A DNA stretch of 64,000 bases from Spirosoma fluviale (lineage in GTDB: Bacteria; Bacteroidota; Bacteroidia; Cytophagales; Spirosomataceae). A model generated the notes under the pieces. It had not been told where the DNA came from. It saw only the letters and a program-made list of their open reading frames with translations, and searched no databases. Position 1 is the stretch's first letter; each line of letters begins with the position of its first letter. Where the stretch lies: the NCBI RefSeq assembly GCF_900230225.1, contig NZ_OCNH01000001.1, positions 620,001-684,000 on the forward strand, written 5' to 3'. Of this stretch, positions 1 to 64,000 are shown one piece after another. A program made the translations under genes and the position numbers.

Positions 1-331
1 CGGTCAGGTACGATTGCGCCAGTTGTTTGCGGTAGGTGTTCATTTCCTCCCGAAACGCTTCGGTGGTATCGCGACCTTCGGACTCAGCCGCCAGTACTTT
101 CAGCTTTAGGCTTGTGTAAAGGTCAAAGTAGTTTTTGACGTCGGTGCGTTGGGCTGAGTCTGACGAAAGCTGGTTTTTGGTAAACGACTGAAAGAAATCG
201 TCGGTCGTGAAGGCCTTATTGCCCAGCGTCAGAATAACGGGTTCCGGTGGTGTTTGCTGAACAACCGGAGCGGTTGTTTTACAGGCTGTTACAAGAAGAG
301 CCAATAAGATACCGCCTGTGAAATGGCGCAT
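1..331 (-). CDS. Peptidylprolyl isomerase lipoprotein, N-terminal part (partial)
   Basis: The frame is open from an ATG at 331 to the window edge, so only about 110 residues are seen. It begins with a lipoprotein signal (hydrophobic stretch, then VTAC with the lipid-accepting Cys at residue 17) and a Pro/Thr-rich linker. Next comes a helix-rich segment with the pattern typical of the N-terminal domain of SurA/PrsA-like foldases of Bacteroidota (TLGNKAFTTDDFFQSF, then YFDLYTSLKLKVLAAE). In that family this segment precedes parvulin (PpiC) domains, which would lie outside the window. The inferred role is periplasmic chaperone/isomerase for outer-membrane protein folding. No rotamase domain is visible here, so the call rests on the N-terminal pattern only. 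Confidence 0.65.
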   Translation of the reverse strand, partial: MRHFTGGILLALLVTACKTTAPVVQQTPPEPVILTLGNKAFTTDDFFQSFTKNQLSSDSAQRTDVKNYFDLYTSLKLKVLAAESEGRDTTEAFREEMNTYRKQLAQSYLT

Positions 332-423
332 AGCGTCTCTAATAGGTGATTTTAAACGTATTGATAAAACAGTTACGCTAGAAAAAACATTCGGTACGTA
401 TATCCAACGTTGTCCATATCACC

Positions 424-1128
424 TTATTGGAGTACGGGCTGGATTTTCACCGACTTAAGCATAATGTCGTACTCAAGCCGATAATCGAACGAATCCTTCA
501 GGTTCTGTCCCGTAAAGATGGCGGGTACCCGGATAAATTGCTGTTTTTTCTTTCGTACATCCGCATCGCGCAGTTCTACACTGCTTTGGCCGAGGAGGTC
601 GTCCTGATCCAGTTTATCCAGCAGTTGAAGCCCAACGCCCGTGGCTACCAGCCCCGCCGAAACGTATTTTAATGGGGTAAGCATTTCGGTTGCCGTCAGT
701 AGCAGGCCTGCCGGAACCGCAATCAGGTTATGGATCTTTTGAATTTTTGCCATCGTTTGCCGTGCCTGGCTATAATCATCCACTTCGATCAGCACCAGTG
801 AAGCTACTATCCGGCCGTTTTTGGGGAGGGTCAGACTAATCGGTTTTGCCGGGCTATGCTCGTCCGAAGGTGCCGCCTGCAAATCCAGTTGCTGATCTTT
901 CTGCATGGTTTCTATGCCCCAGCCACCATTCACAACGGCTACCGCTTTGTTCTGCGCGTCGTAGCTGGTCAGAGAATATGCCATCATGAGTTCATCCCGC
1001 CTGCTAATCGTTTCTTCTAAATTGATGGCTTTCAGCGAACGGGGTCTCAACTCCGCCGTGAGTACCGGCTGGCGTACGCAGCTAACCATTGTCAGAACCG
1101 CGATTAAACTGATTAAACTGATGCGCAT
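424..1128 (-). CDS. Hypothetical lipoprotein
   Basis: The protein has 234 residues. It starts with a lipoprotein signal peptide ending in LTMVSC (Cys 17), so it is probably anchored in the periplasm or outer membrane. The rest has no motif I recognise. A stretch at about 110-175 is moderately hydrophobic and Gly/Leu-rich (LIAVPAGLLL, then a VSAGLVATGVGLQLLDKL-type segment) and could be one or two membrane-associated helices. The C-terminal part is beta-like and ends in a DIMLKSVKIQPV-type strand. It lies 92 bp upstream, in transcription order, of the isomerase lipoprotein on the same strand. Function unknown. Confidence 0.6.
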   Translation of the reverse strand: MRISLISLIAVLTMVSCVRQPVLTAELRPRSLKAINLEETISRRDELMMAYSLTSYDAQNKAVAVVNGGWGIETMQKDQQLDLQAAPSDEHSPAKPISLTLPKNGRIVASLVLIEVDDYSQARQTMAKIQKIHNLIAVPAGLLLTATEMLTPLKYVSAGLVATGVGLQLLDKLDQDDLLGQSSVELRDADVRKKKQQFIRVPAIFTGQNLKDSFDYRLEYDIMLKSVKIQPVLQ

Positions 1129-1139
1129 GATGTTGTAGA

Positions 1140-1478
1140 TCAGACTAAAACTTCTTCAATGATTGATGTGCCTGATGAGCCATCGCCACTGGTCCATTGC
1201 CATTGCTCATGCAGACGAATCCGGCCATCAGTCAGAAATTCTGGTGTCGACAGGCATTTGCCCGTCATTAATTCACCCTCTTTATTAACGTGTTCATATC
1301 GCATATCGAGGCTATTATCGGGTTGAACAACCGCAATCAAAAAGCCTTTTACAATGCTTCCGCCTGCATACTCGGCCCATACAATACTGTTCTCCTGGTG
1401 GTAATGAAAGAGCGTTTCGCTGCTTACTTCACCATTGTCGGTGTTGGTTACGGAGCGGAAAGTTTTGTTGCTATACAT
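1140..1478 (-). CDS. Small conserved protein of the type often labelled n-acetylglutamate synthase-like
   Basis: The protein has 112 residues and no signal peptide. The pattern MYSNKTFRSVTNTDNGEVSSETLFHY, followed by an alternating beta-strand pattern with a WAEYAGG turn and a C-terminal HEQWQWTSGDGSSGTSIIEE segment, matches a small Bacteroidota family. That family is frequently given the name n-acetylglutamate synthase in automatic annotation. Nothing here resembles a GNAT acetyltransferase (no acetyl-CoA loop of the Q/RxxGxG/A kind), so I would not assign that reaction. It sits 11 bp from the start of the downstream lipoprotein gene and may be co-transcribed with it. Confidence 0.6.
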   Translation of the reverse strand: MYSNKTFRSVTNTDNGEVSSETLFHYHQENSIVWAEYAGGSIVKGFLIAVVQPDNSLDMRYEHVNKEGELMTGKCLSTPEFLTDGRIRLHEQWQWTSGDGSSGTSIIEEVLV

Positions 1479-1480
1479 CT

Positions 1481-1604
1481 GAACCGGGATTTATTTGATT
1501 TTTATGATTGACATGATTTTAAAATCAACTGCCGTTACTACACGTAAATGAATCTGGGAGTTGCAAAATCAATGAAATCATAAAAATCAAATAAATCCCG
1601 GTTC
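1481..1604. repeat. 29-bp perfect inverted repeat between two genes
   Basis: Left arm 1481-1509 and right arm 1576-1604 are perfect reverse complements separated by 66 bp. The left arm begins two bases after the ATG of the small gene on its left. The right arm overlaps the stop codon of the agmatine deiminase gene. It could fold in RNA as a terminator for the deiminase transcript, or be a small mobile palindrome. Confidence 0.75.
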
Positions 1605-2646
1605 AGACAGTTGGTTCCTGCTGGCTCAGGCAATGGAAGCTGCCGAGGCCCCACACAATATCGGTAGAATCAATTCCGATAATTTTACGATCGGGGAAAC
1701 AGCTGCCGATGATGTCGAGTGCCTGCTGATCCCTGGCGCAGCGGAATGTGGGTACGATGACGGCTCCGTTCGTGATCAGGAAATTGGCGTAGGAGGCTGG
1801 AAGCCGTAGGCCATCACTCTCAACCGGGTCGGGCATGGGTAGCTCGACGATATTCAGCTGCTTGCCGTTGAGCAACCGCATCTGTTTCAGTTCGTGATGG
1901 ATTTCCTGAAGGAATGGATAGTTCGCGTCGTTTTTGTTCGGCTCATAGGCGGCAATGACGGTGTCTTCATTCACAAACCGGACGGTGTCGTCAATGTGGC
2001 CGTCGGTATCGTCGCCCACGATGCCTTCTTCTACCCAAAGTACCTGCTGAACGCCGTAATAATCGCAGAGGTACTGCTCTATGTTGGCTTGTGTCAAATG
2101 AGAATTACGGTTCTGGTTGAGGAGGCAGGCCCGGCTGGTCAGTACTGTTCCCGCTCCGTTGAACTCCACTGATCCGCCTTCCATGATAATACCTGGGGTT
2201 ACATACTCCAGGCCCCGGTAATGGGCAATTTGAACCGGAATCAGGTCGTCGCGGTCGTAAGGAGGGTATTTGTTACCCCAGGCGTTATAGCCCCAGTTCA
2301 CGATCATCCGTTCTTTCTTCTCCGGATTGATCAGAAAAGCGGGGCCGTGATCGCGGCACCAGGAGTCGTTGGTAGGGTGGGGCAGGAGGGTAATGCGACT
2401 CATATCGGCTCCGGCTCCTAACAGGCGCAGCTTAGCCGCCTGTATTACGATATCGTTATGGGCGTTGATGCACACTTGTTCGCTTTCGGCAATGGCTTTG
2501 ATGAAGTCAATGTAAGCCGGGAACATCAATTCCTGCCGCTCTTTGGTCCAGGACGCTTCGGTATGGGGCCAGCTAAGCCAGGTGGCTACGTGGGGGTGCC
2601 ATTCGGCAGGAAAGAAAAAGCCCTCACGGGCGGGAATACGAGACAT
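1603..2646 (-). CDS. aguA: Agmatine deiminase
   Basis: The 347-residue length is normal for agmatine deiminase of the peptidyl-arginine-deiminase superfamily, which converts agmatine to N-carbamoylputrescine plus ammonia in the cytoplasm. Visible signatures are the N-terminal PAEWHPHVATWLSWPH, the NWGYNAWG and MEGGSVEFNGAGTVLTS blocks, the VGDDTDGHIDDTVRFV block with acid and His catalytic residues, and the C-terminal GSFHCLSQQ with the nucleophilic Cys at 339. No N-carbamoylputrescine amidohydrolase gene is adjacent; in many genomes that gene completes putrescine formation, so it must be elsewhere if the pathway is complete. The HAD gene lies 30 bp upstream on the same strand. Confidence 0.93.
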   Translation of the reverse strand: MSRIPAREGFFFPAEWHPHVATWLSWPHTEASWTKERQELMFPAYIDFIKAIAESEQVCINAHNDIVIQAAKLRLLGAGADMSRITLLPHPTNDSWCRDHGPAFLINPEKKERMIVNWGYNAWGNKYPPYDRDDLIPVQIAHYRGLEYVTPGIIMEGGSVEFNGAGTVLTSRACLLNQNRNSHLTQANIEQYLCDYYGVQQVLWVEEGIVGDDTDGHIDDTVRFVNEDTVIAAYEPNKNDANYPFLQEIHHELKQMRLLNGKQLNIVELPMPDPVESDGLRLPASYANFLITNGAVIVPTFRCARDQQALDIIGSCFPDRKIIGIDSTDIVWGLGSFHCLSQQEPTV

Positions 2647-2676
2647 GGAAAAAATGATGGATAAAGGTAAAACGTG

Positions 2677-3354
2677 TTAGGCGATTAAGGCGCGAATAGC
2701 GTCTGCTGTCAGTTCCGTAAAGTCATCGACAATCAATAAGGCTCCCGTGTCTGCTAATTCGTCGCGGCTATGGGTGGTGGCGATCGCAATCACTTTCATG
2801 CCCGCCCGAAGTCCCGATTCGATACCCGAAAAGGCATCTTCAAAGACAATGCTATGAGCTGGCGTAGCACCAACCCGGTCGGCAGCGGTCAGGTATATTT
2901 CGGGGTCGGGCTTGCCGCGCTTAATCATACTGGCATCGACGACGGCGTCGAAATAAGGCCGTAGCGGGAGCCCATCCAGGGTGAACAGCACATTGCTTTC
3001 CGGAGCCGATGTGCCCACTGCCAACCTGATTCCCTCCGCTTGCAACGCGTTCATAAAGTCCAGTAATCCTAGAGCGGGTTGAAGGTGAGGTCGGTACAAC
3101 TCGCGGTAGATCGACTCTTTTTCTTCGGTAAGGACAATCAGCTCGCCGGGTGTAATCGGTCGTTGGAACACATACGCCATGGCATCCGCCGATACCCGTC
3201 CGTTGATATTTTCGACATATTGGTCTCTTGTCAGGGGACGATCATGCTTCTGAGCAAATTGCAGCCAGGCGTTGATATGAAAATCGGTGTTATTAATCAA
3301 AACGCCGTCCATGTCAAACAGAGCGGCTAAAACCGGAGGAGTTGTTTCGGGCAT
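2677..3354 (-). CDS. HAD-superfamily phosphatase, beta-phosphoglucomutase-like
   Basis: With the start at 3354 the protein has 225 residues. HAD motifs are in order: motif I FDMDGVLINNTDFH with the nucleophile Asp, motif II GTSAPESN, the Lys in RGKPDPEIYL, and motif IV VFEDAFSGIESG. A helical cap lies between motifs I and II, as in beta-phosphoglucomutase and related sugar-phosphate phosphatases. The open frame extends 30 codons further upstream to 3444, but that stretch is largely the repeat at 3357-3404 translated (TQGIANKQTQGIAS), so I chose the ATG directly before MPETTPPV. Substrate cannot be told from sequence. It could be transcribed with the agmatine deiminase gene. Confidence 0.85.
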   Translation of the reverse strand: MPETTPPVLAALFDMDGVLINNTDFHINAWLQFAQKHDRPLTRDQYVENINGRVSADAMAYVFQRPITPGELIVLTEEKESIYRELYRPHLQPALGLLDFMNALQAEGIRLAVGTSAPESNVLFTLDGLPLRPYFDAVVDASMIKRGKPDPEIYLTAADRVGATPAHSIVFEDAFSGIESGLRAGMKVIAIATTHSRDELADTGALLIVDDFTELTADAIRALIA

Positions 3355-3356
3355 AT

Positions 3357-3404
3357 GTAGAGACGCAATACCTTGCGTCTGTTTATTCGCAATACCTTGC
3401 GTCT
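3357..3404. repeat. Partial copy of the GAGACGCAA palindromic repeat family
   Basis: The sequence contains AGACGCAATACCTTGCGTCT (3361-3380), itself a palindrome, and a second partial copy ending at 3404. It belongs to the family seen at about 15462, 19199, 26087 and 60942. Here it lies upstream of the HAD gene start. Confidence 0.7.
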
Positions 3405-3461
3405 GATTTAGTATCGGAAGGCTGGAACCGGCAAAGCCGTACAAAGAAAATAGATGACGGC

Positions 3462-3725
3462 TTACAATGTATCGTCCGACGATTCAATTGACGGGTTTTC
3501 GTCCAGAATATCGCCCGCCAAAACAGCGGCTTCGTGCAGTAATTCTGTAGCGACTAACTCATCTGTCACGTCTTCGATACGTTCATCGAAAGCCTCAAGA
3601 CTTTCGTCAACCGCCATCGAGGATGATTTCATACCCAGCAACAACCGGCCTACATACAGCAGATTGAGCGAAAAACGCAATTCAGGAAGGGCAGGGCTAT
3701 GACGAGTTACAGGTTCTGTTTGCAT
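3462..3725 (-). CDS. Small acidic hypothetical protein
   Basis: The protein has 87 residues with a hydrophobic patch at about 18-32 (RFSLNLLYVGRLLLG) followed by a strongly acidic helical tail (AVDESLEAFDERIEDVTDELVATELLHEAAVLAGD). I do not recognise the family. It is preferred over the open frame on the opposite strand because it has the charge pattern and amphipathic helices of a real protein, whereas the other frame is Ser/Arg/Asn-rich. It is followed by the HAD gene on the same strand. Confidence 0.5.
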   Translation of the reverse strand: MQTEPVTRHSPALPELRFSLNLLYVGRLLLGMKSSSMAVDESLEAFDERIEDVTDELVATELLHEAAVLAGDILDENPSIESSDDTL

Positions 3726-3767
3726 GAAGCTAGAACAACCGGCAAGGGCTGTTCAGTTCTGTAAATT

Positions 3768-3857
3768 GTAGCATGGGCTTCAGCCCGTGTAGCTATCAGG
3801 CTAATTACTGAGCTACCTCTTTAGCCTGATGGCTACACGGGCTGAAGCCCATGCTAC
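3768..3857. repeat. Palindromic intergenic repeat (CATGGGCTTCAGCCC type)
   Basis: Near-perfect inverted repeat with arms beginning GTAGCATGGGCTTCAGCCCG at 3768 and ending in the complement at 3857. The inner part (GCTATCAGGCTAA/TTAGCCTGATGGC) also pairs. It lies between the start of the small acidic gene and the stop of the DUF1080 gene. Confidence 0.75.
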
Positions 3858-3863
3858 GTCCAG

Positions 3864-4601
3864 CTACAACGCCTTTATCTTTAAATTTCTAAAATAAATG
3901 GGTGCCCCGGCATGTTTGCCCTGAAGTCCGATGTACCCATGAAGCGGTAATTCGGCGGGGGCTTTGTTGAGCCAGGAGGGCACTTCAGAACCGTCTGGAT
4001 TTGTTTTTGCCGAGGTGAATTTCGACAGGTCGATGGTGTTTACCAACTGATTGTTCAGTACTACATAAATCATCTTGCCCTGACAGGTAATGGTGTAGCG
4101 GTTCCACTCGTCGGGTTTTTTTACTATCTGTTGTTTTGTAGCTGCCTGATGGCCGAAGAAGGCACCACACTGCCAGTTGGTTGGTGAGTCTGCCCATTTT
4201 TTTGCGTAATCGTCGGCAATCTGAATTTCGACCGAGTTAGGAATCCAGTTCGTTGTGTCGCTGGCATGAACGACCACGCCACTGTTGGTACCGTCAGCGG
4301 TCTTGAAGAGTAAGTCCAGTACAAAATCATCGTAAGGAACGGCCGTCCAGATGGCTACATCGGCTGTAGCCGTCAACACGCCCCCGTCATCGAAACTCCA
4401 GACGCCCTTGGGGAAGCCCGCATCAGACAGATCACTGGCAAAGAGCGGTTTCCAGCCTGCACCACTTGAGTTTGGGTGTCCTTTGGGCGGGGCAACCGGG
4501 GCTGTTGTTGTGGATGCTGGCCCAGTGGACACTGAGGTTTGGGCAAAAAGGTGAAGCGTACAGGTTAGCAATAAGCCGGTAAGTAGAGCGAGTTTTTTCA
4601 T
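3864..4601 (-). CDS. Secreted DUF1080 (3-keto-disaccharide hydrolase family) protein
   Basis: Start at 4601 gives 245 residues with a clean Sec signal (MKKLALLTGLLLTCTLHLFAQ); a frame extension of ten codons upstream adds nothing that looks coding. After a Thr/Pro/Ala-rich linker the DUF1080 fold starts at about residue 45 (GWKPLFASDLSDAGFPKGVWSF). It shows the typical concanavalin-like blocks: DFVLDLLFKTADGTNSGVVVHASD, the NSVEIQIADDY loop, EWNRYTITCQGKMIYVVLNNQLVNTIDL, and the closing GYIGLQGKHAGAPIYFRNLKIKAL strand. Members of this family include hydrolases of 3-keto-glycosides. Which substrate this one uses cannot be read from sequence. A second DUF1080 gene occurs at 56639. Confidence 0.85.
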   Translation of the reverse strand: MKKLALLTGLLLTCTLHLFAQTSVSTGPASTTTAPVAPPKGHPNSSGAGWKPLFASDLSDAGFPKGVWSFDDGGVLTATADVAIWTAVPYDDFVLDLLFKTADGTNSGVVVHASDTTNWIPNSVEIQIADDYAKKWADSPTNWQCGAFFGHQAATKQQIVKKPDEWNRYTITCQGKMIYVVLNNQLVNTIDLSKFTSAKTNPDGSEVPSWLNKAPAELPLHGYIGLQGKHAGAPIYFRNLKIKAL

Positions 4602-4673
4602 GGAGGGGCTTTGTTGATAGAGACTATTCACAAAGAAACACTTTTATTTTTAATGGTGAATCCTGTTTAAACC

Positions 4674-4723
4674 AGTAGAGCGTGTACAGAACTTCCCGGA
4701 AGTTATTCTGTACACGCTCTACT
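4674..4723 (-). terminator. Stem-loop terminator candidate downstream of mnmA
   Basis: An 18-bp perfect inverted repeat (4674-4691 and 4706-4723) with a 14-nt loop lies just past the mnmA stop codon on its coding strand. It has no long T tract, so it may act as a transcript end or be another intergenic palindrome. Confidence 0.5.
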
Positions 4724-4744
4724 AACGCGTTCAACTAAAGAGTA

Positions 4745-5920
4745 TTATAAGCTACTTGCGGCAAGTTGTGGGTGAGCCGCTGCCTCTTTATGGCTATCCA
4801 AACGGGTGAACTCGTCGCCCTGGCGAAAGCTTTTCATGATCCAGCCGCCACCAATCACGTCGTCGCCTTCGTAGAAAACGGCCGCCTGACCGGGCGCAAT
4901 GGCCGATACACCTTCTTTAAAGAACACCTCAATTTTGTCGCCCGACTGCGAAATGGTAGCCGCTGTGCCGGGGTCTTTGTACCGTACTTTCGTGACCGTT
5001 TCCATCGGGCCGTTGAGGGTAGGGTACTTTTGCAGATTCAGTTTGCTAACGATCATGCCATCGCGGTACAGGTCTTTATCGACGCCAAGCACCACTTCAT
5101 TCGTGTCTTTCCGGATTTCCGTAACGAACATCGGCTGACCGAAGGCCATGCCCAGCCCTTTCCGCTGGCCGATGGTGTAGAATGGATAGCCCTGATGTTT
5201 GCCCATCACTTTTCCGGTGCCTTCCATCACGAAGTTACCCCCGGCTACTTCGGCTTCCAGACCCGGCATACGCCGTTTCAGAAACCCCCGGTAATCGTTG
5301 TCGGGTACGAAACAGATTTCGTAGGATTCTGATTTGGTAACCAGTTCCAGGAATCCCCGCTCGGTGGCCATGTCGCGGATTTCGGATTTCCGCAGATGTC
5401 CCAGCGGTAGCTTCGTCCGGCTCAAACTCTCCTGCGATACACCCCACAATACGTAGGATTGATCTTTCAGCGTATCAACGCCTTTAGAGAGTACAAACCT
5501 GCCGCCCTCTTCCCGAATATGCGCATAGTGACCGGTGGCAATGGACTCACAATCGAGCCGGTCGGCCCGGCGCAGGAGGGCGTCCCATTTGATGTGCGTG
5601 TTACACATCACGCAGGGGTTTGGGGTACGTCCTTCGAGGTATTCGCCGGTAAAGTGGTCGATAACGGCATCGCCGAACTCTTCCCGAATGTCCAGAATAT
5701 AATGAGGAAAGCCGAGGCTAACGGCAATATTGCGGGCGTCGTTGATACTATCCAGGCTACAGCAGCCCGTTTCCTTTTTTGTCCCGCCCGAGGATGCGTA
5801 ATCCCAGGTTTTCATGGTCATCCCAATGACCTCGTAGCCTTCTTCGTGGAGCATGACCGCTGCCAGCGAAGAGTCAATGCCGCCACTCATGGCGACCAGA
5901 ATTCGTCCGTGTTTGCTCAT
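4745..5920 (-). CDS. mnmA: tRNA-specific 2-thiouridylase MnmA
   Basis: The 391-residue enzyme makes 2-thiouridine at wobble position 34 of Lys, Glu and Gln tRNAs in the cytoplasm. The PP-loop SGGIDSS for ATP binding is at residues 12-18. The catalytic Cys of the NPCVMCN block is at 103 and the second catalytic Cys of YEICFVPD is at 203, both close to their positions in the E. coli enzyme. Further family blocks are ATGHYAHI, the YPFYTIGQRKGLG motif and a C-terminal beta-barrel with GGGWIM. The C-terminus carries about 20 extra variable residues. The gene stands alone on its strand, with a palindrome after it and a 325-bp gap before it. Confidence 0.96.
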   Translation of the reverse strand: MSKHGRILVAMSGGIDSSLAAVMLHEEGYEVIGMTMKTWDYASSGGTKKETGCCSLDSINDARNIAVSLGFPHYILDIREEFGDAVIDHFTGEYLEGRTPNPCVMCNTHIKWDALLRRADRLDCESIATGHYAHIREEGGRFVLSKGVDTLKDQSYVLWGVSQESLSRTKLPLGHLRKSEIRDMATERGFLELVTKSESYEICFVPDNDYRGFLKRRMPGLEAEVAGGNFVMEGTGKVMGKHQGYPFYTIGQRKGLGMAFGQPMFVTEIRKDTNEVVLGVDKDLYRDGMIVSKLNLQKYPTLNGPMETVTKVRYKDPGTAATISQSGDKIEVFFKEGVSAIAPGQAAVFYEGDDVIGGGWIMKSFRQGDEFTRLDSHKEAAAHPQLAASSL

Positions 5921-6245
5921 ATCCGCCGGGGTTCAAAGCCCCGCGATTTTAGTGTTTTTAGTGCTATCAATTCCTTTTTGAAACGACACACAAAGATACG
6001 AACGCAAATGAGAGGGGTCTTAGTTTCGGAGGGATAGAATTGTTCCGGAATGCAAGTTGTCTGAACACCCTCTTACTAATACATCCATAAAATTGCAGCG
6101 ATACTCCAACGCTATTTCATTGGATAATGGGCTTGCATGTGGTGACTGAATCGAAAATCGAGTACGTTTGCCGAAAGTCTACCAGTTTGGGCAACTATGG
6201 TTAAAACTGGATAGGTACTATTGAACCGTTTAGTCTGGTTGCGTT
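5921..6245. other. Intergenic region between divergent mnmA and MFS gene
   Basis: This 325-bp gap must hold both promoters. The only element I can point to is TACGTTTG at 6163-6170 (fits the Bacteroidota -7 consensus TAnnTTTG) about 75 bp before the MFS start, but no -33 TTG is found at the right spacing. No gene or RNA is seen. Confidence 0.35.
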
Positions 6246-7430
6246 ATGGATGTTGCAATACCTTCGGGCCATGTGTTGAAGGCACGCGTGGCCACTCAGT
6301 TGATTTTTCTGGTTTGCGGTCTGGGTATGGCCAGTTGGGCACCGATGGTTCCCTTTGCCAAAGACCGATTAGCGTTGAATGACGCCAATCTGGGCTTGTT
6401 GCTGCTTTTGCTGGGTGGTGGGGCCATGCTCATGATGCCTGCCTCGGGTTGGCTGGTGAGCCGTTTTGGGAGCCGGGTAGTGATGGCCTCTGCGGCACTG
6501 GTTATGGCACTTACACTCCCACTGCTGCTTATTCTGCCTTCAGTTGCGGGCATGTCAGTCACCTTGTTTGTTTTTGGTTCAAGCATTGGCACAATTGACG
6601 TAGCCATGAATGCGCATGGCGTACAAGTACAAAATTTGTATGGTAAGCCCATCATGTCATCTTTACATGGACTGTTCAGTGTGGGTGGCCTGTTTGGTTC
6701 GCTCGGATTAGGCTTTCTGATCAAGCTGGGGCTGAACCCGGTTTATGCCATTGTTGGTATTGCCATTCTCATAATCGGTATTACGCTCACTCAATACAAC
6801 CATTTATTTTCGTTAGATACGGAACAACAGGCGATTGCTGCCTTCTCTGCTCCTGAAAAGGGTGTTGAGGGTAACCGGAAATTTGGCTGGTTGAACGGCC
6901 GGGTCTTATTTCTGGGCTTTATGTGTTTTGCCGTATTTCTGGCAGAAGGGGCTGTTCTCGACTGGAGTGCTATCTTTTTGCGCGATACTAAAGGGGTCGA
7001 CTCCGAGTTTGCAGGAGCGGGCTATGCGGCCTTTTCTATCGCTATGGCGATCATGCGTTTGGTAGGAGATAAGCTTGTGGCACGCTTAAATGGCAAAACG
7101 GTTGTGGTAATTGGCAGTTTGCTCGGTGCCCTCGGATTATGTATGGCTATTTTGAGTCCCTGGGTAGTCGGTGTATTGGCTGGCTTTGTTCTCTTAGGGT
7201 TGGGGGCAGCTAATATTGTTCCCATATTTTTCAGCGAAGCCGGAAGGTTACCGGGTATAGCCCCGAGTGTTAGCCTGCCAGCAATTACGACGATTGGGTA
7301 CACCGGTATGCTGGCTGGCCCTGCCGCTCTGGGGTTTATTGCTCAACAGGTTTCACTGTCAGCTGCTTTTGGCGCATTGGCCGTGCTGTTGGTAGTAGTT
7401 GCCCTGAGTTACGGTGTGAAAGGAAAGTAA
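6246..7430 (+). CDS. MFS transporter
   Basis: The 394-residue protein has about 12 predicted membrane helices and almost no soluble domains. The loop between helices 2 and 3 reads GWLVSRFGSRVVM, a good match to the MFS signature GxLaDrxGrkxxl. Helix 5 carries the SLHGLFSVGGLFGSLGLG block typical of the small sugar- and fucose-type/YbjJ-like MFS group of inner-membrane proteins. A central cytoplasmic loop at about 190-215 separates the two six-helix halves. Substrate is not deducible; the neighbouring genes give no clue. It is transcribed divergently from mnmA and convergently to the NamZ-like gene. Confidence 0.88.
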   Translation: MDVAIPSGHVLKARVATQLIFLVCGLGMASWAPMVPFAKDRLALNDANLGLLLLLLGGGAMLMMPASGWLVSRFGSRVVMASAALVMALTLPLLLILPSVAGMSVTLFVFGSSIGTIDVAMNAHGVQVQNLYGKPIMSSLHGLFSVGGLFGSLGLGFLIKLGLNPVYAIVGIAILIIGITLTQYNHLFSLDTEQQAIAAFSAPEKGVEGNRKFGWLNGRVLFLGFMCFAVFLAEGAVLDWSAIFLRDTKGVDSEFAGAGYAAFSIAMAIMRLVGDKLVARLNGKTVVVIGSLLGALGLCMAILSPWVVGVLAGFVLLGLGAANIVPIFFSEAGRLPGIAPSVSLPAITTIGYTGMLAGPAALGFIAQQVSLSAAFGALAVLLVVVALSYGVKGK

Positions 7431-7824
7431 TTAACATAGAAAGCCCGTTGATGGTCAGTGTATTAATTACTTGTCCGACCTAGAATGCGCAATTAGAGAA
7501 CCTGTCTATCGTATATGTATGCCGATTACTGGCATAAGGCTTATAGGGGAACTCATCCTCTATTTTCTATAAACAGGTCGCCCCGCCAGGGCTCAGGGAA
7601 AACAGGTGTATATACCGTAGGTTGAAGGACACATTACGTCACTTAAACTCATTATTCACGTTAAGCCCATTGCCAGAAATTCTTTCAGAAGGCTACCTAT
7701 TTTCGTTTGTACTGCTTACTTGATCATCCTTGTAAATCTGACATGCTGTGTTGGATTTACAAGGTAAAAGAGAAGATTAGTAAACTATTTTACTGTATAT
7801 GTTTACTAAGCTGCAACGGACGGA
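7431..7824. other. Intergenic region between convergent MFS and NamZ genes
   Basis: The 394-bp gap between two convergent stop codons contains no coding sequence I can support. Its visible structure is a small hairpin shortly after the MFS stop (ATGCC/GGCAT near 7520-7536) and the two inverted repeats listed separately at 7728-7809. A short open frame at 7707-7922 overlaps the NamZ gene and looks non-coding. Confidence 0.6.
7728..7809 (-). terminator. Two stem-loops downstream of the NamZ-like gene
   Basis: An 11-bp perfect repeat (7728-7738 with 7754-7764, CCTTGTAAATC) and a 9-bp perfect repeat (7777-7785 with 7801-7809, TTAGTAAAC) follow the NamZ stop on its coding strand. The stems are A/T-rich, so termination is possible but not certain. 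Confidence 0.4.
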
Positions 7825-9081
7825 CTACGGATAAATCAAATACTTCTTCCGCGTTTGCTTATAGGCCGATAATCCCGGCTCCCAGCTTTGGCGGATTTCC
7901 TTTTCGGAAACGCCCGCAATAATTTGTTTTTTAAGCGCTTCGTTGCCGCTTCGGTAATTGAAGTTGCCCATTTGCTTACTATAACTCGTATCGAAGAAAC
8001 GGGCTTTTTCGGGATAGGCTTTGTATAACTCCATCAGCCATTTCAGATTGAGCTGTTTTGTTTTGCGCAGTAGTTTGGTGTCATAGGTTCGAAGATCAAG
8101 CCCATAGCAATCTTCATCCTGATGCAAGGGTGTTTCGCTCATGCCTTTAAGACTGACAGGTTTGAAGGAGAACGAATATTGACCTTTCAGCGCAGGAGCG
8201 CCTAGTACGGTAAATGGCATGTAGGTGCCCCGTCCTTGGCTAATGATTGTTCCTTCGAACCAGCAAAGGCTGGGGTATAGTAAAATGGACTGCTGCGTGT
8301 TCAGATTGGGCGACGGAAGTACGGGCAACGTATAAGCTAAATCGTGGTTGTAATTGGCGATTTTAATAATTTTCAGCTTACACGGCTTTGTTTTGGCAAC
8401 GCCCCCCCAGCCTTCGCCGTTGATCATTTGGGCAAATTCGGCGATGGTACAGCCGTGCGTAATCGGAATTGGGTGCATACCAATCCCCGAGTACAGATGA
8501 GGCTCCAGAATAGGCCCGTCGACAATATAGCCGTTCGGATTGGGACGGTCCAGAATCATCAGCTCTTTGTTGTTCTCGGCGCAGGCTTCCATCACGTGGT
8601 TGAGCGTGTTGATGTAGGTGTAAAATCGGCAGCCCACGTCCTGAATGTCGAAGATCATTAGGTCGATATTAGCCAGTTGCTCTTTCGATGGCTTCTTGTT
8701 TTTGCCGTATAGCGAAACCACTGGAATGCCGGTTTTGGCATCAACCGCATCATCCACCTTCGCGCCGTTGCTGGCATTCCCCCGAAAGCCATGTTCCGGC
8801 CCAAAGATCGAGACGATGTTCACGCCCAGACTCACCAAACTGTCGACGCTGGGTTTGCTGCCGATGATAGACGTCTGATTAACGACCATACCAATGCGTT
8901 TTCCTTTCAGATAAGGTAGATACGCCGACACCTGATCGGCCCCGGTGATCACTTTCTTTGCCTGTACCGATTGGGTAGCGGGCGTTTCGGAAACGGAGGA
9001 TGGTAACGAGCGAACCGCCGGGTTGACGGCACACGACAGACCGATGACGAGTGGTAATACTATGAATGAGTTTATTTTCAT
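7825..9081 (-). CDS. DUF1343 lipoprotein, NamZ-like exo-beta-N-acetylmuramidase
   Basis: Start at 9081 gives 418 residues beginning MKINSFIVLPLVIGLSC, a lipoprotein signal with Cys 17. A further 41 codons of open frame upstream have no signal character and were left out. The DUF1343 blocks are clear: KGKRIGMVVNQTSI, FGPEHGFRGNASNGAKV, PVVSLYGKNKKPS, LMIFDIQDVGCRFYTYINTL, DRPNPNG, PITHGCTIAEFAQMINGEGW, LPSPNLNTQQSILLYPSLCWFEGT and the SQGRGT turn. The characterised member NamZ releases terminal MurNAc from peptidoglycan fragments. The lipid anchor places this one in the periplasm or outer membrane. The inferred role is cell-wall recycling or salvage. Confidence 0.9.
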   Translation of the reverse strand: MKINSFIVLPLVIGLSCAVNPAVRSLPSSVSETPATQSVQAKKVITGADQVSAYLPYLKGKRIGMVVNQTSIIGSKPSVDSLVSLGVNIVSIFGPEHGFRGNASNGAKVDDAVDAKTGIPVVSLYGKNKKPSKEQLANIDLMIFDIQDVGCRFYTYINTLNHVMEACAENNKELMILDRPNPNGYIVDGPILEPHLYSGIGMHPIPITHGCTIAEFAQMINGEGWGGVAKTKPCKLKIIKIANYNHDLAYTLPVLPSPNLNTQQSILLYPSLCWFEGTIISQGRGTYMPFTVLGAPALKGQYSFSFKPVSLKGMSETPLHQDEDCYGLDLRTYDTKLLRKTKQLNLKWLMELYKAYPEKARFFDTSYSKQMGNFNYRSGNEALKKQIIAGVSEKEIRQSWEPGLSAYKQTRKKYLIYP

Positions 9082-9254
9082 AAATTCAGGAAAGCGACAA
9101 GAAGAATGATGACCCGTTAAGGCGTTAGTCGACGGTAAACTTAACAAAATCCTGTAAAGAGTTTGTGGAGCTGTGCAAGAGCGTAAGAAGATTACGTTCT
9201 GCAAGTTGTATTCTTGTGTCGGATCGAAAACTTAACTAAAACCCAACCCCGCGC

Positions 9255-9653
9255 ATGCATCCTGACAAAGCCATCTTGAAAAACGCCTGGCCCTACCAGC
9301 AGGATAAACTGAATTTACCCGTTGCCAGTCTGGAAATGGCGTTACCTTTCTACGAGACCATACTCGGTTTTCGGGTGGTTTCACGTAGCGAAGCACCTCA
9401 GCCATCGGCCGTTCTTACCCGCGATGGTATCCAGATTGGCCTCGCCGAAAACGGGGGCGATCCCCAGCAGGATGGCTGCTTCTTTGAGGTCGATGATGTC
9501 GAAAAGCTATTTGCAGAAGTAAAGGCAACTGGCTTCGAAAAGGTGAGACCCGATTTTAAACAGCAGACCTACGGTAATGTAGCGTGGAAGGTCCTATTCG
9601 TAGTCGCGCCCGATGAACTGTGTTATAGTTTTGGTGAACGTGTAATAGTGTAG
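9255..9653 (+). CDS. VOC-family (glyoxalase/bleomycin-resistance fold) protein
   Basis: The protein has 132 residues with the paired beta-alpha-beta-beta-beta units of the vicinal-oxygen-chelate fold. The first half reads NLPVASLEMALPFYETILGFRVVSR. The second half contains CFFEVDDVEKLFAEVKATGFEKVRP and ends with a strand around PDELCYSFGER. A typical glyoxalase metal His near the N-terminus is not obvious, but a late acidic residue is present, so the catalytic role is unknown. The stop codon lies inside the palindrome at 9644-9714. Confidence 0.8.
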   Translation: MHPDKAILKNAWPYQQDKLNLPVASLEMALPFYETILGFRVVSRSEAPQPSAVLTRDGIQIGLAENGGDPQQDGCFFEVDDVEKLFAEVKATGFEKVRPDFKQQTYGNVAWKVLFVVAPDELCYSFGERVIV

Positions 9654-9714
9654 CGACGGCCTGAGTAGTGCCGACCGGGACGGTCGGCACTACTCAGGCC
9701 GTCGCTACACTATT
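9644..9714. repeat. 34-bp perfect palindrome between convergent genes
   Basis: Arms 9644-9677 and 9681-9714 are perfect reverse complements with a 3-nt loop. Both TAG stop codons, that of the VOC gene at 9651-9653 and that of the permease on the other strand at 9710-9712, lie within the arms. It can act as a two-way terminator. A partial relative (GTAGTGCCGAC then CCCGGTCGG) lies just upstream of the permease start near 12388-12408. Confidence 0.85.
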
Positions 9715-12385
9715 CATTCCGCAAACTCTTCACCGGGTTCGAGATGGCGGCTTTGATGCTTTGGAAACTGATCGTGAGCAGGGCAATGCAAATGGCTATC
9801 AAACCGGCCAGGGCGGGCATCCACCATTCAAAACTGGTTTTGTATGCAAAGCTTTGCAGCCAGCGGTTCATGGCATACCAGGCTAAAGGCGAGGCAATGA
9901 CGAGCGCAATCAGCACCAGTTTCAGGAAGTCTTTAGAGAGCAGGGTTACGATGCTGGCCACGGAGGCCCCCAATACTTTTCGGATGCCGATTTCTTTGGT
10001 GCGCTGTTCGGCCGTGAATGCTGTCAGCCCAAACAGGCCCAGGCAGGAAACAAGAATCGTCAGGATAGCAAAATAGAGTATGATCTGACCGATACGCTGT
10101 TCGGACCGGTATTGTCTGTCTAAATCCTGATCAACGAAACCATACGAGATTGGATAGTTCGGGTCCAGTTTCTTGTAAACGGCCGTTATAGCGGGCAGGG
10201 TGCTGGCGACCATACCGGGCTTTGTTTTTACCAACAAGTCAAAGTAGAACTCTTTCGGCCGGAAACGGAAAATGAAGGGTTCGATACTAACGTGCAATGG
10301 CCGGAAGTGGAAGTCTTTTACCACGCCAATGATCGTGCCATCGGTACCCCAGAACTTCACCTTCTTTCCTAAGGCGCTGGCGGGTGTCCAACCCATGCGT
10401 TTGGCCGCTGTTTCGTTGATCAGATACGTCCCCAATTGAGATAAGGTATCGCTCGTGATCTGAGCCGAGAAATTTCGGCCCGAAGCCATCGACATGCCCG
10501 TTGTCCTTATAAAATCAGCGTCCACATTCATCTGCGTAATCAGGAATTCATCTTTCGGCGTCTGCCCTTCCCATTCAATTGTCGAACTATTCTTCATGTC
10601 GACCAGATTGCTCGTGGTCACAGAAGCCTGCGCCACCCCCGGTAATTGCGATACATCGCTCTTGAATCGCAACGCGTTCTGTTTCAGATCACCTTTGAGT
10701 CGCACATGAAGTAATTGTGATTTGTCGAATCCCAGTTTGGTACTCTGCAAATACGCCAGTTGCCGATAGATCACTACTGTGCTGATGGCTAGTGCAATAG
10801 ACAGCACAAACTGGCCCACCACCAGCGATTGCCGGAAGCTCCGTCCCGTCTGGCCACTGGAAAAGTAGCCTGAAACACCGGTTTTTAGTACCGTGACGGG
10901 CCGGAAAGACGAGAGGAAAAAGGCCGGGTAAAGTCCGGTTAGCAAGCTAACTACGCCGGTCAGGCCAATAATGACCAGCCAGAAAGTGGGCATCTGATAG
11001 GGAATCGACATGCTTTTTTCGGCCAGATTGTTGAACACCGGCAGAAGCAGTTCGGCCAGCAACAAAGCAACCAGCATGGCTAAGGTTGTCATTAACAGTG
11101 CTTCGCTCAGAAACTGCGTGACCAGACTCGACCGCTGCGCCCCCACGCTTTTCCGAACGCCCACTTCTTTGGCCCGCTGCGACGCCCGCGCCGTGGCCAG
11201 ATTGATGAAGTTAATGACCGCAATGAGCAGCACGATCAGGCCAACCGTTACGAAAATCCGGATGTAGGTAATGTCGCTGCGTTTGCCGTAATCGGTTCCA
11301 AAGGCGAATTTGGAATACAGATAAATATCGGACAGGGGTTGCAGCAGCAAGGGCGTCTCGTTGCCCGATTGGTACTGCTTGAGTTGCCCCCGCAGTTTAT
11401 CGGCAAAAGCAGTTGGGTTAGCGGCTTTGCCCAATCCATCCGGCCGCAACTGAAGGTAGGTATGGTAGCTGTTGCTGTTCCATTTCATGCTCCATTCGTC
11501 ATTGCGCTCAAGCCATTTGAACGGCATCAGGACATCAAACTGAATATGCGATTGCGTAGGTGGATTTTTCGCCACCCCCACCAGCGTGAAGGTCTGGTCT
11601 TTGTTAAGGGTGATCGACTGGCCCAGCAGGTTTTTCTGCCGCCAGTCTGCACCGAAAAAACGCTCAGCGGTAGTTTCACTGAAAACCAGTTCGTTCGGGC
11701 CACGAAAGATGGTGTTCGTGTCGCCCATGATGAGCGGATAGCTGAACAGACTGAAAAAGCTGGGGTCGACGATCAAAAACTGCTCGGGTTCAATGGCCTG
11801 ACGCCCTTTGGTCAATAGGCCATGCCACTGGCCAACTCGGGTTGTGCGCTGTACTTCAGGGAAATCCTTCTGAAGCGCAGCGGCCAGTGGACCCGGCGTA
11901 ACGGCTACATCAACAATGCCTTCGGGCTGTGTTTGCCGTTCGGTAATCCGATAAATGTGCGCGAAATTCGCGTTGAAGCGGTCGTAACTCAGTTCGTCAT
12001 AGACGTAGAGGGCAATGAGCAGGCAGCAGGCCATGCCCAACGCCAGTCCGCCGATGTTGATGGCAGAATACACCCTGTTCTTGATAAGGTTCCGGGTGGC
12101 GATTTTTAAGTAATTACGAAGCATGTCGGGGTGTAAGGGAAAGAGTGCTGAATAGGTCTGTGTTTTCGACTTGGCTAACGGTCGTATCAGTTTCAGGGCT
12201 GCCAGCCCATATCGCCAGTTGGCGCGTCGTTCGCCTACCATTTGCCGCCAGTAGTCGTAAAGTTCGAGTAGGTCGCCCTGCACCTCCTCTTGTGTATCGG
12301 GATGGCCGAAGTTCTCAAGGAGCCAGTTTGCCCAGCGGGGCGGTCCGACGTTTCGGGGTCCAACATCTCGGGGGGTGTTTTTCAT
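9710..12385 (-). CDS. ABC-type permease with prefix domain (FtsX/MacB-like), unit 1
   Basis: The 891-residue protein has a soluble permease-prefix segment at about 15-75 (PPRWANWLLENFG, then GDLLELYDYWRQMVGERRANWRY). The permease core starts at Met 88 (MLRNYLKIATRNLIKNR). The core has two repeats of a membrane helix, a MacB-like periplasmic domain and an FtsX three-helix bundle. The cytoplasmic coupling motif occurs in both halves, as RAKEVGVRKSVGA and as QRTKEIGIRKVLGAS at about 793. The tail SIKAAISNPVKSLRNE is shared by all six permeases here. The related families export peptides, lipoproteins or drugs with a separate ATPase. None is encoded nearby. Its padR gene is 83 bp upstream. Confidence 0.88.
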   Translation of the reverse strand: MKNTPRDVGPRNVGPPRWANWLLENFGHPDTQEEVQGDLLELYDYWRQMVGERRANWRYGLAALKLIRPLAKSKTQTYSALFPLHPDMLRNYLKIATRNLIKNRVYSAINIGGLALGMACCLLIALYVYDELSYDRFNANFAHIYRITERQTQPEGIVDVAVTPGPLAAALQKDFPEVQRTTRVGQWHGLLTKGRQAIEPEQFLIVDPSFFSLFSYPLIMGDTNTIFRGPNELVFSETTAERFFGADWRQKNLLGQSITLNKDQTFTLVGVAKNPPTQSHIQFDVLMPFKWLERNDEWSMKWNSNSYHTYLQLRPDGLGKAANPTAFADKLRGQLKQYQSGNETPLLLQPLSDIYLYSKFAFGTDYGKRSDITYIRIFVTVGLIVLLIAVINFINLATARASQRAKEVGVRKSVGAQRSSLVTQFLSEALLMTTLAMLVALLLAELLLPVFNNLAEKSMSIPYQMPTFWLVIIGLTGVVSLLTGLYPAFFLSSFRPVTVLKTGVSGYFSSGQTGRSFRQSLVVGQFVLSIALAISTVVIYRQLAYLQSTKLGFDKSQLLHVRLKGDLKQNALRFKSDVSQLPGVAQASVTTSNLVDMKNSSTIEWEGQTPKDEFLITQMNVDADFIRTTGMSMASGRNFSAQITSDTLSQLGTYLINETAAKRMGWTPASALGKKVKFWGTDGTIIGVVKDFHFRPLHVSIEPFIFRFRPKEFYFDLLVKTKPGMVASTLPAITAVYKKLDPNYPISYGFVDQDLDRQYRSEQRIGQIILYFAILTILVSCLGLFGLTAFTAEQRTKEIGIRKVLGASVASIVTLLSKDFLKLVLIALVIASPLAWYAMNRWLQSFAYKTSFEWWMPALAGLIAICIALLTISFQSIKAAISNPVKSLRNE

Positions 12386-12468
12386 CGTAGTGCCGACTGT
12401 CCCGGTCGGGTGAAATGGTGTTTAACGATTTGGTATACAGGATGTAAATTCGACGGCCAAGCCCTGCG

Positions 12469-12807
12469 CTATCCGCCCATCAGCTGAAGCGTTTGCGGAG
12501 GCATAGCTGCCCATAACTCCTCGCGAATCTGCTTCACTTCCTGCAATGCCTTCCGACCCAGCGCTGTTACGGTGAAAAAACGCTTTCTTCGGCCACCTCG
12601 CTCAGCCGTGGCACCACCCATCTCCGACGATAGAAAGCCTTTTTCTTCCAACCGTTGCAGGGTTGTATGTACGGTGCTAAAGCCAACGCCCCGCCCGGTT
12701 CGCTGCTCGATCTCCTGTGTGACCGTGACGCCATAAGCCTCCTCGCCCAGAACCGCTACAGTCAGCAAAACCACTTCTTCAAACTCTCCCAGAAAGGTTC
12801 GTTTCAT
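12469..12807 (-). CDS. PadR-family transcriptional regulator, unit 1
   Basis: The 112-residue protein has the winged-helix PadR fold: MKRTFLGEFEEVVLLTVAVL (helix 1), GEEAYGVTVTQEIEQRTGR (helix 2), FSTVHTTLQRLEEKGFLSSEMG (recognition helix and wing), AERGGRRKRFFTVTALGRKAL (wing), then a short C-terminal dimerisation helix. It heads the permease unit and probably represses it or senses its substrate (inference from PadR-transporter pairs). In this unit the padR stop and permease start are 83 bp apart, while they overlap by 4 bp in the two other intact units; the added DNA contains part of a palindromic repeat. A sigma-54-like promoter lies about 30 bp upstream. Confidence 0.9.
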   Translation of the reverse strand: MKRTFLGEFEEVVLLTVAVLGEEAYGVTVTQEIEQRTGRGVGFSTVHTTLQRLEEKGFLSSEMGGATAERGGRRKRFFTVTALGRKALQEVKQIREELWAAMPPQTLQLMGG

Positions 12808-12835
12808 ACCCGGTTGATATTATACGATAATGCCG

Positions 12836-12851
12836 AACAAATGCGGTGCCA
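12836..12851 (-). promoter_or_regulatory. Sigma-54-like -24/-12 promoter, unit 1
   Basis: On the minus strand it reads TGGCACCGCATTTGTT. It matches the sigma-54 pattern TGGCAC-N5-TTGCW except for T in place of C at the -12 GC. It is 28 bp upstream of the padR start and aligns with equivalents at 18162, 25055 and 29217. Confidence 0.65.
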
Positions 12852-12914
12852 ACTACCCAAAAGTGCCTTGATTGCTCAGAATCGAACTAATTATTGTATG
12901 CAGGATAAGTCAAC

Positions 12915-12952
12915 TGTCCGTTTCTGGACAGGTGTTGTGCCTAAAACGGACA
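12915..12952. promoter_or_regulatory. Tandem TGTCC-N6-GGACA operator pair, unit 1
   Basis: Site 1 at 12915-12930 is TGTCCGTTTCTGGACA, a perfect 5-bp inverted repeat. Site 2 at 12936-12952 is TGTGC-N7-GGACA, weaker. A 5-bp gap separates them. Site 1 begins 64 bp from the outer edge of the sigma-54-like element, as in unit 2. Likely an enhancer for an NtrC-type activator (inference). Confidence 0.6.
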
Positions 12953-12981
12953 AGGCAACCCGAACATCGGGTTGCCTTGTC
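12949..12981 (-). terminator. Strong stem-loop terminator after the 13016 permease
   Basis: A 15-bp perfect inverted repeat (12949-12963 with 12967-12981) with a 3-nt loop, followed on the minus strand by CGTTTTAGG. It ends the two-permease unit, and its far arm overlaps operator site 2 of unit 1 by four bases. Confidence 0.7.
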
Positions 12982-13015
12982 AAAAGATAACAGTCTAAAC
13001 CAGCCTGATTGTCGC

Positions 13016-15388
13016 TTACTCCGCACTTCGCAAACTTTTCACCGGGTTCATCAAAGCGGCTTTGATGCTCTGGAAGCTGACCGTTAATTGAGCAATGCCA
13101 ATGGCGATCAGGCCCGCCAGCGCAAAGACCCACCATTCAATGTCGATTCGGTAAGCGAAGTCTTTGAGCCATTGGTGCATGGCCCACCAGGCCAGGGGTG
13201 AGGCAATCAAGATGGCAATCAGCACCAGTTTCAAAAAGTCTTTCGACAGCAGCACGACGATGTTGGGCACCGACGCTCCAAGCACTTTACGCACGCCGAT
13301 TTCTTTGGTGCGTTGCTCAGCGGTAAACATGGCCAGGCCAAACAAACCGAGACAGGCAATGAAAATGGCGATAATCGCAAAGGCGTTTGCCAGGGTGCCA
13401 ATCAGGGTTTCGCTTTTATACTGCTCCCGGAAACTCTCGTCGGCGAATGTATAATCGAATGGGTAGGCTGGATTAAACTGTTTGGCCAGCCGCTCCATGC
13501 TCTTGAGCGCCTTTTCGGTCTGACCGGGTTGCGTGCGAACAAGCAGGACCGTATTGGTCGAATCCAATCGTAAAATGAGGGGCTCGATGGCTACGCGCAG
13601 GGAATTGATGTGAAAATTTTTGATCAGCCCAACAATCTTCCCCGACTTACCCCAGAATTTCAAATCCTGACCAACGGCGCTCTTCATGCCCGGCGTGGAT
13701 GCGCCCATTCGACGGGCGGCTTCTTCGTTGACGATGTAATTGGTGCTGTCGGTTATGGTGCCCTTTGAAAAGTCGCGGCCATCGAGCAGCTTAATCTTCA
13801 TGGTTGAGATGAAGTCGTAGCTGATCGGAAGCTGATTGAACAGGGTTTTATCGCCTTCGGGTTTGCCTTTCCACTCAACGCCGGTGGTCGAACTGCCAAT
13901 TTGCATCGGGTCGTTGCCTGCCGATGATACGGATTGAATACCTGGTGCTTGTAGAAGTTCTTCCCGGAACGCGTCGAACCGTTTGGGTAAATCGCCTTCG
14001 AGGTCCATATAAACGACATTTTCACGGTCAAGGCCCAGGTTTTTGGTGCGGATATAATCCACCTGCCGACCAGCAATCAAGGTTCCAATAATTAACAATA
14101 ATGAGAGAGCAAACTGGAAAACTACTAACCCTTGTCGGAAGAATACGGCACCCGCCGTAAATCGTAGCGTACCTTTCAACACCTTTACCGGTTGAAGCGA
14201 CGATAGAAATAAGGCCGGGTAACTACCAGAAATGAGTCCGGTTATCAGGGCTAATCCAAACAGGGTGAGCCAGTACAGCGGGTTGGCGTACTGGATTTCT
14301 ATATGTTTCTCCGTTAAGGTATTGAAGCTTGAAAGCAGCACCTGCACCAGAACTATCGCAATCAGCAATGAGAAGAGGGCCGTCAATACTGCTTCGCCAA
14401 CAAACTGACCGACCAGATACGAACGTTCGGCCCCTACAACCTTCCGAATGCCTACTTCCTTCGCCCGTTTGGCCGAGCGGGCCGTAGCCAGATTCATGAA
14501 GTTGATGCAGGCAATAATGAGCAGGAAGATAGCGACAATGGTGAAAATCCGGACGTACTCAATCCGCCCGCCATCGGGCTTGCCATTGGTGAATTTCGAT
14601 TGCAGGTAGGCTTTCTCGTAGGGAAATAGGAACGTCGTGATGGTCGTCACGTTCTTGTCATGCTTCTTAATAAAGTTTAGGATTTTGTCATTCAGAGCGT
14701 CGATATCCGCATTTGGGTGCAGGAGCGCGTAGGTTCGGATGCCGTTATTGTCCCAGCCTTCCAGCCACTTGTTCTCCTTCTCGTACGGCGCTTCGGGCAA
14801 CACAAAATCAAATTTAAGAGAGGATGTTTCGGGTATGTCCTTCACCACCCCCGTTACTTTGTGATCCTCCTTATTATCGACCCGAACCATCCGCCCCAGT
14901 ACATCCGTTCGACCAAAAAGCTTTTGCGCTGCTTTTTCGGAGATAACGATAGACGTTGGCTCCGCAATGGCCGTTTTTGGGTCGCCATACGCAAGGGGGA
15001 AGGAGAATATCTGGAATAAATCTGGGCTCGAATACCGCCCTTTTTCTTTGTACCCTTTGTCGCCCACCGAAAGCAGGTGCTCTTCCTGCCAGGTAACTTT
15101 AACTGTCCGTTCAACTTCGGGCACTTCAGCTTTCAGGGCAAAAGCCAGCGGTCCGGGTGTTGAGGGGGTGGTACTGATGTCGTTGCCTGTCCATTGCTGG
15201 TTCTCCAATACTTCATAAATGTTTGGCCCGTTGGCGTGGAACTGGTCGATGCTGCGTTCGTCCTGCACCCAGAGTAAAATGAGCAGGCTGCTGGTCATGC
15301 CGAGAGCAAGGCCCAGCACATTGATAAAGGAGAAGGTTTTGCTCCGGGCAATGTTGCGCCAGGCGATTTTGAGATAGTTTCGGAACAT
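13016..15388 (-). CDS. ABC-type permease without prefix domain (FtsX/MacB-like), unit 2 second gene
   Basis: Starting at the ATG of MFRNYLKIAWRNIARSKTFSF the protein has 790 residues. A 28-codon upstream extension is out of character and derives from repeat-like DNA. It has the same core as its neighbours: helix 1, a MacB-like periplasmic domain, FtsX helices with RAKEVGIRKVVGAERS, a second periplasmic domain, QRTKEIGVRKVLGAS, and the tail NPVKSLRSAE. Unlike the other five permeases it has no soluble prefix domain, so it may depend on the prefix of the permease encoded just upstream (15527-18115) to form a hetero-pair. It lies 138 bp downstream of that gene and is probably read from the same promoter. 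No ATPase is adjacent. Confidence 0.87.
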   Translation of the reverse strand: MFRNYLKIAWRNIARSKTFSFINVLGLALGMTSSLLILLWVQDERSIDQFHANGPNIYEVLENQQWTGNDISTTPSTPGPLAFALKAEVPEVERTVKVTWQEEHLLSVGDKGYKEKGRYSSPDLFQIFSFPLAYGDPKTAIAEPTSIVISEKAAQKLFGRTDVLGRMVRVDNKEDHKVTGVVKDIPETSSLKFDFVLPEAPYEKENKWLEGWDNNGIRTYALLHPNADIDALNDKILNFIKKHDKNVTTITTFLFPYEKAYLQSKFTNGKPDGGRIEYVRIFTIVAIFLLIIACINFMNLATARSAKRAKEVGIRKVVGAERSYLVGQFVGEAVLTALFSLLIAIVLVQVLLSSFNTLTEKHIEIQYANPLYWLTLFGLALITGLISGSYPALFLSSLQPVKVLKGTLRFTAGAVFFRQGLVVFQFALSLLLIIGTLIAGRQVDYIRTKNLGLDRENVVYMDLEGDLPKRFDAFREELLQAPGIQSVSSAGNDPMQIGSSTTGVEWKGKPEGDKTLFNQLPISYDFISTMKIKLLDGRDFSKGTITDSTNYIVNEEAARRMGASTPGMKSAVGQDLKFWGKSGKIVGLIKNFHINSLRVAIEPLILRLDSTNTVLLVRTQPGQTEKALKSMERLAKQFNPAYPFDYTFADESFREQYKSETLIGTLANAFAIIAIFIACLGLFGLAMFTAEQRTKEIGVRKVLGASVPNIVVLLSKDFLKLVLIAILIASPLAWWAMHQWLKDFAYRIDIEWWVFALAGLIAIGIAQLTVSFQSIKAALMNPVKSLRSAE

Positions 15389-15461
15389 AATTACCAGCGG
15401 TTGAGGACACAGTTGATCCAAAGACGCAGGAAATTCTGTTTCGTTGCTTTTGTGTCTCACC

Positions 15462-15525
15462 TTGCGTCCCACCTCGCGTCAGCCAAAACCATCCGGTCGG
15501 GAGACGCAACGTATTGCGTCTCTAC
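15462..15525. repeat. GAGACGCAA palindromic repeat, copy between two permease genes
   Basis: This copy has the conserved order CTTGCGTCCC, then GCGTCAGCCAAAACCATCCG, then GAGACGCAACGTATTGCGTC, which also occurs in inverted order at 19199-19288 and 26087-26168. It fills most of the gap between the 13016 and 15527 permease genes and ends two bases before the latter's stop codon. Confidence 0.75.
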
Positions 15526-15526
15526 A

Positions 15527-18115
15527 TCATTCAGACCGTAAACTTTTTACCGGATTCATCAACGCGGCTTTGATACTTTGGAAGCTTACTGTTAGCAAGG
15601 TAACTAACAAGGCACCGGCACCAGATACGGCAAAGACCCACCACGAAATATCGGTGCGGTACGTATACTCCTGGAGCCAGTTGTGCAGGAAATACCAGGC
15701 AATAGGCGTTGCCATGCCGAAGCCAATCAGAGCTAAAAACACAAAGTCTTTAGAGAGCAATCCCCATAGATTCAGCACCGATGCGCCCAGCACTTTGCGG
15801 ACGCCAATTTCTCGGGTACGTTGCTCGGCCATAAACGAAGCCAGTCCAAAAATGCCAAGGCACGAAATGAAAATGGCCAGCGTGGCAAAAATGAAAGCCA
15901 ATGTGCCAATGCGCTCTTCGGTACGGAACTTCTGATCGTACTCGTCATCGACAAAGGTGTAGTTGAACGGGGCAGCGGGCAGATGCTCTTTCAATACGTC
16001 GCCAATTGTTGCCAGGGCGTCCTGCGGGCTTTGGGTTGGGTTGAGTCGCATGGTCAGGAACTGGCCGTGTTTCGGGCTGATGAAAAAGACCGACGGTTGG
16101 GCTGGCTCATAGGGCGAATCCATGACCATATCCCGTATTACACCGATAACGTGAAAGCTAACATTGAAACCATTGCCATTCCAGGAAATAGTTTTGCCAA
16201 GAACGTCTTTCATACCCATAAACGCTACGGCCGATTCGTTCAGGACGATTCCCAGCGAGTCAGAAGCCAGTTGTCTGGAGAAATCGCGTCCTTGTTTGAA
16301 CGTCCAGCCAACCGTTTTGCCAAACTCATGCGATATGCCAATTGTCCCGAAATTGATTTGCAACGTCGGGTCTTTACCCGCCCAGTCGAAGCCACCGTTG
16401 GTCGACTGAACTTCGGTTAGCGGACTGGCCGATTCGGCTACCTCGAGTACCGCTCCCGATCTGATCAACTCGTTCCGAACCGTTTCCCGGTGTTTTTCGT
16501 AGTGGGGCACATTCAGAACCATCGAAATCAGCCCGTTCCGGTTGTAGCCAATGGGGCGGTTCCTGGCAAACTGAATTTGCCGGTAAACGATCAGAGTACC
16601 GATAATGAGAGTAATTGAGACGGTAAATTGCAAAACGACCAGCAACCGTCGGGGTGTAGCAATGCTCTTGCTGGTTTGTATCGCACCTTTCAGGACTGCA
16701 ACGGGCCGAAATGATGACAGGTAAAGGGCGGGATAGCTACCAGCTATGAGTCCTGTCAGCAAAGCAAATCCGGCCCCCAACACCCAGAACAGGGGATTTG
16801 TAAAGGGAGTCACCATCTGTTTGTCGGCGATCTGATTGAAAAACGGCATTGATAGAAAAACCAGCCCGATAGCCACCCCAAACGCGAGCGTAACTACCAG
16901 TAGCGATTCACCAAAGAACTGAGCAACCAACTCCTGTCGCCGGGAGCCAATGGCTTTTCGAATACCCACTTCTTTGGCCCGATTAACCGAGCGGGCCGTA
17001 CTGAGGTTCATGAAGTTGATGCAGGCCAGTAGCAACACAAACAGGCCAATCAGACCAAATAACCAGACAAACTGAATTCGGCCACCTTCGTTGACGCCGT
17101 TTTTCCAGTCTGAATACAAATGCCAGCGCGACATAGGATACAGGAGTACTTCGGGCTTCCGGGCAACATCAGCACTGGTTTTGCCAACAAGCAGGTTCCT
17201 GATCGTTGCCGATACGTCGGCGAAACTGACCGAGGGAGCCAACTCAATAAAAACTTCAAACGAGGTATTCGTCCAGTCGTCTTTGGCTTCGTTTACCCAA
17301 TCAGTCGACGCGGCATATAGGTCCCAGGGAGCTATGAACTGTACATCGGCAAAGCTGCTCCCCGCTGGTAGATCGTCGTAGACACCCGTAACGTTGACCG
17401 TCATGGTATTGTCAATTGTCAGGGTCTTGTGCAACGGGTTTTCCTCGCCAAACAGGGTCTTCGCCAGCGATGCCGACAGCAGTATAGAGGCTGGTTCGGT
17501 AAGGCCCGCCCGACTGCCCCGGCGCATGGTTAGCGAAAGCATTTCGGGGGCTTCGGGCGTCATGAATTTGCCGCTCTTCGAAAACACCTGGTCCGATACG
17601 CTGATGGTGTGCAGGCTTGTCCACCATGACAGGACAACACGCTTAAACGGCCCACCGTTGCGGCTATCGCCGTAGCTAGTTTTCAGACTTTGAGCCAACG
17701 GTATTGGCAGACCCATTCTGGTGTCTGTTTCGCCATTTACCGTTCGGTTGCGCATGACCTGCGCAATGCGGTCGTAATGCTGGAAGGACTTGTTGAACGA
17801 TAACTCGTCATAGATCCATAAACCAATCAGGATCGCTATGGTCATACCGACTGCTAATCCACCAATATTGATAAACGAATAGCCTTTGTTGCGAATCAGA
17901 TTCCGCCAGGCTATTTTGATATAATTGGAAAGCATATCCGTGCTGAATAAGGATAGTCGAGGGTTATCTCTGGGTTGTCGTTTGATCAGCGAAGGCCGCA
18001 TTAGACTTAACACGTCTTTTGTATACCGCCATCGAGCCTGGCGCAGACCCACCGACTTAAGTCGTTCGGAGAACAGTTCGTTTAAATCATCTTCCCGCCA
18101 CTTCTTCAAACTCAC
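15527..18115 (-). CDS. ABC-type permease with truncated prefix domain (FtsX/MacB-like), unit 2 first gene
   Basis: The frame opens at a GTG at 18115 and gives 862 residues. The first ten residues come from padR DNA read in another frame. Then the second half of the prefix domain follows (DDLNELFSERLKSVG, QARWRYTKDVL, aligning with GDLHEEF and RARWRYWWDVL of the neighbours). The helical PPRWADQLL part is missing. The core starts at about Met 61 (MLSNYIKIAWRNLIRNKGYSFINIGG), which at 17935 is the alternative start. Both coupling motifs (RAKEVGIRKAIGSRRQ and QRTREIGVRKVLGAS) and the NPVKSLRSE tail are intact, so the transporter core is not obviously broken. See the padR remnant at 18087-18134. 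Confidence 0.83.
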   Translation of the reverse strand: MSLKKWREDDLNELFSERLKSVGLRQARWRYTKDVLSLMRPSLIKRQPRDNPRLSLFSTDMLSNYIKIAWRNLIRNKGYSFINIGGLAVGMTIAILIGLWIYDELSFNKSFQHYDRIAQVMRNRTVNGETDTRMGLPIPLAQSLKTSYGDSRNGGPFKRVVLSWWTSLHTISVSDQVFSKSGKFMTPEAPEMLSLTMRRGSRAGLTEPASILLSASLAKTLFGEENPLHKTLTIDNTMTVNVTGVYDDLPAGSSFADVQFIAPWDLYAASTDWVNEAKDDWTNTSFEVFIELAPSVSFADVSATIRNLLVGKTSADVARKPEVLLYPMSRWHLYSDWKNGVNEGGRIQFVWLFGLIGLFVLLLACINFMNLSTARSVNRAKEVGIRKAIGSRRQELVAQFFGESLLVVTLAFGVAIGLVFLSMPFFNQIADKQMVTPFTNPLFWVLGAGFALLTGLIAGSYPALYLSSFRPVAVLKGAIQTSKSIATPRRLLVVLQFTVSITLIIGTLIVYRQIQFARNRPIGYNRNGLISMVLNVPHYEKHRETVRNELIRSGAVLEVAESASPLTEVQSTNGGFDWAGKDPTLQINFGTIGISHEFGKTVGWTFKQGRDFSRQLASDSLGIVLNESAVAFMGMKDVLGKTISWNGNGFNVSFHVIGVIRDMVMDSPYEPAQPSVFFISPKHGQFLTMRLNPTQSPQDALATIGDVLKEHLPAAPFNYTFVDDEYDQKFRTEERIGTLAFIFATLAIFISCLGIFGLASFMAEQRTREIGVRKVLGASVLNLWGLLSKDFVFLALIGFGMATPIAWYFLHNWLQEYTYRTDISWWVFAVSGAGALLVTLLTVSFQSIKAALMNPVKSLRSE

Positions 18116-18134
18116 CTAAGTAGGTTCCCTTCAT
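18087..18134 (-). pseudogene. Remnant of padR fused to the permease gene by deletion
   Basis: From the ATG at 18134 the frame reads MKGTYLGEFEEVAGR and stops at 18087. The first 12 codons match the start of the three intact PadR proteins (MKRTYLGEFEE). The match ends at GAAGAAGTGG and continues straight into DNA for the permease prefix. The rest of padR (about 100 codons) and the first 30 or so codons of the permease are gone. The 15-codon remnant overlaps the GTG start of the permease. Confidence 0.8.
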
Positions 18135-18161
18135 GGCCGTTCATTAGTTATGTATATGTAT

Positions 18162-18177
18162 AACAAATGCCCGACCA
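18162..18177 (-). promoter_or_regulatory. Sigma-54-like -24/-12 promoter, unit 2
   Basis: On the minus strand it reads TGGTCGGGCATTTGTT, keeping the -24 GG and the GCATTTGTT block of the other units. It lies 27 bp upstream of the padR remnant start, the same place as in intact units, so the promoter outlived the padR deletion. Confidence 0.55.
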
Positions 18178-18184
18178 AACTAAA

Positions 18185-18217
18185 AAAAGTGCCATCCCGG
18201 TTAGGAATGGCACTTTT
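18185..18217 (-). terminator. Intrinsic terminator of hxlR
   Basis: Perfect 11-bp stem AAAAGTGCCAT (18185-18195) with its complement (18207-18217). On the minus strand it is followed by a run of seven T, so it should end transcription of the upstream hxlR gene before the unit 2 promoter. Confidence 0.8.
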
Positions 18218-18240
18218 AATGATTTAAGTCACGAGGATAA

Positions 18241-18277
18241 TGTCCAGAAACGGACAAATTCTGTACGCATCTGGACA
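18241..18277. promoter_or_regulatory. Tandem TGTCC-N6-GGACA operator pair, unit 2
   Basis: Site 1 at 18241-18256 is TGTCCAGAAACGGACA. Site 2 at 18262-18277 is TGTACGCATCTGGACA. A 5-bp gap separates them, so centres are 21 bp apart, two helical turns. Site 1 begins 64 bp from the outer edge of the sigma-54-like element. The pair lies in the 3' untranslated region of hxlR. Confidence 0.65.
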
Positions 18278-18285
18278 GATAAGTC

Positions 18286-18687
18286 TTAGGTAACTACCTT
18301 GTCTTTTCCGAGGATTCGGGCGCGGTGCTGGATGCCCCAGGTTCGTAATGCTTCGATGATGCTGTTCAGCGACTGGCTGTATTCCGTTAGTTCATATTCG
18401 ACGGTAACGGGCATGGTCGCGTAGACATGCCGCACAGCAAACTCGTTCATCTCCAGTTCCTTTAGCTCTTTGCTGAGAACTTTAGCCGTAATACCCGAAA
18501 CCAGACGCTGCAATTCGCCAAAGCGCTTGGGGCCACCGCTCATGGCAATGATGATCGGTAATTTCCATTTACCACTTAAAACATAGAGCGCATCCTGAAC
18601 GGCCTGTAAGCTTTGGGTGCATTCGGCCCCAGAATGGATTTTTCCGGTACCAAGTCTGGGAGGAGCGGCCTCAACGATTGTGTTCAT
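18286..18687 (-). CDS. HxlR-family transcriptional regulator
   Basis: The 133-residue protein has the HxlR/MarR-like winged helix: CTQSLQAVQDALYVLSGKWKLPIIIAM, GGPKRFGELQRLVSGITAKVLSKELKELEMNEFAVRHVY (recognition helix), VTVEYELTEYSQSLNSIIEALRTWG (wing and dimer helix). The first Cys, at about residue 23, lies in the position used for redox or electrophile sensing in some HxlR proteins (known for the family, not shown here). It is divergent from the doxX-like gene with a 153-bp shared promoter region and most probably controls it. Confidence 0.92.
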   Translation of the reverse strand: MNTIVEAAPPRLGTGKIHSGAECTQSLQAVQDALYVLSGKWKLPIIIAMSGGPKRFGELQRLVSGITAKVLSKELKELEMNEFAVRHVYATMPVTVEYELTEYSQSLNSIIEALRTWGIQHRARILGKDKVVT

Positions 18688-18840
18688 AGATTAAAGATAG
18701 TGAGCTATATCGAGTCGGCCAGCTGGTATCCTGGAGGAAACTGGTATCCTTTAGTATAGTACTTACAAATTGATAGCTGGTTTAACTACGTTTGCTGTTA
18801 CCAAACAAAGGCCGGAATGGCTGTTTAAATTGTACTAATC

Positions 18841-19200
18841 ATGAATCCAAAAGTAATGCGAATTGTAACCATCATTTTCACCGTTCTGGCCGCTGGAATG
18901 CCGATTCTCAGTGGTGTTATGAAATTGACTCAATCGAAAGAAGTCATCGATACGCTCACGAAAGCAGGGGTGGGGGATAAAGCTATTGTCCTTGGTTTAA
19001 TGGAAATCGGCTTTGCGACCCTGTTCATCTATCCCAAAACAATGAAGCTGGGCTTCATTTTATTGTCTTGCTATTTTGCCGGAGCACTCGCTACCGAGAT
19101 CTCGCATGGGGCTCCGTTAAACGCGTTTCTGCCACTTGTACTGATCTGGATTGGCGCTTTCCTGCGGGATAAAACGATCTTTTTGCCAGTGGTATCGTAG
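18841..19200 (+). CDS. DoxX-family membrane protein
   Basis: The 119-residue protein has four predicted membrane helices and the DoxX pattern: helix 1 with PILSGVMKLTQSKEVIDTL, then LGLMEIGFATLFIYPKTMKLGFILLSCYFAGALATEISHG and PLVLIWIGAFLRD. DoxX-like proteins of this size are common partners of HxlR regulators and are linked to thiol or quinone redox stress, although the reaction of the small members is not established. The gene is transcribed away from hxlR. Its stop codon touches the palindromic repeat at 19199. Confidence 0.85.
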   Translation: MNPKVMRIVTIIFTVLAAGMPILSGVMKLTQSKEVIDTLTKAGVGDKAIVLGLMEIGFATLFIYPKTMKLGFILLSCYFAGALATEISHGAPLNAFLPLVLIWIGAFLRDKTIFLPVVS

Positions 19201-19288
19201 AGACCGCACCGGCGGACCGGCAATACCTTGCGTCTCCCTGACCGGATGGTTTTGGCTGACGCATAGGAGACGCAACGTATTGCGTCTC
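19199..19288. repeat. GAGACGCAA palindromic repeat, copy between doxX and a permease
   Basis: Contains CAATACCTTGCGTCTC, the linker CTGACCGGATGGTTTTGGCT, and GAGACGCAACGTATTGCGTCTC. The left arm is degraded. From the linker onward it is identical to the copy at 26087-26168, and identity runs on into the first codons, from the 3' end, of the two flanking permease genes. Confidence 0.8.
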
Positions 19289-19292
19289 TACA

Positions 19293-21950
19293 TTATTCGG
19301 ACCGCAACGATTTCACTGGGTTAATCAAAGCGGCTTTGATGCTTTGAAAACTAACTGTTAGCAGAGCAATCGTAGTGGTCAGGCCACCTGCCAGCGCAAA
19401 CACCCACCAGGCAATGTCAATCTTGTAAGCGAAATCCTGGAGCCATTTGTTCATCGCCCACCAGGCTATGGGCGAGGCAATCAGGATAGAAACCAGTACC
19501 AGTTTTAGAAAATCTTTTGAGAGTAAAGTAATGATGCTGGTTACCGATGCACCGAGCACTTTTCGAACGCCAATTTCTTTAGTTCGCTGTTCAGCCGTGA
19601 AGGCGGCCAAGCCGAATAGGCCCAGGCAGGCAATGAATAAGGCAAATCCCGTGAAAGCACTAAACAGGTTGGCTAGCCGGGCTTCAGATTTGTAAATGTT
19701 ATTGAAGGTCTCGTCCAGAAAATAATATTCAAACGGTTTCTCAACCTGTAACTGTCGATACGTTGTCTCGATGCGCCCGACCGTTTGTTGCAGGTCAGCA
19801 CCGGGTTGAATACGGACGTATAAACTACCGCCATATTGGGCCATTGCGCTGGCCGTGTCTTTGGCAACGAAGAGAGCCAGGGGTTCGTTGGAGTCGTTGA
19901 TGTCCGTAAAGTAAAAATTACGCATCACACCCACGACTTCGCTCTTTTCTGAACCCAAGGATAGGCGCTGGCCCAACGGTTGATTGCCAAACCCCATTTT
20001 TCGTACCGCTATTTCGTTGAGTACAACGGTGTTGGGTGCAGCCAACTGTGTTGAGTCGGGTTTGCTTTTCCAGGGAATCTGGAGTGTTTCGGCGAATTGA
20101 TCGTCTACGGACAACACATGGATGCTGATATCTTTTTTGGTTACCGGCGATTGCGTAAAATAAATACTTCCCCCTTCCTTGTAGAGTACCGACGATGCAG
20201 CAGATACCCGTTCGACACCGGGTATCTGCCGCAGGTCATGTTTGAATCTACCGTATTGATTGGTGAGCGAAGCATCGACCGGCACAACCAGAACCCGGTT
20301 TTTGTACAAGCCTAGTTTTCGGTTTTGCAAGTGCTGCACTTGCTGGTAGATAAGAATACTGCACCCAATCAGACCAATCGACACCGTAAGTTGAACAACC
20401 GTGAAAATCCGTCGAACGGTAGGGCCACCCTGTCCGGTTGTTAGCTGCCCTTTCAATACCTTGACCGGATTAAACGACGATAGAAGGAGGGCGGGATAGC
20501 TGCCTGAAAGCAGTACACAGGTTATCAGTAAGAGAAGTGCGGCCAGTCCAAATGTGGGGCTGTATATAAACGACGGATCAATATCAAGTTTCAGGAGCTG
20601 GTAGAATGGTGGCCGAAGCGCCTTTACCAGCACCAGCGCCAACAGGAAAGCGAGCAGCGTAATGAATATGGATTCACCATAAAATTGCCCGGCCAGTTCG
20701 CTGCGGGCGGCTCCCATTACTTTTCTGACGCCCACTTCCCGAGCCCGTTGGGTAGCCCGTGCCGTGGTCAGACTCATGTAGTTGATTAACGCCAGCAACA
20801 ACGTCAGGGCGGCAATACCCAGGAAAATGGTCAGGTAGCGAGAATTAGCTGTATCGCCGAAATTCATTCCTAAATGAACACTTGTCAGTGGATCAATAAT
20901 ATACCGGCACCCTTTCGGGTTGGCTCCGGACGCTTTTATGATTGAAGGCAGATTGCGAAGGATCGTCGCCGTATCGGCTGCAGACCGTAGCAGGAAGAAT
21001 GTTTGAAAATGGCCTCCCTGTACGTACTGACTGTTCAACGCTACCTCGTCGTCCTTAAGGAACCCATTCTGGATACGTTCAATGGCCGGATGACTGTTCA
21101 GCGAAGCGACAAAGTCGAATTGGACGGTTGAGTTGGATGGCGGATTTTTCAGCACGCCCGTTACTTCAAACCGGAGTTTATTATTGTACGTAATCGTTTT
21201 TCCGATTGGGTCTTCGCGACCAAAATAGCGTTCGGCGGTGCGTTCGGTCAAGAGAACGGTCATGGGCCGAACGAGAGCCGTTTGGGCTGACCCTTCGCTA
21301 AAGGGAAAGGAGAAAACGCTCAGAAATGACGGATCGGCCAGAATGAATTTACCTTCAAAGAACTTACGTTCCGGGCTGGTTTTAATCACCACGCGCCCCG
21401 GTGTCGTTGCGATACGGACAAACCCCAGCACACCGGCATTCGCTTCCTGAACAGCCGGGCCAAATCGTGCAGACATCCGGTCGGACTGGATTTCCTGCTC
21501 CCCAAACTTCATTCGGGTATAAACCCGGAAAATCCGGTCGGCGTTGGTATGGAACTGATCGTAGGTTCGTTCGTGAATCACAAACAGCAGGATAAGCAGA
21601 CTTACGGCAATGCCCAGTGCCAGACCGATGATGTTGATGAACGAGTACGTCTTATGCTTGACGAGGTTTCTAAAGGCGATGGTGAAATAGTTGCGGAACA
21701 TAGCTGCGTTTAGAAAAGGGGTTGACGAATAATCGGAAGGTTTGCGATTTCGGTTAAATAACCAGTCGGCAAGCGAGAGTTTAACGAATCCCAGTACATC
21801 CCACCAATAGCGCCATTGCGCCCGCCGTTCGCCAATGCGTCTGACTTGATAGTCAAATTCTTCGTGCAGGTCGCCCTGAACCTCTTCCAGTCGGTGAGGA
21901 GAGCAGAAGAAGCGGAGTAGGCGGTTGGCTAAAGGGGGTGGCGTTTTCAT
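19293..21950 (-). CDS. ABC-type permease with prefix domain (FtsX/MacB-like), unit 3 second gene
   Basis: With start at 21950 the protein has 885 residues. Prefix domain at about 5-65 (PPLANRLLRFFCSPHRLEEVQGDLHEEFDYQVRRIGERRAQWRY-type sequence). Core from MFRNYFTIAFRNLVKHKTYSFINI. Coupling motifs RAREVGVRKVMGAARSELAGQF and QRTKEIGVRKVLGAS; tail NPVKSLRSE. No padR precedes it; only a palindrome-filled gap of 87 bp separates it from the next permease upstream, so it is probably the last gene of the unit 3 operon. Its prefix is nearly the same as that of its operon partner (HRLEE, GDLHEEF, QVRR, GERRA), which suggests tandem duplication. Confidence 0.87.
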   Translation of the reverse strand: MKTPPPLANRLLRFFCSPHRLEEVQGDLHEEFDYQVRRIGERRAQWRYWWDVLGFVKLSLADWLFNRNRKPSDYSSTPFLNAAMFRNYFTIAFRNLVKHKTYSFINIIGLALGIAVSLLILLFVIHERTYDQFHTNADRIFRVYTRMKFGEQEIQSDRMSARFGPAVQEANAGVLGFVRIATTPGRVVIKTSPERKFFEGKFILADPSFLSVFSFPFSEGSAQTALVRPMTVLLTERTAERYFGREDPIGKTITYNNKLRFEVTGVLKNPPSNSTVQFDFVASLNSHPAIERIQNGFLKDDEVALNSQYVQGGHFQTFFLLRSAADTATILRNLPSIIKASGANPKGCRYIIDPLTSVHLGMNFGDTANSRYLTIFLGIAALTLLLALINYMSLTTARATQRAREVGVRKVMGAARSELAGQFYGESIFITLLAFLLALVLVKALRPPFYQLLKLDIDPSFIYSPTFGLAALLLLITCVLLSGSYPALLLSSFNPVKVLKGQLTTGQGGPTVRRIFTVVQLTVSIGLIGCSILIYQQVQHLQNRKLGLYKNRVLVVPVDASLTNQYGRFKHDLRQIPGVERVSAASSVLYKEGGSIYFTQSPVTKKDISIHVLSVDDQFAETLQIPWKSKPDSTQLAAPNTVVLNEIAVRKMGFGNQPLGQRLSLGSEKSEVVGVMRNFYFTDINDSNEPLALFVAKDTASAMAQYGGSLYVRIQPGADLQQTVGRIETTYRQLQVEKPFEYYFLDETFNNIYKSEARLANLFSAFTGFALFIACLGLFGLAAFTAEQRTKEIGVRKVLGASVTSIITLLSKDFLKLVLVSILIASPIAWWAMNKWLQDFAYKIDIAWWVFALAGGLTTTIALLTVSFQSIKAALINPVKSLRSE

Positions 21951-21957
21951 GGCGTTG

Positions 21958-22035
21958 GGCAAAGGGGTAAGGGCACAGGGAAGGGTGATGACTACGAACA
22001 GTTTACTCGTTGCCCCATGCCCTTACCCTTTTGCC
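21958..22035. repeat. Inverted repeat between two permease genes
   Basis: Arms 21958-21975 and 22018-22035 (GGCAAAGGGGTAAGGGCA type) pair with one mismatch around a 42-nt loop. The element fills the gap between the permease stop at 22038 and the start at 21950. Confidence 0.7.
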
Positions 22036-22037
22036 AT

Positions 22038-24692
22038 TTATTCGCTCCGTAGGCTTTTCACCGGATTCATCAGGGCCGCTTTGATACTTTGGAAGATGAC
22101 CGTCAGCAGGGCAATGGCCAGTGCCAGGAAACCGGCCAGGGCAAACATCCACCATTCAATGTCGATTCGGTACGCAAAGTCATGAAGCCATTGATTCATG
22201 GCCCACCAGGCGATGGGTACGGCAATGGCAATGGCTATAATAACCAGTTGAATAAAGTCTTTCGCCAGAAGTTGAATGACGCTGGCAACACTAGCCCCCA
22301 ACACTTTACGAACGCCAATTTCGCGGGTGCGAACCTGTGCCGTATATGCCGCCAGGCCGAACAAACCAAGGCACGAAATCAGGATGGCAATTGACGAGAA
22401 TATTGTGAATAGAAGCCCGGTTTGCTGTTCGGATTTGTAGAGATTATTGAATACGTCGTCCAGGAAAGAATAGGCAAATGGAAAATCAGCATTGTATTGC
22501 TTCCAGGACTGCTGAGCCGAAGCTATGGCATGTTCAGCATCCTTGCCGGTTGTTTTGATATAAATAGCGCCCATGTCCTGGGGTTCGTAGTAAAAAATAG
22601 AGGGCTCAATCGTCTGCTTCATCGACGCAAAATGGAAGTCCTTCACAACGCCGATAATGGTGCCATTGTGTTTCCAGAGTCTAAACCGCTTCCCGATGGG
22701 ATCTTTAAGGCGAGCGGCTTTAACTGCCGTTTCGTTCAGGATAAAATGCAGCGAATCGGCTACGGCCCCCGTAAAATTAGCCCCCTGTTGCAGCTTCATG
22801 TTGAAGAAGGGAATGAAATCCTTATCGATGGCGACAGGGTGCATCATCATGGTTTCGCCCTGTTCTTTTCCATCCCATTCATTATCGCCGGTCTGCCCGC
22901 CCAGCACAATAATATTGGCGTTGGCGCGGGTAACGGCCGCTACACCAGGCTGGTTCAGCAAGTCGGCTTTCACCGCGTCGTAGTGTTTGCGCATATCCCG
23001 CATAAAGAAAGCGAACACATGCGTTTTGTCGTAACCCAACTCCTTCGAGCGGATGTATTGCAGTTGATTATTGATGATAAACGTACCGGCAATCAGGATA
23101 ACCGAAACGGAAAACTGGATGACGACCAGTAACTTGCGAAAGGAGGCTTCACTCAAACGGGCCGATACTTTCCCCTTCAGCGCTTTGAGCGGCTCAAACG
23201 AGGATAGCAACACGGCCGGGTAGATACTCGATGCAACCAGCGTACCGGCAATGGTTAGCCCGATAATCTGCCAAATATGGTAATCGCTGAAATTAAGCAC
23301 GAGTTCTTTGCCCGATAGTTCATTATAAAAGGGAAGTAAGCCAAATAGCAGACCAAGAGCCAGCGCGGCTGCCAGCGAAAAAAGCAGTGTAGTTTCGACC
23401 AGAAACTGCATGAACAATTGACTCCGGGCGGCCCCCACAATTTTCCGCATGCTCACTTCTTTAGAGCGCAGCAGCGAGCGGGCCGTAGAGAGGTTCACGT
23501 AGTTGATACAGGCAATCGCTAAGATCAGCAGGGCAATAATGGAAAACATCCTGACGGTTTCTATACCCCCCTCGGTGCCGTCGGCTTTGTACAGGTGCAT
23601 ACTGGGAAGCGGTTGCAACAGGTAGGTAAGGTCGGTATCATTGGGTTTATTGCGCAGGTGAATAGTTCGTAGTTTAGTCGCCAGGCTGGCAACCGATGTG
23701 TTTGGCTGGAGCAACAAATAGGTATTGTACTGAAACTGCGAGAAATCATTGTCCATGTTTTTCCCCTCTTTGTTTCCTTCGTAGATATTCTTGAAGAACA
23801 GGGAGATTGGCAGAAACATATCGCCCTTGATCGACGAGTTTTTTGGGAAGTCCCGGATAATGCCACTGACCGTAAACGCGGTATTATCAGTAGCTGCCAG
23901 TACTTTGCCAATGGGATTTTCATTGCCGAAATACCGTTTGGCGGTCGTCTCGGTAAGGACGACCGAGTTGTTATCCGGAAAGGGTTTGGCCGGATTGCCC
24001 TGGATCAGGTTAAAGTCAAATACCGAAAACAGGCTTGGGTCGGTAAAGAAAGTCTTCTGCTCGTTAATGGTTTTATCCTTATACCTGAACAGGGTGTAGG
24101 CGTAATTCTCCGTTAGCCGAACGGCATCTTTTACCTCGGGTGTTTCTCGTTTGGCGAAGCCAGCGATGGGCGCTACGGTAGTTGTCCAGATTTGCCGACT
24201 ACTGCCGGTACCCGCCCAGTTTTCGAGTCGATAAATAGAGGACGATTGGGTATGGAACCGGTCGAAACTTAACTCATCCTGCACCCACAACAAGATCAAA
24301 ATGCCAACGGCCAGACCGACGGTTAGTCCCGAAATGTTGATGAAGGAGTAAAACTTGTTCTTAACCAGATTGCGCCAGGCGGTTCTGAAATAGTTGCGGA
24401 TCATAGCAGGGTTGAGGAAAGAAATGGTCTGGTGATTTGGTGAATAGTGATTGCGCTTAGCAGGATGAACCGGGTAAGCTGCGGGTCTTCGTTTAATGGC
24501 AAATGGTTTAACAAATCCCAGTACATCCCACCAATAGCGCCATCGCGCCCGCCGTTCGCCAACGCGTCTGACCTGATAGGTAAACTCCTCGTGCAGGTCG
24601 CCCAGGGTTTCTTCCAGCCGGTGGGGCGCACAGAAGAACGTTAGAAGTTGGTCGGCCCAACGGGGTGGCTTCGGACTTGCGGGCGTTTTCAT
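22038..24692 (-). CDS. ABC-type permease with prefix domain (FtsX/MacB-like), unit 3 first gene
   Basis: The 884-residue protein starts with the full prefix domain (PPRWADQLLTFFCAPHRLEE, GDLHEEFTYQVRRVGERRARWRY), followed by a basic linker and the core from MIRNYFRTAWRNLVKNKFYSFINISG. The first coupling motif reads RSKEVSMRKIVGAARSQ, slightly diverged, and the second VRTREIGVRKVLGAS. Tail NPVKSLRSE. Its ATG overlaps the padR stop by four bases (ATGA), so the two are translationally coupled. As for all permeases here, no ATP-binding subunit lies in the window; the ATPase must be supplied in trans if the protein works as an ABC exporter. Confidence 0.88.
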   Translation of the reverse strand: MKTPASPKPPRWADQLLTFFCAPHRLEETLGDLHEEFTYQVRRVGERRARWRYWWDVLGFVKPFAIKRRPAAYPVHPAKRNHYSPNHQTISFLNPAMIRNYFRTAWRNLVKNKFYSFINISGLTVGLAVGILILLWVQDELSFDRFHTQSSSIYRLENWAGTGSSRQIWTTTVAPIAGFAKRETPEVKDAVRLTENYAYTLFRYKDKTINEQKTFFTDPSLFSVFDFNLIQGNPAKPFPDNNSVVLTETTAKRYFGNENPIGKVLAATDNTAFTVSGIIRDFPKNSSIKGDMFLPISLFFKNIYEGNKEGKNMDNDFSQFQYNTYLLLQPNTSVASLATKLRTIHLRNKPNDTDLTYLLQPLPSMHLYKADGTEGGIETVRMFSIIALLILAIACINYVNLSTARSLLRSKEVSMRKIVGAARSQLFMQFLVETTLLFSLAAALALGLLFGLLPFYNELSGKELVLNFSDYHIWQIIGLTIAGTLVASSIYPAVLLSSFEPLKALKGKVSARLSEASFRKLLVVIQFSVSVILIAGTFIINNQLQYIRSKELGYDKTHVFAFFMRDMRKHYDAVKADLLNQPGVAAVTRANANIIVLGGQTGDNEWDGKEQGETMMMHPVAIDKDFIPFFNMKLQQGANFTGAVADSLHFILNETAVKAARLKDPIGKRFRLWKHNGTIIGVVKDFHFASMKQTIEPSIFYYEPQDMGAIYIKTTGKDAEHAIASAQQSWKQYNADFPFAYSFLDDVFNNLYKSEQQTGLLFTIFSSIAILISCLGLFGLAAYTAQVRTREIGVRKVLGASVASVIQLLAKDFIQLVIIAIAIAVPIAWWAMNQWLHDFAYRIDIEWWMFALAGFLALAIALLTVIFQSIKAALMNPVKSLRSE

Positions 24693-25027
24693 AAGCTGGT
24701 TACGGGTTTAAACGGATTGACCAGGCGGCTCCACAGGCTGACACGCACTTCCTGAATTTCCTGTAACGTCCGCCGACCGTAGGCCGTAACGGTAAAGAGT
24801 CGTTTCCGACGGCCACCGCGTTCGGCGGTCGGTTCACCCATTTCAGATTTCACCATGCCTTTATCTTCCAGCCGTTGCAGGGCGGCATGAATCTGGTTCA
24901 AACGCACCGAACGGCCCGTCTGCTCGATAATTTCGTGGGTAAGTGCCACTCCGTATGCCTGCCCTTCCAGCACGGCCACGGTGAGTAGTACAATCTCTTC
25001 AAACTCGCCTAAATAGGTCCGTTTCAT
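24689..25027 (-). CDS. PadR-family transcriptional regulator, unit 3
   Basis: The 112-residue protein has the same fold and length as the other two PadRs: MKRTYLGEFEEIVLLTVAVL, GQAYGVALTHEIIEQTGRSV, NQIHAALQRLEDKGMVKSEMG, AERGGRRKRLFTVTAYGRRTL. The recognition-helix region (LNQIHAALQRL) differs from unit 1 (FSTVHTTLQRL), so the regulators may have separate DNA or ligand specificity. It overlaps the permease start by four bases. Upstream on its strand are the best sigma-54-like promoter of the window and a tandem operator pair; the secreted isomerase gene at 25246 diverges from the same region. Confidence 0.92.
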   Translation of the reverse strand: MKRTYLGEFEEIVLLTVAVLEGQAYGVALTHEIIEQTGRSVRLNQIHAALQRLEDKGMVKSEMGEPTAERGGRRKRLFTVTAYGRRTLQEIQEVRVSLWSRLVNPFKPVTSL

Positions 25028-25054
25028 AGCTGAGTATTAGTTCTATTTTTGCTG

Positions 25055-25070
25055 AGCAAATGCCTTGCCA
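25055..25070 (-). promoter_or_regulatory. Sigma-54 promoter, unit 3
   Basis: On the minus strand it reads TGGCAAGGCATTTGCT, matching TGGCAC-N5-TTGCW at the -24 GG and the -12 GC with exact spacing. It lies 27 bp upstream of the padR start, giving a leader of roughly 15 nt. Confidence 0.75.
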
Positions 25071-25132
25071 GAAGAGAAAAAGGCGGTTTCAAGATTACAA
25101 AGGCAGTTTTTGGAAAGCAACTGAGAGTGTGC

Positions 25133-25169
25133 TGTCCAGATTCGGACAAAGTTTGTACGGTATGGGACA
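25133..25169. promoter_or_regulatory. Tandem TGTCC-N6-GGACA operator pair, unit 3
   Basis: Site 1 at 25133-25148 is TGTCCAGATTCGGACA. Site 2 at 25154-25169 is TGTACGGTATGGGACA. They are 5 bp apart, and site 1 begins 63 bp from the outer edge of the sigma-54 element. Layout is the same as in units 1 and 2. Confidence 0.7.
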
Positions 25170-25245
25170 GATCGACGACCGATGCACAGCGGGTAAAGCG
25201 ACAAGCCCACATTCTTTTGTTTGAAAACAAACCCCTGACGTTTTT

Positions 25246-26091
25246 ATGAATAATTTGAAAAAACTCATACTCTGTGTGACGGTACTCGCCATGAGCATGA
25301 CGACGGTATTTGCCCAAAAGGGACCCGAAGATAAGGCGGGCTGGAAACTGGGGGCGCAAGCCTATTCGTTCCGGCTGTTTTCGTTTACCGATGCGCTCCG
25401 CAAAATAGACAGCTGCGGTCTGAAATACGTGGAGGCTTTCCCCGGTCAAACGATTGGCGGTGGGATAGATGGGAAGATGGACTTTACGATGGATGCGGCA
25501 ACCCGGCAGGTGGTCAAAAAACTGATCAAAGACAAAGGCTTAACCGTGGTTGCGTATGGCGTTGTCAATCCCAAAACAGATGCCGACTGGCAAACGCTTT
25601 TTGACTTTGCCAAAGACATGGGTATCCTGAACATCAACTCAGAGCCGACGCCCGAACAGATGCCGTTAGTCCGGAAACTGGCCGGGCAGTATAAGATCAA
25701 CGTTGCCTTGCACAACCACCCGAAGCCATCACGCTACTGGCACCCGGATACCGTGTTGGCAGCAATTGGTGGCAGTAAATACGTGGGCTCCTGCTCCGAT
25801 ATTGGCCACTGGGTACGCTCGGGCCTTGATCCGGTCGAGTGCCTGAAAAAACTGAACGGCCATGTGCTGGGTATGCACTTCAAAGATGTAAAAAGTGACA
25901 CGCCAGATGGGAAGTACCACGATGTGGTTTGGGGAACGGGCGATAGCAAAGTAGAGCAGGTCATTACCGAAATGAAACGCCAGCGCTTCAAAGGCCCGAT
26001 CTCTGTAGAATATGAGTACCACTGGGAAAACAACGGCCCCGAAATCGCCGAAAGCGTTAAGAATTTTCGGAAGATGTATAATAAAATGTAG
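25246..26091 (+). CDS. Secreted TIM-barrel sugar isomerase/epimerase-like protein
   Basis: The 281-residue protein starts with a Sec signal peptide (NLKKLILCVTVLAMSMTTVFAQ), so the barrel acts outside the cytoplasm. The body matches the AP-endonuclease-2/xylose-isomerase-like family: WKLGAQAYSFRLFSFTDALRKI, LKYVEAFPGQ, VVAYGVVNPK, NVALHNHPKPSRYW, GSCSDIGHWVRSGLDPVECL, VLGMHFKDVK, and GPISVEYEYHWENNG. Metal-ligand positions of the family (E in VEAFPG, H in LHNH, D in CSDIGHW, H in MHFKDV, E in VEYEY) are all present, so it is probably active on a sugar. It is flanked by permease units on the other strand and shares an upstream region with padR unit 3. Its TAG stop is part of the palindromic repeat. 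Confidence 0.85.
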   Translation: MNNLKKLILCVTVLAMSMTTVFAQKGPEDKAGWKLGAQAYSFRLFSFTDALRKIDSCGLKYVEAFPGQTIGGGIDGKMDFTMDAATRQVVKKLIKDKGLTVVAYGVVNPKTDADWQTLFDFAKDMGILNINSEPTPEQMPLVRKLAGQYKINVALHNHPKPSRYWHPDTVLAAIGGSKYVGSCSDIGHWVRSGLDPVECLKKLNGHVLGMHFKDVKSDTPDGKYHDVVWGTGDSKVEQVITEMKRQRFKGPISVEYEYHWENNGPEIAESVKNFRKMYNKM

Positions 26092-26168
26092 AGACGCAAT
26101 ACGTTGCGTCTCCCTGACCGGATGGTTTTGGCTGACGCATAGGAGACGCAACGTATTGCGTCTCTACA
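26087..26168. repeat. GAGACGCAA palindromic repeat, best complete copy
   Basis: Arms 26087-26112 and 26143-26168 are perfect 26-bp reverse complements, and each arm is itself a palindrome (GAGACGCAATACGTTGCGTCTC-like). Linker CTGACCGGATGGTTTTGGCT. It fits exactly between two convergent genes, supplies the stop codon of the isomerase gene and abuts that of the permease. It can form cruciform or two-way terminator structures. Confidence 0.85.
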
Positions 26169-28853
26169 TTATTCGGACCGCAACGATTTCACCGGGTTCG
26201 TCAAGGCAGCTTTTATACTCTGGAAACTGACAGTCACTAATGCAATGCTGATTGCCAGAACACCCGCCAGGGCAAATACCCACCAGTTGAGGTCGACTTT
26301 GTAGACGAAATCCTTGAGCCACTGGTGCATGGCCCACCAGGCAATAGGGGAGGCAAGGATCAGGGCAATAAAGACCAGCTTCAGGAAGTCTTTGGTGAGC
26401 AGGGCTACTATACTGGCGACCGATGCGCCTAATACCTTTCGGACACCAATCTCTTTTGTTCGCTGCTGCGCCGTGAACGTCGCCAGACCGAATAAGCCCA
26501 TGCACGAAATCAGAATGGCGATGGCCGTTGCCATATTGACAAGCTGTCCGGTTTTTTGCTCTTTCTCATAGAGTTTGGCAATGGAATCGTCCAGAAAGGT
26601 GTACTCGAATTTTTTGTCGGGATAGACGGATTTCCAGGCTTGTTCAAGACTGGCCAGGGTCGTTTTCAAATCACCAACCTGTTTGCCCTGGGTAGCGAGT
26701 TTAACGCTAATATTGCGGGCCTGTGGCATGTTGGCGATAAACACCGGGCCAATTTTTTCGTGAAACGACTGCTCATGAAAATCGGCTACCACACCCACAA
26801 CCGGAAAGGCTTTGTCCTGAAATCGGATGAGCTTGTTAAGGACATCGGCTGGTTTTTTGAAGCCTAACGCCTTCGCATAGGTTTCGTTGATGACCAGTTC
26901 GCGGAGGGAGTCGCTTTTGAGGTAATTCCGGCCAGCCAGAAGTCGAAGTTGATAAAGCGGAATAAAATTCTCGTCGCCTATCTTGGCTGAAACGTCCATT
27001 TCGACGTCTTTTTTCTTATCCCTGTATGTCAGTTTGGTCACCATAAAGGCCTGCCCCATGGGTGGGAACCACTCCATTGTAACCCGCTCAACACCCGCTA
27101 ACTGCTTTATCTTTTGCGCCAGTACAGGTCCCTTATCACCCCAACCGGGGCGGATCGACACAATGGCATTCGTAGAAAAACCAAGGTCTTTGTTTCGCAT
27201 GAAGTTAAGCTGTCGGCTCACCATAAGCGTGCCAATGATAAACACCAGCGACACCGTGAACTGAAAGACGATCAGCCCTTTTCTGAGATTCCCGTTCTCA
27301 CCGCCTTTGCTGGTCGTCTGCCCTTTCAATGTTAAGGCGGGCACAAACGACGACAGCATCCAGGATGGATAGAAGCCGGATAGCAGCGAGGTGGTTATCG
27401 TGACGAGAAATAGAAAGATCAACGTTTGCCAACTGAACAAATCGACCGTAAGTCCTTCGGGCGTTAGCGTTTGGAATAGGCTGAGAATTGGGTGAACAAG
27501 CAGTAGCGAAATGAGTACGGCAATGAGCGTTAGTAAAGCCGTTTCGCTCAGAAACTGAAAAATTAAATTGGCCCGGCTACTCCCCATCACTTTCCGAATG
27601 CCGGTTTCTTTGGCCCGTTGCACCGATTGGGCTGTGGCCAGATTGATAAAGTTGATAGCGGCAATGAGCAGAATAAACGCGGCAATGGCCATGAGGCCGT
27701 AGAGCGTGGGCAAATGCGCTTTCCGGGAATAATTGTCGTCATACTCATCGTTGAAGTGAAGGTCGGACAGGGGTTGCAGAGCAGGAGTAAATTGCAGCTC
27801 CATGTTCTTGGTAAAGTGCGTTTTGCCGAACCGCTGAAGTTGAGCAGTGAACTGCTCGGGTGTGGCACCCTGAGGTAGTTTAACAAACGCCTGCGAGGCA
27901 GACCAGATGTCTGTCCACTGGTCGAGGTTGATGCTCTGTTTGAGCTTACTGGCCCGGATGGTGGCGAATGAGATAAAGTCAGTGAAGTTGAAATCGGATG
28001 GCTGCACCCATTCTTTTACAATACCAGCCACACTCACCCGCACCGAATCTTCATAGATGACCTCTTTACCCAGTATGTGATCGAGGGGAATGCTGCCGAA
28101 ATACGTGCGCGCTTTTTGTTCGGACAAGACAACTTTGAACGGCTCATTCAGCGCTGTTTGGGGATTGCCCGCCAGCCATTCATACCTGAAAATGTCGAAA
28201 AACTGCGGGTCTACGACGACCAGTTCATCGTGTCGGCTACTCTCAAATCGCTTCGGTTTTTCCTGCCCCGTTGGGATGAGTACATCTGACGAGATATTAT
28301 GAAAAGCCGCCACCGTTTCCAGTCCCGTAATCTCCTCCCGAATGGCTTTCGGAACTGCATTGGGGACAAAACCCACCGGGTGTTTTTCGCCCGACTTGCC
28401 ATATTGGGATTCGCCTATCAGCCGATAGATCCGTTCGCTGTCGGGATGGAAGGTGTCGTAGCTGAGTTCGTAATTGGTGATGAGGTAAATAACCAGACAG
28501 GCCGTTATCCCCAGCGTAAGTCCGAACAGGTTAATCAGCGTACTGACCTTATGCCGGGTCAGGTTTCGGAGCGAGGTTTTGAGGTAGTTGCGTAGCATAA
28601 TTGACGAGAATAAACCGGGGGAAGAATAATGTTCAGGTTGCCGTTTCAGGGTAAAGGGGCGTATGAATTGGACTACATTGAGCCAGTAGCGCCGGTTCGC
28701 TTTCGGTAGGCCAACTTGTTGCACATCGTGGGTGAATCGTTCGTACAAGTCGCCCTGTATCTCTTCCAGCAGGTGGGCGTTACAGAACCATTCGAGCAGC
28801 CGGTCGCCCCAACGGGGTGGTTCGACGGGTTGGGAGGGAGGCCGGGTGTTCAT
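26169..28853 (-). CDS. ABC-type permease with prefix domain (FtsX/MacB-like), unit 4
   Basis: Start at 28853 (MNTRPPSQPVEPPRWGDRLL) gives 894 residues; the frame runs 14 codons further up, inside padR, and was not used. Prefix at about 10-75 (EWFCNAHLLEEIQGDLYERF, LPKANRRYWLNV). Core from MLRNYLKTSLRNLTRHKVST. Coupling motifs RAKETGIRKVMGSSRANL and QRTKEIGVRKVLGAS; tail NPVKSLRSE. The periplasmic domains are the most diverged of the set, which fits a different substrate. The ATG overlaps the padR stop by four bases. The last 30 or so bases are identical to the 3' end of the 19293 permease gene together with the adjoining repeat. Confidence 0.88.
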   Translation of the reverse strand: MNTRPPSQPVEPPRWGDRLLEWFCNAHLLEEIQGDLYERFTHDVQQVGLPKANRRYWLNVVQFIRPFTLKRQPEHYSSPGLFSSIMLRNYLKTSLRNLTRHKVSTLINLFGLTLGITACLVIYLITNYELSYDTFHPDSERIYRLIGESQYGKSGEKHPVGFVPNAVPKAIREEITGLETVAAFHNISSDVLIPTGQEKPKRFESSRHDELVVVDPQFFDIFRYEWLAGNPQTALNEPFKVVLSEQKARTYFGSIPLDHILGKEVIYEDSVRVSVAGIVKEWVQPSDFNFTDFISFATIRASKLKQSINLDQWTDIWSASQAFVKLPQGATPEQFTAQLQRFGKTHFTKNMELQFTPALQPLSDLHFNDEYDDNYSRKAHLPTLYGLMAIAAFILLIAAINFINLATAQSVQRAKETGIRKVMGSSRANLIFQFLSETALLTLIAVLISLLLVHPILSLFQTLTPEGLTVDLFSWQTLIFLFLVTITTSLLSGFYPSWMLSSFVPALTLKGQTTSKGGENGNLRKGLIVFQFTVSLVFIIGTLMVSRQLNFMRNKDLGFSTNAIVSIRPGWGDKGPVLAQKIKQLAGVERVTMEWFPPMGQAFMVTKLTYRDKKKDVEMDVSAKIGDENFIPLYQLRLLAGRNYLKSDSLRELVINETYAKALGFKKPADVLNKLIRFQDKAFPVVGVVADFHEQSFHEKIGPVFIANMPQARNISVKLATQGKQVGDLKTTLASLEQAWKSVYPDKKFEYTFLDDSIAKLYEKEQKTGQLVNMATAIAILISCMGLFGLATFTAQQRTKEIGVRKVLGASVASIVALLTKDFLKLVFIALILASPIAWWAMHQWLKDFVYKVDLNWWVFALAGVLAISIALVTVSFQSIKAALTNPVKSLRSE

Positions 28854-29188
28854 AAGCTGATGACTGGTAAGGCACTTGGCGAAATCGAATCCCACAACTG
28901 GTCGCGCATGGCCCGTATGTCGTGTAGCGCACGGCTACCCAAGGCTGTAACCGAAAACAGTCGTTTCCGCCGGCCGCCCCGTTCGGCGGTGGCTTCGCCC
29001 ATCTGCGACTTAAGCATGCCTTTCTCTTCCAGCCGGTGGAGGGCGGCATGAACGGCACTGATGCTCACGGATCGCCCCGTTTGCCGGTCCAGCTCATCGG
29101 TAATGGCGACCCCGTAAGCCCCTTCATGCAGGACGGCAACCGTTAATAAAACCAGTTCTTCAAACTCACCCAGGTACGTTCGTTTCAT
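28850..29188 (-). CDS. PadR-family transcriptional regulator, unit 4
   Basis: The 112-residue protein: MKRTYLGEFEELVLLTVAVL, GAYGVAITDELDRQTGRSVS, ISAVHAALHRLEEKGMLKSQMG, AERGGRRKRLFSVTALGSRAL. It is the closest relative of the unit 3 regulator by eye. Translational coupling to its permease is by an ATGA overlap. The region upstream carries the same sigma-54-like element and operator pair as the other units and is shared with the divergent TrpF-like gene. Confidence 0.92.
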   Translation of the reverse strand: MKRTYLGEFEELVLLTVAVLHEGAYGVAITDELDRQTGRSVSISAVHAALHRLEEKGMLKSQMGEATAERGGRRKRLFSVTALGSRALHDIRAMRDQLWDSISPSALPVISL

Positions 29189-29216
29189 GCCGAAAACATA
29201 AGATCAACTTTTGTAG

Positions 29217-29232
29217 AACAAATGCTTTGCCA
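29217..29232 (-). promoter_or_regulatory. Sigma-54-like -24/-12 promoter, unit 4
   Basis: On the minus strand it reads TGGCAAAGCATTTGTT, with the -24 GG and the GCATTTGTT block shared with the other units; -12 has GT rather than GC. It is 28 bp upstream of padR. Confidence 0.62.
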
Positions 29233-29286
29233 AGTTCGAAAAACGGCCTATTCAGCTTACAGACGTGGATTTAGTGAAATAGGGTT

Positions 29287-29322
29287 TGTCCGATTTCGTA
29301 CACCGCTGTCCGGTGATGAACA
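29287..29322. promoter_or_regulatory. Tandem operator pair, unit 4
   Basis: Site 1 at 29287-29302 is TGTCCGATTTCGTACA. Site 2 at 29307-29322 is TGTCCGGTGATGAACA. Each has one mismatch to TGTCC-N6-GGACA. The gap is 4 bp and the distance to the promoter 55 bp, slightly shorter than in units 1-3. Confidence 0.55.
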
Positions 29323-29362
29323 ATACAGACAGTGTTCAGGTAATACAATGCGGGTCTGTCTG

Positions 29363-29370
29363 TACCTTTG
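29363..29370 (+). promoter_or_regulatory. -7 promoter element of the TrpF-like gene
   Basis: TACCTTTG fits the Bacteroidota -7 consensus TAnnTTTG exactly and lies 43 bp before the start codon. No clear -33 TTG is seen. Confidence 0.4.
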
Positions 29371-29413
29371 CGATTACGAATAATCAATCAAAATTTCACG
29401 ACTACCTACTACT

Positions 29414-30049
29414 ATGGCCCTTAAAACGCTGGTCAAAATCTCGAACGTTACGAACCTGAGCGATGCCCGCTATTGTGCGGGTATGGGGGTCGATATGCTT
29501 GGCTTTTCAATGGACGCTGATTCGCTGGATTATGTTGAACCGAAAAAATTTGGCGAGATACGGGGCTGGGTAGCGGGTGTTCAGATTGTCGGTGAAACCA
29601 GATCGACAGACCTGGAGGTTATAGAGCAACTGCTGGAAACCTACCAGCCCGATTTATTACAGGTCGATGAGGCTGCTCTGCTTCCGTACTTGAGCACATT
29701 AACTAAAACGGAGAACGACCTCCGGTTCATCTTACGGGTGGATGTCGCGCAAGTCACCTTCGACCAGCTCGATACAATCCTGCAAACAGGGGCGTCCAAT
29801 GCCGATTATGTCCTGCTCGAAAGCAACGGCCCTATGCATCTGGATGACGATGTAAAAGAACTCTTAAAGCGGCAGGCGTCTCGCTACCCAATCCTGTTAG
29901 GTACGGGCGTCTCCGTCGACAACGTGCATGAATTACTCGCTGATCTATCCGTAACAGGCATTGCTCTAAGCGGAGGTGCCGAAGAGCAACCCGGCAATAA
30001 GGAGTTTGGCGAGTTAATGGATATTCTGGAAGCGATAGAGGAGGAGTGA
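29414..30049 (+). CDS. Phosphoribosylanthranilate isomerase-like protein with altered active site
   Basis: The 211-residue protein has a (beta/alpha)8 layout like TrpF. The N-terminus VKISNVTNLSDARYCAGMGVDMLGF aligns with the TrpF pattern KICGxTxxxDAxxaxxxGaDxxGF, but the catalytic Cys is Ser 10 and the following Gly is Asn 11. The strand that carries the catalytic Asp in TrpF reads VLLES with Glu 136. The phosphate-binding end reads GIALSGGAEEQPGNKEFGEL, still close to the family GxDxSSGxE. It is therefore a family member that probably does not perform the normal tryptophan-pathway step. No trp genes are near. It is divergent from padR unit 4. Confidence 0.75.
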   Translation: MALKTLVKISNVTNLSDARYCAGMGVDMLGFSMDADSLDYVEPKKFGEIRGWVAGVQIVGETRSTDLEVIEQLLETYQPDLLQVDEAALLPYLSTLTKTENDLRFILRVDVAQVTFDQLDTILQTGASNADYVLLESNGPMHLDDDVKELLKRQASRYPILLGTGVSVDNVHELLADLSVTGIALSGGAEEQPGNKEFGELMDILEAIEEE

Positions 30050-30195
30050 CTTTAGTACTATGTATAACCTACTATCATTGAAAACATACATCCATCCATA
30101 GGCGCGTCCATTCTTCCTATTCCCCTTCCACAGAACACGTTCATCGGCTAGGTTTACATCAGTTTTAACGGTCCGGCGATCCGGCACTAGAAGCC

Positions 30196-30723
30196 ATGAA
30201 CAAACGATTAGAACGTATAGCAGACCAGGCCCAGATTGGGGGCGTATGTGCTGGCCTTGCTGATTATTTCGGAATTGATCGCACCTTGGTGCGGGTACTT
30301 TTTGTGGTTGGGATTTTTCTGCCCCATTTCCCGGCCTTCATCATTTATGTTATCTTGTGGATCGCATTACCCGAACGCCGTTTTGCGGGTTCTGCAGCTC
30401 AATCAACTATTTACGCAAACCCTGTTTTCTCCATGAATCCTTACAATCCCAATAAACCCGCATCGCCCGACCGTAGTCTGGTTGGTGGAGCTGTCCTGAT
30501 TTTACTCGGTATTCTGTTCCTGATTGATCGCTATTTCGACATCAGTTTCGGCGATTTGTGGCCGTTCATTCTGATCGCTATCGGCTTGTGGCTGATTTTC
30601 CGGGACCGGATCAAAACCCCGTTCGATCAGAATCAAAACGATCCTTACAAGAGTGATCCCTATAAAAGTGATCCTTACAAGAGTGACCCAACCCCAAACG
30701 ACCCCAATAACGGAACCCTATAA
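30196..30723 (+). CDS. PspC-domain membrane protein
   Basis: The 175-residue protein starts with a PspC domain at about 1-60 (KRLERIADQAQIGGVCAGLADYFGIDRTLVRVLFVVG, then a membrane helix to LWIALPERR). After a linker come two more hydrophobic segments at about 95-135 (LVGGAVLILLGILFLIDRYF and LWPFILIAIGLWLIFRDR), the LiaI/LiaF-type helical pair. The C-terminus is a soluble repeat: DPYKS occurs three times in a row, encoded by 15-bp units at about 30651-30695, then DPTPNDPNN. PspC proteins sense or respond to inner-membrane stress. It is followed by the LiaF-like gene, with a 41-bp palindrome in between. Confidence 0.85.
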   Translation: MNKRLERIADQAQIGGVCAGLADYFGIDRTLVRVLFVVGIFLPHFPAFIIYVILWIALPERRFAGSAAQSTIYANPVFSMNPYNPNKPASPDRSLVGGAVLILLGILFLIDRYFDISFGDLWPFILIAIGLWLIFRDRIKTPFDQNQNDPYKSDPYKSDPYKSDPTPNDPNNGTL

Positions 30724-30725
30724 AT

Positions 30726-30833
30726 GATGTATGATGTAGGATCGGGGCCGCCCGTGCGGTAGGATGTACTTAAACTGCTAAGCGTATACATCCATCCTAC
30801 CGCACGGGCGGCCCCGATCCTACATCATACATC
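30726..30833. repeat. 41-bp perfect palindrome (CCGCACGGGCGGCC family)
   Basis: Arms 30726-30766 and 30793-30833 are perfect reverse complements with a 26-nt loop. The core CCGCACGGGCGGCC is also found in the repeat at 31900-32023, so the LiaF-like gene is bracketed by two members of this family. Confidence 0.85.
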
Positions 30834-30845
30834 AAAACTACTCTT

Positions 30846-31901
30846 ATGAAACGTACTAACGGATTATTCTGGGGCATTTTCCTGCTCACACTGGGTGTGC
30901 TTTTTCTGGCCCGGCGGGCAGGCTGGCTCGATGTTGACTGGCATTCACTGGTGAATTTGTGGCCTGTTCTATTGATTCTCGCCGGGGTCAACCTGATTCT
31001 GGAACGGCGGGGCAACCCGGCCGCCTTCATCACGACGGTCATGCTGGCCGTAGCCGTACCCACAACGCTGTTTGGCTTTTTCTCCCATGACCGTGACCGC
31101 GATGGTTTCCATATGCGCTGGAACCATGACGATGATGACAACGACCGTAGTTATTCGGATGGCGATGACGATAATTCGGATGAGGATAACGGAAATGACG
31201 ATAGCGACAACGAAGACGACTATCGTTCGGAGCGCGATCGTCGGGATGCTGGCCGGACTGAAACCCACTCGAACACGTTCGCCGAGCCGATGAGTGCCGA
31301 CACCCGGGAGGCTGTATTGAAGCTATCGGGTGGTGCCGGTCGGTTTATCATCAGCGACCCAACCACCGAACTCATTAAAGCCGATACAAAACAAACGGTT
31401 GGCAGCTACTCCATGTCGGTAGATCGCGATGAAACGACGCATATTCCAACCATTGAGTTGAAACCCACGGAAGAAAAACAAAACATCGACCTGAAAGACG
31501 GTGACTACGAAAACCGGGTGGATGTACACCTGAATACGACACCCGTCTGGACTATGGACGTGGCACTGGGCGCTGGCCAGGGCGATCTCGATTTGAGTGC
31601 ATATGTCGTTAGAAGTCTGAAGTTGGCTGTTGGCGCTGCCGAACTCGACTTGAAGCTAGGAGCCAAAGCCGATCAGACCGATGTAAAGCTCGACGTTGGT
31701 GCGGCTTCGGTTACGGTTCGGGTTCCAAAAGAAGTAGGCTGCCGGATCAAGAAAGACGGTGCGTTAAACATTGAGCAACTAGACGATTTTACCAGCGTGG
31801 GTGGCGGGGAGTTTGTAAGCCCCGGCTACGATGCCGCCAAAAAGAAAATGCTCATTCGCTTCGATGGCGGTATCTCAAAGTTCAAAGTGGTGCGCTACTA
31901 A
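30846..31901 (+). CDS. LiaF-like envelope-stress membrane protein
   Basis: The 351-residue protein has an N-terminal LiaI/LiaF-type membrane region (GLFWGIFLLTLGVLFLARRAG, LWPVLLILAGVNLIL, then a third helix to about 80). A very acidic linker rich in Asp, Asn and Ser (about 95-140) follows. The C-terminal half is a beta-helix-like domain with regularly spaced Gly/Ala turns (LKLSGGAGRFII, DVALGAGQGDLDLSAY, LKLAVGAAELDLKLGA, VKLDVGAASVTVRVP), as in LiaF/DUF4097 toastrack domains. In Firmicutes LiaF tunes a cell-envelope stress two-component system; no such pair is seen here, so the role is inferred. Probably co-expressed with the PspC gene. Confidence 0.82.
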   Translation: MKRTNGLFWGIFLLTLGVLFLARRAGWLDVDWHSLVNLWPVLLILAGVNLILERRGNPAAFITTVMLAVAVPTTLFGFFSHDRDRDGFHMRWNHDDDDNDRSYSDGDDDNSDEDNGNDDSDNEDDYRSERDRRDAGRTETHSNTFAEPMSADTREAVLKLSGGAGRFIISDPTTELIKADTKQTVGSYSMSVDRDETTHIPTIELKPTEEKQNIDLKDGDYENRVDVHLNTTPVWTMDVALGAGQGDLDLSAYVVRSLKLAVGAAELDLKLGAKADQTDVKLDVGAASVTVRVPKEVGCRIKKDGALNIEQLDDFTSVGGGEFVSPGYDAAKKKMLIRFDGGISKFKVVRY

Positions 31902-32023
31902 TCCGAACCGCACGGGCGGCCCTGCGGGATTTAGTTGATTTTTCTGATGACTCTGAATCGTAAAATCATAGTCTGTCAGAAAAATTAACTAAATCCCGAG
32001 AGGCCGCCCGTGCGGTTCGGATT
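31900..32023. repeat. Long inverted repeat between LiaF-like and GntR genes
   Basis: Left arm starts at 31900 (AATCCGAACCGCACGGGCGG), right arm ends at 32023; pairing continues inward through GGGATTTAGTT and AACTAAATCCC with small internal loops. It overlaps both the LiaF-like stop and the GntR stop. The inner part resembles the repeat at 1481-1604 in its GGGATTT start. Confidence 0.8.
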
Positions 32024-33038
32024 ACAGGGATTTCCTAATGACCAGATGAAATGGATTCTCCACGTGTTCTACACTGGCATTCAGTACCAGTTGAGCGGCC
32101 GTTCGGCCCATTTGGGCGAAGTCTGTTGAGATAACCGTGATACCATCCAGCAAAAATTCTTTCAGGGGCGTGTCATTGTAAGACAGTATACCGACTTCCT
32201 GACCAACAATATAAGGCGTAGTTTTTATTCGCTTGATCAGCTCGACCAGGTCCTCTTCCATTAGATTAATATAGGCATTCTGCGGACGAATCACTTCGTG
32301 GTTGATGTCGTTGATCACGCGTGTTTCGAAACCGTGTTCGAAGCAGAATTTATAAAAGCCGTTCAGGATGGCTTTTGGATGGTAAGTATAATGCGGAAAG
32401 AGAATGTTAAGGGTCGTGTATTTCCTCAGTAGCGGAAGTGCTTCGGTAAGTGCCTGATAAACATCTTTCTCAAAGTTTTGGAATACAGCGGCATACTGCC
32501 CCGAAACCCCCTCCATTAGCTTATCCAAAATAACCAGTTTGTGCTTGGGCAAGCTGTTGATCAACTCATCGGCTTTGTCACCCCCCTCGAAAAAATGGCC
32601 GATAATCACGTAATGCGTGTGGTTACGGGCCTGCCGCTGAATTAAATCCCGAAACAACCGGAAGTCATTGTTGTAGATAAAGAAATCAATGGCCACGCCC
32701 GGTCCAAGCAACTCAACAAAGGAGTCGTAAATGATTTTCTTGTGGGCACTCAACTTATTAAATAATAGAAATATCTTTAAGTTTTTACCTGTTTTGGTGT
32801 AGTTGATGTAGAATCCCTTGCCCTTTACGGCACCAATTATCTCCTTTTCTTTCAGCAGTTCGTACGCTCGTTCTACCGTTCCTTTCGCCACATCAAACTC
32901 GGCACATACCTCATGAATAGACGGTAGCTTATCGCCGGGTAAAATGTCTTGATTCTCAATGCCTTCAACAATCGAGTTGTAAATCTGCTGATACTTCGGC
33001 GTATTTGAGTAATCATTGATTTTAATGTGATACAGCAT
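32022..33038 (-). CDS. GntR-family regulator with LacI-like ligand-binding domain
   Basis: The 338-residue protein has an N-terminal GntR winged helix at about 1-75 (PKYQQIYNSIVEGIENQDILPGDKLPSIHEVCAEFDVAKGTVERAYELLKEKEIIGAVKGKGFYI-type sequence), then a periplasmic-binding-protein-like domain to the end (VGQEVGILSYNDTPLKEFLLDGITVISTDFAQMGRTAAQLVL). In Bacteroidota this architecture is typical of sugar-responsive regulators placed next to SusC/SusD operons. It is divergent from susC at 33469 with a 430-bp gap, and is the best candidate for controlling one or both Sus operons; the shared 17-bp motif upstream of both susC genes is a possible target. Confidence 0.88.
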   Translation of the reverse strand: MLYHIKINDYSNTPKYQQIYNSIVEGIENQDILPGDKLPSIHEVCAEFDVAKGTVERAYELLKEKEIIGAVKGKGFYINYTKTGKNLKIFLLFNKLSAHKKIIYDSFVELLGPGVAIDFFIYNNDFRLFRDLIQRQARNHTHYVIIGHFFEGGDKADELINSLPKHKLVILDKLMEGVSGQYAAVFQNFEKDVYQALTEALPLLRKYTTLNILFPHYTYHPKAILNGFYKFCFEHGFETRVINDINHEVIRPQNAYINLMEEDLVELIKRIKTTPYIVGQEVGILSYNDTPLKEFLLDGITVISTDFAQMGRTAAQLVLNASVEHVENPFHLVIRKSL

Positions 33039-33468
33039 AGTCTCTTTATTGCGTATACGTAATAGCTACAGGGCACCTATAAGAAAGTGAAGAGAGTAGG
33101 TTTAGCTACTATTAATTAGACGATACAAAAACAATAAATTAAGCCAGGGATAGGGCAATCTCTGGTCTTCTGGCGACCTATTGCCACCGAAGAAAGCCAT
33201 GCAATCTTAAAGAGAGTAGTTTGTCGCCACCTTAACAGCCAAGAGGTTGAACAAGCTGGTCGATAAGTAAAATCATTACACACCCGGGTTAAGTTAATAC
33301 TTGAGTTCACAAGGTGTGTTTTTAAACTTTAAGAATAAAAACTGTTAAAAATCTATTAAAAAATAGGTAGGTATAGGAAAGTTAGGCGTAGTCTTATTGT
33401 AATATTTGGCCAGATAGTTGTCTATTTCCAAGTAGGCAAGTCTAATCAAACCCTTAAACAGTAACACT
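33039..33468. other. Intergenic control region between gntR and susC
   Basis: This 430-bp A/T-rich gap has no gene I can support; an open frame at 33116-33310 on the minus strand has no coding character. It holds the susC promoter described separately and must also hold the gntR promoter. Confidence 0.6.
33366..33408 (+). promoter_or_regulatory. Shared susC promoter: 17-bp motif plus -7-like element
   Basis: GGTAGGTATAGGAAAGT at 33366-33382, then exactly 18 bp, then AATATTTG at 33401-33408 (one mismatch to TAnnTTTG). The same arrangement stands at 48673-48715. The motif occupies the -33 region, about 87 bp before the susC ATG. TAGG is repeated within it. Confidence 0.7.
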
Positions 33469-36400
33469 ATGAAAAAGCTCTATCAATTAGTTGCCTTTAG
33501 TATAGTAGCTGGCTGTTGTATAAGCCATGCGCATGGACAGGGAGTACGTGTAGAGAAAGGTAGTCCACCGCCCAATGTTCGAGAGCAGGTGGCGCTGGCT
33601 AATTCTGTACGACAAACAGTGAGCAGCGATACGAAACTGGTCGATGTTATTGTTACGGGGAGGGTAATTGATGAGAAAGGAAGTGGACTGCCGGGGGTAA
33701 GCGTCGTTCTGAAAGGCTCAACACAGGGAGCCACAACGGATGGATCGGGGGCCTATCGGATTTCGGCACCCAACTCGGCCGCAACGCTCGTTTTTAGTTT
33801 TGTGGGCTACCAGAAAAAAGAGGTTCAAATTGGGAATCAAACATCAATAACCGTTTCCCTGATTCCGGACGATCAAACGCTCAGCGAAGTAGTTGTCGTG
33901 GGTTACGGTTCGCAGCGTCGGCAGGATTTAACCTCGGCCGTTTCGGTTATTAACATGCGGGACATTGGCGAACAACCCGCCAACAACCCCAACCAAATTC
34001 TACAGGGACGTGCACCGGGCGTTGTTGTTAAACAAAAAAGCGGTACACCCGGCGGTGTCTTTGAAGTTCGGGTTCGGGGTATTGGCTCGCTGGGGGCCGG
34101 TAGTAACCCGCTATACGTGATCGACGGTTTTGCAGTTGGTACGACGGTTGGGCAAAACCTGAATCCAAATGATATTGAGAGCGTCACTGTCCTGAAAGAT
34201 GCAGCGTCCACAGCCATTTATGGCGCCAGAGGATCTAACGGGGTAGTACTCATTACGACCAAACAGGCTAAAGAAGGGAAGGTCAACGTGAATCTGTCGC
34301 TCGATTACGGGATTCAGGCGGTGCCAAGATCCAGACGGGTAACGATGCTGACCGGTCCTGAATTTGCTCAGTTCAAGAAGGACGTTTTCATGGACCAGAT
34401 TCGCATTCTCCAGAATCGGGAACCCGCCGAAAGCGAAGTACCTATTGGTTACCGGTTCCCGGAGCAGACCAAGTACTCGACCAACTGGTTTGACCTCATC
34501 ATGAACGACAATGCCCCGTATTCGGATCTGAATATGACCGTTTCGTCCGGCTCCGGCCCCATAAAATCGTTGATTTCGGTGGGGTATTATAAAGAGGAGG
34601 GGACTATTAAAAAGACGAATTATGACCGTATTTCCGTTCGCTCCAATCTGGGGGGACAAGTCAATAAATTTATCAATGTTGGGCTGAATATCAACGGCAC
34701 CTATACCCGGCAAAATCTGGCTAATACCGACGGGCGAAGTGCGCTGGTAGGTGGTTCCTTACTGATGGACCCACGGGCTACTCCCTATAATCCGGATGGG
34801 TCGCTGATTCCGTACATCAACGGGGTAGATGGCGTATTTGGTTTCCCAAACCCGCTGTTCGTGCTGGAAAACGTGTACCGGAAGCGGAACATCGCTGATC
34901 TCCTGACCAACGGATTTGTTGAGATTTCCTTTCTGCGGAATTTCAAGTTCAGAACTTCTGCCAACGTAAAACTGACCAATAACACCTACAAGGAATATGT
35001 GCCATCGACCATTGGCTTGTCTGTAGCGTCCGGTACGGCGGGTGCGCCCCCACGAATCGCTACCCAAACGGATAATACGGAAGAGTTGACCAACTACTCG
35101 CTGGATCAATTACTTACGTACAAGCCGCAACTCTCGGCCAATCATAGTCTGGATGTGCTAGTGGGCTACACCGCTCAGCAGGAAAAAGTACGCGGCTTTA
35201 CCGGTACCGGCAATACGTTTCCTGATGACCTGGTTCCGTTTCTGGGAGCGGCATCCATCCGGTCGGCTAGTTCTACGGAGTTTGGATGGAGTATGCTGGC
35301 TTATTTAAGCCGCGTCAACTATTCGTACAAAGACAAATACTTATTCTCCGCGTCTTTCCGGCGGGAGGGGAGTTCGAGATTCGGGGCGAAGAACAAGTAC
35401 GGCGATTTTCCGGCCGCTTCCGTTGGCTGGCGTATCACGGAAGAATCGTTTATGCCAAAGACAGCCTGGCTTAGCGACCTTAAACTGCGGGCCAGTTGGG
35501 GCGTAACAGGTAACAACGAAATTGGTAACTACCCGAGTCTGGCGTTTGTAGGGGCCAATAACTACATTTTGGGTAATTCATTTGCCGCCGGTAAAGTCGT
35601 CAGCGCATTTGCCAACTCGGAGTTGAAATGGGAAAAATCCGATCAACTGGATATCGGTATGGATCTGGCCCTGTTCAACAGCAAGCTGATTCTGAACGCT
35701 GAATACTATCGGAAAATCACCAACGACATGCTGCTGCCGGTTTCCATTCCATCGGTATCAGGCTTTACAACCAGTCTGGATAACATCGGTAAAGTGGAGA
35801 ACCACGGGTTTGAGCTGGGGGCCGAATTTCGAACCAACATTGGTCAGGTCAACTTCCGCACCAACGCCAACATCAGCTTCAACCGCAACAAGATTCTGGC
35901 CATTAAAGGGGCCAATGACGCGCTGTATTACGGCAGTTTCTATGGGGGCTACAACGTTCAGAAAGTGGGTCGCCCAGTGGGCATGATCTACGGCTATAAA
36001 AAGCTGGGTATTTTCAACACACAGGCCGAAATAGATGCTGCACCCAAGCAGGACGGCGTTATTCCGGGCGGGATGAAGTTCGCGGATACCAACGGCGATG
36101 GCGTTATTTCGTACGATACCCAGGATATGGTTGAAATTGGCAACCCAAATCCGGCTTTTACCTGGGCCTGGACATTTGCCGCCGACTATAAGAAGTTCGA
36201 TATCAACCTCATGTTCCTTGGTGCGCAGGACTTCGATATCTACCGCAACATTGAGGCTTCGACCATGAACATGGACGGCGTGTTCAACGTACTCGACAAG
36301 GCCAAAGATCGCTGGCGGTCGGCAACCAACCCTGGCACCAATCCAACGGATGTACACGCGCAGGGTGGCACCAGCTACTTTAAATGGTCACGCGAGAGCA

Positions 36401-36651
36401 GCGACCGGTATGTATATGACGGCAGCTACGTTTGGCTCAAAACCGTTACCATTGGCTACAACTTTCCCAAGTTCAAATCAATCCTGAGCAATGCGCGGGT
36501 TTTCGTGACGGGTAACAACTTGTTGATCTTCACAAAATACCCTGGCAATAACCCGGATGCAGGTGTACGAAGCACGACCGAGCCGAATAATGACGACGAG
36601 TCTTATCCGGTTCCCAGAACTTATGCTGCTGGTATCAAACTGAACTTCTAA
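33469..36651 (+). CDS. SusC/RagA-type TonB-dependent outer-membrane transporter (first)
   Basis: The 1060-residue protein has a signal peptide (MKKLYQLVAFSIVAGCCISHAHG) and a carboxypeptidase-regulatory-like beta-sandwich at about 62-140 (VTGRVIDEKGSGLPGVSVVLKG, FVGYQKKEV). The TonB-box-like DQTLSEVVVVGYG follows, then the plug (NPNQILQGRAPGVVVKQKSG, NPLYVIDGF, LKDAASTAIYGARGSNGVVLITTK), and the long beta-barrel ending in AGIKLNF with a terminal Phe as needed for BAM insertion. With the SusD lipoprotein encoded 12 bp downstream it would form a glycan (or glycoside/peptide) importer. It is the first gene of the operon carrying the cytochrome modules. Confidence 0.95.
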   Translation: MKKLYQLVAFSIVAGCCISHAHGQGVRVEKGSPPPNVREQVALANSVRQTVSSDTKLVDVIVTGRVIDEKGSGLPGVSVVLKGSTQGATTDGSGAYRISAPNSAATLVFSFVGYQKKEVQIGNQTSITVSLIPDDQTLSEVVVVGYGSQRRQDLTSAVSVINMRDIGEQPANNPNQILQGRAPGVVVKQKSGTPGGVFEVRVRGIGSLGAGSNPLYVIDGFAVGTTVGQNLNPNDIESVTVLKDAASTAIYGARGSNGVVLITTKQAKEGKVNVNLSLDYGIQAVPRSRRVTMLTGPEFAQFKKDVFMDQIRILQNREPAESEVPIGYRFPEQTKYSTNWFDLIMNDNAPYSDLNMTVSSGSGPIKSLISVGYYKEEGTIKKTNYDRISVRSNLGGQVNKFINVGLNINGTYTRQNLANTDGRSALVGGSLLMDPRATPYNPDGSLIPYINGVDGVFGFPNPLFVLENVYRKRNIADLLTNGFVEISFLRNFKFRTSANVKLTNNTYKEYVPSTIGLSVASGTAGAPPRIATQTDNTEELTNYSLDQLLTYKPQLSANHSLDVLVGYTAQQEKVRGFTGTGNTFPDDLVPFLGAASIRSASSTEFGWSMLAYLSRVNYSYKDKYLFSASFRREGSSRFGAKNKYGDFPAASVGWRITEESFMPKTAWLSDLKLRASWGVTGNNEIGNYPSLAFVGANNYILGNSFAAGKVVSAFANSELKWEKSDQLDIGMDLALFNSKLILNAEYYRKITNDMLLPVSIPSVSGFTTSLDNIGKVENHGFELGAEFRTNIGQVNFRTNANISFNRNKILAIKGANDALYYGSFYGGYNVQKVGRPVGMIYGYKKLGIFNTQAEIDAAPKQDGVIPGGMKFADTNGDGVISYDTQDMVEIGNPNPAFTWAWTFAADYKKFDINLMFLGAQDFDIYRNIEASTMNMDGVFNVLDKAKDRWRSATNPGTNPTDVHAQGGTSYFKWSRESSDRYVYDGSYVWLKTVTIGYNFPKFKSILSNARVFVTGNNLLIFTKYPGNNPDAGVRSTTEPNNDDESYPVPRTYAAGIKLNF

Positions 36652-36662
36652 TCGCCACGAAC

Positions 36663-38159
36663 ATGAAAAATAAACTTCTTATCGGAACCCTTCTTCTTTG
36701 CCTGGGCCAGTTTTCGTGCAGTGATGATTTGCTGGTCACTACCGACCCGACCCGTATTGGTACCGACTTATTCTATAAAAATGAAACGCAGTTTTTACAG
36801 GCCCTAAACGGCGTATATGGCCAGTTACAGGGTATTACCAATGCGGCCTACATCTTTCAGGAATTTCCGTCCGACAATACTACCCTCGATTTTAACCCGC
36901 TTGATCGTGGAGGAGCAGCTGGCTGGGAAGCTTTTGAATTCTCGACCGTTAACCAGGGGAATGGCGAAATCGCCAACGTCTGGAACTTGTATTACTCCGC
37001 GCTGTATAACACCAATTATACTCTGGAAAAGCTAGCTGCCAGCTCGCTCGATGCCGCCGTCAAAGCGCCCATTGAAGGGCAGTTGAAATTCCTGAGAGCC
37101 TATTTCTACTTTCATCTGGTCCAGTATTTCGGAGATGTCGTACTGGTTACGTCGACGCTGGATAAGCCCGACAAAGCCTTTGAACTGGTTCGATCGCCAC
37201 AGGCCGATGTGTGGGCGCAGATCGAGAAGGACCTGAAAGAGGCTGTTCCTTTACTGCCAGCCACCTTTCCCGCATCTCAACTGGGTCGGGTTACCAAAGG
37301 GGCTGCTTTGGGCTTGCTGGGTAAAGTGTATCTGACGCAAAAGAAATACGGCGATGCGGTAACGACGCTGAAACAGGTAACAGGTTATACGCTGAATGCC
37401 GTGTACTCGGATAATTTCAACCCGGCCAGAAAAAACGGTCCCGAATCGTTGTTCGAAATTCAGTATCAGGGGGGGAATGACCTTGGCGAATGGAGTACGT
37501 TTGCTTACGTGTTCGCTCCCCGGCTGTCGGCAGGGGCTGTGACCGGCTTTGCCAATACCACGCCGGGTGGACGGAATATTCCGACCAGCGATATGATAGC
37601 TGCCTACGAACCCGGCGATCTGCGGAAGGATGCTTCGCTGAAAACCAGCTATACGCTGAACGGTACGGTCGTTCCTATCCCGTATGTAACAAAATTCACG
37701 TACCCGCACACCATCACCGGGCGGACGGATAACAACTGGCCGGTACTTCGGTACGCCGATGTGTTGCTCATGCTGGCCGAAGCGATCAACGAGCAGTCGG
37801 GACCAACGGCCGAAGCATTCGGATATGTCAATCAGGTTCGTACGCGGGCCGGCCTCAAGCCGTTGGAAGGTCTCGATAAAGCGGCCTTTAAAGCGGCCGT
37901 GCTGAAAGAAAGACGCGTGGAGCTGGCTTTTGAGAACCACCGCTGGTTTGATCTGAAACGGACCATGACACCCGCCGAGCTGGCCAGCTTTATGAATGCC
38001 CACGGGGCCAGAGAGAAAGCAAAGCCAACAGTAGATCGGGCCGGTATTGCGTTTAATGCATTGGACTATGTCTATAGTGACTTTGAATATTTCTTCCCCG
38101 TTCCCGCACCTCAAATTCTGATTAACAGTAAGCTGACCCAAAATGCGGGTTATCAGTAA
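36663..38159 (+). CDS. SusD/RagB-family lipoprotein (first)
   Basis: The 498-residue protein has a lipoprotein signal with QFSC (Cys 19) and the SusD N-terminal pattern DPTRIGTDLFYKNETQFLQALNGVYGQL. TPR-like helices with FLRAYFYFHLVQYFGDV and KGAALGLLGKVYLTQKKYGDAVTTLKQV follow. The C-terminal block is PVLRYADVLLMLAEAIN, VNQVRTRAG, LKERRVELAFENHRWFDLKR. It caps the SusC barrel on the cell surface and binds substrate. The gene follows susC with an 11-bp gap and precedes the first cytochrome gene by 32 bp. Confidence 0.95.
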   Translation: MKNKLLIGTLLLCLGQFSCSDDLLVTTDPTRIGTDLFYKNETQFLQALNGVYGQLQGITNAAYIFQEFPSDNTTLDFNPLDRGGAAGWEAFEFSTVNQGNGEIANVWNLYYSALYNTNYTLEKLAASSLDAAVKAPIEGQLKFLRAYFYFHLVQYFGDVVLVTSTLDKPDKAFELVRSPQADVWAQIEKDLKEAVPLLPATFPASQLGRVTKGAALGLLGKVYLTQKKYGDAVTTLKQVTGYTLNAVYSDNFNPARKNGPESLFEIQYQGGNDLGEWSTFAYVFAPRLSAGAVTGFANTTPGGRNIPTSDMIAAYEPGDLRKDASLKTSYTLNGTVVPIPYVTKFTYPHTITGRTDNNWPVLRYADVLLMLAEAINEQSGPTAEAFGYVNQVRTRAGLKPLEGLDKAAFKAAVLKERRVELAFENHRWFDLKRTMTPAELASFMNAHGAREKAKPTVDRAGIAFNALDYVYSDFEYFFPVPAPQILINSKLTQNAGYQ

Positions 38160-38191
38160 ACTATTTTTTCTTAACCCATTACTGCAACGTA

Positions 38192-40549
38192 ATGTCTGTA
38201 TTAACTGAAACATTTTGGCTTTGGCAGTTTTTGGGCCGTCTGCACCCGCTGATGGTCCATTTTCCAGTGAGTTTATTGTGCATTGCGCTCGTACTCGAAG
38301 CCGTTGGCTGGTTTCGAAAATCGACCGAGTTGCAGGCGGGTATTCGCGCAATGGTCTGGATCGGCACGATCAGCTCGGTGGTTGCCGCCGGGCTGGGACT
38401 GCTTTTGGTCAATCAGGACGACTACGGCGGTGACACGGTAACCATTCACCAATGGTCGGGTCTGGCAACGATGACCCTCGCCCTGTTGACTGTGTTCGCT
38501 CTGCGCTCGGGCCGGACCAGTCTGTACCGGGGGTTGTTGGCTACCACCGTGCTGGGCGTCAGTCTGGCAGGCCATTACGGGGCCATGGTGACCCACGGTG
38601 ATGACTACCTGAGTAGTGTGTTGCCGTTCGATAAAGGAGGAAGTTCACCCGCGGAAAGTCAAACGCAGTTTGCCTTCGCTACGGTCAATCAACCCCTGAA
38701 CGACAAGCAGATTGGCGAGTTAAATCTGGAGGTTCGCTCTATTCTGGCCCACAACTGCTATAGTTGTCACAGTGCTACCAAAACCAAAGGCGGTCTGCGG
38801 CTGGATAAGAAAGATCTGGTCATGAAGGGGGGCGAGGATGGCGTAATTCTGGTGGCTGGCCATCCTGAGGATAGCGAAATTATCCGGCGCATCAAACTTC
38901 CCGCCGGGCATAAGGAGGCTATGCCAACCAAGGGCAAGCGACTGTCTGAACACGACGTTGCACTTCTCGAATACTGGATTAAGCAAGGTGCGCCCTGGCC
39001 TAGCGGCCCCGAGAAAAGCATTTACCGGGTGGCGGCTCTGGAACCTCGCCTACCCGAACTGCCCGATGCGCCAGCCGGTATTACCAACCCCATCGACAAG
39101 TTTGTGAACGTCTATTTTCAGCAGCACAAACTGACCTGGAAGAACAGCGTGGACGACCGAACTTACATTCGCCGGGTTTACCTGGATGTGGTAGGTTTGC
39201 TGCCTTCGCCCGAACAGATCAAGACGTTCGTTACGGATCAACGACCCGATAAACGGGATCTTCTCGTCAAAGAACTGCTGAACCGAAATACCGACTACGC
39301 GCAGCATTGGCTAACCTTCTGGAACGATGCCCTTCGAAACGACTATACCGGTACGGGTTATATTACCGGCGGTCGATTTGATATTACCAGCTGGCTTTAT
39401 AACTCCCTGAAGACCAATAAGCCGTACAACCAGTTTGTGCGGGAGTTGGTAAGTCCCACCAAAGAATCGGCCGGGTTTATCAAGGGCATCAAGTGGCGAG
39501 GGACCATCAATTCGAGCCAGCGCACCGAAATGCAGGCCGCCCAAAACGTGTCGCAGGTGCTGCTTGGGCTTAATCTCAAGTGTGCGTCGTGTCACGACAG
39601 CTTCATCAGCGACTGGAAACTGGCCGATGCCTACGCCTTCGCCAACGTGTTTGCCGATACAACGCTGGAGATCAACCGCTGTGACAAGCCGACGGGCAAA
39701 AAAGCCGATACGCGCATCATCTTCGAAAAATTAGGTACCATCAATGGCAGAGCCACCACCGACCAACGGCTTAAGGAACTGGCCGATTTTCTGGTGCAGC
39801 CTAAAGATGGGCGACTATATCGTACGGTGGTCAACCGGATTTGGGCGCAGGTGATGGGCCGGGGAATTATCGAGCCGGTCGATGTGATGGACAACGACCC
39901 CTGGAGCCAGGATTTGCTGGACTGGCTGGCGTCGGATTTTGTTACGAATGGCTATGACATCAAGAAACTGATGTACACCATTCTGACCTCGAAAACGTAC
40001 CAGCTCCCTTCGGTTGGGCTTAAAGAAGCGGACATGATTACCGCGCCGACTTTTGTTTTCCAGGGTATGGTACGCCGTCGACTAACCGCCGAACAGTTTG
40101 CCGATGCCGTCAGCCTGGCGTTTAGCCCGGTTTATGCCGATACGTCTATTGTGGAGAAGCAGTTTCCGCAGCAACTCAAGAAAGAAATGCCGTTTCCGAG
40201 GGCGTCTCTGGTTAAAAATGACCCCTTCCTGACGGCCCTTGGACGGCCCAATCGCGAAACGGTCAGCACCAGCCGGTCGTCGCAGGCGAATCTGTTGCAG
40301 GCCCTGGAGCTGACGAACGGGGAGAAGTTTAACGATGCCCTGAAGCGGGGAGCCCAGCAATGGAAAGCCACGTACCCAACGTCTGATGTACTAGTGCGAA
40401 ACCTGTACTGGAAAGCGCTGGGTCGGGAGCCCAAACCCAATGAAATGGCGGTTGCGCAAAAGATCGTGGGCAAAAGCCCCAGCACAGAAGGGATTCAGGA
40501 TTTGGTATGGGCCATCAGCCTGCATCCTGAATTTCAGTTGATTTATTGA
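38192..40549 (+). CDS. Membrane-anchored c-type cytochrome DUF1549/DUF1553 protein
   Basis: The 785-residue protein begins with a DUF2231 membrane domain (four helices, about 12-135, with FLGRLHPLMVHFPVSLL and GHYGAMVTHGDDY). A Planctomycete-type cytochrome c domain follows: haem site CYSCH at 189-193 and Met ligand in EAMPTKGKRLS near 244. Then DUF1549 (about 300-480, YIRRVYLDVVGLLPSPEQI, second haem-like site CASCH at 464-468) and DUF1553 (about 525-785, LYRTVVNRIWAQVMGRGIIEPVDVM, DWLASDF). This architecture is common in Planctomycetes and Verrucomicrobia, in gene pairs with DUF1501, and is thought to serve extracytoplasmic redox steps in polysaccharide use. Its place directly behind SusD implies periplasmic processing of the imported substrate. 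Confidence 0.88.
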   Translation: MSVLTETFWLWQFLGRLHPLMVHFPVSLLCIALVLEAVGWFRKSTELQAGIRAMVWIGTISSVVAAGLGLLLVNQDDYGGDTVTIHQWSGLATMTLALLTVFALRSGRTSLYRGLLATTVLGVSLAGHYGAMVTHGDDYLSSVLPFDKGGSSPAESQTQFAFATVNQPLNDKQIGELNLEVRSILAHNCYSCHSATKTKGGLRLDKKDLVMKGGEDGVILVAGHPEDSEIIRRIKLPAGHKEAMPTKGKRLSEHDVALLEYWIKQGAPWPSGPEKSIYRVAALEPRLPELPDAPAGITNPIDKFVNVYFQQHKLTWKNSVDDRTYIRRVYLDVVGLLPSPEQIKTFVTDQRPDKRDLLVKELLNRNTDYAQHWLTFWNDALRNDYTGTGYITGGRFDITSWLYNSLKTNKPYNQFVRELVSPTKESAGFIKGIKWRGTINSSQRTEMQAAQNVSQVLLGLNLKCASCHDSFISDWKLADAYAFANVFADTTLEINRCDKPTGKKADTRIIFEKLGTINGRATTDQRLKELADFLVQPKDGRLYRTVVNRIWAQVMGRGIIEPVDVMDNDPWSQDLLDWLASDFVTNGYDIKKLMYTILTSKTYQLPSVGLKEADMITAPTFVFQGMVRRRLTAEQFADAVSLAFSPVYADTSIVEKQFPQQLKKEMPFPRASLVKNDPFLTALGRPNRETVSTSRSSQANLLQALELTNGEKFNDALKRGAQQWKATYPTSDVLVRNLYWKALGREPKPNEMAVAQKIVGKSPSTEGIQDLVWAISLHPEFQLIY

Positions 40550-40563
40550 CGAGTTTTTTACAG

Positions 40564-40631
40564 GGTTTTCAGACTCTCATTGGTGGTGTCAAGTGTAAGG
40601 ACCTGGCACCACCAATGAGCGTCTGAAAACC
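40564..40631. repeat. Inverted repeat between cytochrome and DUF1501 genes
   Basis: Arms GGTTTTCAGAC plus TCATTGGTGGTG at 40564-40588 and the complement at 40607-40631, with small mismatches in the middle of the arms. It may act as an intra-operon terminator or attenuator, or as a transcript stabiliser. Confidence 0.7.
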
Positions 40632-40720
40632 ACCGATGTTATAGTAAAAAATAACGTAAAGTGTCTTATAACTATCTGATGTACAACTAGCACATCAGGT
40701 TCTTTGACGAATACAAGGAC

Positions 40721-42157
40721 ATGAATACTAGCTGGAATAGACGGGAATTTCTACAAAAAACCAGTGCCGCAACCATGGCCGCTCTGGCAGCGGGAGCGCC
40801 CATGTCGAGCCTGTTATCGGGTTGCAGTCGGACGCGCAAGCCGGGTGAAACAACCGGCACCGCCGATACGGTCATCCTGCTCTGGATGGCGGGCGGCATG
40901 GCGCATACAGAAACGTTCGATCCCAAGCGGTACACCCCTTTCGAGAAAGGGATGGAAGGCAACCGGGTGTTGAGTACGTTCAAATCAGTACCAACTGTGC
41001 TGGATGGCATCCATTTTTCCGATGGGCTACAGTCCATTGGGAAGGTGATGGACAAGGGAACCTTGATTCGGTCGTACGTGGCTGCGGATATGGGGCATAT
41101 CCTGCATTCCCGCCACCAGTACCATTGGCATACCTCTTACGAGCCGCCCCAAACCGTTGCGGCTCCGCATCTTGGCTCCTGGATTGCCAAGGAACTGGGC
41201 CCGAAAAACCCGGTCATTCCTGCCTTTGTCGATATTGGTCAGCGGTTCACTGTGGGTGAGGCCGAAGAGCTTAAGGCGTTTCATACCGCTGGTTTTCTGG
41301 GAAATGAATTCGGCCCGTTCTTTATTCCGGACCCAAGTCAGGGGCTGGAGAGTGTTCGGCCGCCGGTGGGCATGGACGCCAAACGATTTGAACGCCGGAA
41401 CCAATTGTATAACGATCTGATTAGTGGCGGGCCGATGGGCGAGTTTGGGAGTGATTACCAGAAAGAGTCCCTCAAACGCTCGATGGAACAGGCGTATATG
41501 CTGCTGAACTCACCCGAAGCCAAAGCGTTCGATCTGAGCAAAGAACCCAAAGCGAGTTACGACATTTACAATACCGGCAAGTTCGGGCTGGGTTGTTTGC
41601 TGGCCCGTCGGCTTACCGAGCAAGGTGCCCGCTTTATCAGCGTCACGACCGAGTACGAGCCGTTTAAGGGATGGGATACCCACGAAAATGGACATACCCG
41701 CCTGGAAGATATGAAAAAGCAGATCGACGGGCCGATTGCACAGCTTATCAAAGATTTGGACAAAACCGGTCAACTCGACCGCACGATGATTATTCTGGCC
41801 AGCGAGTTCAGCCGGGATATGATGGTAGAAGGGCGGCCGGATGCTAAAGTACAGGAACAGGTTCGACAGCCGGAAATCCTGTCCGACCTTAAGTTCTACG
41901 GTATGCACCGTCACTTTACCGATGGTTGTTCCATTCTGATGTTTGGCGGAGGGATCAAAAAAGGGTTCGTGTACGGCAAAACCGCCGACGAACGCCCGTG
42001 CAAAACCATTGAGAATCCGATCCATATCGAAGGCATTCACCAGACCATTTACCATGCGCTGGGTATTGCTCCGGATACGCATTATGAAGTGGAAAAACGA
42101 CCTTTTTACTCAACGCCCGATGGGAAGGGCAAGGCCGTTATGGACTTGCTAGCATGA
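40721..42157 (+). CDS. Tat-exported DUF1501 protein (first)
   Basis: The 478-residue protein has a twin-arginine signal (NRREFLQKTSAATMAALAAG) followed by SGC (about residue 33-35), so it may also be lipid-anchored. The body is DUF1501, a family related to the alkaline phosphatase/sulfatase fold: VILLWMAGGMAHTETFDPKRYTP, HSRHQYHWHTSYEPP, ARRLTEQGARFISVTTEYEPFKGWDTHENGHTRLEDMKKQIDGPIAQLI, LASEFSRDM, and GGGIKKGFVYGKTADERPC. It is the more divergent of the two copies: GEFGRT of the family reads SEFSRD here. Tat export suggests it folds or takes its cofactor or metal before secretion. It is paired with the preceding DUF1549/DUF1553 gene, as in Planctomycetes. Confidence 0.85.
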   Translation: MNTSWNRREFLQKTSAATMAALAAGAPMSSLLSGCSRTRKPGETTGTADTVILLWMAGGMAHTETFDPKRYTPFEKGMEGNRVLSTFKSVPTVLDGIHFSDGLQSIGKVMDKGTLIRSYVAADMGHILHSRHQYHWHTSYEPPQTVAAPHLGSWIAKELGPKNPVIPAFVDIGQRFTVGEAEELKAFHTAGFLGNEFGPFFIPDPSQGLESVRPPVGMDAKRFERRNQLYNDLISGGPMGEFGSDYQKESLKRSMEQAYMLLNSPEAKAFDLSKEPKASYDIYNTGKFGLGCLLARRLTEQGARFISVTTEYEPFKGWDTHENGHTRLEDMKKQIDGPIAQLIKDLDKTGQLDRTMIILASEFSRDMMVEGRPDAKVQEQVRQPEILSDLKFYGMHRHFTDGCSILMFGGGIKKGFVYGKTADERPCKTIENPIHIEGIHQTIYHALGIAPDTHYEVEKRPFYSTPDGKGKAVMDLLA

Positions 42158-42186
42158 CGATTTTCGCCTGACAGCATGAATGTCAC

Positions 42187-42307
42187 GGATAGTGCGAACG
42201 TTAACGTTCGTGCTTACTATTCCCCGGCCTCTGGCCGGTTAGCGAGTATTTTATTTCGGCTAGAGGCCGGAGAATAATCAGCACGAACGTTGACGTTCGC
42301 GCTATCC
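42187..42307. repeat. Long compound palindrome between gene pairs
   Basis: Outer arms begin GGATAGTGCGAACGTTAACG at 42187 and end in the complement at 42307. Inner arms GGCCTCTGGCC and GGCTAGAGGCC also pair, and AACGTTAACGTT is itself palindromic. It separates the first and second cytochrome/DUF1501 pairs. Confidence 0.75.
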
Positions 42308-42338
42308 TGGACTATCCTGAATTAAACAAAGGTGCGGT

Positions 42339-44669
42339 ATGCATAAAAGTGCTTTCTATATCATTGGTCTGATTGCCGGCATTGTGGTGTATCTGCAATC
42401 CTGTTCGACCAGCTCCTCCAGTCGGGTAATCGACCAGGGCAGGTCGGATAATTTGCCGGAAACGATCAGCTATAACTTCGATATCAGGCCTATCCTTTCC
42501 GATAAGTGTCTGGCCTGCCACGGGCCGGATGCCAACAAGCGGGAGGCTGGTCTGCGGCTCGATATGGCCGAAAGTGCGTATGCTGCCTTGAAAGAGCATC
42601 CGTCGGCGCATGCGTTGGTGCCGGGGAAGCCGGAGGTGTCGGAAGTGGTTCGGCGAATTACCTCGGCCGACACGTCGATCATGATGCCCCCACCTTCGTC
42701 GAACCTGAAGCTGACGGCCCGCGAAATAAAGCTGATCGAGAAATGGATTCAGCAGGGGGCGGCTTATGAAAAACACTGGTCGTTCGTTTCGCCGAAAAAA
42801 CCGGTAGTGCCCACCGTGAAACTGGCCGACTGGCCGAAGAATGAGATTGATTACTTCATTCTGCAAAAACAGGAACAGCAGGGTGTAACGCCAAACGAAG
42901 AAGCCGACAAAGAGCGGCTGCTTAAACGGCTGAGCCTGGATTTAGTGGGCTTACCGCCTACACTCGCGTTGATGGATAGTTTCCTGGCCGACAAGAGCGC
43001 CAATGCGTACGAAAAGGCCGTCGACCAGCTATTGAAGAACCCCGCTTACGGGGAGAAAATGGCGCTGCACTGGCTCGATCTGGCCCGTTATGCCGATTCG
43101 CATGGGTACCAGGACGACGGTTACCGGACGCAGTGGCCCTGGCGGGACTGGGTCATCCACGCCTTTAACAAAAACATGCATTACAACGATTTCGTGAGCT
43201 GGCAACTGGCGGGCGATCTGATGCCCAACTCGACCAAAGAGCAGCTTCTGGCAACGGCCTTCAACCGAAATCACAAAATTACTGAGGAAGGGGGCGTTAT
43301 TCCTGAAGAGTATCGAACCATGTACGTCACTGACCGGAATGATTTGTTTGGCAAGGGTTTACTGGGCGTAACCATCGAATGCGCCCATTGCCACGACCAT
43401 AAATACGACCCATTCTCGCACAAAGAATACTACCAGCTTTTCGCGTTTTTCAATAACGTAAAAGAGGTTGGTATCGAATCCGTTATTGGCGGCCCGGATA
43501 CCTACGCCAAGAAACCACTGATGGAAATCAGTAATGAGGACGTAAAAAGTATCCTATCCTTCGTCAATAAACGGGATACCAACCGCCTGATCGTGTCGGT
43601 GATGGGCGATCTGGACACGACCCGGAAAACATTCATTCTCAAGCGGGGCGTGTACGACGCCCCCGGCGACGAAGTACAGCCCGGAACGCCCAACGCTATT
43701 CTGCCTTTTAATCCCAGCTATCCAAAAAACCGGCTCGGGCTGGCCAAATGGCTCTTCGATAAGAAAAACCCTCTGACGGCCCGCGTGTATGTCAACCTGC
43801 TGTGGCAGGAGTTCTTCGGAAAAGGTATCGTCCGCACATCCGGTGATTTCGGGATGCAGGGCGAACTGCCTTCCCATCCCGAACTACTCGACTGGCTGGC
43901 GGTCGATTTTATGGAGCATAACTGGGACATTAAACGACTGGTGAAACAGATGGTGACCTCGGCTACCTATCGCCAATCTGCGGTGATTACGCCCGAAAAA
44001 CTGGCTGCCGACCCGGACAATCGGTTAATGGCCAGAGGGCCGCGTTACCGTATTCAGGCTGAATTTGTAAAAGACCTGGTGCTGAGCAGCAGCGGGTTAT
44101 TGAATCCCACCATTGGTGGGCCCAGCGTGAAACCCTATCAACCTGCCGGTTTGTGGGAAGGAGCAACATCGGGGCGGGGTCTGCTGTCGATGTACACCCA
44201 GGACCATGGGCCAAACCTGTACCGACGGGGTATGTATACGCTGATCAAGCGCACGGTTCCGCCCCCGTCGATGGCTATTTTCGACGCCAGCAACCGCGAC
44301 CTCTGCGAGGTAAAACGATTGAAAACCAACACGCCCCTCCAGGCGCTGGTCATGATGAACGACCCAACCGTGCTGGAAGCGTCGCGGGTGCTGGCCGCCC
44401 GGTTGTTGCAGGAGCGTGCCGATATGAATGCCCGGATCGAAAAAGCGTTTCGCTTGATCGTTGGCCGGAAACCGAGCGAAAAGGAAGTATCTATCCTGAG
44501 TGCCTACTACGATAAAGAACTGAAAAAGTCGACCAGAGCAAGCGCTGAGAAGTCGCTGGCCGTGGGCGAGTACCCCATTCCGGCCACGATCGACAAGCTA
44601 AAACTTGCCGCCCTGATGCGGGTCGTCACAACCATTTATAATCTCGAAGAAACCATCACAAAGTCCTGA
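42339..44669 (+). CDS. Lipoprotein c-type cytochrome DUF1549/DUF1553 protein
   Basis: The 776-residue protein has a lipoprotein signal ending LQSC (Cys 22). The Planctomycete-type cytochrome c domain has CLACHG at 57-62 (SYNFDIRPILSDKCLACHGPDANKREAGLRLD) and its Met ligand in TSIMMPPPSS near 115. DUF1549 is at about 165-375 (RLLKRLSLDLVGLPPTLALMDSFLAD, HWLDLARYADSHGYQDDG) with the second site CAHCHDHKYDPFSHKEYYQL at 348. DUF1553 begins at about 465 (NRLGLAKWLFDKKNPLTARVYVNLLWQEFFGKGIVRTSGDFG). It lacks the large insert domain found between DUF1549 and DUF1553 in many relatives of 900-1000 aa. It stands 5 bp before the next DUF1501 gene. Confidence 0.92.
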   Translation: MHKSAFYIIGLIAGIVVYLQSCSTSSSSRVIDQGRSDNLPETISYNFDIRPILSDKCLACHGPDANKREAGLRLDMAESAYAALKEHPSAHALVPGKPEVSEVVRRITSADTSIMMPPPSSNLKLTAREIKLIEKWIQQGAAYEKHWSFVSPKKPVVPTVKLADWPKNEIDYFILQKQEQQGVTPNEEADKERLLKRLSLDLVGLPPTLALMDSFLADKSANAYEKAVDQLLKNPAYGEKMALHWLDLARYADSHGYQDDGYRTQWPWRDWVIHAFNKNMHYNDFVSWQLAGDLMPNSTKEQLLATAFNRNHKITEEGGVIPEEYRTMYVTDRNDLFGKGLLGVTIECAHCHDHKYDPFSHKEYYQLFAFFNNVKEVGIESVIGGPDTYAKKPLMEISNEDVKSILSFVNKRDTNRLIVSVMGDLDTTRKTFILKRGVYDAPGDEVQPGTPNAILPFNPSYPKNRLGLAKWLFDKKNPLTARVYVNLLWQEFFGKGIVRTSGDFGMQGELPSHPELLDWLAVDFMEHNWDIKRLVKQMVTSATYRQSAVITPEKLAADPDNRLMARGPRYRIQAEFVKDLVLSSSGLLNPTIGGPSVKPYQPAGLWEGATSGRGLLSMYTQDHGPNLYRRGMYTLIKRTVPPPSMAIFDASNRDLCEVKRLKTNTPLQALVMMNDPTVLEASRVLAARLLQERADMNARIEKAFRLIVGRKPSEKEVSILSAYYDKELKKSTRASAEKSLAVGEYPIPATIDKLKLAALMRVVTTIYNLEETITKS

Positions 44670-44674
44670 TCGTC

Positions 44675-46129
44675 ATGGAAAAAGAAATTCTCGAACACGG
44701 CCTGCATTTTAACCGGCGTCGCTTTCTGTCCAGACTTAGCTTAGGGCTGGGCAGTGCTGCGTTGGGTTCGTTGTTGATTCCTGACCTCTTCAGTGGAAAT
44801 GGTATGGATGAAGACGGCCTGACGGTGGGCATCCCGCATTTCGCCCCAAAAGCCAAACGGGTCATCTATCTGTTTCAGAACGGAGCGCCTTCCCAGCAGG
44901 AATTGTTTGACTACAAACCAAAGCTGCGGGAAATGATGGGGCAGGAGTTGCCGCCTTCCGTTCGGGGTACGCAACGGCTGACGGGCATGACGGCCAACCA
45001 GAAGGAGTTCCCGATGGTGGGTTCATTCGTCGATTTCAAGCAATATGGTCAGTCGCGGGCCTGGGTTAGTGACCTGTTTCCGTACACCGCCAAAATTGTG
45101 GACGACCTGTGTATCGTGAAGTCGATGTTCACGGAGGCCATCAACCACGACCCGGCCCTGACGTTTTTGCAGACGGGGTCGCAGCAGGGCAACCGGCCAA
45201 GTATGGGCTCCTGGCTGAGCTACGGCCTGGGAAATGAAAATAAAAACCTGCCCAATTTCACGGTGCTGCTCTCGCGTGGTATAGGCAACGGGCAGGGCGT
45301 TTACTCGAAATTATGGTCGAACGGATTTCTGGATTCCGTGCATCAGGGGGTTCAGTTCAGCAAGGGCGAAGACCCGGTGCTGTACCTGCGCGATCCCGAA
45401 GGCATGAGCCGACAGGACCGGCGTGACATGCTCGATAATCTCGCCCAACTCAACGACCTGTCGTACCAGGAGTTTGGCGATCCGGAGATAGCCGCCAAAG
45501 TAAAACAGTATGAAATGGCGTATCGGATGCAGACCGCCGTGCCGGAGGTTATGGATTTGTCGAAAGAGCCGGATGATATCATCAAGCTCTACGGCCCTGA
45601 CTGTCTGGTGCCTGGTACGTTTGCCGCCAACTGCCTGCTAGCGCGAAAACTATCCGAAAATGGTGTGCGCTTCGTTCAGTTGTACCACCAGGGGTGGGAT
45701 CAGCATGGCAACTTACCGTTCGAAATAGCCAAACAGGCAAAGGATGTCGATCAGGCGTCGGCGGCTCTGGTCACCGACCTCAAACAGCGGGGTTTGCTGG
45801 ATGAAACGCTGGTGATCTGGGGCGGTGAATTTGGGCGGACGAGTTACACCCAGGGTAAACTTACCAAGGAAAACTACGGTCGCGACCACCATCCGCGCTG
45901 CTTCACCATCTGGATGGCGGGTGGAGGCATTAAGCCGGGAATGGTGTATGGTGAAACGGATGATGTGGGCTACAACATCATCAAAGACCCCGTTCACGTG
46001 CATGATTTTCAGGCCACGATACTAAATCAACTGGGACTCAATCACGAGAAACTGATCTTCAAACACCAGGGTCGGCGGTACCGGCTAACGGATGTATCCG
46101 GGAAAGTGATCCACGATATTCTCGCGTAA
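44675..46129 (+). CDS. Tat-exported DUF1501 protein (second)
   Basis: The 484-residue protein has a twin-arginine signal (FNRRRFLSRLSLGLGSAALGSL). It is close to the DUF1501 consensus: VIYLFQNGAPSQQELFDYKPKLREMMGQELPPSVRG, SWLSYGLGNENKNLPNFTVLLSRG, ARKLSENGVRFVQLYHQGWDQHGNLPFEIAKQAKDVDQASAALVTDLKQRGLLDETLVIWGGEFGRT-type sequence, GRDHHPRCFTIWMAGGGIKPGMVYGETDDVGY. The Asp, His and Glu residues of these blocks are in the places expected of the metal-binding phosphatase/sulfatase-like fold. It is translationally adjacent to the preceding cytochrome gene and together they make a standard PSD1/DUF1501 pair. Confidence 0.92.
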   Translation: MEKEILEHGLHFNRRRFLSRLSLGLGSAALGSLLIPDLFSGNGMDEDGLTVGIPHFAPKAKRVIYLFQNGAPSQQELFDYKPKLREMMGQELPPSVRGTQRLTGMTANQKEFPMVGSFVDFKQYGQSRAWVSDLFPYTAKIVDDLCIVKSMFTEAINHDPALTFLQTGSQQGNRPSMGSWLSYGLGNENKNLPNFTVLLSRGIGNGQGVYSKLWSNGFLDSVHQGVQFSKGEDPVLYLRDPEGMSRQDRRDMLDNLAQLNDLSYQEFGDPEIAAKVKQYEMAYRMQTAVPEVMDLSKEPDDIIKLYGPDCLVPGTFAANCLLARKLSENGVRFVQLYHQGWDQHGNLPFEIAKQAKDVDQASAALVTDLKQRGLLDETLVIWGGEFGRTSYTQGKLTKENYGRDHHPRCFTIWMAGGGIKPGMVYGETDDVGYNIIKDPVHVHDFQATILNQLGLNHEKLIFKHQGRRYRLTDVSGKVIHDILA

Positions 46130-46137
46130 GCTTGTTG

Positions 46138-46230
46138 TACCAAACAGCTTCCAGCTGTTTATTGACCGCTAATAGACTTACACCATTCACTTGAATTTTT
46201 ATACCAAACAGCCAGAAGCTGTCTGGTATA
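46138..46230. repeat. Two small hairpins in the gap before the last cytochrome gene
   Basis: AAACAGCT/AGCTGTTT at 46142-46160, and a 12-bp repeat 46201-46212 with 46218-46229 (one mismatch). The two elements share the ACCAAACAGC start and point in opposite senses. Confidence 0.6.
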
Positions 46231-46244
46231 CAATCCTATTAAAT

Positions 46245-48434
46245 ATGAATAAACGGCTGGTCAAGTTCGCAGAACAAGGGGTATTTGTTCTGGCCATCTT
46301 CATTCTGTTCATCCTGCTTTTTAGCGATCGTATTGTTGTGCCTCTCTGGTTGCAGCCCGTTGGGCGTATGCACCCGCTGTTTCTTCATTTTCCCATCGTC
46401 ATTCTGTTGCTGGCGATGCTCATGGAAGCGTTTCGTTTTCGAACTAAATCCGCTGAAAATCAAGCTGACGCTTCAGCCTTTTACCGAGACTTTCTGGCTA
46501 ATTTACTGCTCGTTGGCACCTTGCTGGCTGGCCTTACGGTTATCATGGGCTTGTTTTTAGCGCAGGAAGATGGGTATTCCGGTCAGGTGTTGTTCTGGCA
46601 TAAATGGTCGGGCGTGGGGATTTTCTTCGCATCGGCACTTGTTTATACGATTCGAAATAAAGCCTGGTATACTGCCCGAATCGCCAGAGTTGGGGCACTG
46701 ACCACAATTGTATGTTTAATTGGGGCGGGGCATTATGGGGCTACGTTAACCCATGGTGATAATTTCCTCTTTGCACCCATAAGTAACGAACTGAAACCAA
46801 CCCCCGTTTCGCTCGATCAGGCCCTGGTGTTCAATGATGTGATACAACCCATTTTCGAGCAAAAATGCGTTAGCTGCCATAACCCCGACAAATTAAAAGG
46901 GGAACTGAACCTGACTAGCATAGAGACGATTCAGAAGGGTGGAAAAAGCGGTAAGTTATTGGTAGCCGGTCAGCCAGCCGTTAGTTTGCTGTTACAGCGA
47001 ATTCATTTGCCCTCCGACGAAAAGAAACATATGCCCCCGCTGGGAAAGAGCCAGCTTACACCCCAGGAAATGACCCTGCTGGCGTTGTGGGTAAAAGGCC
47101 GCGCCGACTTTCAGAAGAGGGTTGTCGATTTGCCCCCCACCGACTCGCTGCGCTTCATCGCATCGGCGTTGTTCAAACCGGTTCAGGCGGTTGAAACGTT
47201 TGAGTTTGACGCTGCCGATGCCGAGACCGTCAAGAAGCTGAACGACGATTACCGAACCGTTGCCCCGCTGGCAAAAGAGTCGCCCGCGCTGGCTGTTAAT
47301 CTATACAATCGGGCCGCTTACAAACCGGAAAAAATCGACGAACTGAGTGCGGTAAAAGAGCAGATCGTTTACCTGAACCTGAATAAAATGCCCGTTACTG
47401 ATGCGACCCTAAAGCAAATTCGGCAGTTTGAAAACCTTCAGAAACTGGACTTGAATTTTACGGACATCACGGGAAAAGGACTGGCTGAGCTAGCGTCACT
47501 GAACCACTTAAAGACACTGTCACTAGCCGGAACGAAGGTTACGTTTGCTGACCTGCAAAAGCAGATCGGTTCGTTTAAATCCCTTAAATCCCTGGCTGTC
47601 TGGAATACGACACTCACAACCGCTCAGATCACACAATTGCAGAAAGAGCATAAAAACATCCAGTTTATCGGCGGGTTCGACGGTGCCGCCAGTGAGCCAA
47701 TCAAACTTAATCCGCCACAGATCAAAAATAACTCCACCATCTTTAACAAGACGCTGGCCCTGCAACTGAAACACCCGATTCGGGACGTTCAACTCCGGTT
47801 TACTACCGACGGCAGCGAGCCCGATAGCATTCATTCACCCCTGTTTACTGGTAAGACGGTTTTGGATAAACCGGCCATTATCAAGGCAAAAGCTTATAAG
47901 CAGGGTTGGTTTAGCAGCGATGTGGCTACGTTTAGTTTTTACAAGGGCTCCTACTTACCGGATAGCGTGAACTTATTGCTACCGCTCAACCCGGTTCATC
48001 AGGCCGAGGGGGCACATACCTTTTTCGATAGCAAGCTGGGTACGTTCAACGCGAACAGTCCGGCCTGGGCCAACAACTGGGCAGGGTTCAGAAAGAATGA
48101 AATGGCACTGGTATCCGAATTTAAGAAGCCGGTCAGTGTGAGTTCGGTTGCCCTGCGGATTATGATCGAGGAGGAAACCAGTATTTTTCCGCCCGGCCTG
48201 GTTGAAGTGTGGGGTGGCCCCAGCCGAACACAGATGAAACGACTAGGAACGCTCAGACCTGAGCTTCCTGCTCAAAAAAGCCCCCACGAGCTGAAAGCCA
48301 TTACCTGTACATTTCCTCCACAAACCATTTCGTACCTCAAAATTGTAGCGTATCCGCTCAAGCAAATCCCTGCCTGGCATCCGAATAAGGGAAACACCGC
48401 CCTGTTGCTGGTAGATGAAGTCTTCATCAACTGA
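46245..48434 (+). CDS. Membrane c-type cytochrome with LRR-like and chitobiase-like C-terminal domains
   Basis: Start at 46245 (MNKRLVKFAEQGVFVL) gives 729 residues; 18 further upstream codons come from the hairpin region. A DUF2231 membrane domain with four to five helices (12-165; RMHPLFLHFPIVILL, GHYGATLTHGDNF) is followed by a Planctomycete-type cytochrome c (CVSCH at 208-212; KKHMPPLGKSQLTPQEMTLLALW). Residues about 365-460 are leucine-rich-like repeats (IVYLNLNKMPVTDATLKQI, LQKLDLNFTDITGKGLAEL, LKTLSLAGTKVTFADLQKQI). After them comes a chitobiase/hexosaminidase C-terminal-like fold (LRFTTDGSEPDSIHSPLFTG) and a discoidin-like tail. It looks like an electron-transfer hub with a carbohydrate-binding end for the two preceding cytochrome/DUF1501 pairs (inference). 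Confidence 0.83.
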   Translation: MNKRLVKFAEQGVFVLAIFILFILLFSDRIVVPLWLQPVGRMHPLFLHFPIVILLLAMLMEAFRFRTKSAENQADASAFYRDFLANLLLVGTLLAGLTVIMGLFLAQEDGYSGQVLFWHKWSGVGIFFASALVYTIRNKAWYTARIARVGALTTIVCLIGAGHYGATLTHGDNFLFAPISNELKPTPVSLDQALVFNDVIQPIFEQKCVSCHNPDKLKGELNLTSIETIQKGGKSGKLLVAGQPAVSLLLQRIHLPSDEKKHMPPLGKSQLTPQEMTLLALWVKGRADFQKRVVDLPPTDSLRFIASALFKPVQAVETFEFDAADAETVKKLNDDYRTVAPLAKESPALAVNLYNRAAYKPEKIDELSAVKEQIVYLNLNKMPVTDATLKQIRQFENLQKLDLNFTDITGKGLAELASLNHLKTLSLAGTKVTFADLQKQIGSFKSLKSLAVWNTTLTTAQITQLQKEHKNIQFIGGFDGAASEPIKLNPPQIKNNSTIFNKTLALQLKHPIRDVQLRFTTDGSEPDSIHSPLFTGKTVLDKPAIIKAKAYKQGWFSSDVATFSFYKGSYLPDSVNLLLPLNPVHQAEGAHTFFDSKLGTFNANSPAWANNWAGFRKNEMALVSEFKKPVSVSSVALRIMIEEETSIFPPGLVEVWGGPSRTQMKRLGTLRPELPAQKSPHELKAITCTFPPQTISYLKIVAYPLKQIPAWHPNKGNTALLLVDEVFIN

Positions 48435-48780
48435 TTTCTTTTTGAATGCCTTTTAGTTATTCGGCGAACGCACTGAATCTTCATTTATAACCAATAGGTT
48501 AGTGAAGTTTCAGATGGGTTTGCCGGTGGTTACCTTAATGCCGAATAAACTATATAAGAATTTATTGATATATATGAAAATTAACTTTATAGCGTGTTGT
48601 TGATTATCAGTTAGATACATTCGATCCATTCGTTTACAAAACTATAATTTATTAAGATTCCGCTCCTCTATGGGTAGGTATAGGAAAGTATGAGAGAGTT
48701 AAATATCAATATTTGACTATTCGATTGACTTTTTTCGAAACAGAGTCACCTTAAAAATCCTATTCCTTACTCCAAAAACC
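48435..48780. other. Intergenic control region before the second susC
   Basis: A 346-bp A/T-rich gap with no supported gene. No strong terminator for the preceding operon is visible; the region carries the second shared susC promoter at 48673-48715. Confidence 0.6.
48673..48715 (+). promoter_or_regulatory. Shared susC promoter, second copy
   Basis: GGTAGGTATAGGAAAGT at 48673-48689, 18 bp, then AATATTTG at 48708-48715. Motif and spacing are identical to 33366-33408 while flanking bases differ. The motif ends 92 bp before the ATG. Confidence 0.7.
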
Positions 48781-51700
48781 ATGAAGAGATTCTATTTATC
48801 TATGGCAATGGCCATGGTGGTTGCAGAGTCCTTTGCAAGTTCTGCAAAACAGCTTAACGGCGGCCTGTCTAAAAACCGGACGTCCGTTAATGCCCTGGTA
48901 GCCCTTAACGCTCCGGATCGCCTGGCAGAAGCCGCGACGGATATTACCGTGTCAGGTAAAGTAAGAGATGAGAAGGGAGATGCATTACCCGGCGTAAGTG
49001 TTGTGGTAAAAGGATCAACACAAGGGACAACCACCGATGGAACGGGTAGTTTTAAAATCTCCGTCCCTAACGCCAATTCGACGCTGGTTTTCAGCTTTGT
49101 TGGGTATGCACGAAAAGAAGCCGTTGTGGGTGGCCAAACGACACTTACCGTAACATTATCGCCGGATGACCAAACATTAAATGAGGTTGTGGTCGTTGGC
49201 TACGGTAGTCAGTTGAAAAAGGAAATAACGGGTGCTGTGCAGACTGTAAGTGCCGCAGAAATCAAAGATTTACCCGTGTCTCAGATTGGCCAGAAATTGC
49301 AGGGCCGACTGGCGGGTGTGCAAATTAACCAGGCTACCGGTAAACCGGGTCAGGGTATCAGTATCCGTATTCGCGGTCAGGTATCGGTTTCGGCGGGTAG
49401 TGACCCGCTTTATGTAGTTGATGGCTTCCCGATAACGGGCAACATTGCCCAGCTTAACCCCGATGAGATTGAAGATCTTTCGGTGTTGAAAGATGCCGCT
49501 TCGACCTCGCTGTACGGGTCGCGGGCCGCCAACGGGGTTGTGCTGATTACCACTAAAAAAGGCAAGCCAGGTCAAACAAACGTTAGTTTCAGCACGTTTG
49601 CGGGTATCCAACAGGTACCCATGCGCGGTCGTGTAAAAATGCTGGATGCGGTTCAGTTTGCGCAATTCAAAAAAGAATATTACGAAGACCAGTTGCAGCC
49701 CGTGCCGGTTGAATTTCAAAACCCGTCTCAGTACGAAGGTAAAAACAACGACTGGTATGACGCTTTAATACGGCAGGCACCGTTGCAGAGCTATAACCTG
49801 AGTATTTCTAATAATACAGGCAAGGCTAACACGTCGTTGGTTGCCGGTATCTTCAATCAGGATGGGGTAGTACTGAATAACAAATACAAACGGTATTCGC
49901 TGCGCCTTAACTCAAACTACAATTTGTCGGATCGGGTAACGATTGGCTTTAACGTAGCTCCTTCATACGTGTTCGATAATACGCCCCGAACAGATGGCGA
50001 CCGGGGAACCGGGATTTTATTCAACGCCCTGCACACCTGGCCGGTTATGCCCATTTATGCAGCAAATGGTGAACTGACCAAGTTCAATACCTTCCCCGGC
50101 AGTACGGGTAACATTTTCCAGTATCCCAACTGGGTGCGGGCTGCTAATGAACTGGTCAATGAAACCAAGAATACCAACCTGCTGGCGAATGCGTATGTGC
50201 AATACCGGCCGATCACCGGGTTAACCCTCCGGTCGACGATGAACATCGAGTACCAAAACGCTAAGTTCTTCTTCTTTAACCCGTCAACGGCAACGAGTGC
50301 TATCAACGTGCCCATACCCACTACGGCTGTTTCGATTCGGCAGGGACTGGAGAACACATCCTGGCTGAACGAAAACCTGGCTACCTATACCCGCAGCTTC
50401 AATGACCACAACTTTGAGTTGCTGGCTGGTTTTACTAACCAGTGGTATCGACAGGAATTCAGCCGTATCCAGGCCGATACCTATGCCGATGATCGGCTTC
50501 CTACGATTCAGGGGGCACTCAATATAAACCGGGGTGGTACACAAAATGGTGTAAACCAATGGGCATTAACGTCTTATCTGTCTCGTTTGACCTATAACTA
50601 CAAGGGAAAATACCTGTTTACCGCAGCTGTCCGGACAGATGGTTCATCCCGATTTGGTGCGAACAATCAGTTTGGTACGTTCCCATCGGCTTCGGTAGGC
50701 TGGGTACTGTCGGATGAAAACTTCATGAAAACGGTCATGCCCGTTTCGTTTGCCAAAGTACGAGCTAGTTACGGCGTAATCGGTAATAATAACATTGGTA
50801 ACTACACGTCGTACGCCTTAGTTAACAATACAACAAATGCCGTATTTGGTAGCACAGTCGCTACGGGTGCTGTCGTAACGTCGCTGGCTAATCCTAATTT
50901 AGGCTGGGAAACGACCAAGCAGTTTGATATAGGGCTTGACCTGGGTTTGCTTAACGACCGTATCCAGTTCATTTACGATTTTTATACGAAACGGACGACG
51001 AATCTGCTTTACGCCGTACAAATTCCACAGGAGTCGGGCTTCGCCAATTTTAATGACAACATTGGTGAAATCAAGTTCTGGGGCCATGAGTTCTCGCTGA
51101 CTTCCAAAAATACGACGGGCCGACTCAGATGGACGACCAATGCGAACATCTCGTTTAACCGCAATCAGGTTGTTGCACTGGCTCCGGGTATCGACCGGGT
51201 GTATGGTTCGTTCCACATTACGCAGGTTGGTAAGCCCTTCGGGCAGTTCTATGGCCTGATTAAAGAAGGCTACTATCAAAGCGCCGAAGAACTCCGAACA
51301 TCACCCATTATTCCGGGCCGTTCGGCGGTTGGAACCATCAAGATGAAAGACGTCAACGGAGATGGTGTGATTACCTACGGTGGTGATGCCGATGACCGTA
51401 CCATTATTGGCAACCCATTTCCGAAATTCACCTACGGGATTACGAACGATCTGAAGTACGGTAATTTTGATTTCTCGATTACAGGTTCCGGCTCGTATGG
51501 CAATCAGTTATGGGTTCGCCACTTGTATAGCACGGCCAACCTGGATGCTGTATTCAACATGGTTGAAGGCGTAAAAGACCGTTTCCGCGTTCAGAATGTC
51601 CTGACGAATGGTGTTGGTGTGGCTACTAAGGTTATCACACCCGGAGCCGGTCAGTTTGGCGCAACCAACAATGGTGGGAACTTTACCGGTATTGAACGCG

Positions 51701-51984
51701 ACTGGAACAGTACGCAATTCCTGGCCGATGCGTCGTTTTTTACCATCAAAAACATCACGCTGGGCTACAACATAGGGGCGGTCAATAAGCTCTTCAAGTC
51801 GGCGCGAGTCTATGCGTCGGCCCAACAGGTCTATATATTCACGAAATACTGGGGTGGTCCAAATCCGGAAACCAGTGGAAACGGAGCTGGTGACGGTGAC
51901 GGCGGTAACCTGAGCCAGGGAGTCGATTTTTCGAACTACCCGGTTCCTCGTACCTATACACTCGGCGTTAACCTGAACTTTTAA
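48781..51984 (+). CDS. SusC/RagA-type TonB-dependent outer-membrane transporter (second)
   Basis: The 1067-residue protein has a signal peptide (KRFYLSMAMAMVVAESFASS), a carboxypeptidase-regulatory-like domain at about 53-135 (VSGKVRDEKGDALPGVSVVVKG, FVGYARKEAVV), DQTLNEVVVVGYG, then plug blocks (QIGQKLQGRLAGVQINQATG, DPLYVVDGFPI, LKDAASTSLYGSRAANGVVLITTKKG) and a barrel ending LGVNLNF. The regulatory-like domain is highly similar to that of the first SusC while the barrels differ, which fits two substrates with a common control. It is followed by its SusD partner. Confidence 0.95.
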   Translation: MKRFYLSMAMAMVVAESFASSAKQLNGGLSKNRTSVNALVALNAPDRLAEAATDITVSGKVRDEKGDALPGVSVVVKGSTQGTTTDGTGSFKISVPNANSTLVFSFVGYARKEAVVGGQTTLTVTLSPDDQTLNEVVVVGYGSQLKKEITGAVQTVSAAEIKDLPVSQIGQKLQGRLAGVQINQATGKPGQGISIRIRGQVSVSAGSDPLYVVDGFPITGNIAQLNPDEIEDLSVLKDAASTSLYGSRAANGVVLITTKKGKPGQTNVSFSTFAGIQQVPMRGRVKMLDAVQFAQFKKEYYEDQLQPVPVEFQNPSQYEGKNNDWYDALIRQAPLQSYNLSISNNTGKANTSLVAGIFNQDGVVLNNKYKRYSLRLNSNYNLSDRVTIGFNVAPSYVFDNTPRTDGDRGTGILFNALHTWPVMPIYAANGELTKFNTFPGSTGNIFQYPNWVRAANELVNETKNTNLLANAYVQYRPITGLTLRSTMNIEYQNAKFFFFNPSTATSAINVPIPTTAVSIRQGLENTSWLNENLATYTRSFNDHNFELLAGFTNQWYRQEFSRIQADTYADDRLPTIQGALNINRGGTQNGVNQWALTSYLSRLTYNYKGKYLFTAAVRTDGSSRFGANNQFGTFPSASVGWVLSDENFMKTVMPVSFAKVRASYGVIGNNNIGNYTSYALVNNTTNAVFGSTVATGAVVTSLANPNLGWETTKQFDIGLDLGLLNDRIQFIYDFYTKRTTNLLYAVQIPQESGFANFNDNIGEIKFWGHEFSLTSKNTTGRLRWTTNANISFNRNQVVALAPGIDRVYGSFHITQVGKPFGQFYGLIKEGYYQSAEELRTSPIIPGRSAVGTIKMKDVNGDGVITYGGDADDRTIIGNPFPKFTYGITNDLKYGNFDFSITGSGSYGNQLWVRHLYSTANLDAVFNMVEGVKDRFRVQNVLTNGVGVATKVITPGAGQFGATNNGGNFTGIERDWNSTQFLADASFFTIKNITLGYNIGAVNKLFKSARVYASAQQVYIFTKYWGGPNPETSGNGAGDGDGGNLSQGVDFSNYPVPRTYTLGVNLNF

Positions 51985-52083
51985 TCCATCGTCATTGAAT
52001 CGTTAGTTGTGTCAGTCAATCTTTATGAATGTGGATGGCACCTCCGCAACCATTCGATAACCTATAAACTCATTTCGAACTAT

Positions 52084-53601
52084 ATGACACGTAAATACAT
52101 AGCGACCTGGCTTTTGGGCATTGCTCTGACCGGTTGCACAAAAGATTTTCTAACGGTAACGCCCGAAACGGCGCTGAGTTCGGCAACATTTTTCAAGACC
52201 GAAGCTGACTTTCAGCAGGCTGTCAATGGGGCTTATGTACCCCTTCGGCAGATGTTCAACGAGCGGGCCTGGGTTTTGGAGGAAATGCACTCCGACAATA
52301 CGTATTATGCCCGTAACACGCTCTATGGCGCGGTTGATCCAACTGAAAACGTGGCTGATTTTGCCGTTCCAACGGCCAATGGGGTTACGGCTAACGATAA
52401 CGTACTGGTACAGTATCGGTTAAATTATGTGATCATTGCCCGCGCTAATCAGATTCTGTCACTTATCGACGGTAATAGTGTAACGTTCAGTTCAGAGGCA
52501 TTAAAAAACAATCTGAAAGGGCAGGCCTTGTTTCTGAGAGCTTTCGCCTACTTTGATCTGGTTCGTTTGTTTGGTAAGGTTCCGTTGCACTTGGTACCGG
52601 TTGCCGGTCGCGAAGACGCAGCATTACCGCTGTCAACAACAGATGCCATTTATGCTCAGATCGAAAAAGATGCGTTAGCGGCCAGTACAGCTTTGCCCAA
52701 TAAAGCCACCCAGACTGAGGGTCGGGCTACATCAGGAGCGGCTAAAGTCCTGTTGGCAAACCTATACATTACCCAGAAGAAATGGGCGCAGGCTGAAACA
52801 CTGTTGAAAGCAGTAGTAGCCAATGATGGCTATGTATTGATGCCTGATTACAACGATGCGTTTTCGTTTACCACCGCGAATAAGAACAATAAGGAGTCTG
52901 TGTTTGAGATTCAGTATATGGAAGGTTCGGCCGGGTATAACGGTAACCAGATTTATCGCTTTATACCTTCGCCCATAACAGCCGCCGAAATTCTCCCCCT
53001 TACGGGCACAGCGAATGCTCAGCCTACGTCTCAGGAGAGTAACAACATCCCAACGCCGGATCTTATCGCGGCCTATGAGACTGGCGATAAACGGAAGGAT
53101 ATATCCATTGGATATGTTACGTTAAGCGGAAGTCTGCGCGCCGATAAAACGTATCCGTATATCAAGAAATATGCTCGCCCCCATTCGCAGCATAACAATA
53201 CCGGTCAGAACTGGCCTGTGTATCGCTATGCCGAAGTGCTGCTATTTTTAGCGGAATCGTTAAATGAGCAGGGCAAAACAGGTGAGGCTGCTCCCTACAT
53301 CAATCAGGTACGCGCCCGTGCGGGTTTGGCAGCTACCACGGCATCGTCTCAGACCGATATGCGGGAAGCTATCTTTAGAGAACGGCGCGTTGAGCTGGCC
53401 TTTGAAAACAAACGTTGGTTTGACTTAACCAGAACCGGCCGTGTAAAAGAGATTATCGGTGCCTATGGCGCAAAGGTGAAAGCCAATCCTGCCGCGTATT
53501 ATTTCCCGGCTGGAGCGGTTCCTCCACCTAACGCGTTCACTGTCCTGGATGATTATTATGGCCTGCCTGCTGTAGAAGCGGCCTTAACCCCAAATTTCTA
53601 A
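52084..53601 (+). CDS. SusD/RagB-family lipoprotein (second)
   Basis: Start at 52084 (MTRKYIATWLLGIALTGC) gives 505 residues with the lipid Cys at 18; a longer frame from 52009 lacks signal character before it. SusD patterns: TPETALSSATFFKTEADFQQAVNGAYVPL, FLRAFAYFDLVRLFGKVPLHLV, GAAKVLLANLYITQKKWAQAETLLKAV, WPVYRYAEVLLFLAESLNEQGKT, INQVRARAGL, FRERRVELAFENKRWFDLTRTG. It would be the surface lid and binding protein for the second SusC. A stem-loop at 53609 and a terminator at 53691 follow. Confidence 0.95.
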   Translation: MTRKYIATWLLGIALTGCTKDFLTVTPETALSSATFFKTEADFQQAVNGAYVPLRQMFNERAWVLEEMHSDNTYYARNTLYGAVDPTENVADFAVPTANGVTANDNVLVQYRLNYVIIARANQILSLIDGNSVTFSSEALKNNLKGQALFLRAFAYFDLVRLFGKVPLHLVPVAGREDAALPLSTTDAIYAQIEKDALAASTALPNKATQTEGRATSGAAKVLLANLYITQKKWAQAETLLKAVVANDGYVLMPDYNDAFSFTTANKNNKESVFEIQYMEGSAGYNGNQIYRFIPSPITAAEILPLTGTANAQPTSQESNNIPTPDLIAAYETGDKRKDISIGYVTLSGSLRADKTYPYIKKYARPHSQHNNTGQNWPVYRYAEVLLFLAESLNEQGKTGEAAPYINQVRARAGLAATTASSQTDMREAIFRERRVELAFENKRWFDLTRTGRVKEIIGAYGAKVKANPAAYYFPAGAVPPPNAFTVLDDYYGLPAVEAALTPNF

Positions 53602-53608
53602 TAGTCTA

Positions 53609-53646
53609 TGTAATCAACTGGCGTTTATAAATGCCAGTTGATTACA
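53609..53646 (+). terminator. Perfect stem-loop after susD
   Basis: 14-bp perfect repeat TGTAATCAACTGGC (53609-53622) and its complement (53633-53646) with a 10-nt loop, directly after the susD stop. It probably marks the end of, or protects, the susCD transcript. Confidence 0.6.
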
Positions 53647-53690
53647 TGTCTTTGTGCATTGAATACCTAGGTTGGTGATTCTGATTACCT

Positions 53691-53724
53691 AGAAGCAGAA
53701 TCGATTTCGGCTCTGCTTCTTTTC
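53691..53724 (+). terminator. Intrinsic terminator candidate after susD
   Basis: Stem AGAAGCAGA (53691-53699) with its complement (53712-53720), followed by TTTCTTTCTC. It is the better terminator of the two in this gap and would make the downstream haem-protein operon partly independent. Confidence 0.6.
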
Positions 53725-53863
53725 TTTCTCTCTGTCTGGCAAAGGCGGTAAATCACCACAAACCCATGCTTTATAAACAATAATCAGGTTGGTTATCAAC
53801 ACCGGACCAAAGCTGAATAGTAAGCCTGCAAAGGCATCGATGTCAACTTACTCAATTAGAAAT

Positions 53864-56572
53864 ATGTTTTTCACGTACAAATCATCCAGGTTGCTGCTAT
53901 TTGTTTCGGCCATTGCGCTGGTTGGAACATCCTGGGTCAACATGAGCGGAGTAACCTCCGAAACAACCAAAGCAGACAACCCTAAACTCGACAAGCTGAA
54001 GCTACTGCCCGGTTTTAAAGCGGAGCATTTGTATAGCCCCTCCGACAACAAGCAAGGTTCGTGGGTGGCTATGACCTTCGACGATAAAGGCCGGATGATC
54101 ACCTCCGATCAATATGGGTTCCTCTACCGATTGGAAATCCCACCCGTTGGTTCAGGCAACCAGCAACCTAAAGTTGAGAAGCTGAAAGTGGGCATTGTTC
54201 AGCCCGGCGACACAACGGTAGGCATGGGTTATGCACAAGGCTTATTATATGCCTTCAATAGCCTCTACGTAATGGTGAATAACCGGGTGAACAAAAATTT
54301 TAACAAACCAACCGGATTATACCGCCTTCAGGATACCAACGGCGACGATCAATTTGAGACGATCACCTTGCTGAAAGAGCTGAAAGGGCAGGAGGGAGAA
54401 CACGGCCCGCACAGTATGAAGCTTTCGCCCGATGGGAAGTCCATTTACCTCGTAGCCGGAAACCACGTCGATGTGCCGCAAATGGATGCCTATCGCTTGC
54501 CATCGAACTGGAAAGAAGATAACCTGTTCCCGCTGATAAAAGACCCGCGTGGTCACGCTAACGACCGTATGGCCCCTGGCGGCTGGGTGGCCAATATTGA
54601 CCCCGAAGGAAAGCGGTGGGAACTAATAGGAGCCGGTTTCCGGAATACATTTGATATTGCCTTCAACGAAGCCGGCGATATGTTTGGCTACGACTCCGAC
54701 ATGGAATGGGACTTTGGTCTGCCCTGGTACCGCCCAACCCGGATTTGCCATATTACCAGCGGGTCTGAGTTTGGCTGGCGCACGGGTAATAGCAAGTGGT
54801 TGCCCGGTAACCCGGATAATTTGCCACCTCTCCTGAATATCGGACAGGGATCGCCAACAAACCTGATGTATGGTGATAAGGCACGTTTCCCGGAGCGCTA
54901 TCGCCAGTCGTTATTTGCTTTTGACTGGAGCTTTGGTATTATCTACTCCATTCGCCTGAAGCCTAAAGGTTCAACCTACGAAGGGGAACGGGAAGAATTT
55001 ATATCGGGCTCACCACTGCCATTGACCGATGGTATGTTTGGCCCCGATGGAGCTATGTATTTTCTGACGGGAGGTCGTCGGCTGGAGTCGGATTTATACC
55101 GGGTTACGTATACCGGCACGGAGTCGGTAACGCCGGTTGCCAAAGCACCTGTTCTTACCAAAGAACACCAGCTCAGAACGCAGTTGGAACAGTATCATAA
55201 GGGAGCGAATCCGGCAGCTATTGCGGCTGCCTGGCCTAACCTGAGCCACCCCGATCGATTTGTGCGTTACGCTGCCCGGATTGCCGTTGAGCATCAGCCC
55301 GTTGCCCAATGGCAGGAGCGTGTGTTTACCGAAACCGATCCGCAACGTTTAACGCAGGCGGCTATAGCCCTGGCCCGGCAGGGCGATGCTACGCAAAAGA
55401 GTAAATTGTACAATGCATTGGTTAAAATCAATTACAACCAATTGCCGGAGTCACAGCAATTTGATTTGAGCCGTGCTTTCGAACTGATTATGTTACGGAT
55501 GGGTATGCCGGAAGGAGCCGACCGTGATAAAGTGATTGCCTACCTTAACCCGCACTATCCGGCCAAAACCGCCTTGATGAACCGTGGACTCAGTCGCGTG
55601 CTGATTTCCCTCGAAGCACCGGGCGTGGTTAATAAAACCCTGGCACTAATGGATGTGAAAGACGAGCCAGGTAGCAAAGATCTGGGTCTCGAAACGGCCA
55701 CCGCTTCGTCTGATCTTATTCTTCGCAATCCACAGTATGGTCTTGATATTGCCAAGATGCTGGAAAAAGTACCGCCCTTACAGCAAACGTTTTATGCTGT
55801 CATGTTAAGTCGGGCCGATGCGGGCTGGACACCGGAACTGCGGAATAAATATTTCACCTGGTTTGGAAATGCATTCAAATATCAGGGTGGCCGCAGCTAT
55901 GTAGGGTTTATTGACAGGGCTCGCAAACTGGCTTTGAATCACGTGCCGAAAGAGGAGTTTGAGAAATTCAACAAGCTGTCGGGTGCCGATCTGTTAACGG
56001 CAAATGGCAATGACTTTGTCACTGACTATGCGCCAAAAGGCCCAGGTCGGCGGTGGGATTTAGACAAGGCGGTAGCGGTTATTGATAGTGGATTGGCCGG
56101 GCGTAGCTTTGATACGGGCAAGAAAATATATTCTGCCATTCTATGCAGCCGCTGCCATTCAATGGGCGGGCAAGGTGGCGACATTGGACCTGACCTGACC
56201 CAGCTTGGTACCCGTTTCTCAAACAAGGATATTCTGGAGTCCATCATTCACCCGGACAAAGCCATTTCCGATCAGTATGTGTCCACCATTTTCACGCTGA
56301 AAAACGGGCAGTCTGTACTGGGGCGTCTGGTCAATGAAGACAAGACAAGCTACTCGATTTCACAAAATCCTTTCGCGCCCGACGAACTCCGGAAGGTGGC
56401 GAAGAAAGATGTGGTATCGAAGAAATACTCGACCGTTTCCATCATGCTACCGGGGCTTATTAACAGCCTGAACTCAAGTGAACTTAAAGATTTGGTTGCT
56501 TATCTGAAATCAGGTGGCAATCAGAACAACGAAGTGTACAAAGCAGCAGCCGTCGGAACAAAAGGTAAATAA
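53864..56572 (+). CDS. PVC-type haem-binding protein with propeller, HEAT-like and cytochrome c domains
   Basis: Start chosen at 53864 (MFFTYKSSRLLLFVSAIALVGTSW, a Sec signal), giving 902 residues; ATGs at 53789 and 53840 are in frame. The first half is a glucose/sorbosone-dehydrogenase-like six-blade propeller (GFKAEHLYSPSD, VAMTFDDKGRMITSDQYGFLYRLEIP, GLYRLQDTNGDDQFE, HGPHSMKLSPDGKSIYLVAGN, FRNTFDIAFNEAGDMFGYDSDMEWDFGLPWYRPTR). Helical HEAT-like repeats follow. The C-terminal cytochrome c has CSRCH at about residue 761-765 and ends SSELKDLVAYLKSGG. These proteins, named from Planctomycetes-Verrucomicrobia genomes, are thought to oxidise sugars outside the cytoplasm. It probably provides the oxidised (keto) product for the following enzymes (inference). 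Confidence 0.9.
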   Translation: MFFTYKSSRLLLFVSAIALVGTSWVNMSGVTSETTKADNPKLDKLKLLPGFKAEHLYSPSDNKQGSWVAMTFDDKGRMITSDQYGFLYRLEIPPVGSGNQQPKVEKLKVGIVQPGDTTVGMGYAQGLLYAFNSLYVMVNNRVNKNFNKPTGLYRLQDTNGDDQFETITLLKELKGQEGEHGPHSMKLSPDGKSIYLVAGNHVDVPQMDAYRLPSNWKEDNLFPLIKDPRGHANDRMAPGGWVANIDPEGKRWELIGAGFRNTFDIAFNEAGDMFGYDSDMEWDFGLPWYRPTRICHITSGSEFGWRTGNSKWLPGNPDNLPPLLNIGQGSPTNLMYGDKARFPERYRQSLFAFDWSFGIIYSIRLKPKGSTYEGEREEFISGSPLPLTDGMFGPDGAMYFLTGGRRLESDLYRVTYTGTESVTPVAKAPVLTKEHQLRTQLEQYHKGANPAAIAAAWPNLSHPDRFVRYAARIAVEHQPVAQWQERVFTETDPQRLTQAAIALARQGDATQKSKLYNALVKINYNQLPESQQFDLSRAFELIMLRMGMPEGADRDKVIAYLNPHYPAKTALMNRGLSRVLISLEAPGVVNKTLALMDVKDEPGSKDLGLETATASSDLILRNPQYGLDIAKMLEKVPPLQQTFYAVMLSRADAGWTPELRNKYFTWFGNAFKYQGGRSYVGFIDRARKLALNHVPKEEFEKFNKLSGADLLTANGNDFVTDYAPKGPGRRWDLDKAVAVIDSGLAGRSFDTGKKIYSAILCSRCHSMGGQGGDIGPDLTQLGTRFSNKDILESIIHPDKAISDQYVSTIFTLKNGQSVLGRLVNEDKTSYSISQNPFAPDELRKVAKKDVVSKKYSTVSIMLPGLINSLNSSELKDLVAYLKSGGNQNNEVYKAAAVGTKGK

Positions 56573-56574
56573 AC

Positions 56575-56620
56575 GTGTAGCGCGGGCGGTCGGCTGTTGG
56601 CGTAGAAGCCCGCGCTACAC
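56575..56620. repeat. Small palindrome GTGTAGCGCGGG
   Basis: Perfect 12-bp arms at 56575-56586 and 56609-56620 around a 22-nt loop, directly after the haem-protein stop codon. The GTGTAGCG start recalls the repeat at 9644-9714. Confidence 0.65.
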
Positions 56621-56638
56621 TTAAAAAAATAAACTCAT

Positions 56639-57418
56639 ATGCTTAAAAAAGTAGGGCTCAACTTTATCCAGCTTGGGTTGGTGCTTGCCGTTATGGCGAT
56701 TGCCAGTATTAATGTGTCCTGTGTGGCGCAGAAAAAGAAAAATGGTTTTGTTAAAATATTTGATGGTAAATCGCTGAAAGGGTGGGAAGGTGATCCTACC
56801 TATTGGCGTGTAGAAAATGGAAATCTGGTTGGGGAGATCACCCCGTCAACCCTCCTCAAAACGAATAACTTTATCATCTGGCGCGGGGGCGAACCCGGCG
56901 ATTTTGAGTTCACTGGCGAGTTCAACATTACCGAAGCAGGAAACTCCGGGATCAACTACCGTAGCGAACAATTGACCGATGTGCCCTTTGCCTTACGCGG
57001 TTACCAGGCCGATATTGACGGCAGAAATCGGTATACCGGCCAGAATTACGAAGAGCGGAAGCGGACAACGCTGGCCTATAGGGGCCAAAAAACCACCATA
57101 CCGGCCTATACCGGTGCTGCTACGCCCGAAGCCGTTCGGGCAAATGTAAAAAACAATGCCTGGGGTGGATTGACCGTGACTGGTTCGTTGGGTAGTTCCG
57201 ATTCGCTGAAGACATTCATTAAAAGCGAGGATTGGAATACCTTTCGGCTCGTTATAAAAGGCAATCGGCTGCAACATTATATCAATGACATTTTGATGAG
57301 TGATGTCACGGATGAAGATACCGTCAACGGCAAAGCAAAAGGTCTGCTGGGCGTTCAGGTACACGTTGGCCCGCCCATGAAAGTCCAGTATCGGAATTTG
57401 ATGCTGAAGCAGTTGTAA
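56639..57418 (+). CDS. Exported DUF1080 (3-keto-disaccharide hydrolase family) protein
   Basis: The 259-residue protein has an N-terminal hydrophobic segment (LNFIQLGLVLAVMAIASINVSC) ending in a lipobox-like NVSC, so probably a lipoprotein. DUF1080 starts at about 38: GFVKIFDGKSLKGWEGDPTYWRVENGNLVGEITPSTLLKTNNFIIWRGG-type sequence, then DFEFTGEFNITEAGNSGINYRSEQ, GYQADIDGRNRYTGQNYEERKRTTLAYRGQ, EDWNTFRLVIKGNRLQHYINDILMSDVTDED, LLGVQVHVGPPMKVQYRNLMLKQL. It is the consensus form of the family, including the R-Y-T-G-x-x-Y-E-E-R-x-R-T loop. It likely cleaves the keto-glycoside made by the preceding oxidoreductase in the periplasm. Confidence 0.92.
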   Translation: MLKKVGLNFIQLGLVLAVMAIASINVSCVAQKKKNGFVKIFDGKSLKGWEGDPTYWRVENGNLVGEITPSTLLKTNNFIIWRGGEPGDFEFTGEFNITEAGNSGINYRSEQLTDVPFALRGYQADIDGRNRYTGQNYEERKRTTLAYRGQKTTIPAYTGAATPEAVRANVKNNAWGGLTVTGSLGSSDSLKTFIKSEDWNTFRLVIKGNRLQHYINDILMSDVTDEDTVNGKAKGLLGVQVHVGPPMKVQYRNLMLKQL

Positions 57419-57426
57419 AATTATTT

Positions 57427-57500
57427 AATGGATAATGTAAAATGGATAACGTGCCTTACGGAATATCCGCCATTTCATTATCCATTTTACATTATTCATT
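57427..57500. repeat. Inverted repeat overlapping the apparent start of the DUF4432 gene
   Basis: Arms 57427-57449 and 57478-57500 (AATGGATAATGTAAAATGG type) pair at 22 of 23 positions around a 28-nt loop. The first ATG of the downstream frame is inside the left arm. Confidence 0.75.
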
Positions 57501-57511
57501 TACTTACTACC

Positions 57512-58573
57512 TTGGCTCAACAATCCTGGCTAGACAAAGTATCCAACCCGGCCCAAATCGGCGGAATTGAAACATCCATTCTCGACAACGGAACCGGCCG
57601 GGGAACCCGTATTGCGTGGATAAACACCGGCACTGGTTTACGCTATAAAGTCGTAATTGATCGGGCAATGGATATTGCCGACGCCTTTTTCAACCAACAC
57701 AGCCTGGCCTGGCTCAGCCATACCGGCATTACGCCACCCCAGCCATTCTCCGATAAAGGAGCCGATTGGCTCCGCACGTTTGGTGGTGGTTTGCTTACAA
57801 CCTGCGGTCTTTCGCACGTGGGTGGGCCCGAGCAGGATGCTTTCGGTGAGCGTGGCCTTCACGGACAAATAAGCAACAGCCCCGCCGAAATTGAATCCAT
57901 TATCCAGCCCGACCCGCTTAGGGGTCAACTGGAGATGAGCATTACCGGCCGAATAAAGGAAACAAAAATCTTTGGCCCCAGCCTGGAGTTGCGCCGGACT
58001 ATTTCCGGGACACTCGGACAGCCTTTTATTCGGATTCACGACGAAGTCATCAACCGAGCCAATACACCGGCTCCGCACATGTTGCTTTACCACTTTAATT
58101 TCGGTTGGCCATTAGTCGACGAAGGAACAGATATTATCTGGAAGGGAGACTGGCAGGCGAGGGAAGGAGGTATCAACTCGGATATTTTCCACGAAGGCAA
58201 TGATTTCCGTAAGTGTCCGGCCCCGCTGGATTCTCATAGCGGCACTGGCGAAGCCGTAGCGTCCATTGATGCTGATCCCGACAGTTCCGGCCAGTGTACG
58301 GCTGGTTTGCATAACGCACAACTGGGTATGGCTGTAGCCTTACGATTCCGGAAGGATCAACTGCCCTGGCTCATCAACTGGCAACACTGGGGAAAAGGTG
58401 AGTATGTCACGGGTCTGGAACCCACAACGAATCCCCTTGTGGGTCAGGCAAAAGCCCGCGAAATGAACGAACTCCTATTCCTGGCACCGGGAGAAACCCG
58501 GTATTACGACCTTGAACTTGAAATTTTACATGAGAAAGCTACACTCAATGACTTTCTCACAAAACAGCAATAG
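57512..58573 (+). CDS. DUF4432 aldose-1-epimerase-like protein
   Basis: With a TTG start at 57512 the protein has 354 residues and begins MAQQSWLDKVSNPAQIGG. The only in-frame ATG before it (57428) is part of the inverted repeat, and its 28 codons look non-coding. The body is DUF4432 of the galactose-mutarotase-like fold: GGIETSILDNGTGRGTRIAWINTGTGLRYKVVIDRAMDIADAFFNQHSLAWLSHTG-type sequence, FGGGLLTTCGLSHVGGP, HGQISNSPAEIESI, GRIKETKIFGPSLELRRTISGTLGQPFIRIHDEVINR, LLYHFNFGWPLVDEGTDI, and LEPTTNPLVGQAKARE. It has no signal peptide, so it acts in the cytoplasm. Probably an epimerase or isomerase of a keto-sugar or sugar derivative in this pathway. Confidence 0.83.
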   Translation: MAQQSWLDKVSNPAQIGGIETSILDNGTGRGTRIAWINTGTGLRYKVVIDRAMDIADAFFNQHSLAWLSHTGITPPQPFSDKGADWLRTFGGGLLTTCGLSHVGGPEQDAFGERGLHGQISNSPAEIESIIQPDPLRGQLEMSITGRIKETKIFGPSLELRRTISGTLGQPFIRIHDEVINRANTPAPHMLLYHFNFGWPLVDEGTDIIWKGDWQAREGGINSDIFHEGNDFRKCPAPLDSHSGTGEAVASIDADPDSSGQCTAGLHNAQLGMAVALRFRKDQLPWLINWQHWGKGEYVTGLEPTTNPLVGQAKAREMNELLFLAPGETRYYDLELEILHEKATLNDFLTKQQ

Positions 58574-58594
58574 CTGACAACCAATAAACCCTGT

Positions 58595-59812
58595 ATGGAA
58601 ACAACGTCAACACTCAGTGTCATTGAAAAAGCATTAGAACAAGGGAAAGGGGTTTTGCGGCTGACCCCAACCTGGGTACCTCGATCATTTTGCGTTCCGG
58701 GCCGTCGAATCAAATTGCACCCGGACGACTATTATGTACTGGGTGGTGAGCGGGGCGGTATCGATGAGCGTTGGTTCTCGTCAACCACACCCGCCAAAAA
58801 TGGCCCGCTAACCGGCGAAAACGAAGGCTTAAGCCATGTCGTTTTCAACGATAACGGGCAGGAAGTTCAGTTTTTGCTGAAAGATGCCGTTAGTGAACTG
58901 AAAGGAGAACTCATTGGTGATCGTTTGTGGAATGAATACGGTGCCTGGCCGATGTATTCCAAGTTTTTCGACAATATGGGTCCGTTGCCGCATCACCTGC
59001 ACCATAACGATGAGCAGGCAGCGTTGATTGGTCAATTGGGCAAACCCGAAGCCTATTATTTTCCCCCGCAGGTCAATAACCACGGTGGCGATTTCCCCTA
59101 TACCTTCTTTGGTATCGCGCCGGGCACGTCCAAAGAACAGATAAAAGAGTGCCTTCAGAACTTTACCAAAGGCGATAACAAAATTACCAACTACTCGTCG
59201 GCCTACCGGCTGGAGCCGGGAACGGGTTGGGATGTGCCACCGGGACTGCTTCATGCCCCCGGCAGTATGTGTACTTATGAGCCGCAGAAAGCGTCGGACG
59301 TGTTCGCCATGTACCAGTCGCTGGTGAACGAAGCGATCATTCCGGAGGAGTTGTTGTGGAATGGTACGCCAAAAGACCGCATGGGCGATTATGACCAATT
59401 GATGGAAGCCATCGACTGGGATCTGAACGTCGATCCACAAATGATGGCCAATCGGTTTATGAAGCCCAAACCGGTTCGGCCCCTCGAAGAAATGGAAGGC
59501 TACGTTGAAACCTGGGTTTGCTACAAATCCGATGCCTTCAGTGCCAAGGAACTTACCGTATTGCCCGGCCAGACCGTAACCATCAAAGACAGCGCAGCCT
59601 ATGGCCTGATCATGATGCAGGGTCATGGCAAACTGAACGATTGGGACATTGAAACACCAACAATGATCCGGTATGGACAACTGACGAATGATGAATTCTT
59701 TGTAAGCGAGAAAGCTGCGCTCGAAGGCGTGACCATCGTCAATGCATCGTCTACAGATCCTATTGTGATGCTGAAGCACTTCGGCCCGGCTAATCCTGAT
59801 TTAGTAATTTAA
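58595..59812 (+). CDS. Cupin, phosphomannose-isomerase-like
   Basis: The 405-residue cytoplasmic protein has the layout of a two-cupin phosphomannose-isomerase-type enzyme. A first cupin (about 105-225) carries GPLPHHLHHNDEQAALIGQLGKPEAYYFPPQ, with His-x-x-His-His and Glu metal ligands, and YRLEPGTGWDVPPGLLHAPGSMCTYEP with the closing His. A second barrel near 310-400 (AKELTVLPGQTVTIKDSAAYGLIMMQGHGKLNDWDI) lacks obvious metal ligands. The N-terminal 90 residues (WVPRSFCVPGRRIKLHPDDYYVLGGERGGIDERWFSS) do not match classical ManA, so substrate is uncertain. It sits inside the operon between DUF4432 and the TIM-barrel isomerase genes. Confidence 0.8.
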   Translation: METTSTLSVIEKALEQGKGVLRLTPTWVPRSFCVPGRRIKLHPDDYYVLGGERGGIDERWFSSTTPAKNGPLTGENEGLSHVVFNDNGQEVQFLLKDAVSELKGELIGDRLWNEYGAWPMYSKFFDNMGPLPHHLHHNDEQAALIGQLGKPEAYYFPPQVNNHGGDFPYTFFGIAPGTSKEQIKECLQNFTKGDNKITNYSSAYRLEPGTGWDVPPGLLHAPGSMCTYEPQKASDVFAMYQSLVNEAIIPEELLWNGTPKDRMGDYDQLMEAIDWDLNVDPQMMANRFMKPKPVRPLEEMEGYVETWVCYKSDAFSAKELTVLPGQTVTIKDSAAYGLIMMQGHGKLNDWDIETPTMIRYGQLTNDEFFVSEKAALEGVTIVNASSTDPIVMLKHFGPANPDLVI

Positions 59813-59815
59813 AAA

Positions 59816-59888
59816 TTATGACACAGAGGTTTTTTAAGCTTATTGTTTGAACCTCTGTAGTTTATATAGATTTATCTCTGTGTCATAA
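59816..59888. repeat. Inverted repeat between cupin and TIM-barrel genes
   Basis: Perfect outer arms TTATGACACAGAG at 59816-59828 and the complement at 59876-59888; an inner GAGGTTTTTTAA/TTTGAACCTC hairpin is possible. Confidence 0.7.
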
Positions 59889-59916
59889 CCTTTCATAAAC
59901 CATATAACCAACCCCA

Positions 59917-60945
59917 ATGAACGAAAATAACTATCCCAAACTCCACAACGCCATGTGGCCCGGTGTTGTTGGAAAAGGCCCCGACTCCGAACCCGTTATT
60001 GGCTTCGATACCATGCTGGAACTAACAGCTGCGGCTGAAGTCGATGGTGTGAAATTCGATGGCGTCGATCTGGCACTTTTCGAACACATCGATGTGAATA
60101 TTTCGGATGACGAGATTAAAAAGCTGGCTGACAAAGTAGGAGCATATAATCTGAAAATTGGCTCTCTGGTCGCGCCCATATGGGGTGGCCCGGCAATGGG
60201 TAGTAAGGAAGATCGGGCCAACTTTGTGGAGATGGTGCGCAAATCCTGCCACATCGGTCAGAAACTAACCGAACTCGGTATTCGGCCAAGCGGAGTAGTT
60301 CGGATCGACTCGGCCAGCTCTCCGCATGACTGGGATGCCGACCCCGCCGGAAACTCTAAACTAATTGCCCAGACCTTCCGCGAAGCCTGCGATGTAGCCG
60401 CTGAATACGGTGAAAAACTGGCGGCTGAGGGTGAAATCTGCTGGGGCGGTATGCACAGCTGGAAAACCATGCTCGAAACGCTGGAAGCCGTCGATCGGCC
60501 AAACATGGGTTTCCAGGCAGATATGGCACACACGCTTCTGTACACGATGGGCTACAACCGCGAACAGGACCGTATCCTACCTCCCGACTTCGACTGGAGC
60601 GACCGGGCTGCCCTAGATGAAGCGCTTAAAACATTGACCAAAGCCTTACGTCCCTGGACGATCGACTTCCACGTTGCCCAAAACGACGGAACTGTATTCG
60701 GGTCAGGTTCGCATGACAAAACCGGTCGGCACTGCCAGGCGCTGGACCCCAATGGAAAGCTGGACGTCGTTCATGACGCGGGCTATTGGCTGCGCGATGA
60801 AAATGGAGTGCTCACCAAAGCATTTAAACACATTTGCTGGGATGGTTGCATGTTCCCCAATGCGGTCATGACCAATCAGCAAACCTGGAACGACATTCTG
60901 GCCACCATGATCAAGGTACGTAAAGAACACGGCTGGTACGAGTAG
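59917..60945 (+). CDS. TIM-barrel sugar-phosphate isomerase/epimerase-like protein
   Basis: The 342-residue cytoplasmic protein belongs to the xylose-isomerase-like TIM-barrel group. Visible blocks are [54 protein letters not shown] sequence, [65 protein letters not shown] sequence, [47 protein letters not shown], and [12 protein letters not shown]. The metal-ligand style E/D/H/E residues occur in GEICWGG, QADMAH, DFHVAQ and the late strands. It has no signal peptide, unlike the TIM-barrel protein at 25246. Its stop codon TAG starts a GAGACGCAA repeat. Likely acts on the same sugar derivative as its operon neighbours. Confidence 0.86.
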
Positions 60946-61038
60946 AGACGCAACACTTTGCGTCTCCTGAACCGGATGGTAATAGGCTGACGCAAATGAT
61001 TGCTGACGCACAGGGGACGCAAAGTATTGCGTCTCTAC
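60942..61038. repeat. GAGACGCAA palindromic repeat, copy before the oxidoreductase gene
   Basis: Outer arms GTAGAGACGCAA... and its complement close at 60942 and 61038. The linker CCTGAACCGGATGGTAATAG is a variant of the linker in other copies, and GCTGACGCA occurs twice. It contains the stop codon of the preceding gene. Confidence 0.8.
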
Positions 61039-61057
61039 ATAAATAACCACCTAAAAC

Positions 61058-62215
61058 ATGACACCCAAGAAAGAGATACGAATTGGATTAATTGGTACCG
61101 GCTTAATGGGCCGTACCCACTCAAATGGATATAAACGCATTGGCGATTTCTTTCCCGAACTGGAATACCGTCCGGTGCTGAAGGTAGTTTGTTCGCGTAA
61201 TGCTGAAAACGTACAGAAGTTTGCGGATCAGTGGGGTTATGAATCGGTAGAAACCGATTGGCGTGCCGTAATTGCCCGGGATGATGTCGACGCCATCGAC
61301 ATTTGTACGCCCAATGATTCACACGCTGAAATTGCCATTGCCGCTGCCGAAGCCGGTAAAATGATTCTGTGTGAAAAACCTCTCGCCCGAACCGTTGCCG
61401 AAGCTCAGAAAATGGTGGATGCTGTCGAAAAAGCTGGTGTACAGAATACCGTTTGGTACAACTACCGCCGAGTTCCGGCCGTCACGCTGGCCAAGCAGAT
61501 CGTTGATTCGGGTAAGTTGGGCAAGATTTTCCATTATCGGGCTAACTTCCTGCAGGACTGGACCATCAGCGCCGACCTTCCGCAGGGTGGTACGGCGCTA
61601 TGGCGGCTGGATTCGGATGCGGCCGGGTCTGGCGTAACGGGTGACTTGCTGGCTCACTGCATCGATACCGCTATGTGGATCAACGGAGCCATTACCGATG
61701 TATCGGCCGTAACGGAGACATTTATTAAAGAGCGCGTTCATCAATTGACCGGGCAAGTGCAAAAAGTGGGCATCGACGATGCCTGTATTTTCCATTGCCA
61801 CTTCGAAAACGGCTCGCTGGGCCTATTTGAAGCGACTCGTTATGCCCGTGGTCATAAAGCGTTGTATACGCTGGAAATCAATGGTGAGCACGCATCTATC
61901 CGCTGGGACTTACACGATATGAACCGCCTGGAATACTTCGATCATGCGGATGATTCGATTGTTCGGGGCTGGCGTTCCATTCTGGTAACGGACAGCGATC
62001 AGCCGTATATGAAACGATGGTGGATTCCCGGAACGATTATCGGCTACGAACATACCTTTGTGCATCAGGCGGCTGATTTCTTCCTGAGTCTCGAAACGGG
62101 GGAGTCCTGTGCACCAACGTTTCAGGATGCGCTGGAGACACAGAAAGTATGCGAAGCCGTTATTGAATCGGCAACGTCGAGAAGCTGGAAAGAAACGGGG
62201 GCTAAAAACATTTAG
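61058..62215 (+). CDS. Gfo/Idh/MocA-family oxidoreductase
   Basis: The 385-residue cytoplasmic NAD(P)-dependent sugar dehydrogenase has the nucleotide-binding [17 protein letters not shown] at about 7-22, [49 protein letters not shown] (the catalytic Lys of the CEKP motif near 106), [54 protein letters not shown] (Asp and His pair of the active site), and the closing [36 protein letters not shown] strand block. In 3-keto-glycoside pathways such enzymes reduce the keto-sugar back to the free sugar. It is the last gene of the operon, followed by an intrinsic terminator. Confidence 0.93.
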
Positions 62216-62233
62216 TGTTTGTTGACCTCGAAT

Positions 62234-62266
62234 AAAAAGTGGATGCCTCAGGTGTCCACTTTTTTG
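62234..62266 (+). terminator. Intrinsic terminator of the catabolic operon
   Basis: Stem AAAAAGTGGA (62234-62243) with its complement TCCACTTTTT (62255-62264), followed by TTG. The T tract and the place 18 bp after the stop codon make it a standard Rho-independent terminator. Confidence 0.85.
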
Positions 62267-62478
62267 TGTCCGGCCAGTAATGAAGTTACTGTCTTTCTCC
62301 CAATTAACTTTTGCATCTCTCTGGAAAGTCAATATAAATGAAGGTGCATATATGAAAAAATTATCAATGATTTGGCAGCGGAGATGATTACCTGTGCTGA
62401 AAAGTCCCTAATTTGTAGCTTGTTCCATTGACAACCTGACTCGTTATCCCTATGATTCAAAAAATTCTTCTTTCGTTT

Positions 62479-64000
62479 ATGCTTGTCCTGTCGCTGGGCG
62501 TTTTAGCGGTTCAGGCGCAGACAATTCCAACTCCCAAAGAACATTTTGGCTTTAACATTGGTGATGACTATCATCTGGCCACTTACACGCAAACCGAAGC
62601 CTATTTTAAAAAGCTGGCAGCATCGGATCGAACCAAACTGACAGACATCGGCCTGACGGAAGAAGGACGCCATCAGTTTATGATGATTGTTTCTTCGCCC
62701 GAAAACCTGAAGAAACTTGATACCTACAAGAGCATTTCGCAAAGGCTTGCCCGCGCCGAGGGTATTAGCGAAGAACAGGCTCGTGCGCTTTCTGCCGAAG
62801 GGAAAGCTATCGTCTGGATTGACGGCGGGTTGCACGCTACTGAGACGGTAGGTACGCACCAACTGATCGAAACGGCTTATCAACTGGTGAGTCGTAAAGA
62901 TCCTGAAACGCTCAAAATTCTTGATAATGTCGTGATTCTGATGACCCACGCCAATCCGGACGGCCAGGAGATCGTATCGAACTGGTACATGCGCAACCCA
63001 ACGCCCGAAAAGCGGACGCTGGACAATTTACCCCGCCTATATCAGAAATACGTGGGGCACGATAACAACCGCGATTTCTTCATCATGAACATGAAGGAAT
63101 CCCAGAATATCGGTCGTCAGTTATTCGTGGAATGGATGCCGCAGATCATGTACAACCACCACCAGCGCGGCCCGGCTGGTTCGGTTTTGGCCGGACCTCC
63201 TTATCGTGATCCGTTCAACTACGTGTTCGATCCATTAATGATCACCGGTATCGATGCGTTGGGTGCGGCCATGATTAACCGGCTGAATGCTGAGAACAAG
63301 CCAGGTTTTACCCGTCTTGGCGGTTCTGTTTTCTCGACCTGGTACAATGGTGGCCTGCGTACAACCACGCACTTTCACAATATGATTGGCTTGCTAACCG
63401 AAATTATTGGTAACCCAACCCCCGAAGATGTTCCACTCGTACCTAGTCGCCTGATTCCGAATGGGAATACGCCGTTCCCGGTTACTCCGCAGAAATGGCA
63501 CTTCAAGCAGTCGATTGATTATTCCGTATCGCTGAACTACGCGACGCTGAACTATGCTGCCCGCCATGCCGACGAGTTGCTGTATAACATCTACCGTATG
63601 GGCATGAACTCCATCGAGCGGGGCAGTAAAGATTACTGGACCTTGTCGCCCAAGCGGATTGATGCCATCACACAGGCTTATCAGGCCGATCAGAAGAAAG
63701 CTCCTGGTAGCGGTGCTGCCGCAACGGATCAATATGGTTTGTTACCCCGTGGCGCTTCCGGTATGCCTATTAAATACTACGATACAATCATGAAAGCTCC
63801 GGTGCTGCGTGACCCGCGTGGATTTATTATCACGGCCAACCAGCCTGATTTTCCAACGGCGGTGAAATTTGTGAATGCTCTGATTAAAACGGGCATTCAA
63901 ATCCAGGTAGCTACGGCTGATTTTTCGGTGGCAGGCAAAAAGTATCCGGCGGGCTCCTACATCGTTAAGACCGATCAGGCGTTCCGGCCGCACGTAATTG
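62479..64000 (+). CDS. M14-family zinc carboxypeptidase, 5' part (partial)
   Basis: The frame is open from 62413 to the window end; the first in-frame ATG is at 62479. About 507 residues are seen. The N-terminus MLVLSLGVLAVQAQ is the end of a Sec signal peptide but lacks a basic start; a better signal (MIQKILLSFMLVLSLG) would begin at the ATG at 62453, which is out of frame by one base within a run of five A. Zinc ligands are HATE (His 119, Glu 122) and the His of MYNHHQ (227-228), with MTHANPDGQEIVSNWYMRN and HDNNRDFF in the style of large M14 peptidases of Bacteroidota. A disordered linker is seen near 410. It should be a secreted or periplasmic peptidase. Confidence 0.82.
   Translation, partial: MLVLSLGVLAVQAQTIPTPKEHFGFNIGDDYHLATYTQTEAYFKKLAASDRTKLTDIGLTEEGRHQFMMIVSSPENLKKLDTYKSISQRLARAEGISEEQARALSAEGKAIVWIDGGLHATETVGTHQLIETAYQLVSRKDPETLKILDNVVILMTHANPDGQEIVSNWYMRNPTPEKRTLDNLPRLYQKYVGHDNNRDFFIMNMKESQNIGRQLFVEWMPQIMYNHHQRGPAGSVLAGPPYRDPFNYVFDPLMITGIDALGAAMINRLNAENKPGFTRLGGSVFSTWYNGGLRTTTHFHNMIGLLTEIIGNPTPEDVPLVPSRLIPNGNTPFPVTPQKWHFKQSIDYSVSLNYATLNYAARHADELLYNIYRMGMNSIERGSKDYWTLSPKRIDAITQAYQADQKKAPGSGAAATDQYGLLPRGASGMPIKYYDTIMKAPVLRDPRGFIITANQPDFPTAVKFVNALIKTGIQIQVATADFSVAGKKYPAGSYIVKTDQAFRPHVI

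Follow-up and report, generated by a model that had tools for sequence, protein, structure and literature searches.

Paired palindromes and a putative sigma-54 promoter before PadR/permease operons of Spirosoma fluviale, with a candidate activator

QseF (GlrR) of Escherichia coli is a response-regulator activator that acts at glmY, where several palindromic upstream sites accompany a sigma-54 promoter, and it is linked to envelope homeostasis (PMC6075780). The HAAS-PadR dyads of PSP/Lia-type envelope stress consist of a standalone PadR and a membrane protein, FtsX/MacB permeases included, with Toastrack partners (PMC11237479). In addition, a 2025 survey found predicted sigma-54 control enriched at ABC-type antimicrobial-peptide permeases (COG0577) of Bacteroidia (PMC12316311).

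The DNA analyzed here (the window, 64,000 nucleotides of the S. fluviale genome) contains four permease units with the following features.

9710..12385, minus strand: unit 1, MacB_PCD/FtsX permease carrying prefix domain 2 (Pfam and curated model)
12469..12807, minus strand: unit 1, gene 1, padR, 112 aa (Pfam PF03551)
12836..12851, minus strand: -24/-12-type promoter element TGGCACCGCATTTGTT, unit 1 (window motif scan)
12915..12930, no strand: palindrome TGTCC-N6-GGACA, unit 1 (window motif scan)
13016..15472, minus strand: unit 2, gene 2, permease lacking the prefix domain (Pfam and curated model)
15527..18115, minus strand: MacB_PCD/FtsX permease with partial prefix, unit 2 (Pfam and curated model)
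18087..18134, minus strand: padR remnant, unit 2, 15 codons followed by a stop; it overlaps the beginning of the permease frame
18162..18177, minus strand: -24/-12-type promoter element TGGTCGGGCATTTGTT, unit 2 (window motif scan)
18241..18277, no strand: palindrome pair, spacing 21 bp, unit 2 (window motif scan)
19293..21962, minus strand: unit 3, gene 2, permease carrying prefix domain 2 (Pfam and curated model)
22038..24692, minus strand: unit 3, permease carrying prefix domain 2 (Pfam and curated model)
24689..25027, minus strand: padR, 112 aa, unit 3 (Pfam)
25055..25070, minus strand: -24/-12-type promoter element TGGCAAGGCATTTGCT, unit 3 (window motif scan)
25133..25169, no strand: palindrome pair, spacing 21 bp, unit 3 (window motif scan)
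26169..28895, minus strand: unit 4, permease carrying prefix domain 2 (Pfam and curated model)
28850..29188, minus strand: padR, 112 aa, unit 4 (Pfam)
29217..29232, minus strand: -24/-12-type promoter element TGGCAAAGCATTTGTT, unit 4 (window motif scan)
29287..29322, no strand: palindrome pair, spacing 20 bp, one mismatch in each member, unit 4 (window motif scan)

The combination of PadR with a prefix-permease, together with a Toastrack domain in one target of about 350 aa, resembles the HAAS-PadR dyads (PMC11237479). Nevertheless, the only Pfam domains in the six window permeases were MacB_PCD and FtsX, with no Pfam HAAS domain, and control by a sigma-54 activator is absent from the available passages of PMC11237479. 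The permease prefix domain 2 (NF038404, curated cut-off 35 bits) was found in five of the six permeases, one match being partial (15527..18115, limited to model positions 24-62 of 62), and not in 13016-15472. As in ADOP permeases with acidobacterial PadR, a duplicated MacB/FtsX permease adjoins a small PadR; however, the six permeases scored 258-334 bits against a curated cut-off of 622.3 (TIGR03434), and one window PadR scored 36.4 on the acidobacterial PadR model, with a cut-off of 101.8. The predicted sigma-54 control of ABC-type permeases is shared with the 2025 survey, in whose main text "Spirosoma" and "PadR" occur 0 times and whose available parts give no activator or palindrome pair for the permeases (PMC12316311).

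A sequence-only reading had proposed a sigma-54-type element and twin palindromes before all four units. The element TGGNNNNGCATTTGYT was indeed found exactly, always on the minus strand, at 12836, 18162, 25055 and 29217, and the distances to the palindromes in units 1-4 (63, 63, 62 and 54 bp) agreed with the 54-63 bp announced. Exact copies of TGTCC-N6-GGACA lay at 12915, 18241 and 25133, and one-mismatch copies at 18262, 25154, 29287 and 29307. The palindromes are twins at 18241, 25133 and 29287 (the last with both members mismatched), but 12915 has one good palindrome, its second site being degenerate and one base longer (TGTGC-N7-GGACA at 12936-12952). Judged against the sigma-54 consensus, the 25055 element, described as an exact match, agreed in TGGCA and TTGCT and carried A instead of C at position 6. 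With up to one mismatch, the seven palindromes of the window compared with 1.85 expected, and none of 100 shuffles reached seven. The promoter element alone (0.89 expected in the window with one mismatch allowed) was weak evidence, since 3 of 100 shuffles reached four and the genome contained 12 copies against 3 for the backward control. Further copies of the control region lie beyond the window, at C8:628.8-642.6k and C16:272.5k.

The arrangement is real and conserved across Spirosoma genomes. Pairs with 21-bp spacing occurred in 35 of the 59 relatives, among them 32 of the 36 genus genomes, whereas the backward control gave 0 in all 59. The exact site plus promoter gave 340 matches in the 36 genus genomes, with at least one in every genome, against 5 for the backward control. 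In total 181 pairs were counted, many of their loci being orthologues or paralogues of each other, and 153 were examined for a promoter. A TGG-N8-TTG element pointing away from the pair at 43-64 bp was found for 139 of the 153, against about 4.6 expected, and in the 50-69 bp bins only 1 pointed inwards. Of these 139, 80 lay at 51-55 bp, 58 at 62-64 bp, 1 at 43 bp and none at 56-61 bp, so that there are two distance classes, one helical turn apart. All 14 pairs without a strict TGG-N8-TTG were kept as misses; by eye, 11 of them (L037, L075, L100, L107, L139, L152, L166, L175, L184, L194 and L197) carried TGGCA and then, at roughly the expected position, an altered -12 box, L141 had AGC replacing TGG, and L094 and L178 had no candidate.

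Additionally, an A-tract/GCC dyad (consensus by eye) was observed between palindromes and promoter, recurring at a fixed place among the 58 long-class promoters. The idea that this hairpin-like sequence is merely the terminator of the upstream operon was weakened by its recurrence at that place.

Eight strong sigma-54 activator genes (E50-E57) were detected in the S. fluviale genome, and five weaker PF00158 matches (at most 34.8 bits) were set aside as presumed other AAA+ proteins. E57 (G000:C8:702216-703637) is a response regulator with, above cut-off, a receiver (PF00072), an AAA+ sigma-54 interaction domain (PF00158) and a Fis-type HTH (PF02954). Its best matches in the 35 other genus genomes had 65-95% identity, those in G003, G008 and G012 being partial or split. 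The search for an activator gene with the same sites nearby led to the E57 locus, where the site CGTCCGAAAGCGGACA (C8:700258-700273) is followed 54 bp on by TGGCATGACTATTGGCA, and both precede HlyD, ABC ATPase and MacB genes. A site and promoter before such an operon occurred only at E57 and E53 among the eight own activator loci. In 80 E57-family loci, the exact TGTCC-N6-GGACA was found 25 times, against 2 and 1 in two controls. A TGTNC-type site with promoter was present in 27 of the 80 (31 rows; backward template 0) and absent from 53, and in Larkinella, Dyadobacter and Chitinophaga it often lay just upstream of the E57-family gene. When the test was restricted to a narrower upstream region, 14 of 78 loci scored, and the backward template 3. 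G007 and G010 kept E57 (83%), yet they lacked the 21-bp pair and had 3 and 6 site-plus-promoter matches, with 1 control match each. The pair was also absent from G037, G039, G045, G054 and G058, whose E57-like genes had 56-59% identity. Among 20 further loci (around E57-like genes and two G036 regions), several were without the site, including the three in G040 and those in G037, G045 and G047. A search of the 144 loci that contain the pairs, for which the loci of E57 and E53 served as positive controls, found no activator gene.

These results point to E57 as the best candidate for binding the pairs. Another of the eight activators, such as E52, E55 or E56, could do so instead, as all of them are encoded in the same genome, but this is unlikely: at their own loci (for E50-E52 and E54-E56, those in this genome) the others lack the site before a promoter and operon that E57 has, and E57-family loci of other genera also carry site and promoter. 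As for E53, it goes with a different half-site, TGTGC-N6-GCACA, lying 51-53 bp ahead of the promoter of E53 operons in 12 of 20 relatives, with 0 for the A, C and T versions. The textbook loop of NtrC-type activators is GAFTGA. E57 and E53 have GAFTDA, the other six activators GAFTGA or GSFTGA, and AFTDA or SFTDA appeared in 48 of 49 motifs picked by a simple pattern from the 80 E57-family loci. E57 with its candidate sites resembles QseF at glmY in being a response-regulator activator with palindromic upstream sites, a putative sigma-54 promoter and a suggested envelope link (PMC6075780). It differs in its targets and in its candidate sites, TGT-N10-ACA here and TGT-N12-ACA for QseF, and scored 285.2 bits on the curated GlrR model, with a cut-off of 763.

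The genes behind the 139 promoters were classified by a rough text rule as 69 PadR, 31 members of a family of about 124 aa, 10 other MacB permeases, 8 members of a family of about 350 aa (the Toastrack domain was seen in the one scanned) and 21 unclassified. The proposal of one activator for a regulon of PadR/permease operons gained a candidate activator, but the regulon appears wider. An envelope-stress regulon is suggested, since beside the PadR/prefix-permease operons the targets include one family that looks secreted and one with a Toastrack domain. At one promoter of the own genome (L041:10111) no ORF of 50 codons followed. This had suggested small RNAs as the products of the 54-55 bp class, a view that was dropped because 31 other short-spacing promoters precede the protein of about 124 aa.

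The 69 PadR genes also fit a reading in which the local PadR repressor uses the palindromes as its operators and an ordinary promoter starts transcription, the operators of this family being inverted repeats. This is very unlikely, as the 31 genes of the 124-aa family, the 10 MacB genes and the 8 of the 350-aa family share the pairs, the sites adjoin E57 orthologues in other genera, and the palindromes are far upstream, with a fixed distance separating them from TGG-N8-TTG. A PadR layer added to the proposed activator, the two-layer switch, is plausible.

The control region is best read as a putative sigma-54 promoter. A gene for rpoN, whose absence would have spoken against it, is present (PF04552 at C4:455836, 187.8 bits, cut-off 22.8), and its product contains the canonical RpoN box RRTVAKYREQL. 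The invariance of TGG-N8-TTG was not independent evidence, because the promoters were chosen by it. A textbook sigma-54 promoter has C after TTG at -12; among the 139 promoters this base was A in 28, C in 31, G in 33 and T in 47 and is therefore not conserved. Most of the feasible tests came out in favour of the sigma-54/NtrC-type reading, with the missing -12 C and the GAFTDA loop as its departures. If instead a sigma-70-type or ECF factor read the element and an activator of class-I type occupied the palindromes, the variable -12 base would be accounted for, and so would the helical phasing, another usual feature of class I activation; this is highly improbable, however, given the sigma-54 spacing of TGG-N8-TTG, the AAA+ sigma-54 activator as best candidate and the Bacteroidetes housekeeping -7 box (TAnnTTTG), which was not enriched at these promoters.

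On the observed arrangement, conservation, spacing and E57-family co-location, a model can be built that predicts dependence on sigma-54, binding by E57, a role for the kinase and a PadR layer; as a whole, a sigma-54 promoter with E57 at the upstream pairs, a regulon and a PadR layer, we consider it probable. Dimers of E57 would bind the paired TGTCCG-N4-CGGACA palindromes, which are two helical turns apart and therefore on one face of the DNA. Bound E57 would contact the RpoN-polymerase at TGG-N8-TTG, 51-55 or 62-64 bp downstream, and open the promoter, possibly after phosphorylation by a histidine kinase whose gene lies some 2.4 kb away from that of E57. The likely ancestral target is the neighbouring efflux operon (HlyD, ABC ATPase and MacB permease), and in Spirosoma the regulon would have grown to take in several secreted or envelope proteins as well as the window's PadR/prefix-permease arrays. 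PadR, first gene in most units, probably represses its own operon until the permease partner signals.

More tentatively, a separate sigma-54 grammar may exist in Bacteroidota, with GAFTDA activators (E57 and E53), no -12 C, two registers (51-55 and 62-64 bp) and the A-tract/GCC dyad in the long register, serving in Spirosoma a large envelope-stress regulon, many of whose operons have their own PadR and possibly a signal-sensing permease. In the literature covered, which leaves out most subscription journals, no description of this regulon or activator and no work linking Spirosoma with sigma-54 was found.

Few sigma-54 circuits seem to have been described in this phylum, and a testable regulator, site and regulon are now offered for multi-copy orphan permease operons. 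The paralogous activators E57 and E53, which share the loop variant and the relaxed -12 position and go with different half-sites, make it possible to ask in a natural setting whether changes in the GAFTGA loop and in the -12 base go together.

The palindromes and promoter-like elements that the sequence-only reading had placed before the four PadR/permease units of the window were confirmed in position, with details corrected, but perfect twin sites were not present at every unit. The promoter-like element by itself was weak, and the signal came from its combination with the palindromes. Exact TGTCC-N6-GGACA sites occurred at 11 places in the S. fluviale genome (7.8 Mb, 18 contigs), vs. four for the backward control.

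Exact TGTCC-N6-GGACA sites in the S. fluviale genome
window: three
C8:628.8-642.6k: five, second permease array
C16:272.5k: one
C6: one
C13: one, within an ORF

An exact site with TGG-N8-TTG (the predicted sigma-54 promoter) 48-68 bp downstream was found eight times (control, 0): at three window units, four times in the C8 array and on C16, the C6 and C13 sites lacking this promoter. Three more came from window unit 4, whose pair is imperfect, from C8:629694, which has a variant element, and from the hlyD operon next to E57, the candidate activator gene, for a total of eleven predicted promoters. C8:629694 (L037:13694) and its relatives form a sub-class of pairs with a different -12 box (TGGCATGATCATGG-like) and unchanged distance. 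A 1388-aa ORF with a C-terminal TNT-like domain (L037:1950-6116, contig C8) lies near this second array.

Two palindromes 21 bp apart (a pair) were observed in 35 of the 59 relatives' genomes (32 of the 36 in the genus, plus G036, G040 and G052), and the backward control gave zero across all 59. Of 181 pairs counted, 153 distinct ones were analyzed, and a TGG-N8-TTG directed away from the pair accompanied 139 (about 4.6 expected in the zone examined), although these are not 139 independent events because many loci are orthologues or paralogues; inward-pointing controls averaged about one per 10-bp bin. The pair-promoter distances (n=139) formed a short class of 51 (1), 52 (11), 53 (26), 54 (19) and 55 bp (23) and a long class of 62 (5), 63 (33) and 64 bp (20), with one case at 43 bp and none at 56-61 bp. 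In the long class, an A-tract/GCC dyad, sometimes forming a near-perfect hairpin, recurs between palindromes and promoter (e.g., window 18178-18215). Exact single sites with a promoter numbered 340 in the 36 genus genomes (control, 5), at least one in every genome, and occurred in 5 of the 23 genomes outside it (control matches, 2).

Sigma-54 promoters have the spacing GG-N10-GC, which is that of the predicted TGG-N8-TTG element. TGG and TTG were selection criteria for the 139 promoters; among the remaining positions, position 4 was C in 126 (T in the other 13), position 5 was A in 106 and position 11 was T in 115, the base following TTG being free (A28 C31 G33 T47). The Bacteroidetes -7 box, TAnnTTTG, had no full match at the 139 promoters, and five of its six letters were matched in 7.2% vs. 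4.3% in shuffles.

The predicted regulon extends beyond PadR/permease operons: by a rough text rule, 69 of the 139 promoters precede PadR genes (46 long, 23 short spacing), and the others stand before members of a ~124-aa family whose N-terminus resembled a signal peptide on visual inspection (31), MacB-type permeases (10), a ~350-aa family (8) and other genes (21). One member scanned of each of the two small families scored 22.3 for DUF3244 (~124 aa; below the cut-off of 25) and 39.7 for Toastrack DUF4097 (~350 aa; above the cut-off of 22.9). At L041:10111 (contig C16), a 55-bp-class promoter is not followed by any ORF of 50 codons, and many relatives carry the ~124-aa protein there; the downstream gene has perhaps been lost. 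Prefix domain 2 is present in all three window permeases immediately downstream of padR; the first permease of unit 2, which has only a padR remnant, has a prefix missing the first 23 positions; the permease at 13016-15472 lacks a prefix domain and that at 19293-21962 has one without its own padR. The stretch separating units 2 and 3 also holds an HxlR-type regulator gene (18286-18687), which adjoins the 18241 pair.

Eight strong PF00158 genes were found in S. fluviale, with no HTH_8 match in E51 and E54 and no receiver match in E55, and the 20 kb surrounding each were searched for a site plus promoter. An NtrC-type regulator with a similar site nearby was found in E57 (C8:702216), where a one-mismatch TGTCC-type palindrome lies 54 bp before TGGCATGACTATTGGCA, followed by HlyD, ABC ATPase and MacB genes. 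The nearest pair is about 60 kb from E57, and coordinate comparison placed a pair 12-19 kb from it in G003, G020, G030 and G031. At its paralogue E53, TGTGCGAAATCGCACA lies 53 bp before TGGCACGCTGTTTGGCT, followed by an operon with OEP and two MacB/FtsX genes. E53 (L053:9498-17048, contig C4) seems to act on its own MacB/OEP operon via TGTGC-N6-GCACA. Three further matches (L052, L054 and another in L053), with one mismatch and no such operon behind, were attributed to chance.

Results varied among twenty relatives' loci chosen for an E57-like or related activator gene: exact palindromes in L238, L239, L247, L248 (where the E57 gene begins 65 bp downstream), L252 and L253; a site plus promoter in L239, L246, L251 and L252, besides pairs already known in L249-L251; only chance-like matches in L236, L237 and L254; and no site in L240-L245 and L255. 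In the best 80 of 582 E57-family loci from named genomes (1.4 Mb), exact palindromes numbered 25 (two control patterns, 2 and 1) and the looser TGTNC form 106 vs. 11. A TGTNC-type site plus promoter was present in 27 of these best 80 (31 matches; backward template, 0), L303, L304 and L315 not being of the TGTCC kind. A narrower upstream test gave 14/78 vs. 3, partly because sites at 64-65 bp fall outside it. Loci of Larkinella, Dyadobacter, Persicitalea, Chitinophaga and Ferruginibacter have the promoter ~160-330 bp ahead of the E57 match, oriented away from it. In the two loci annotated, L269 and L281, HlyD faces the promoter; a MacB permease is next in L269, and of the two loci only L281 has a histidine kinase after E57. 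For E53 operons, TGTGC-N6-GCACA plus promoter was found in 12/20, vs. 0 for the three other half-site versions. This contrast is the strongest evidence for the half-site marking out its activator.

Sigma-54 control of COG0577 permeases was already predicted for Bacteroidia in a 2025 survey, and therefore the general link is not new (PMC12316311); our literature search found no printed account of this candidate activator, site pair, spacing rule or regulon. Toastrack, PadR and MacB/FtsX proteins have been tied to envelope stress (PMC11237479), and the signal for this regulon may be envelope stress.
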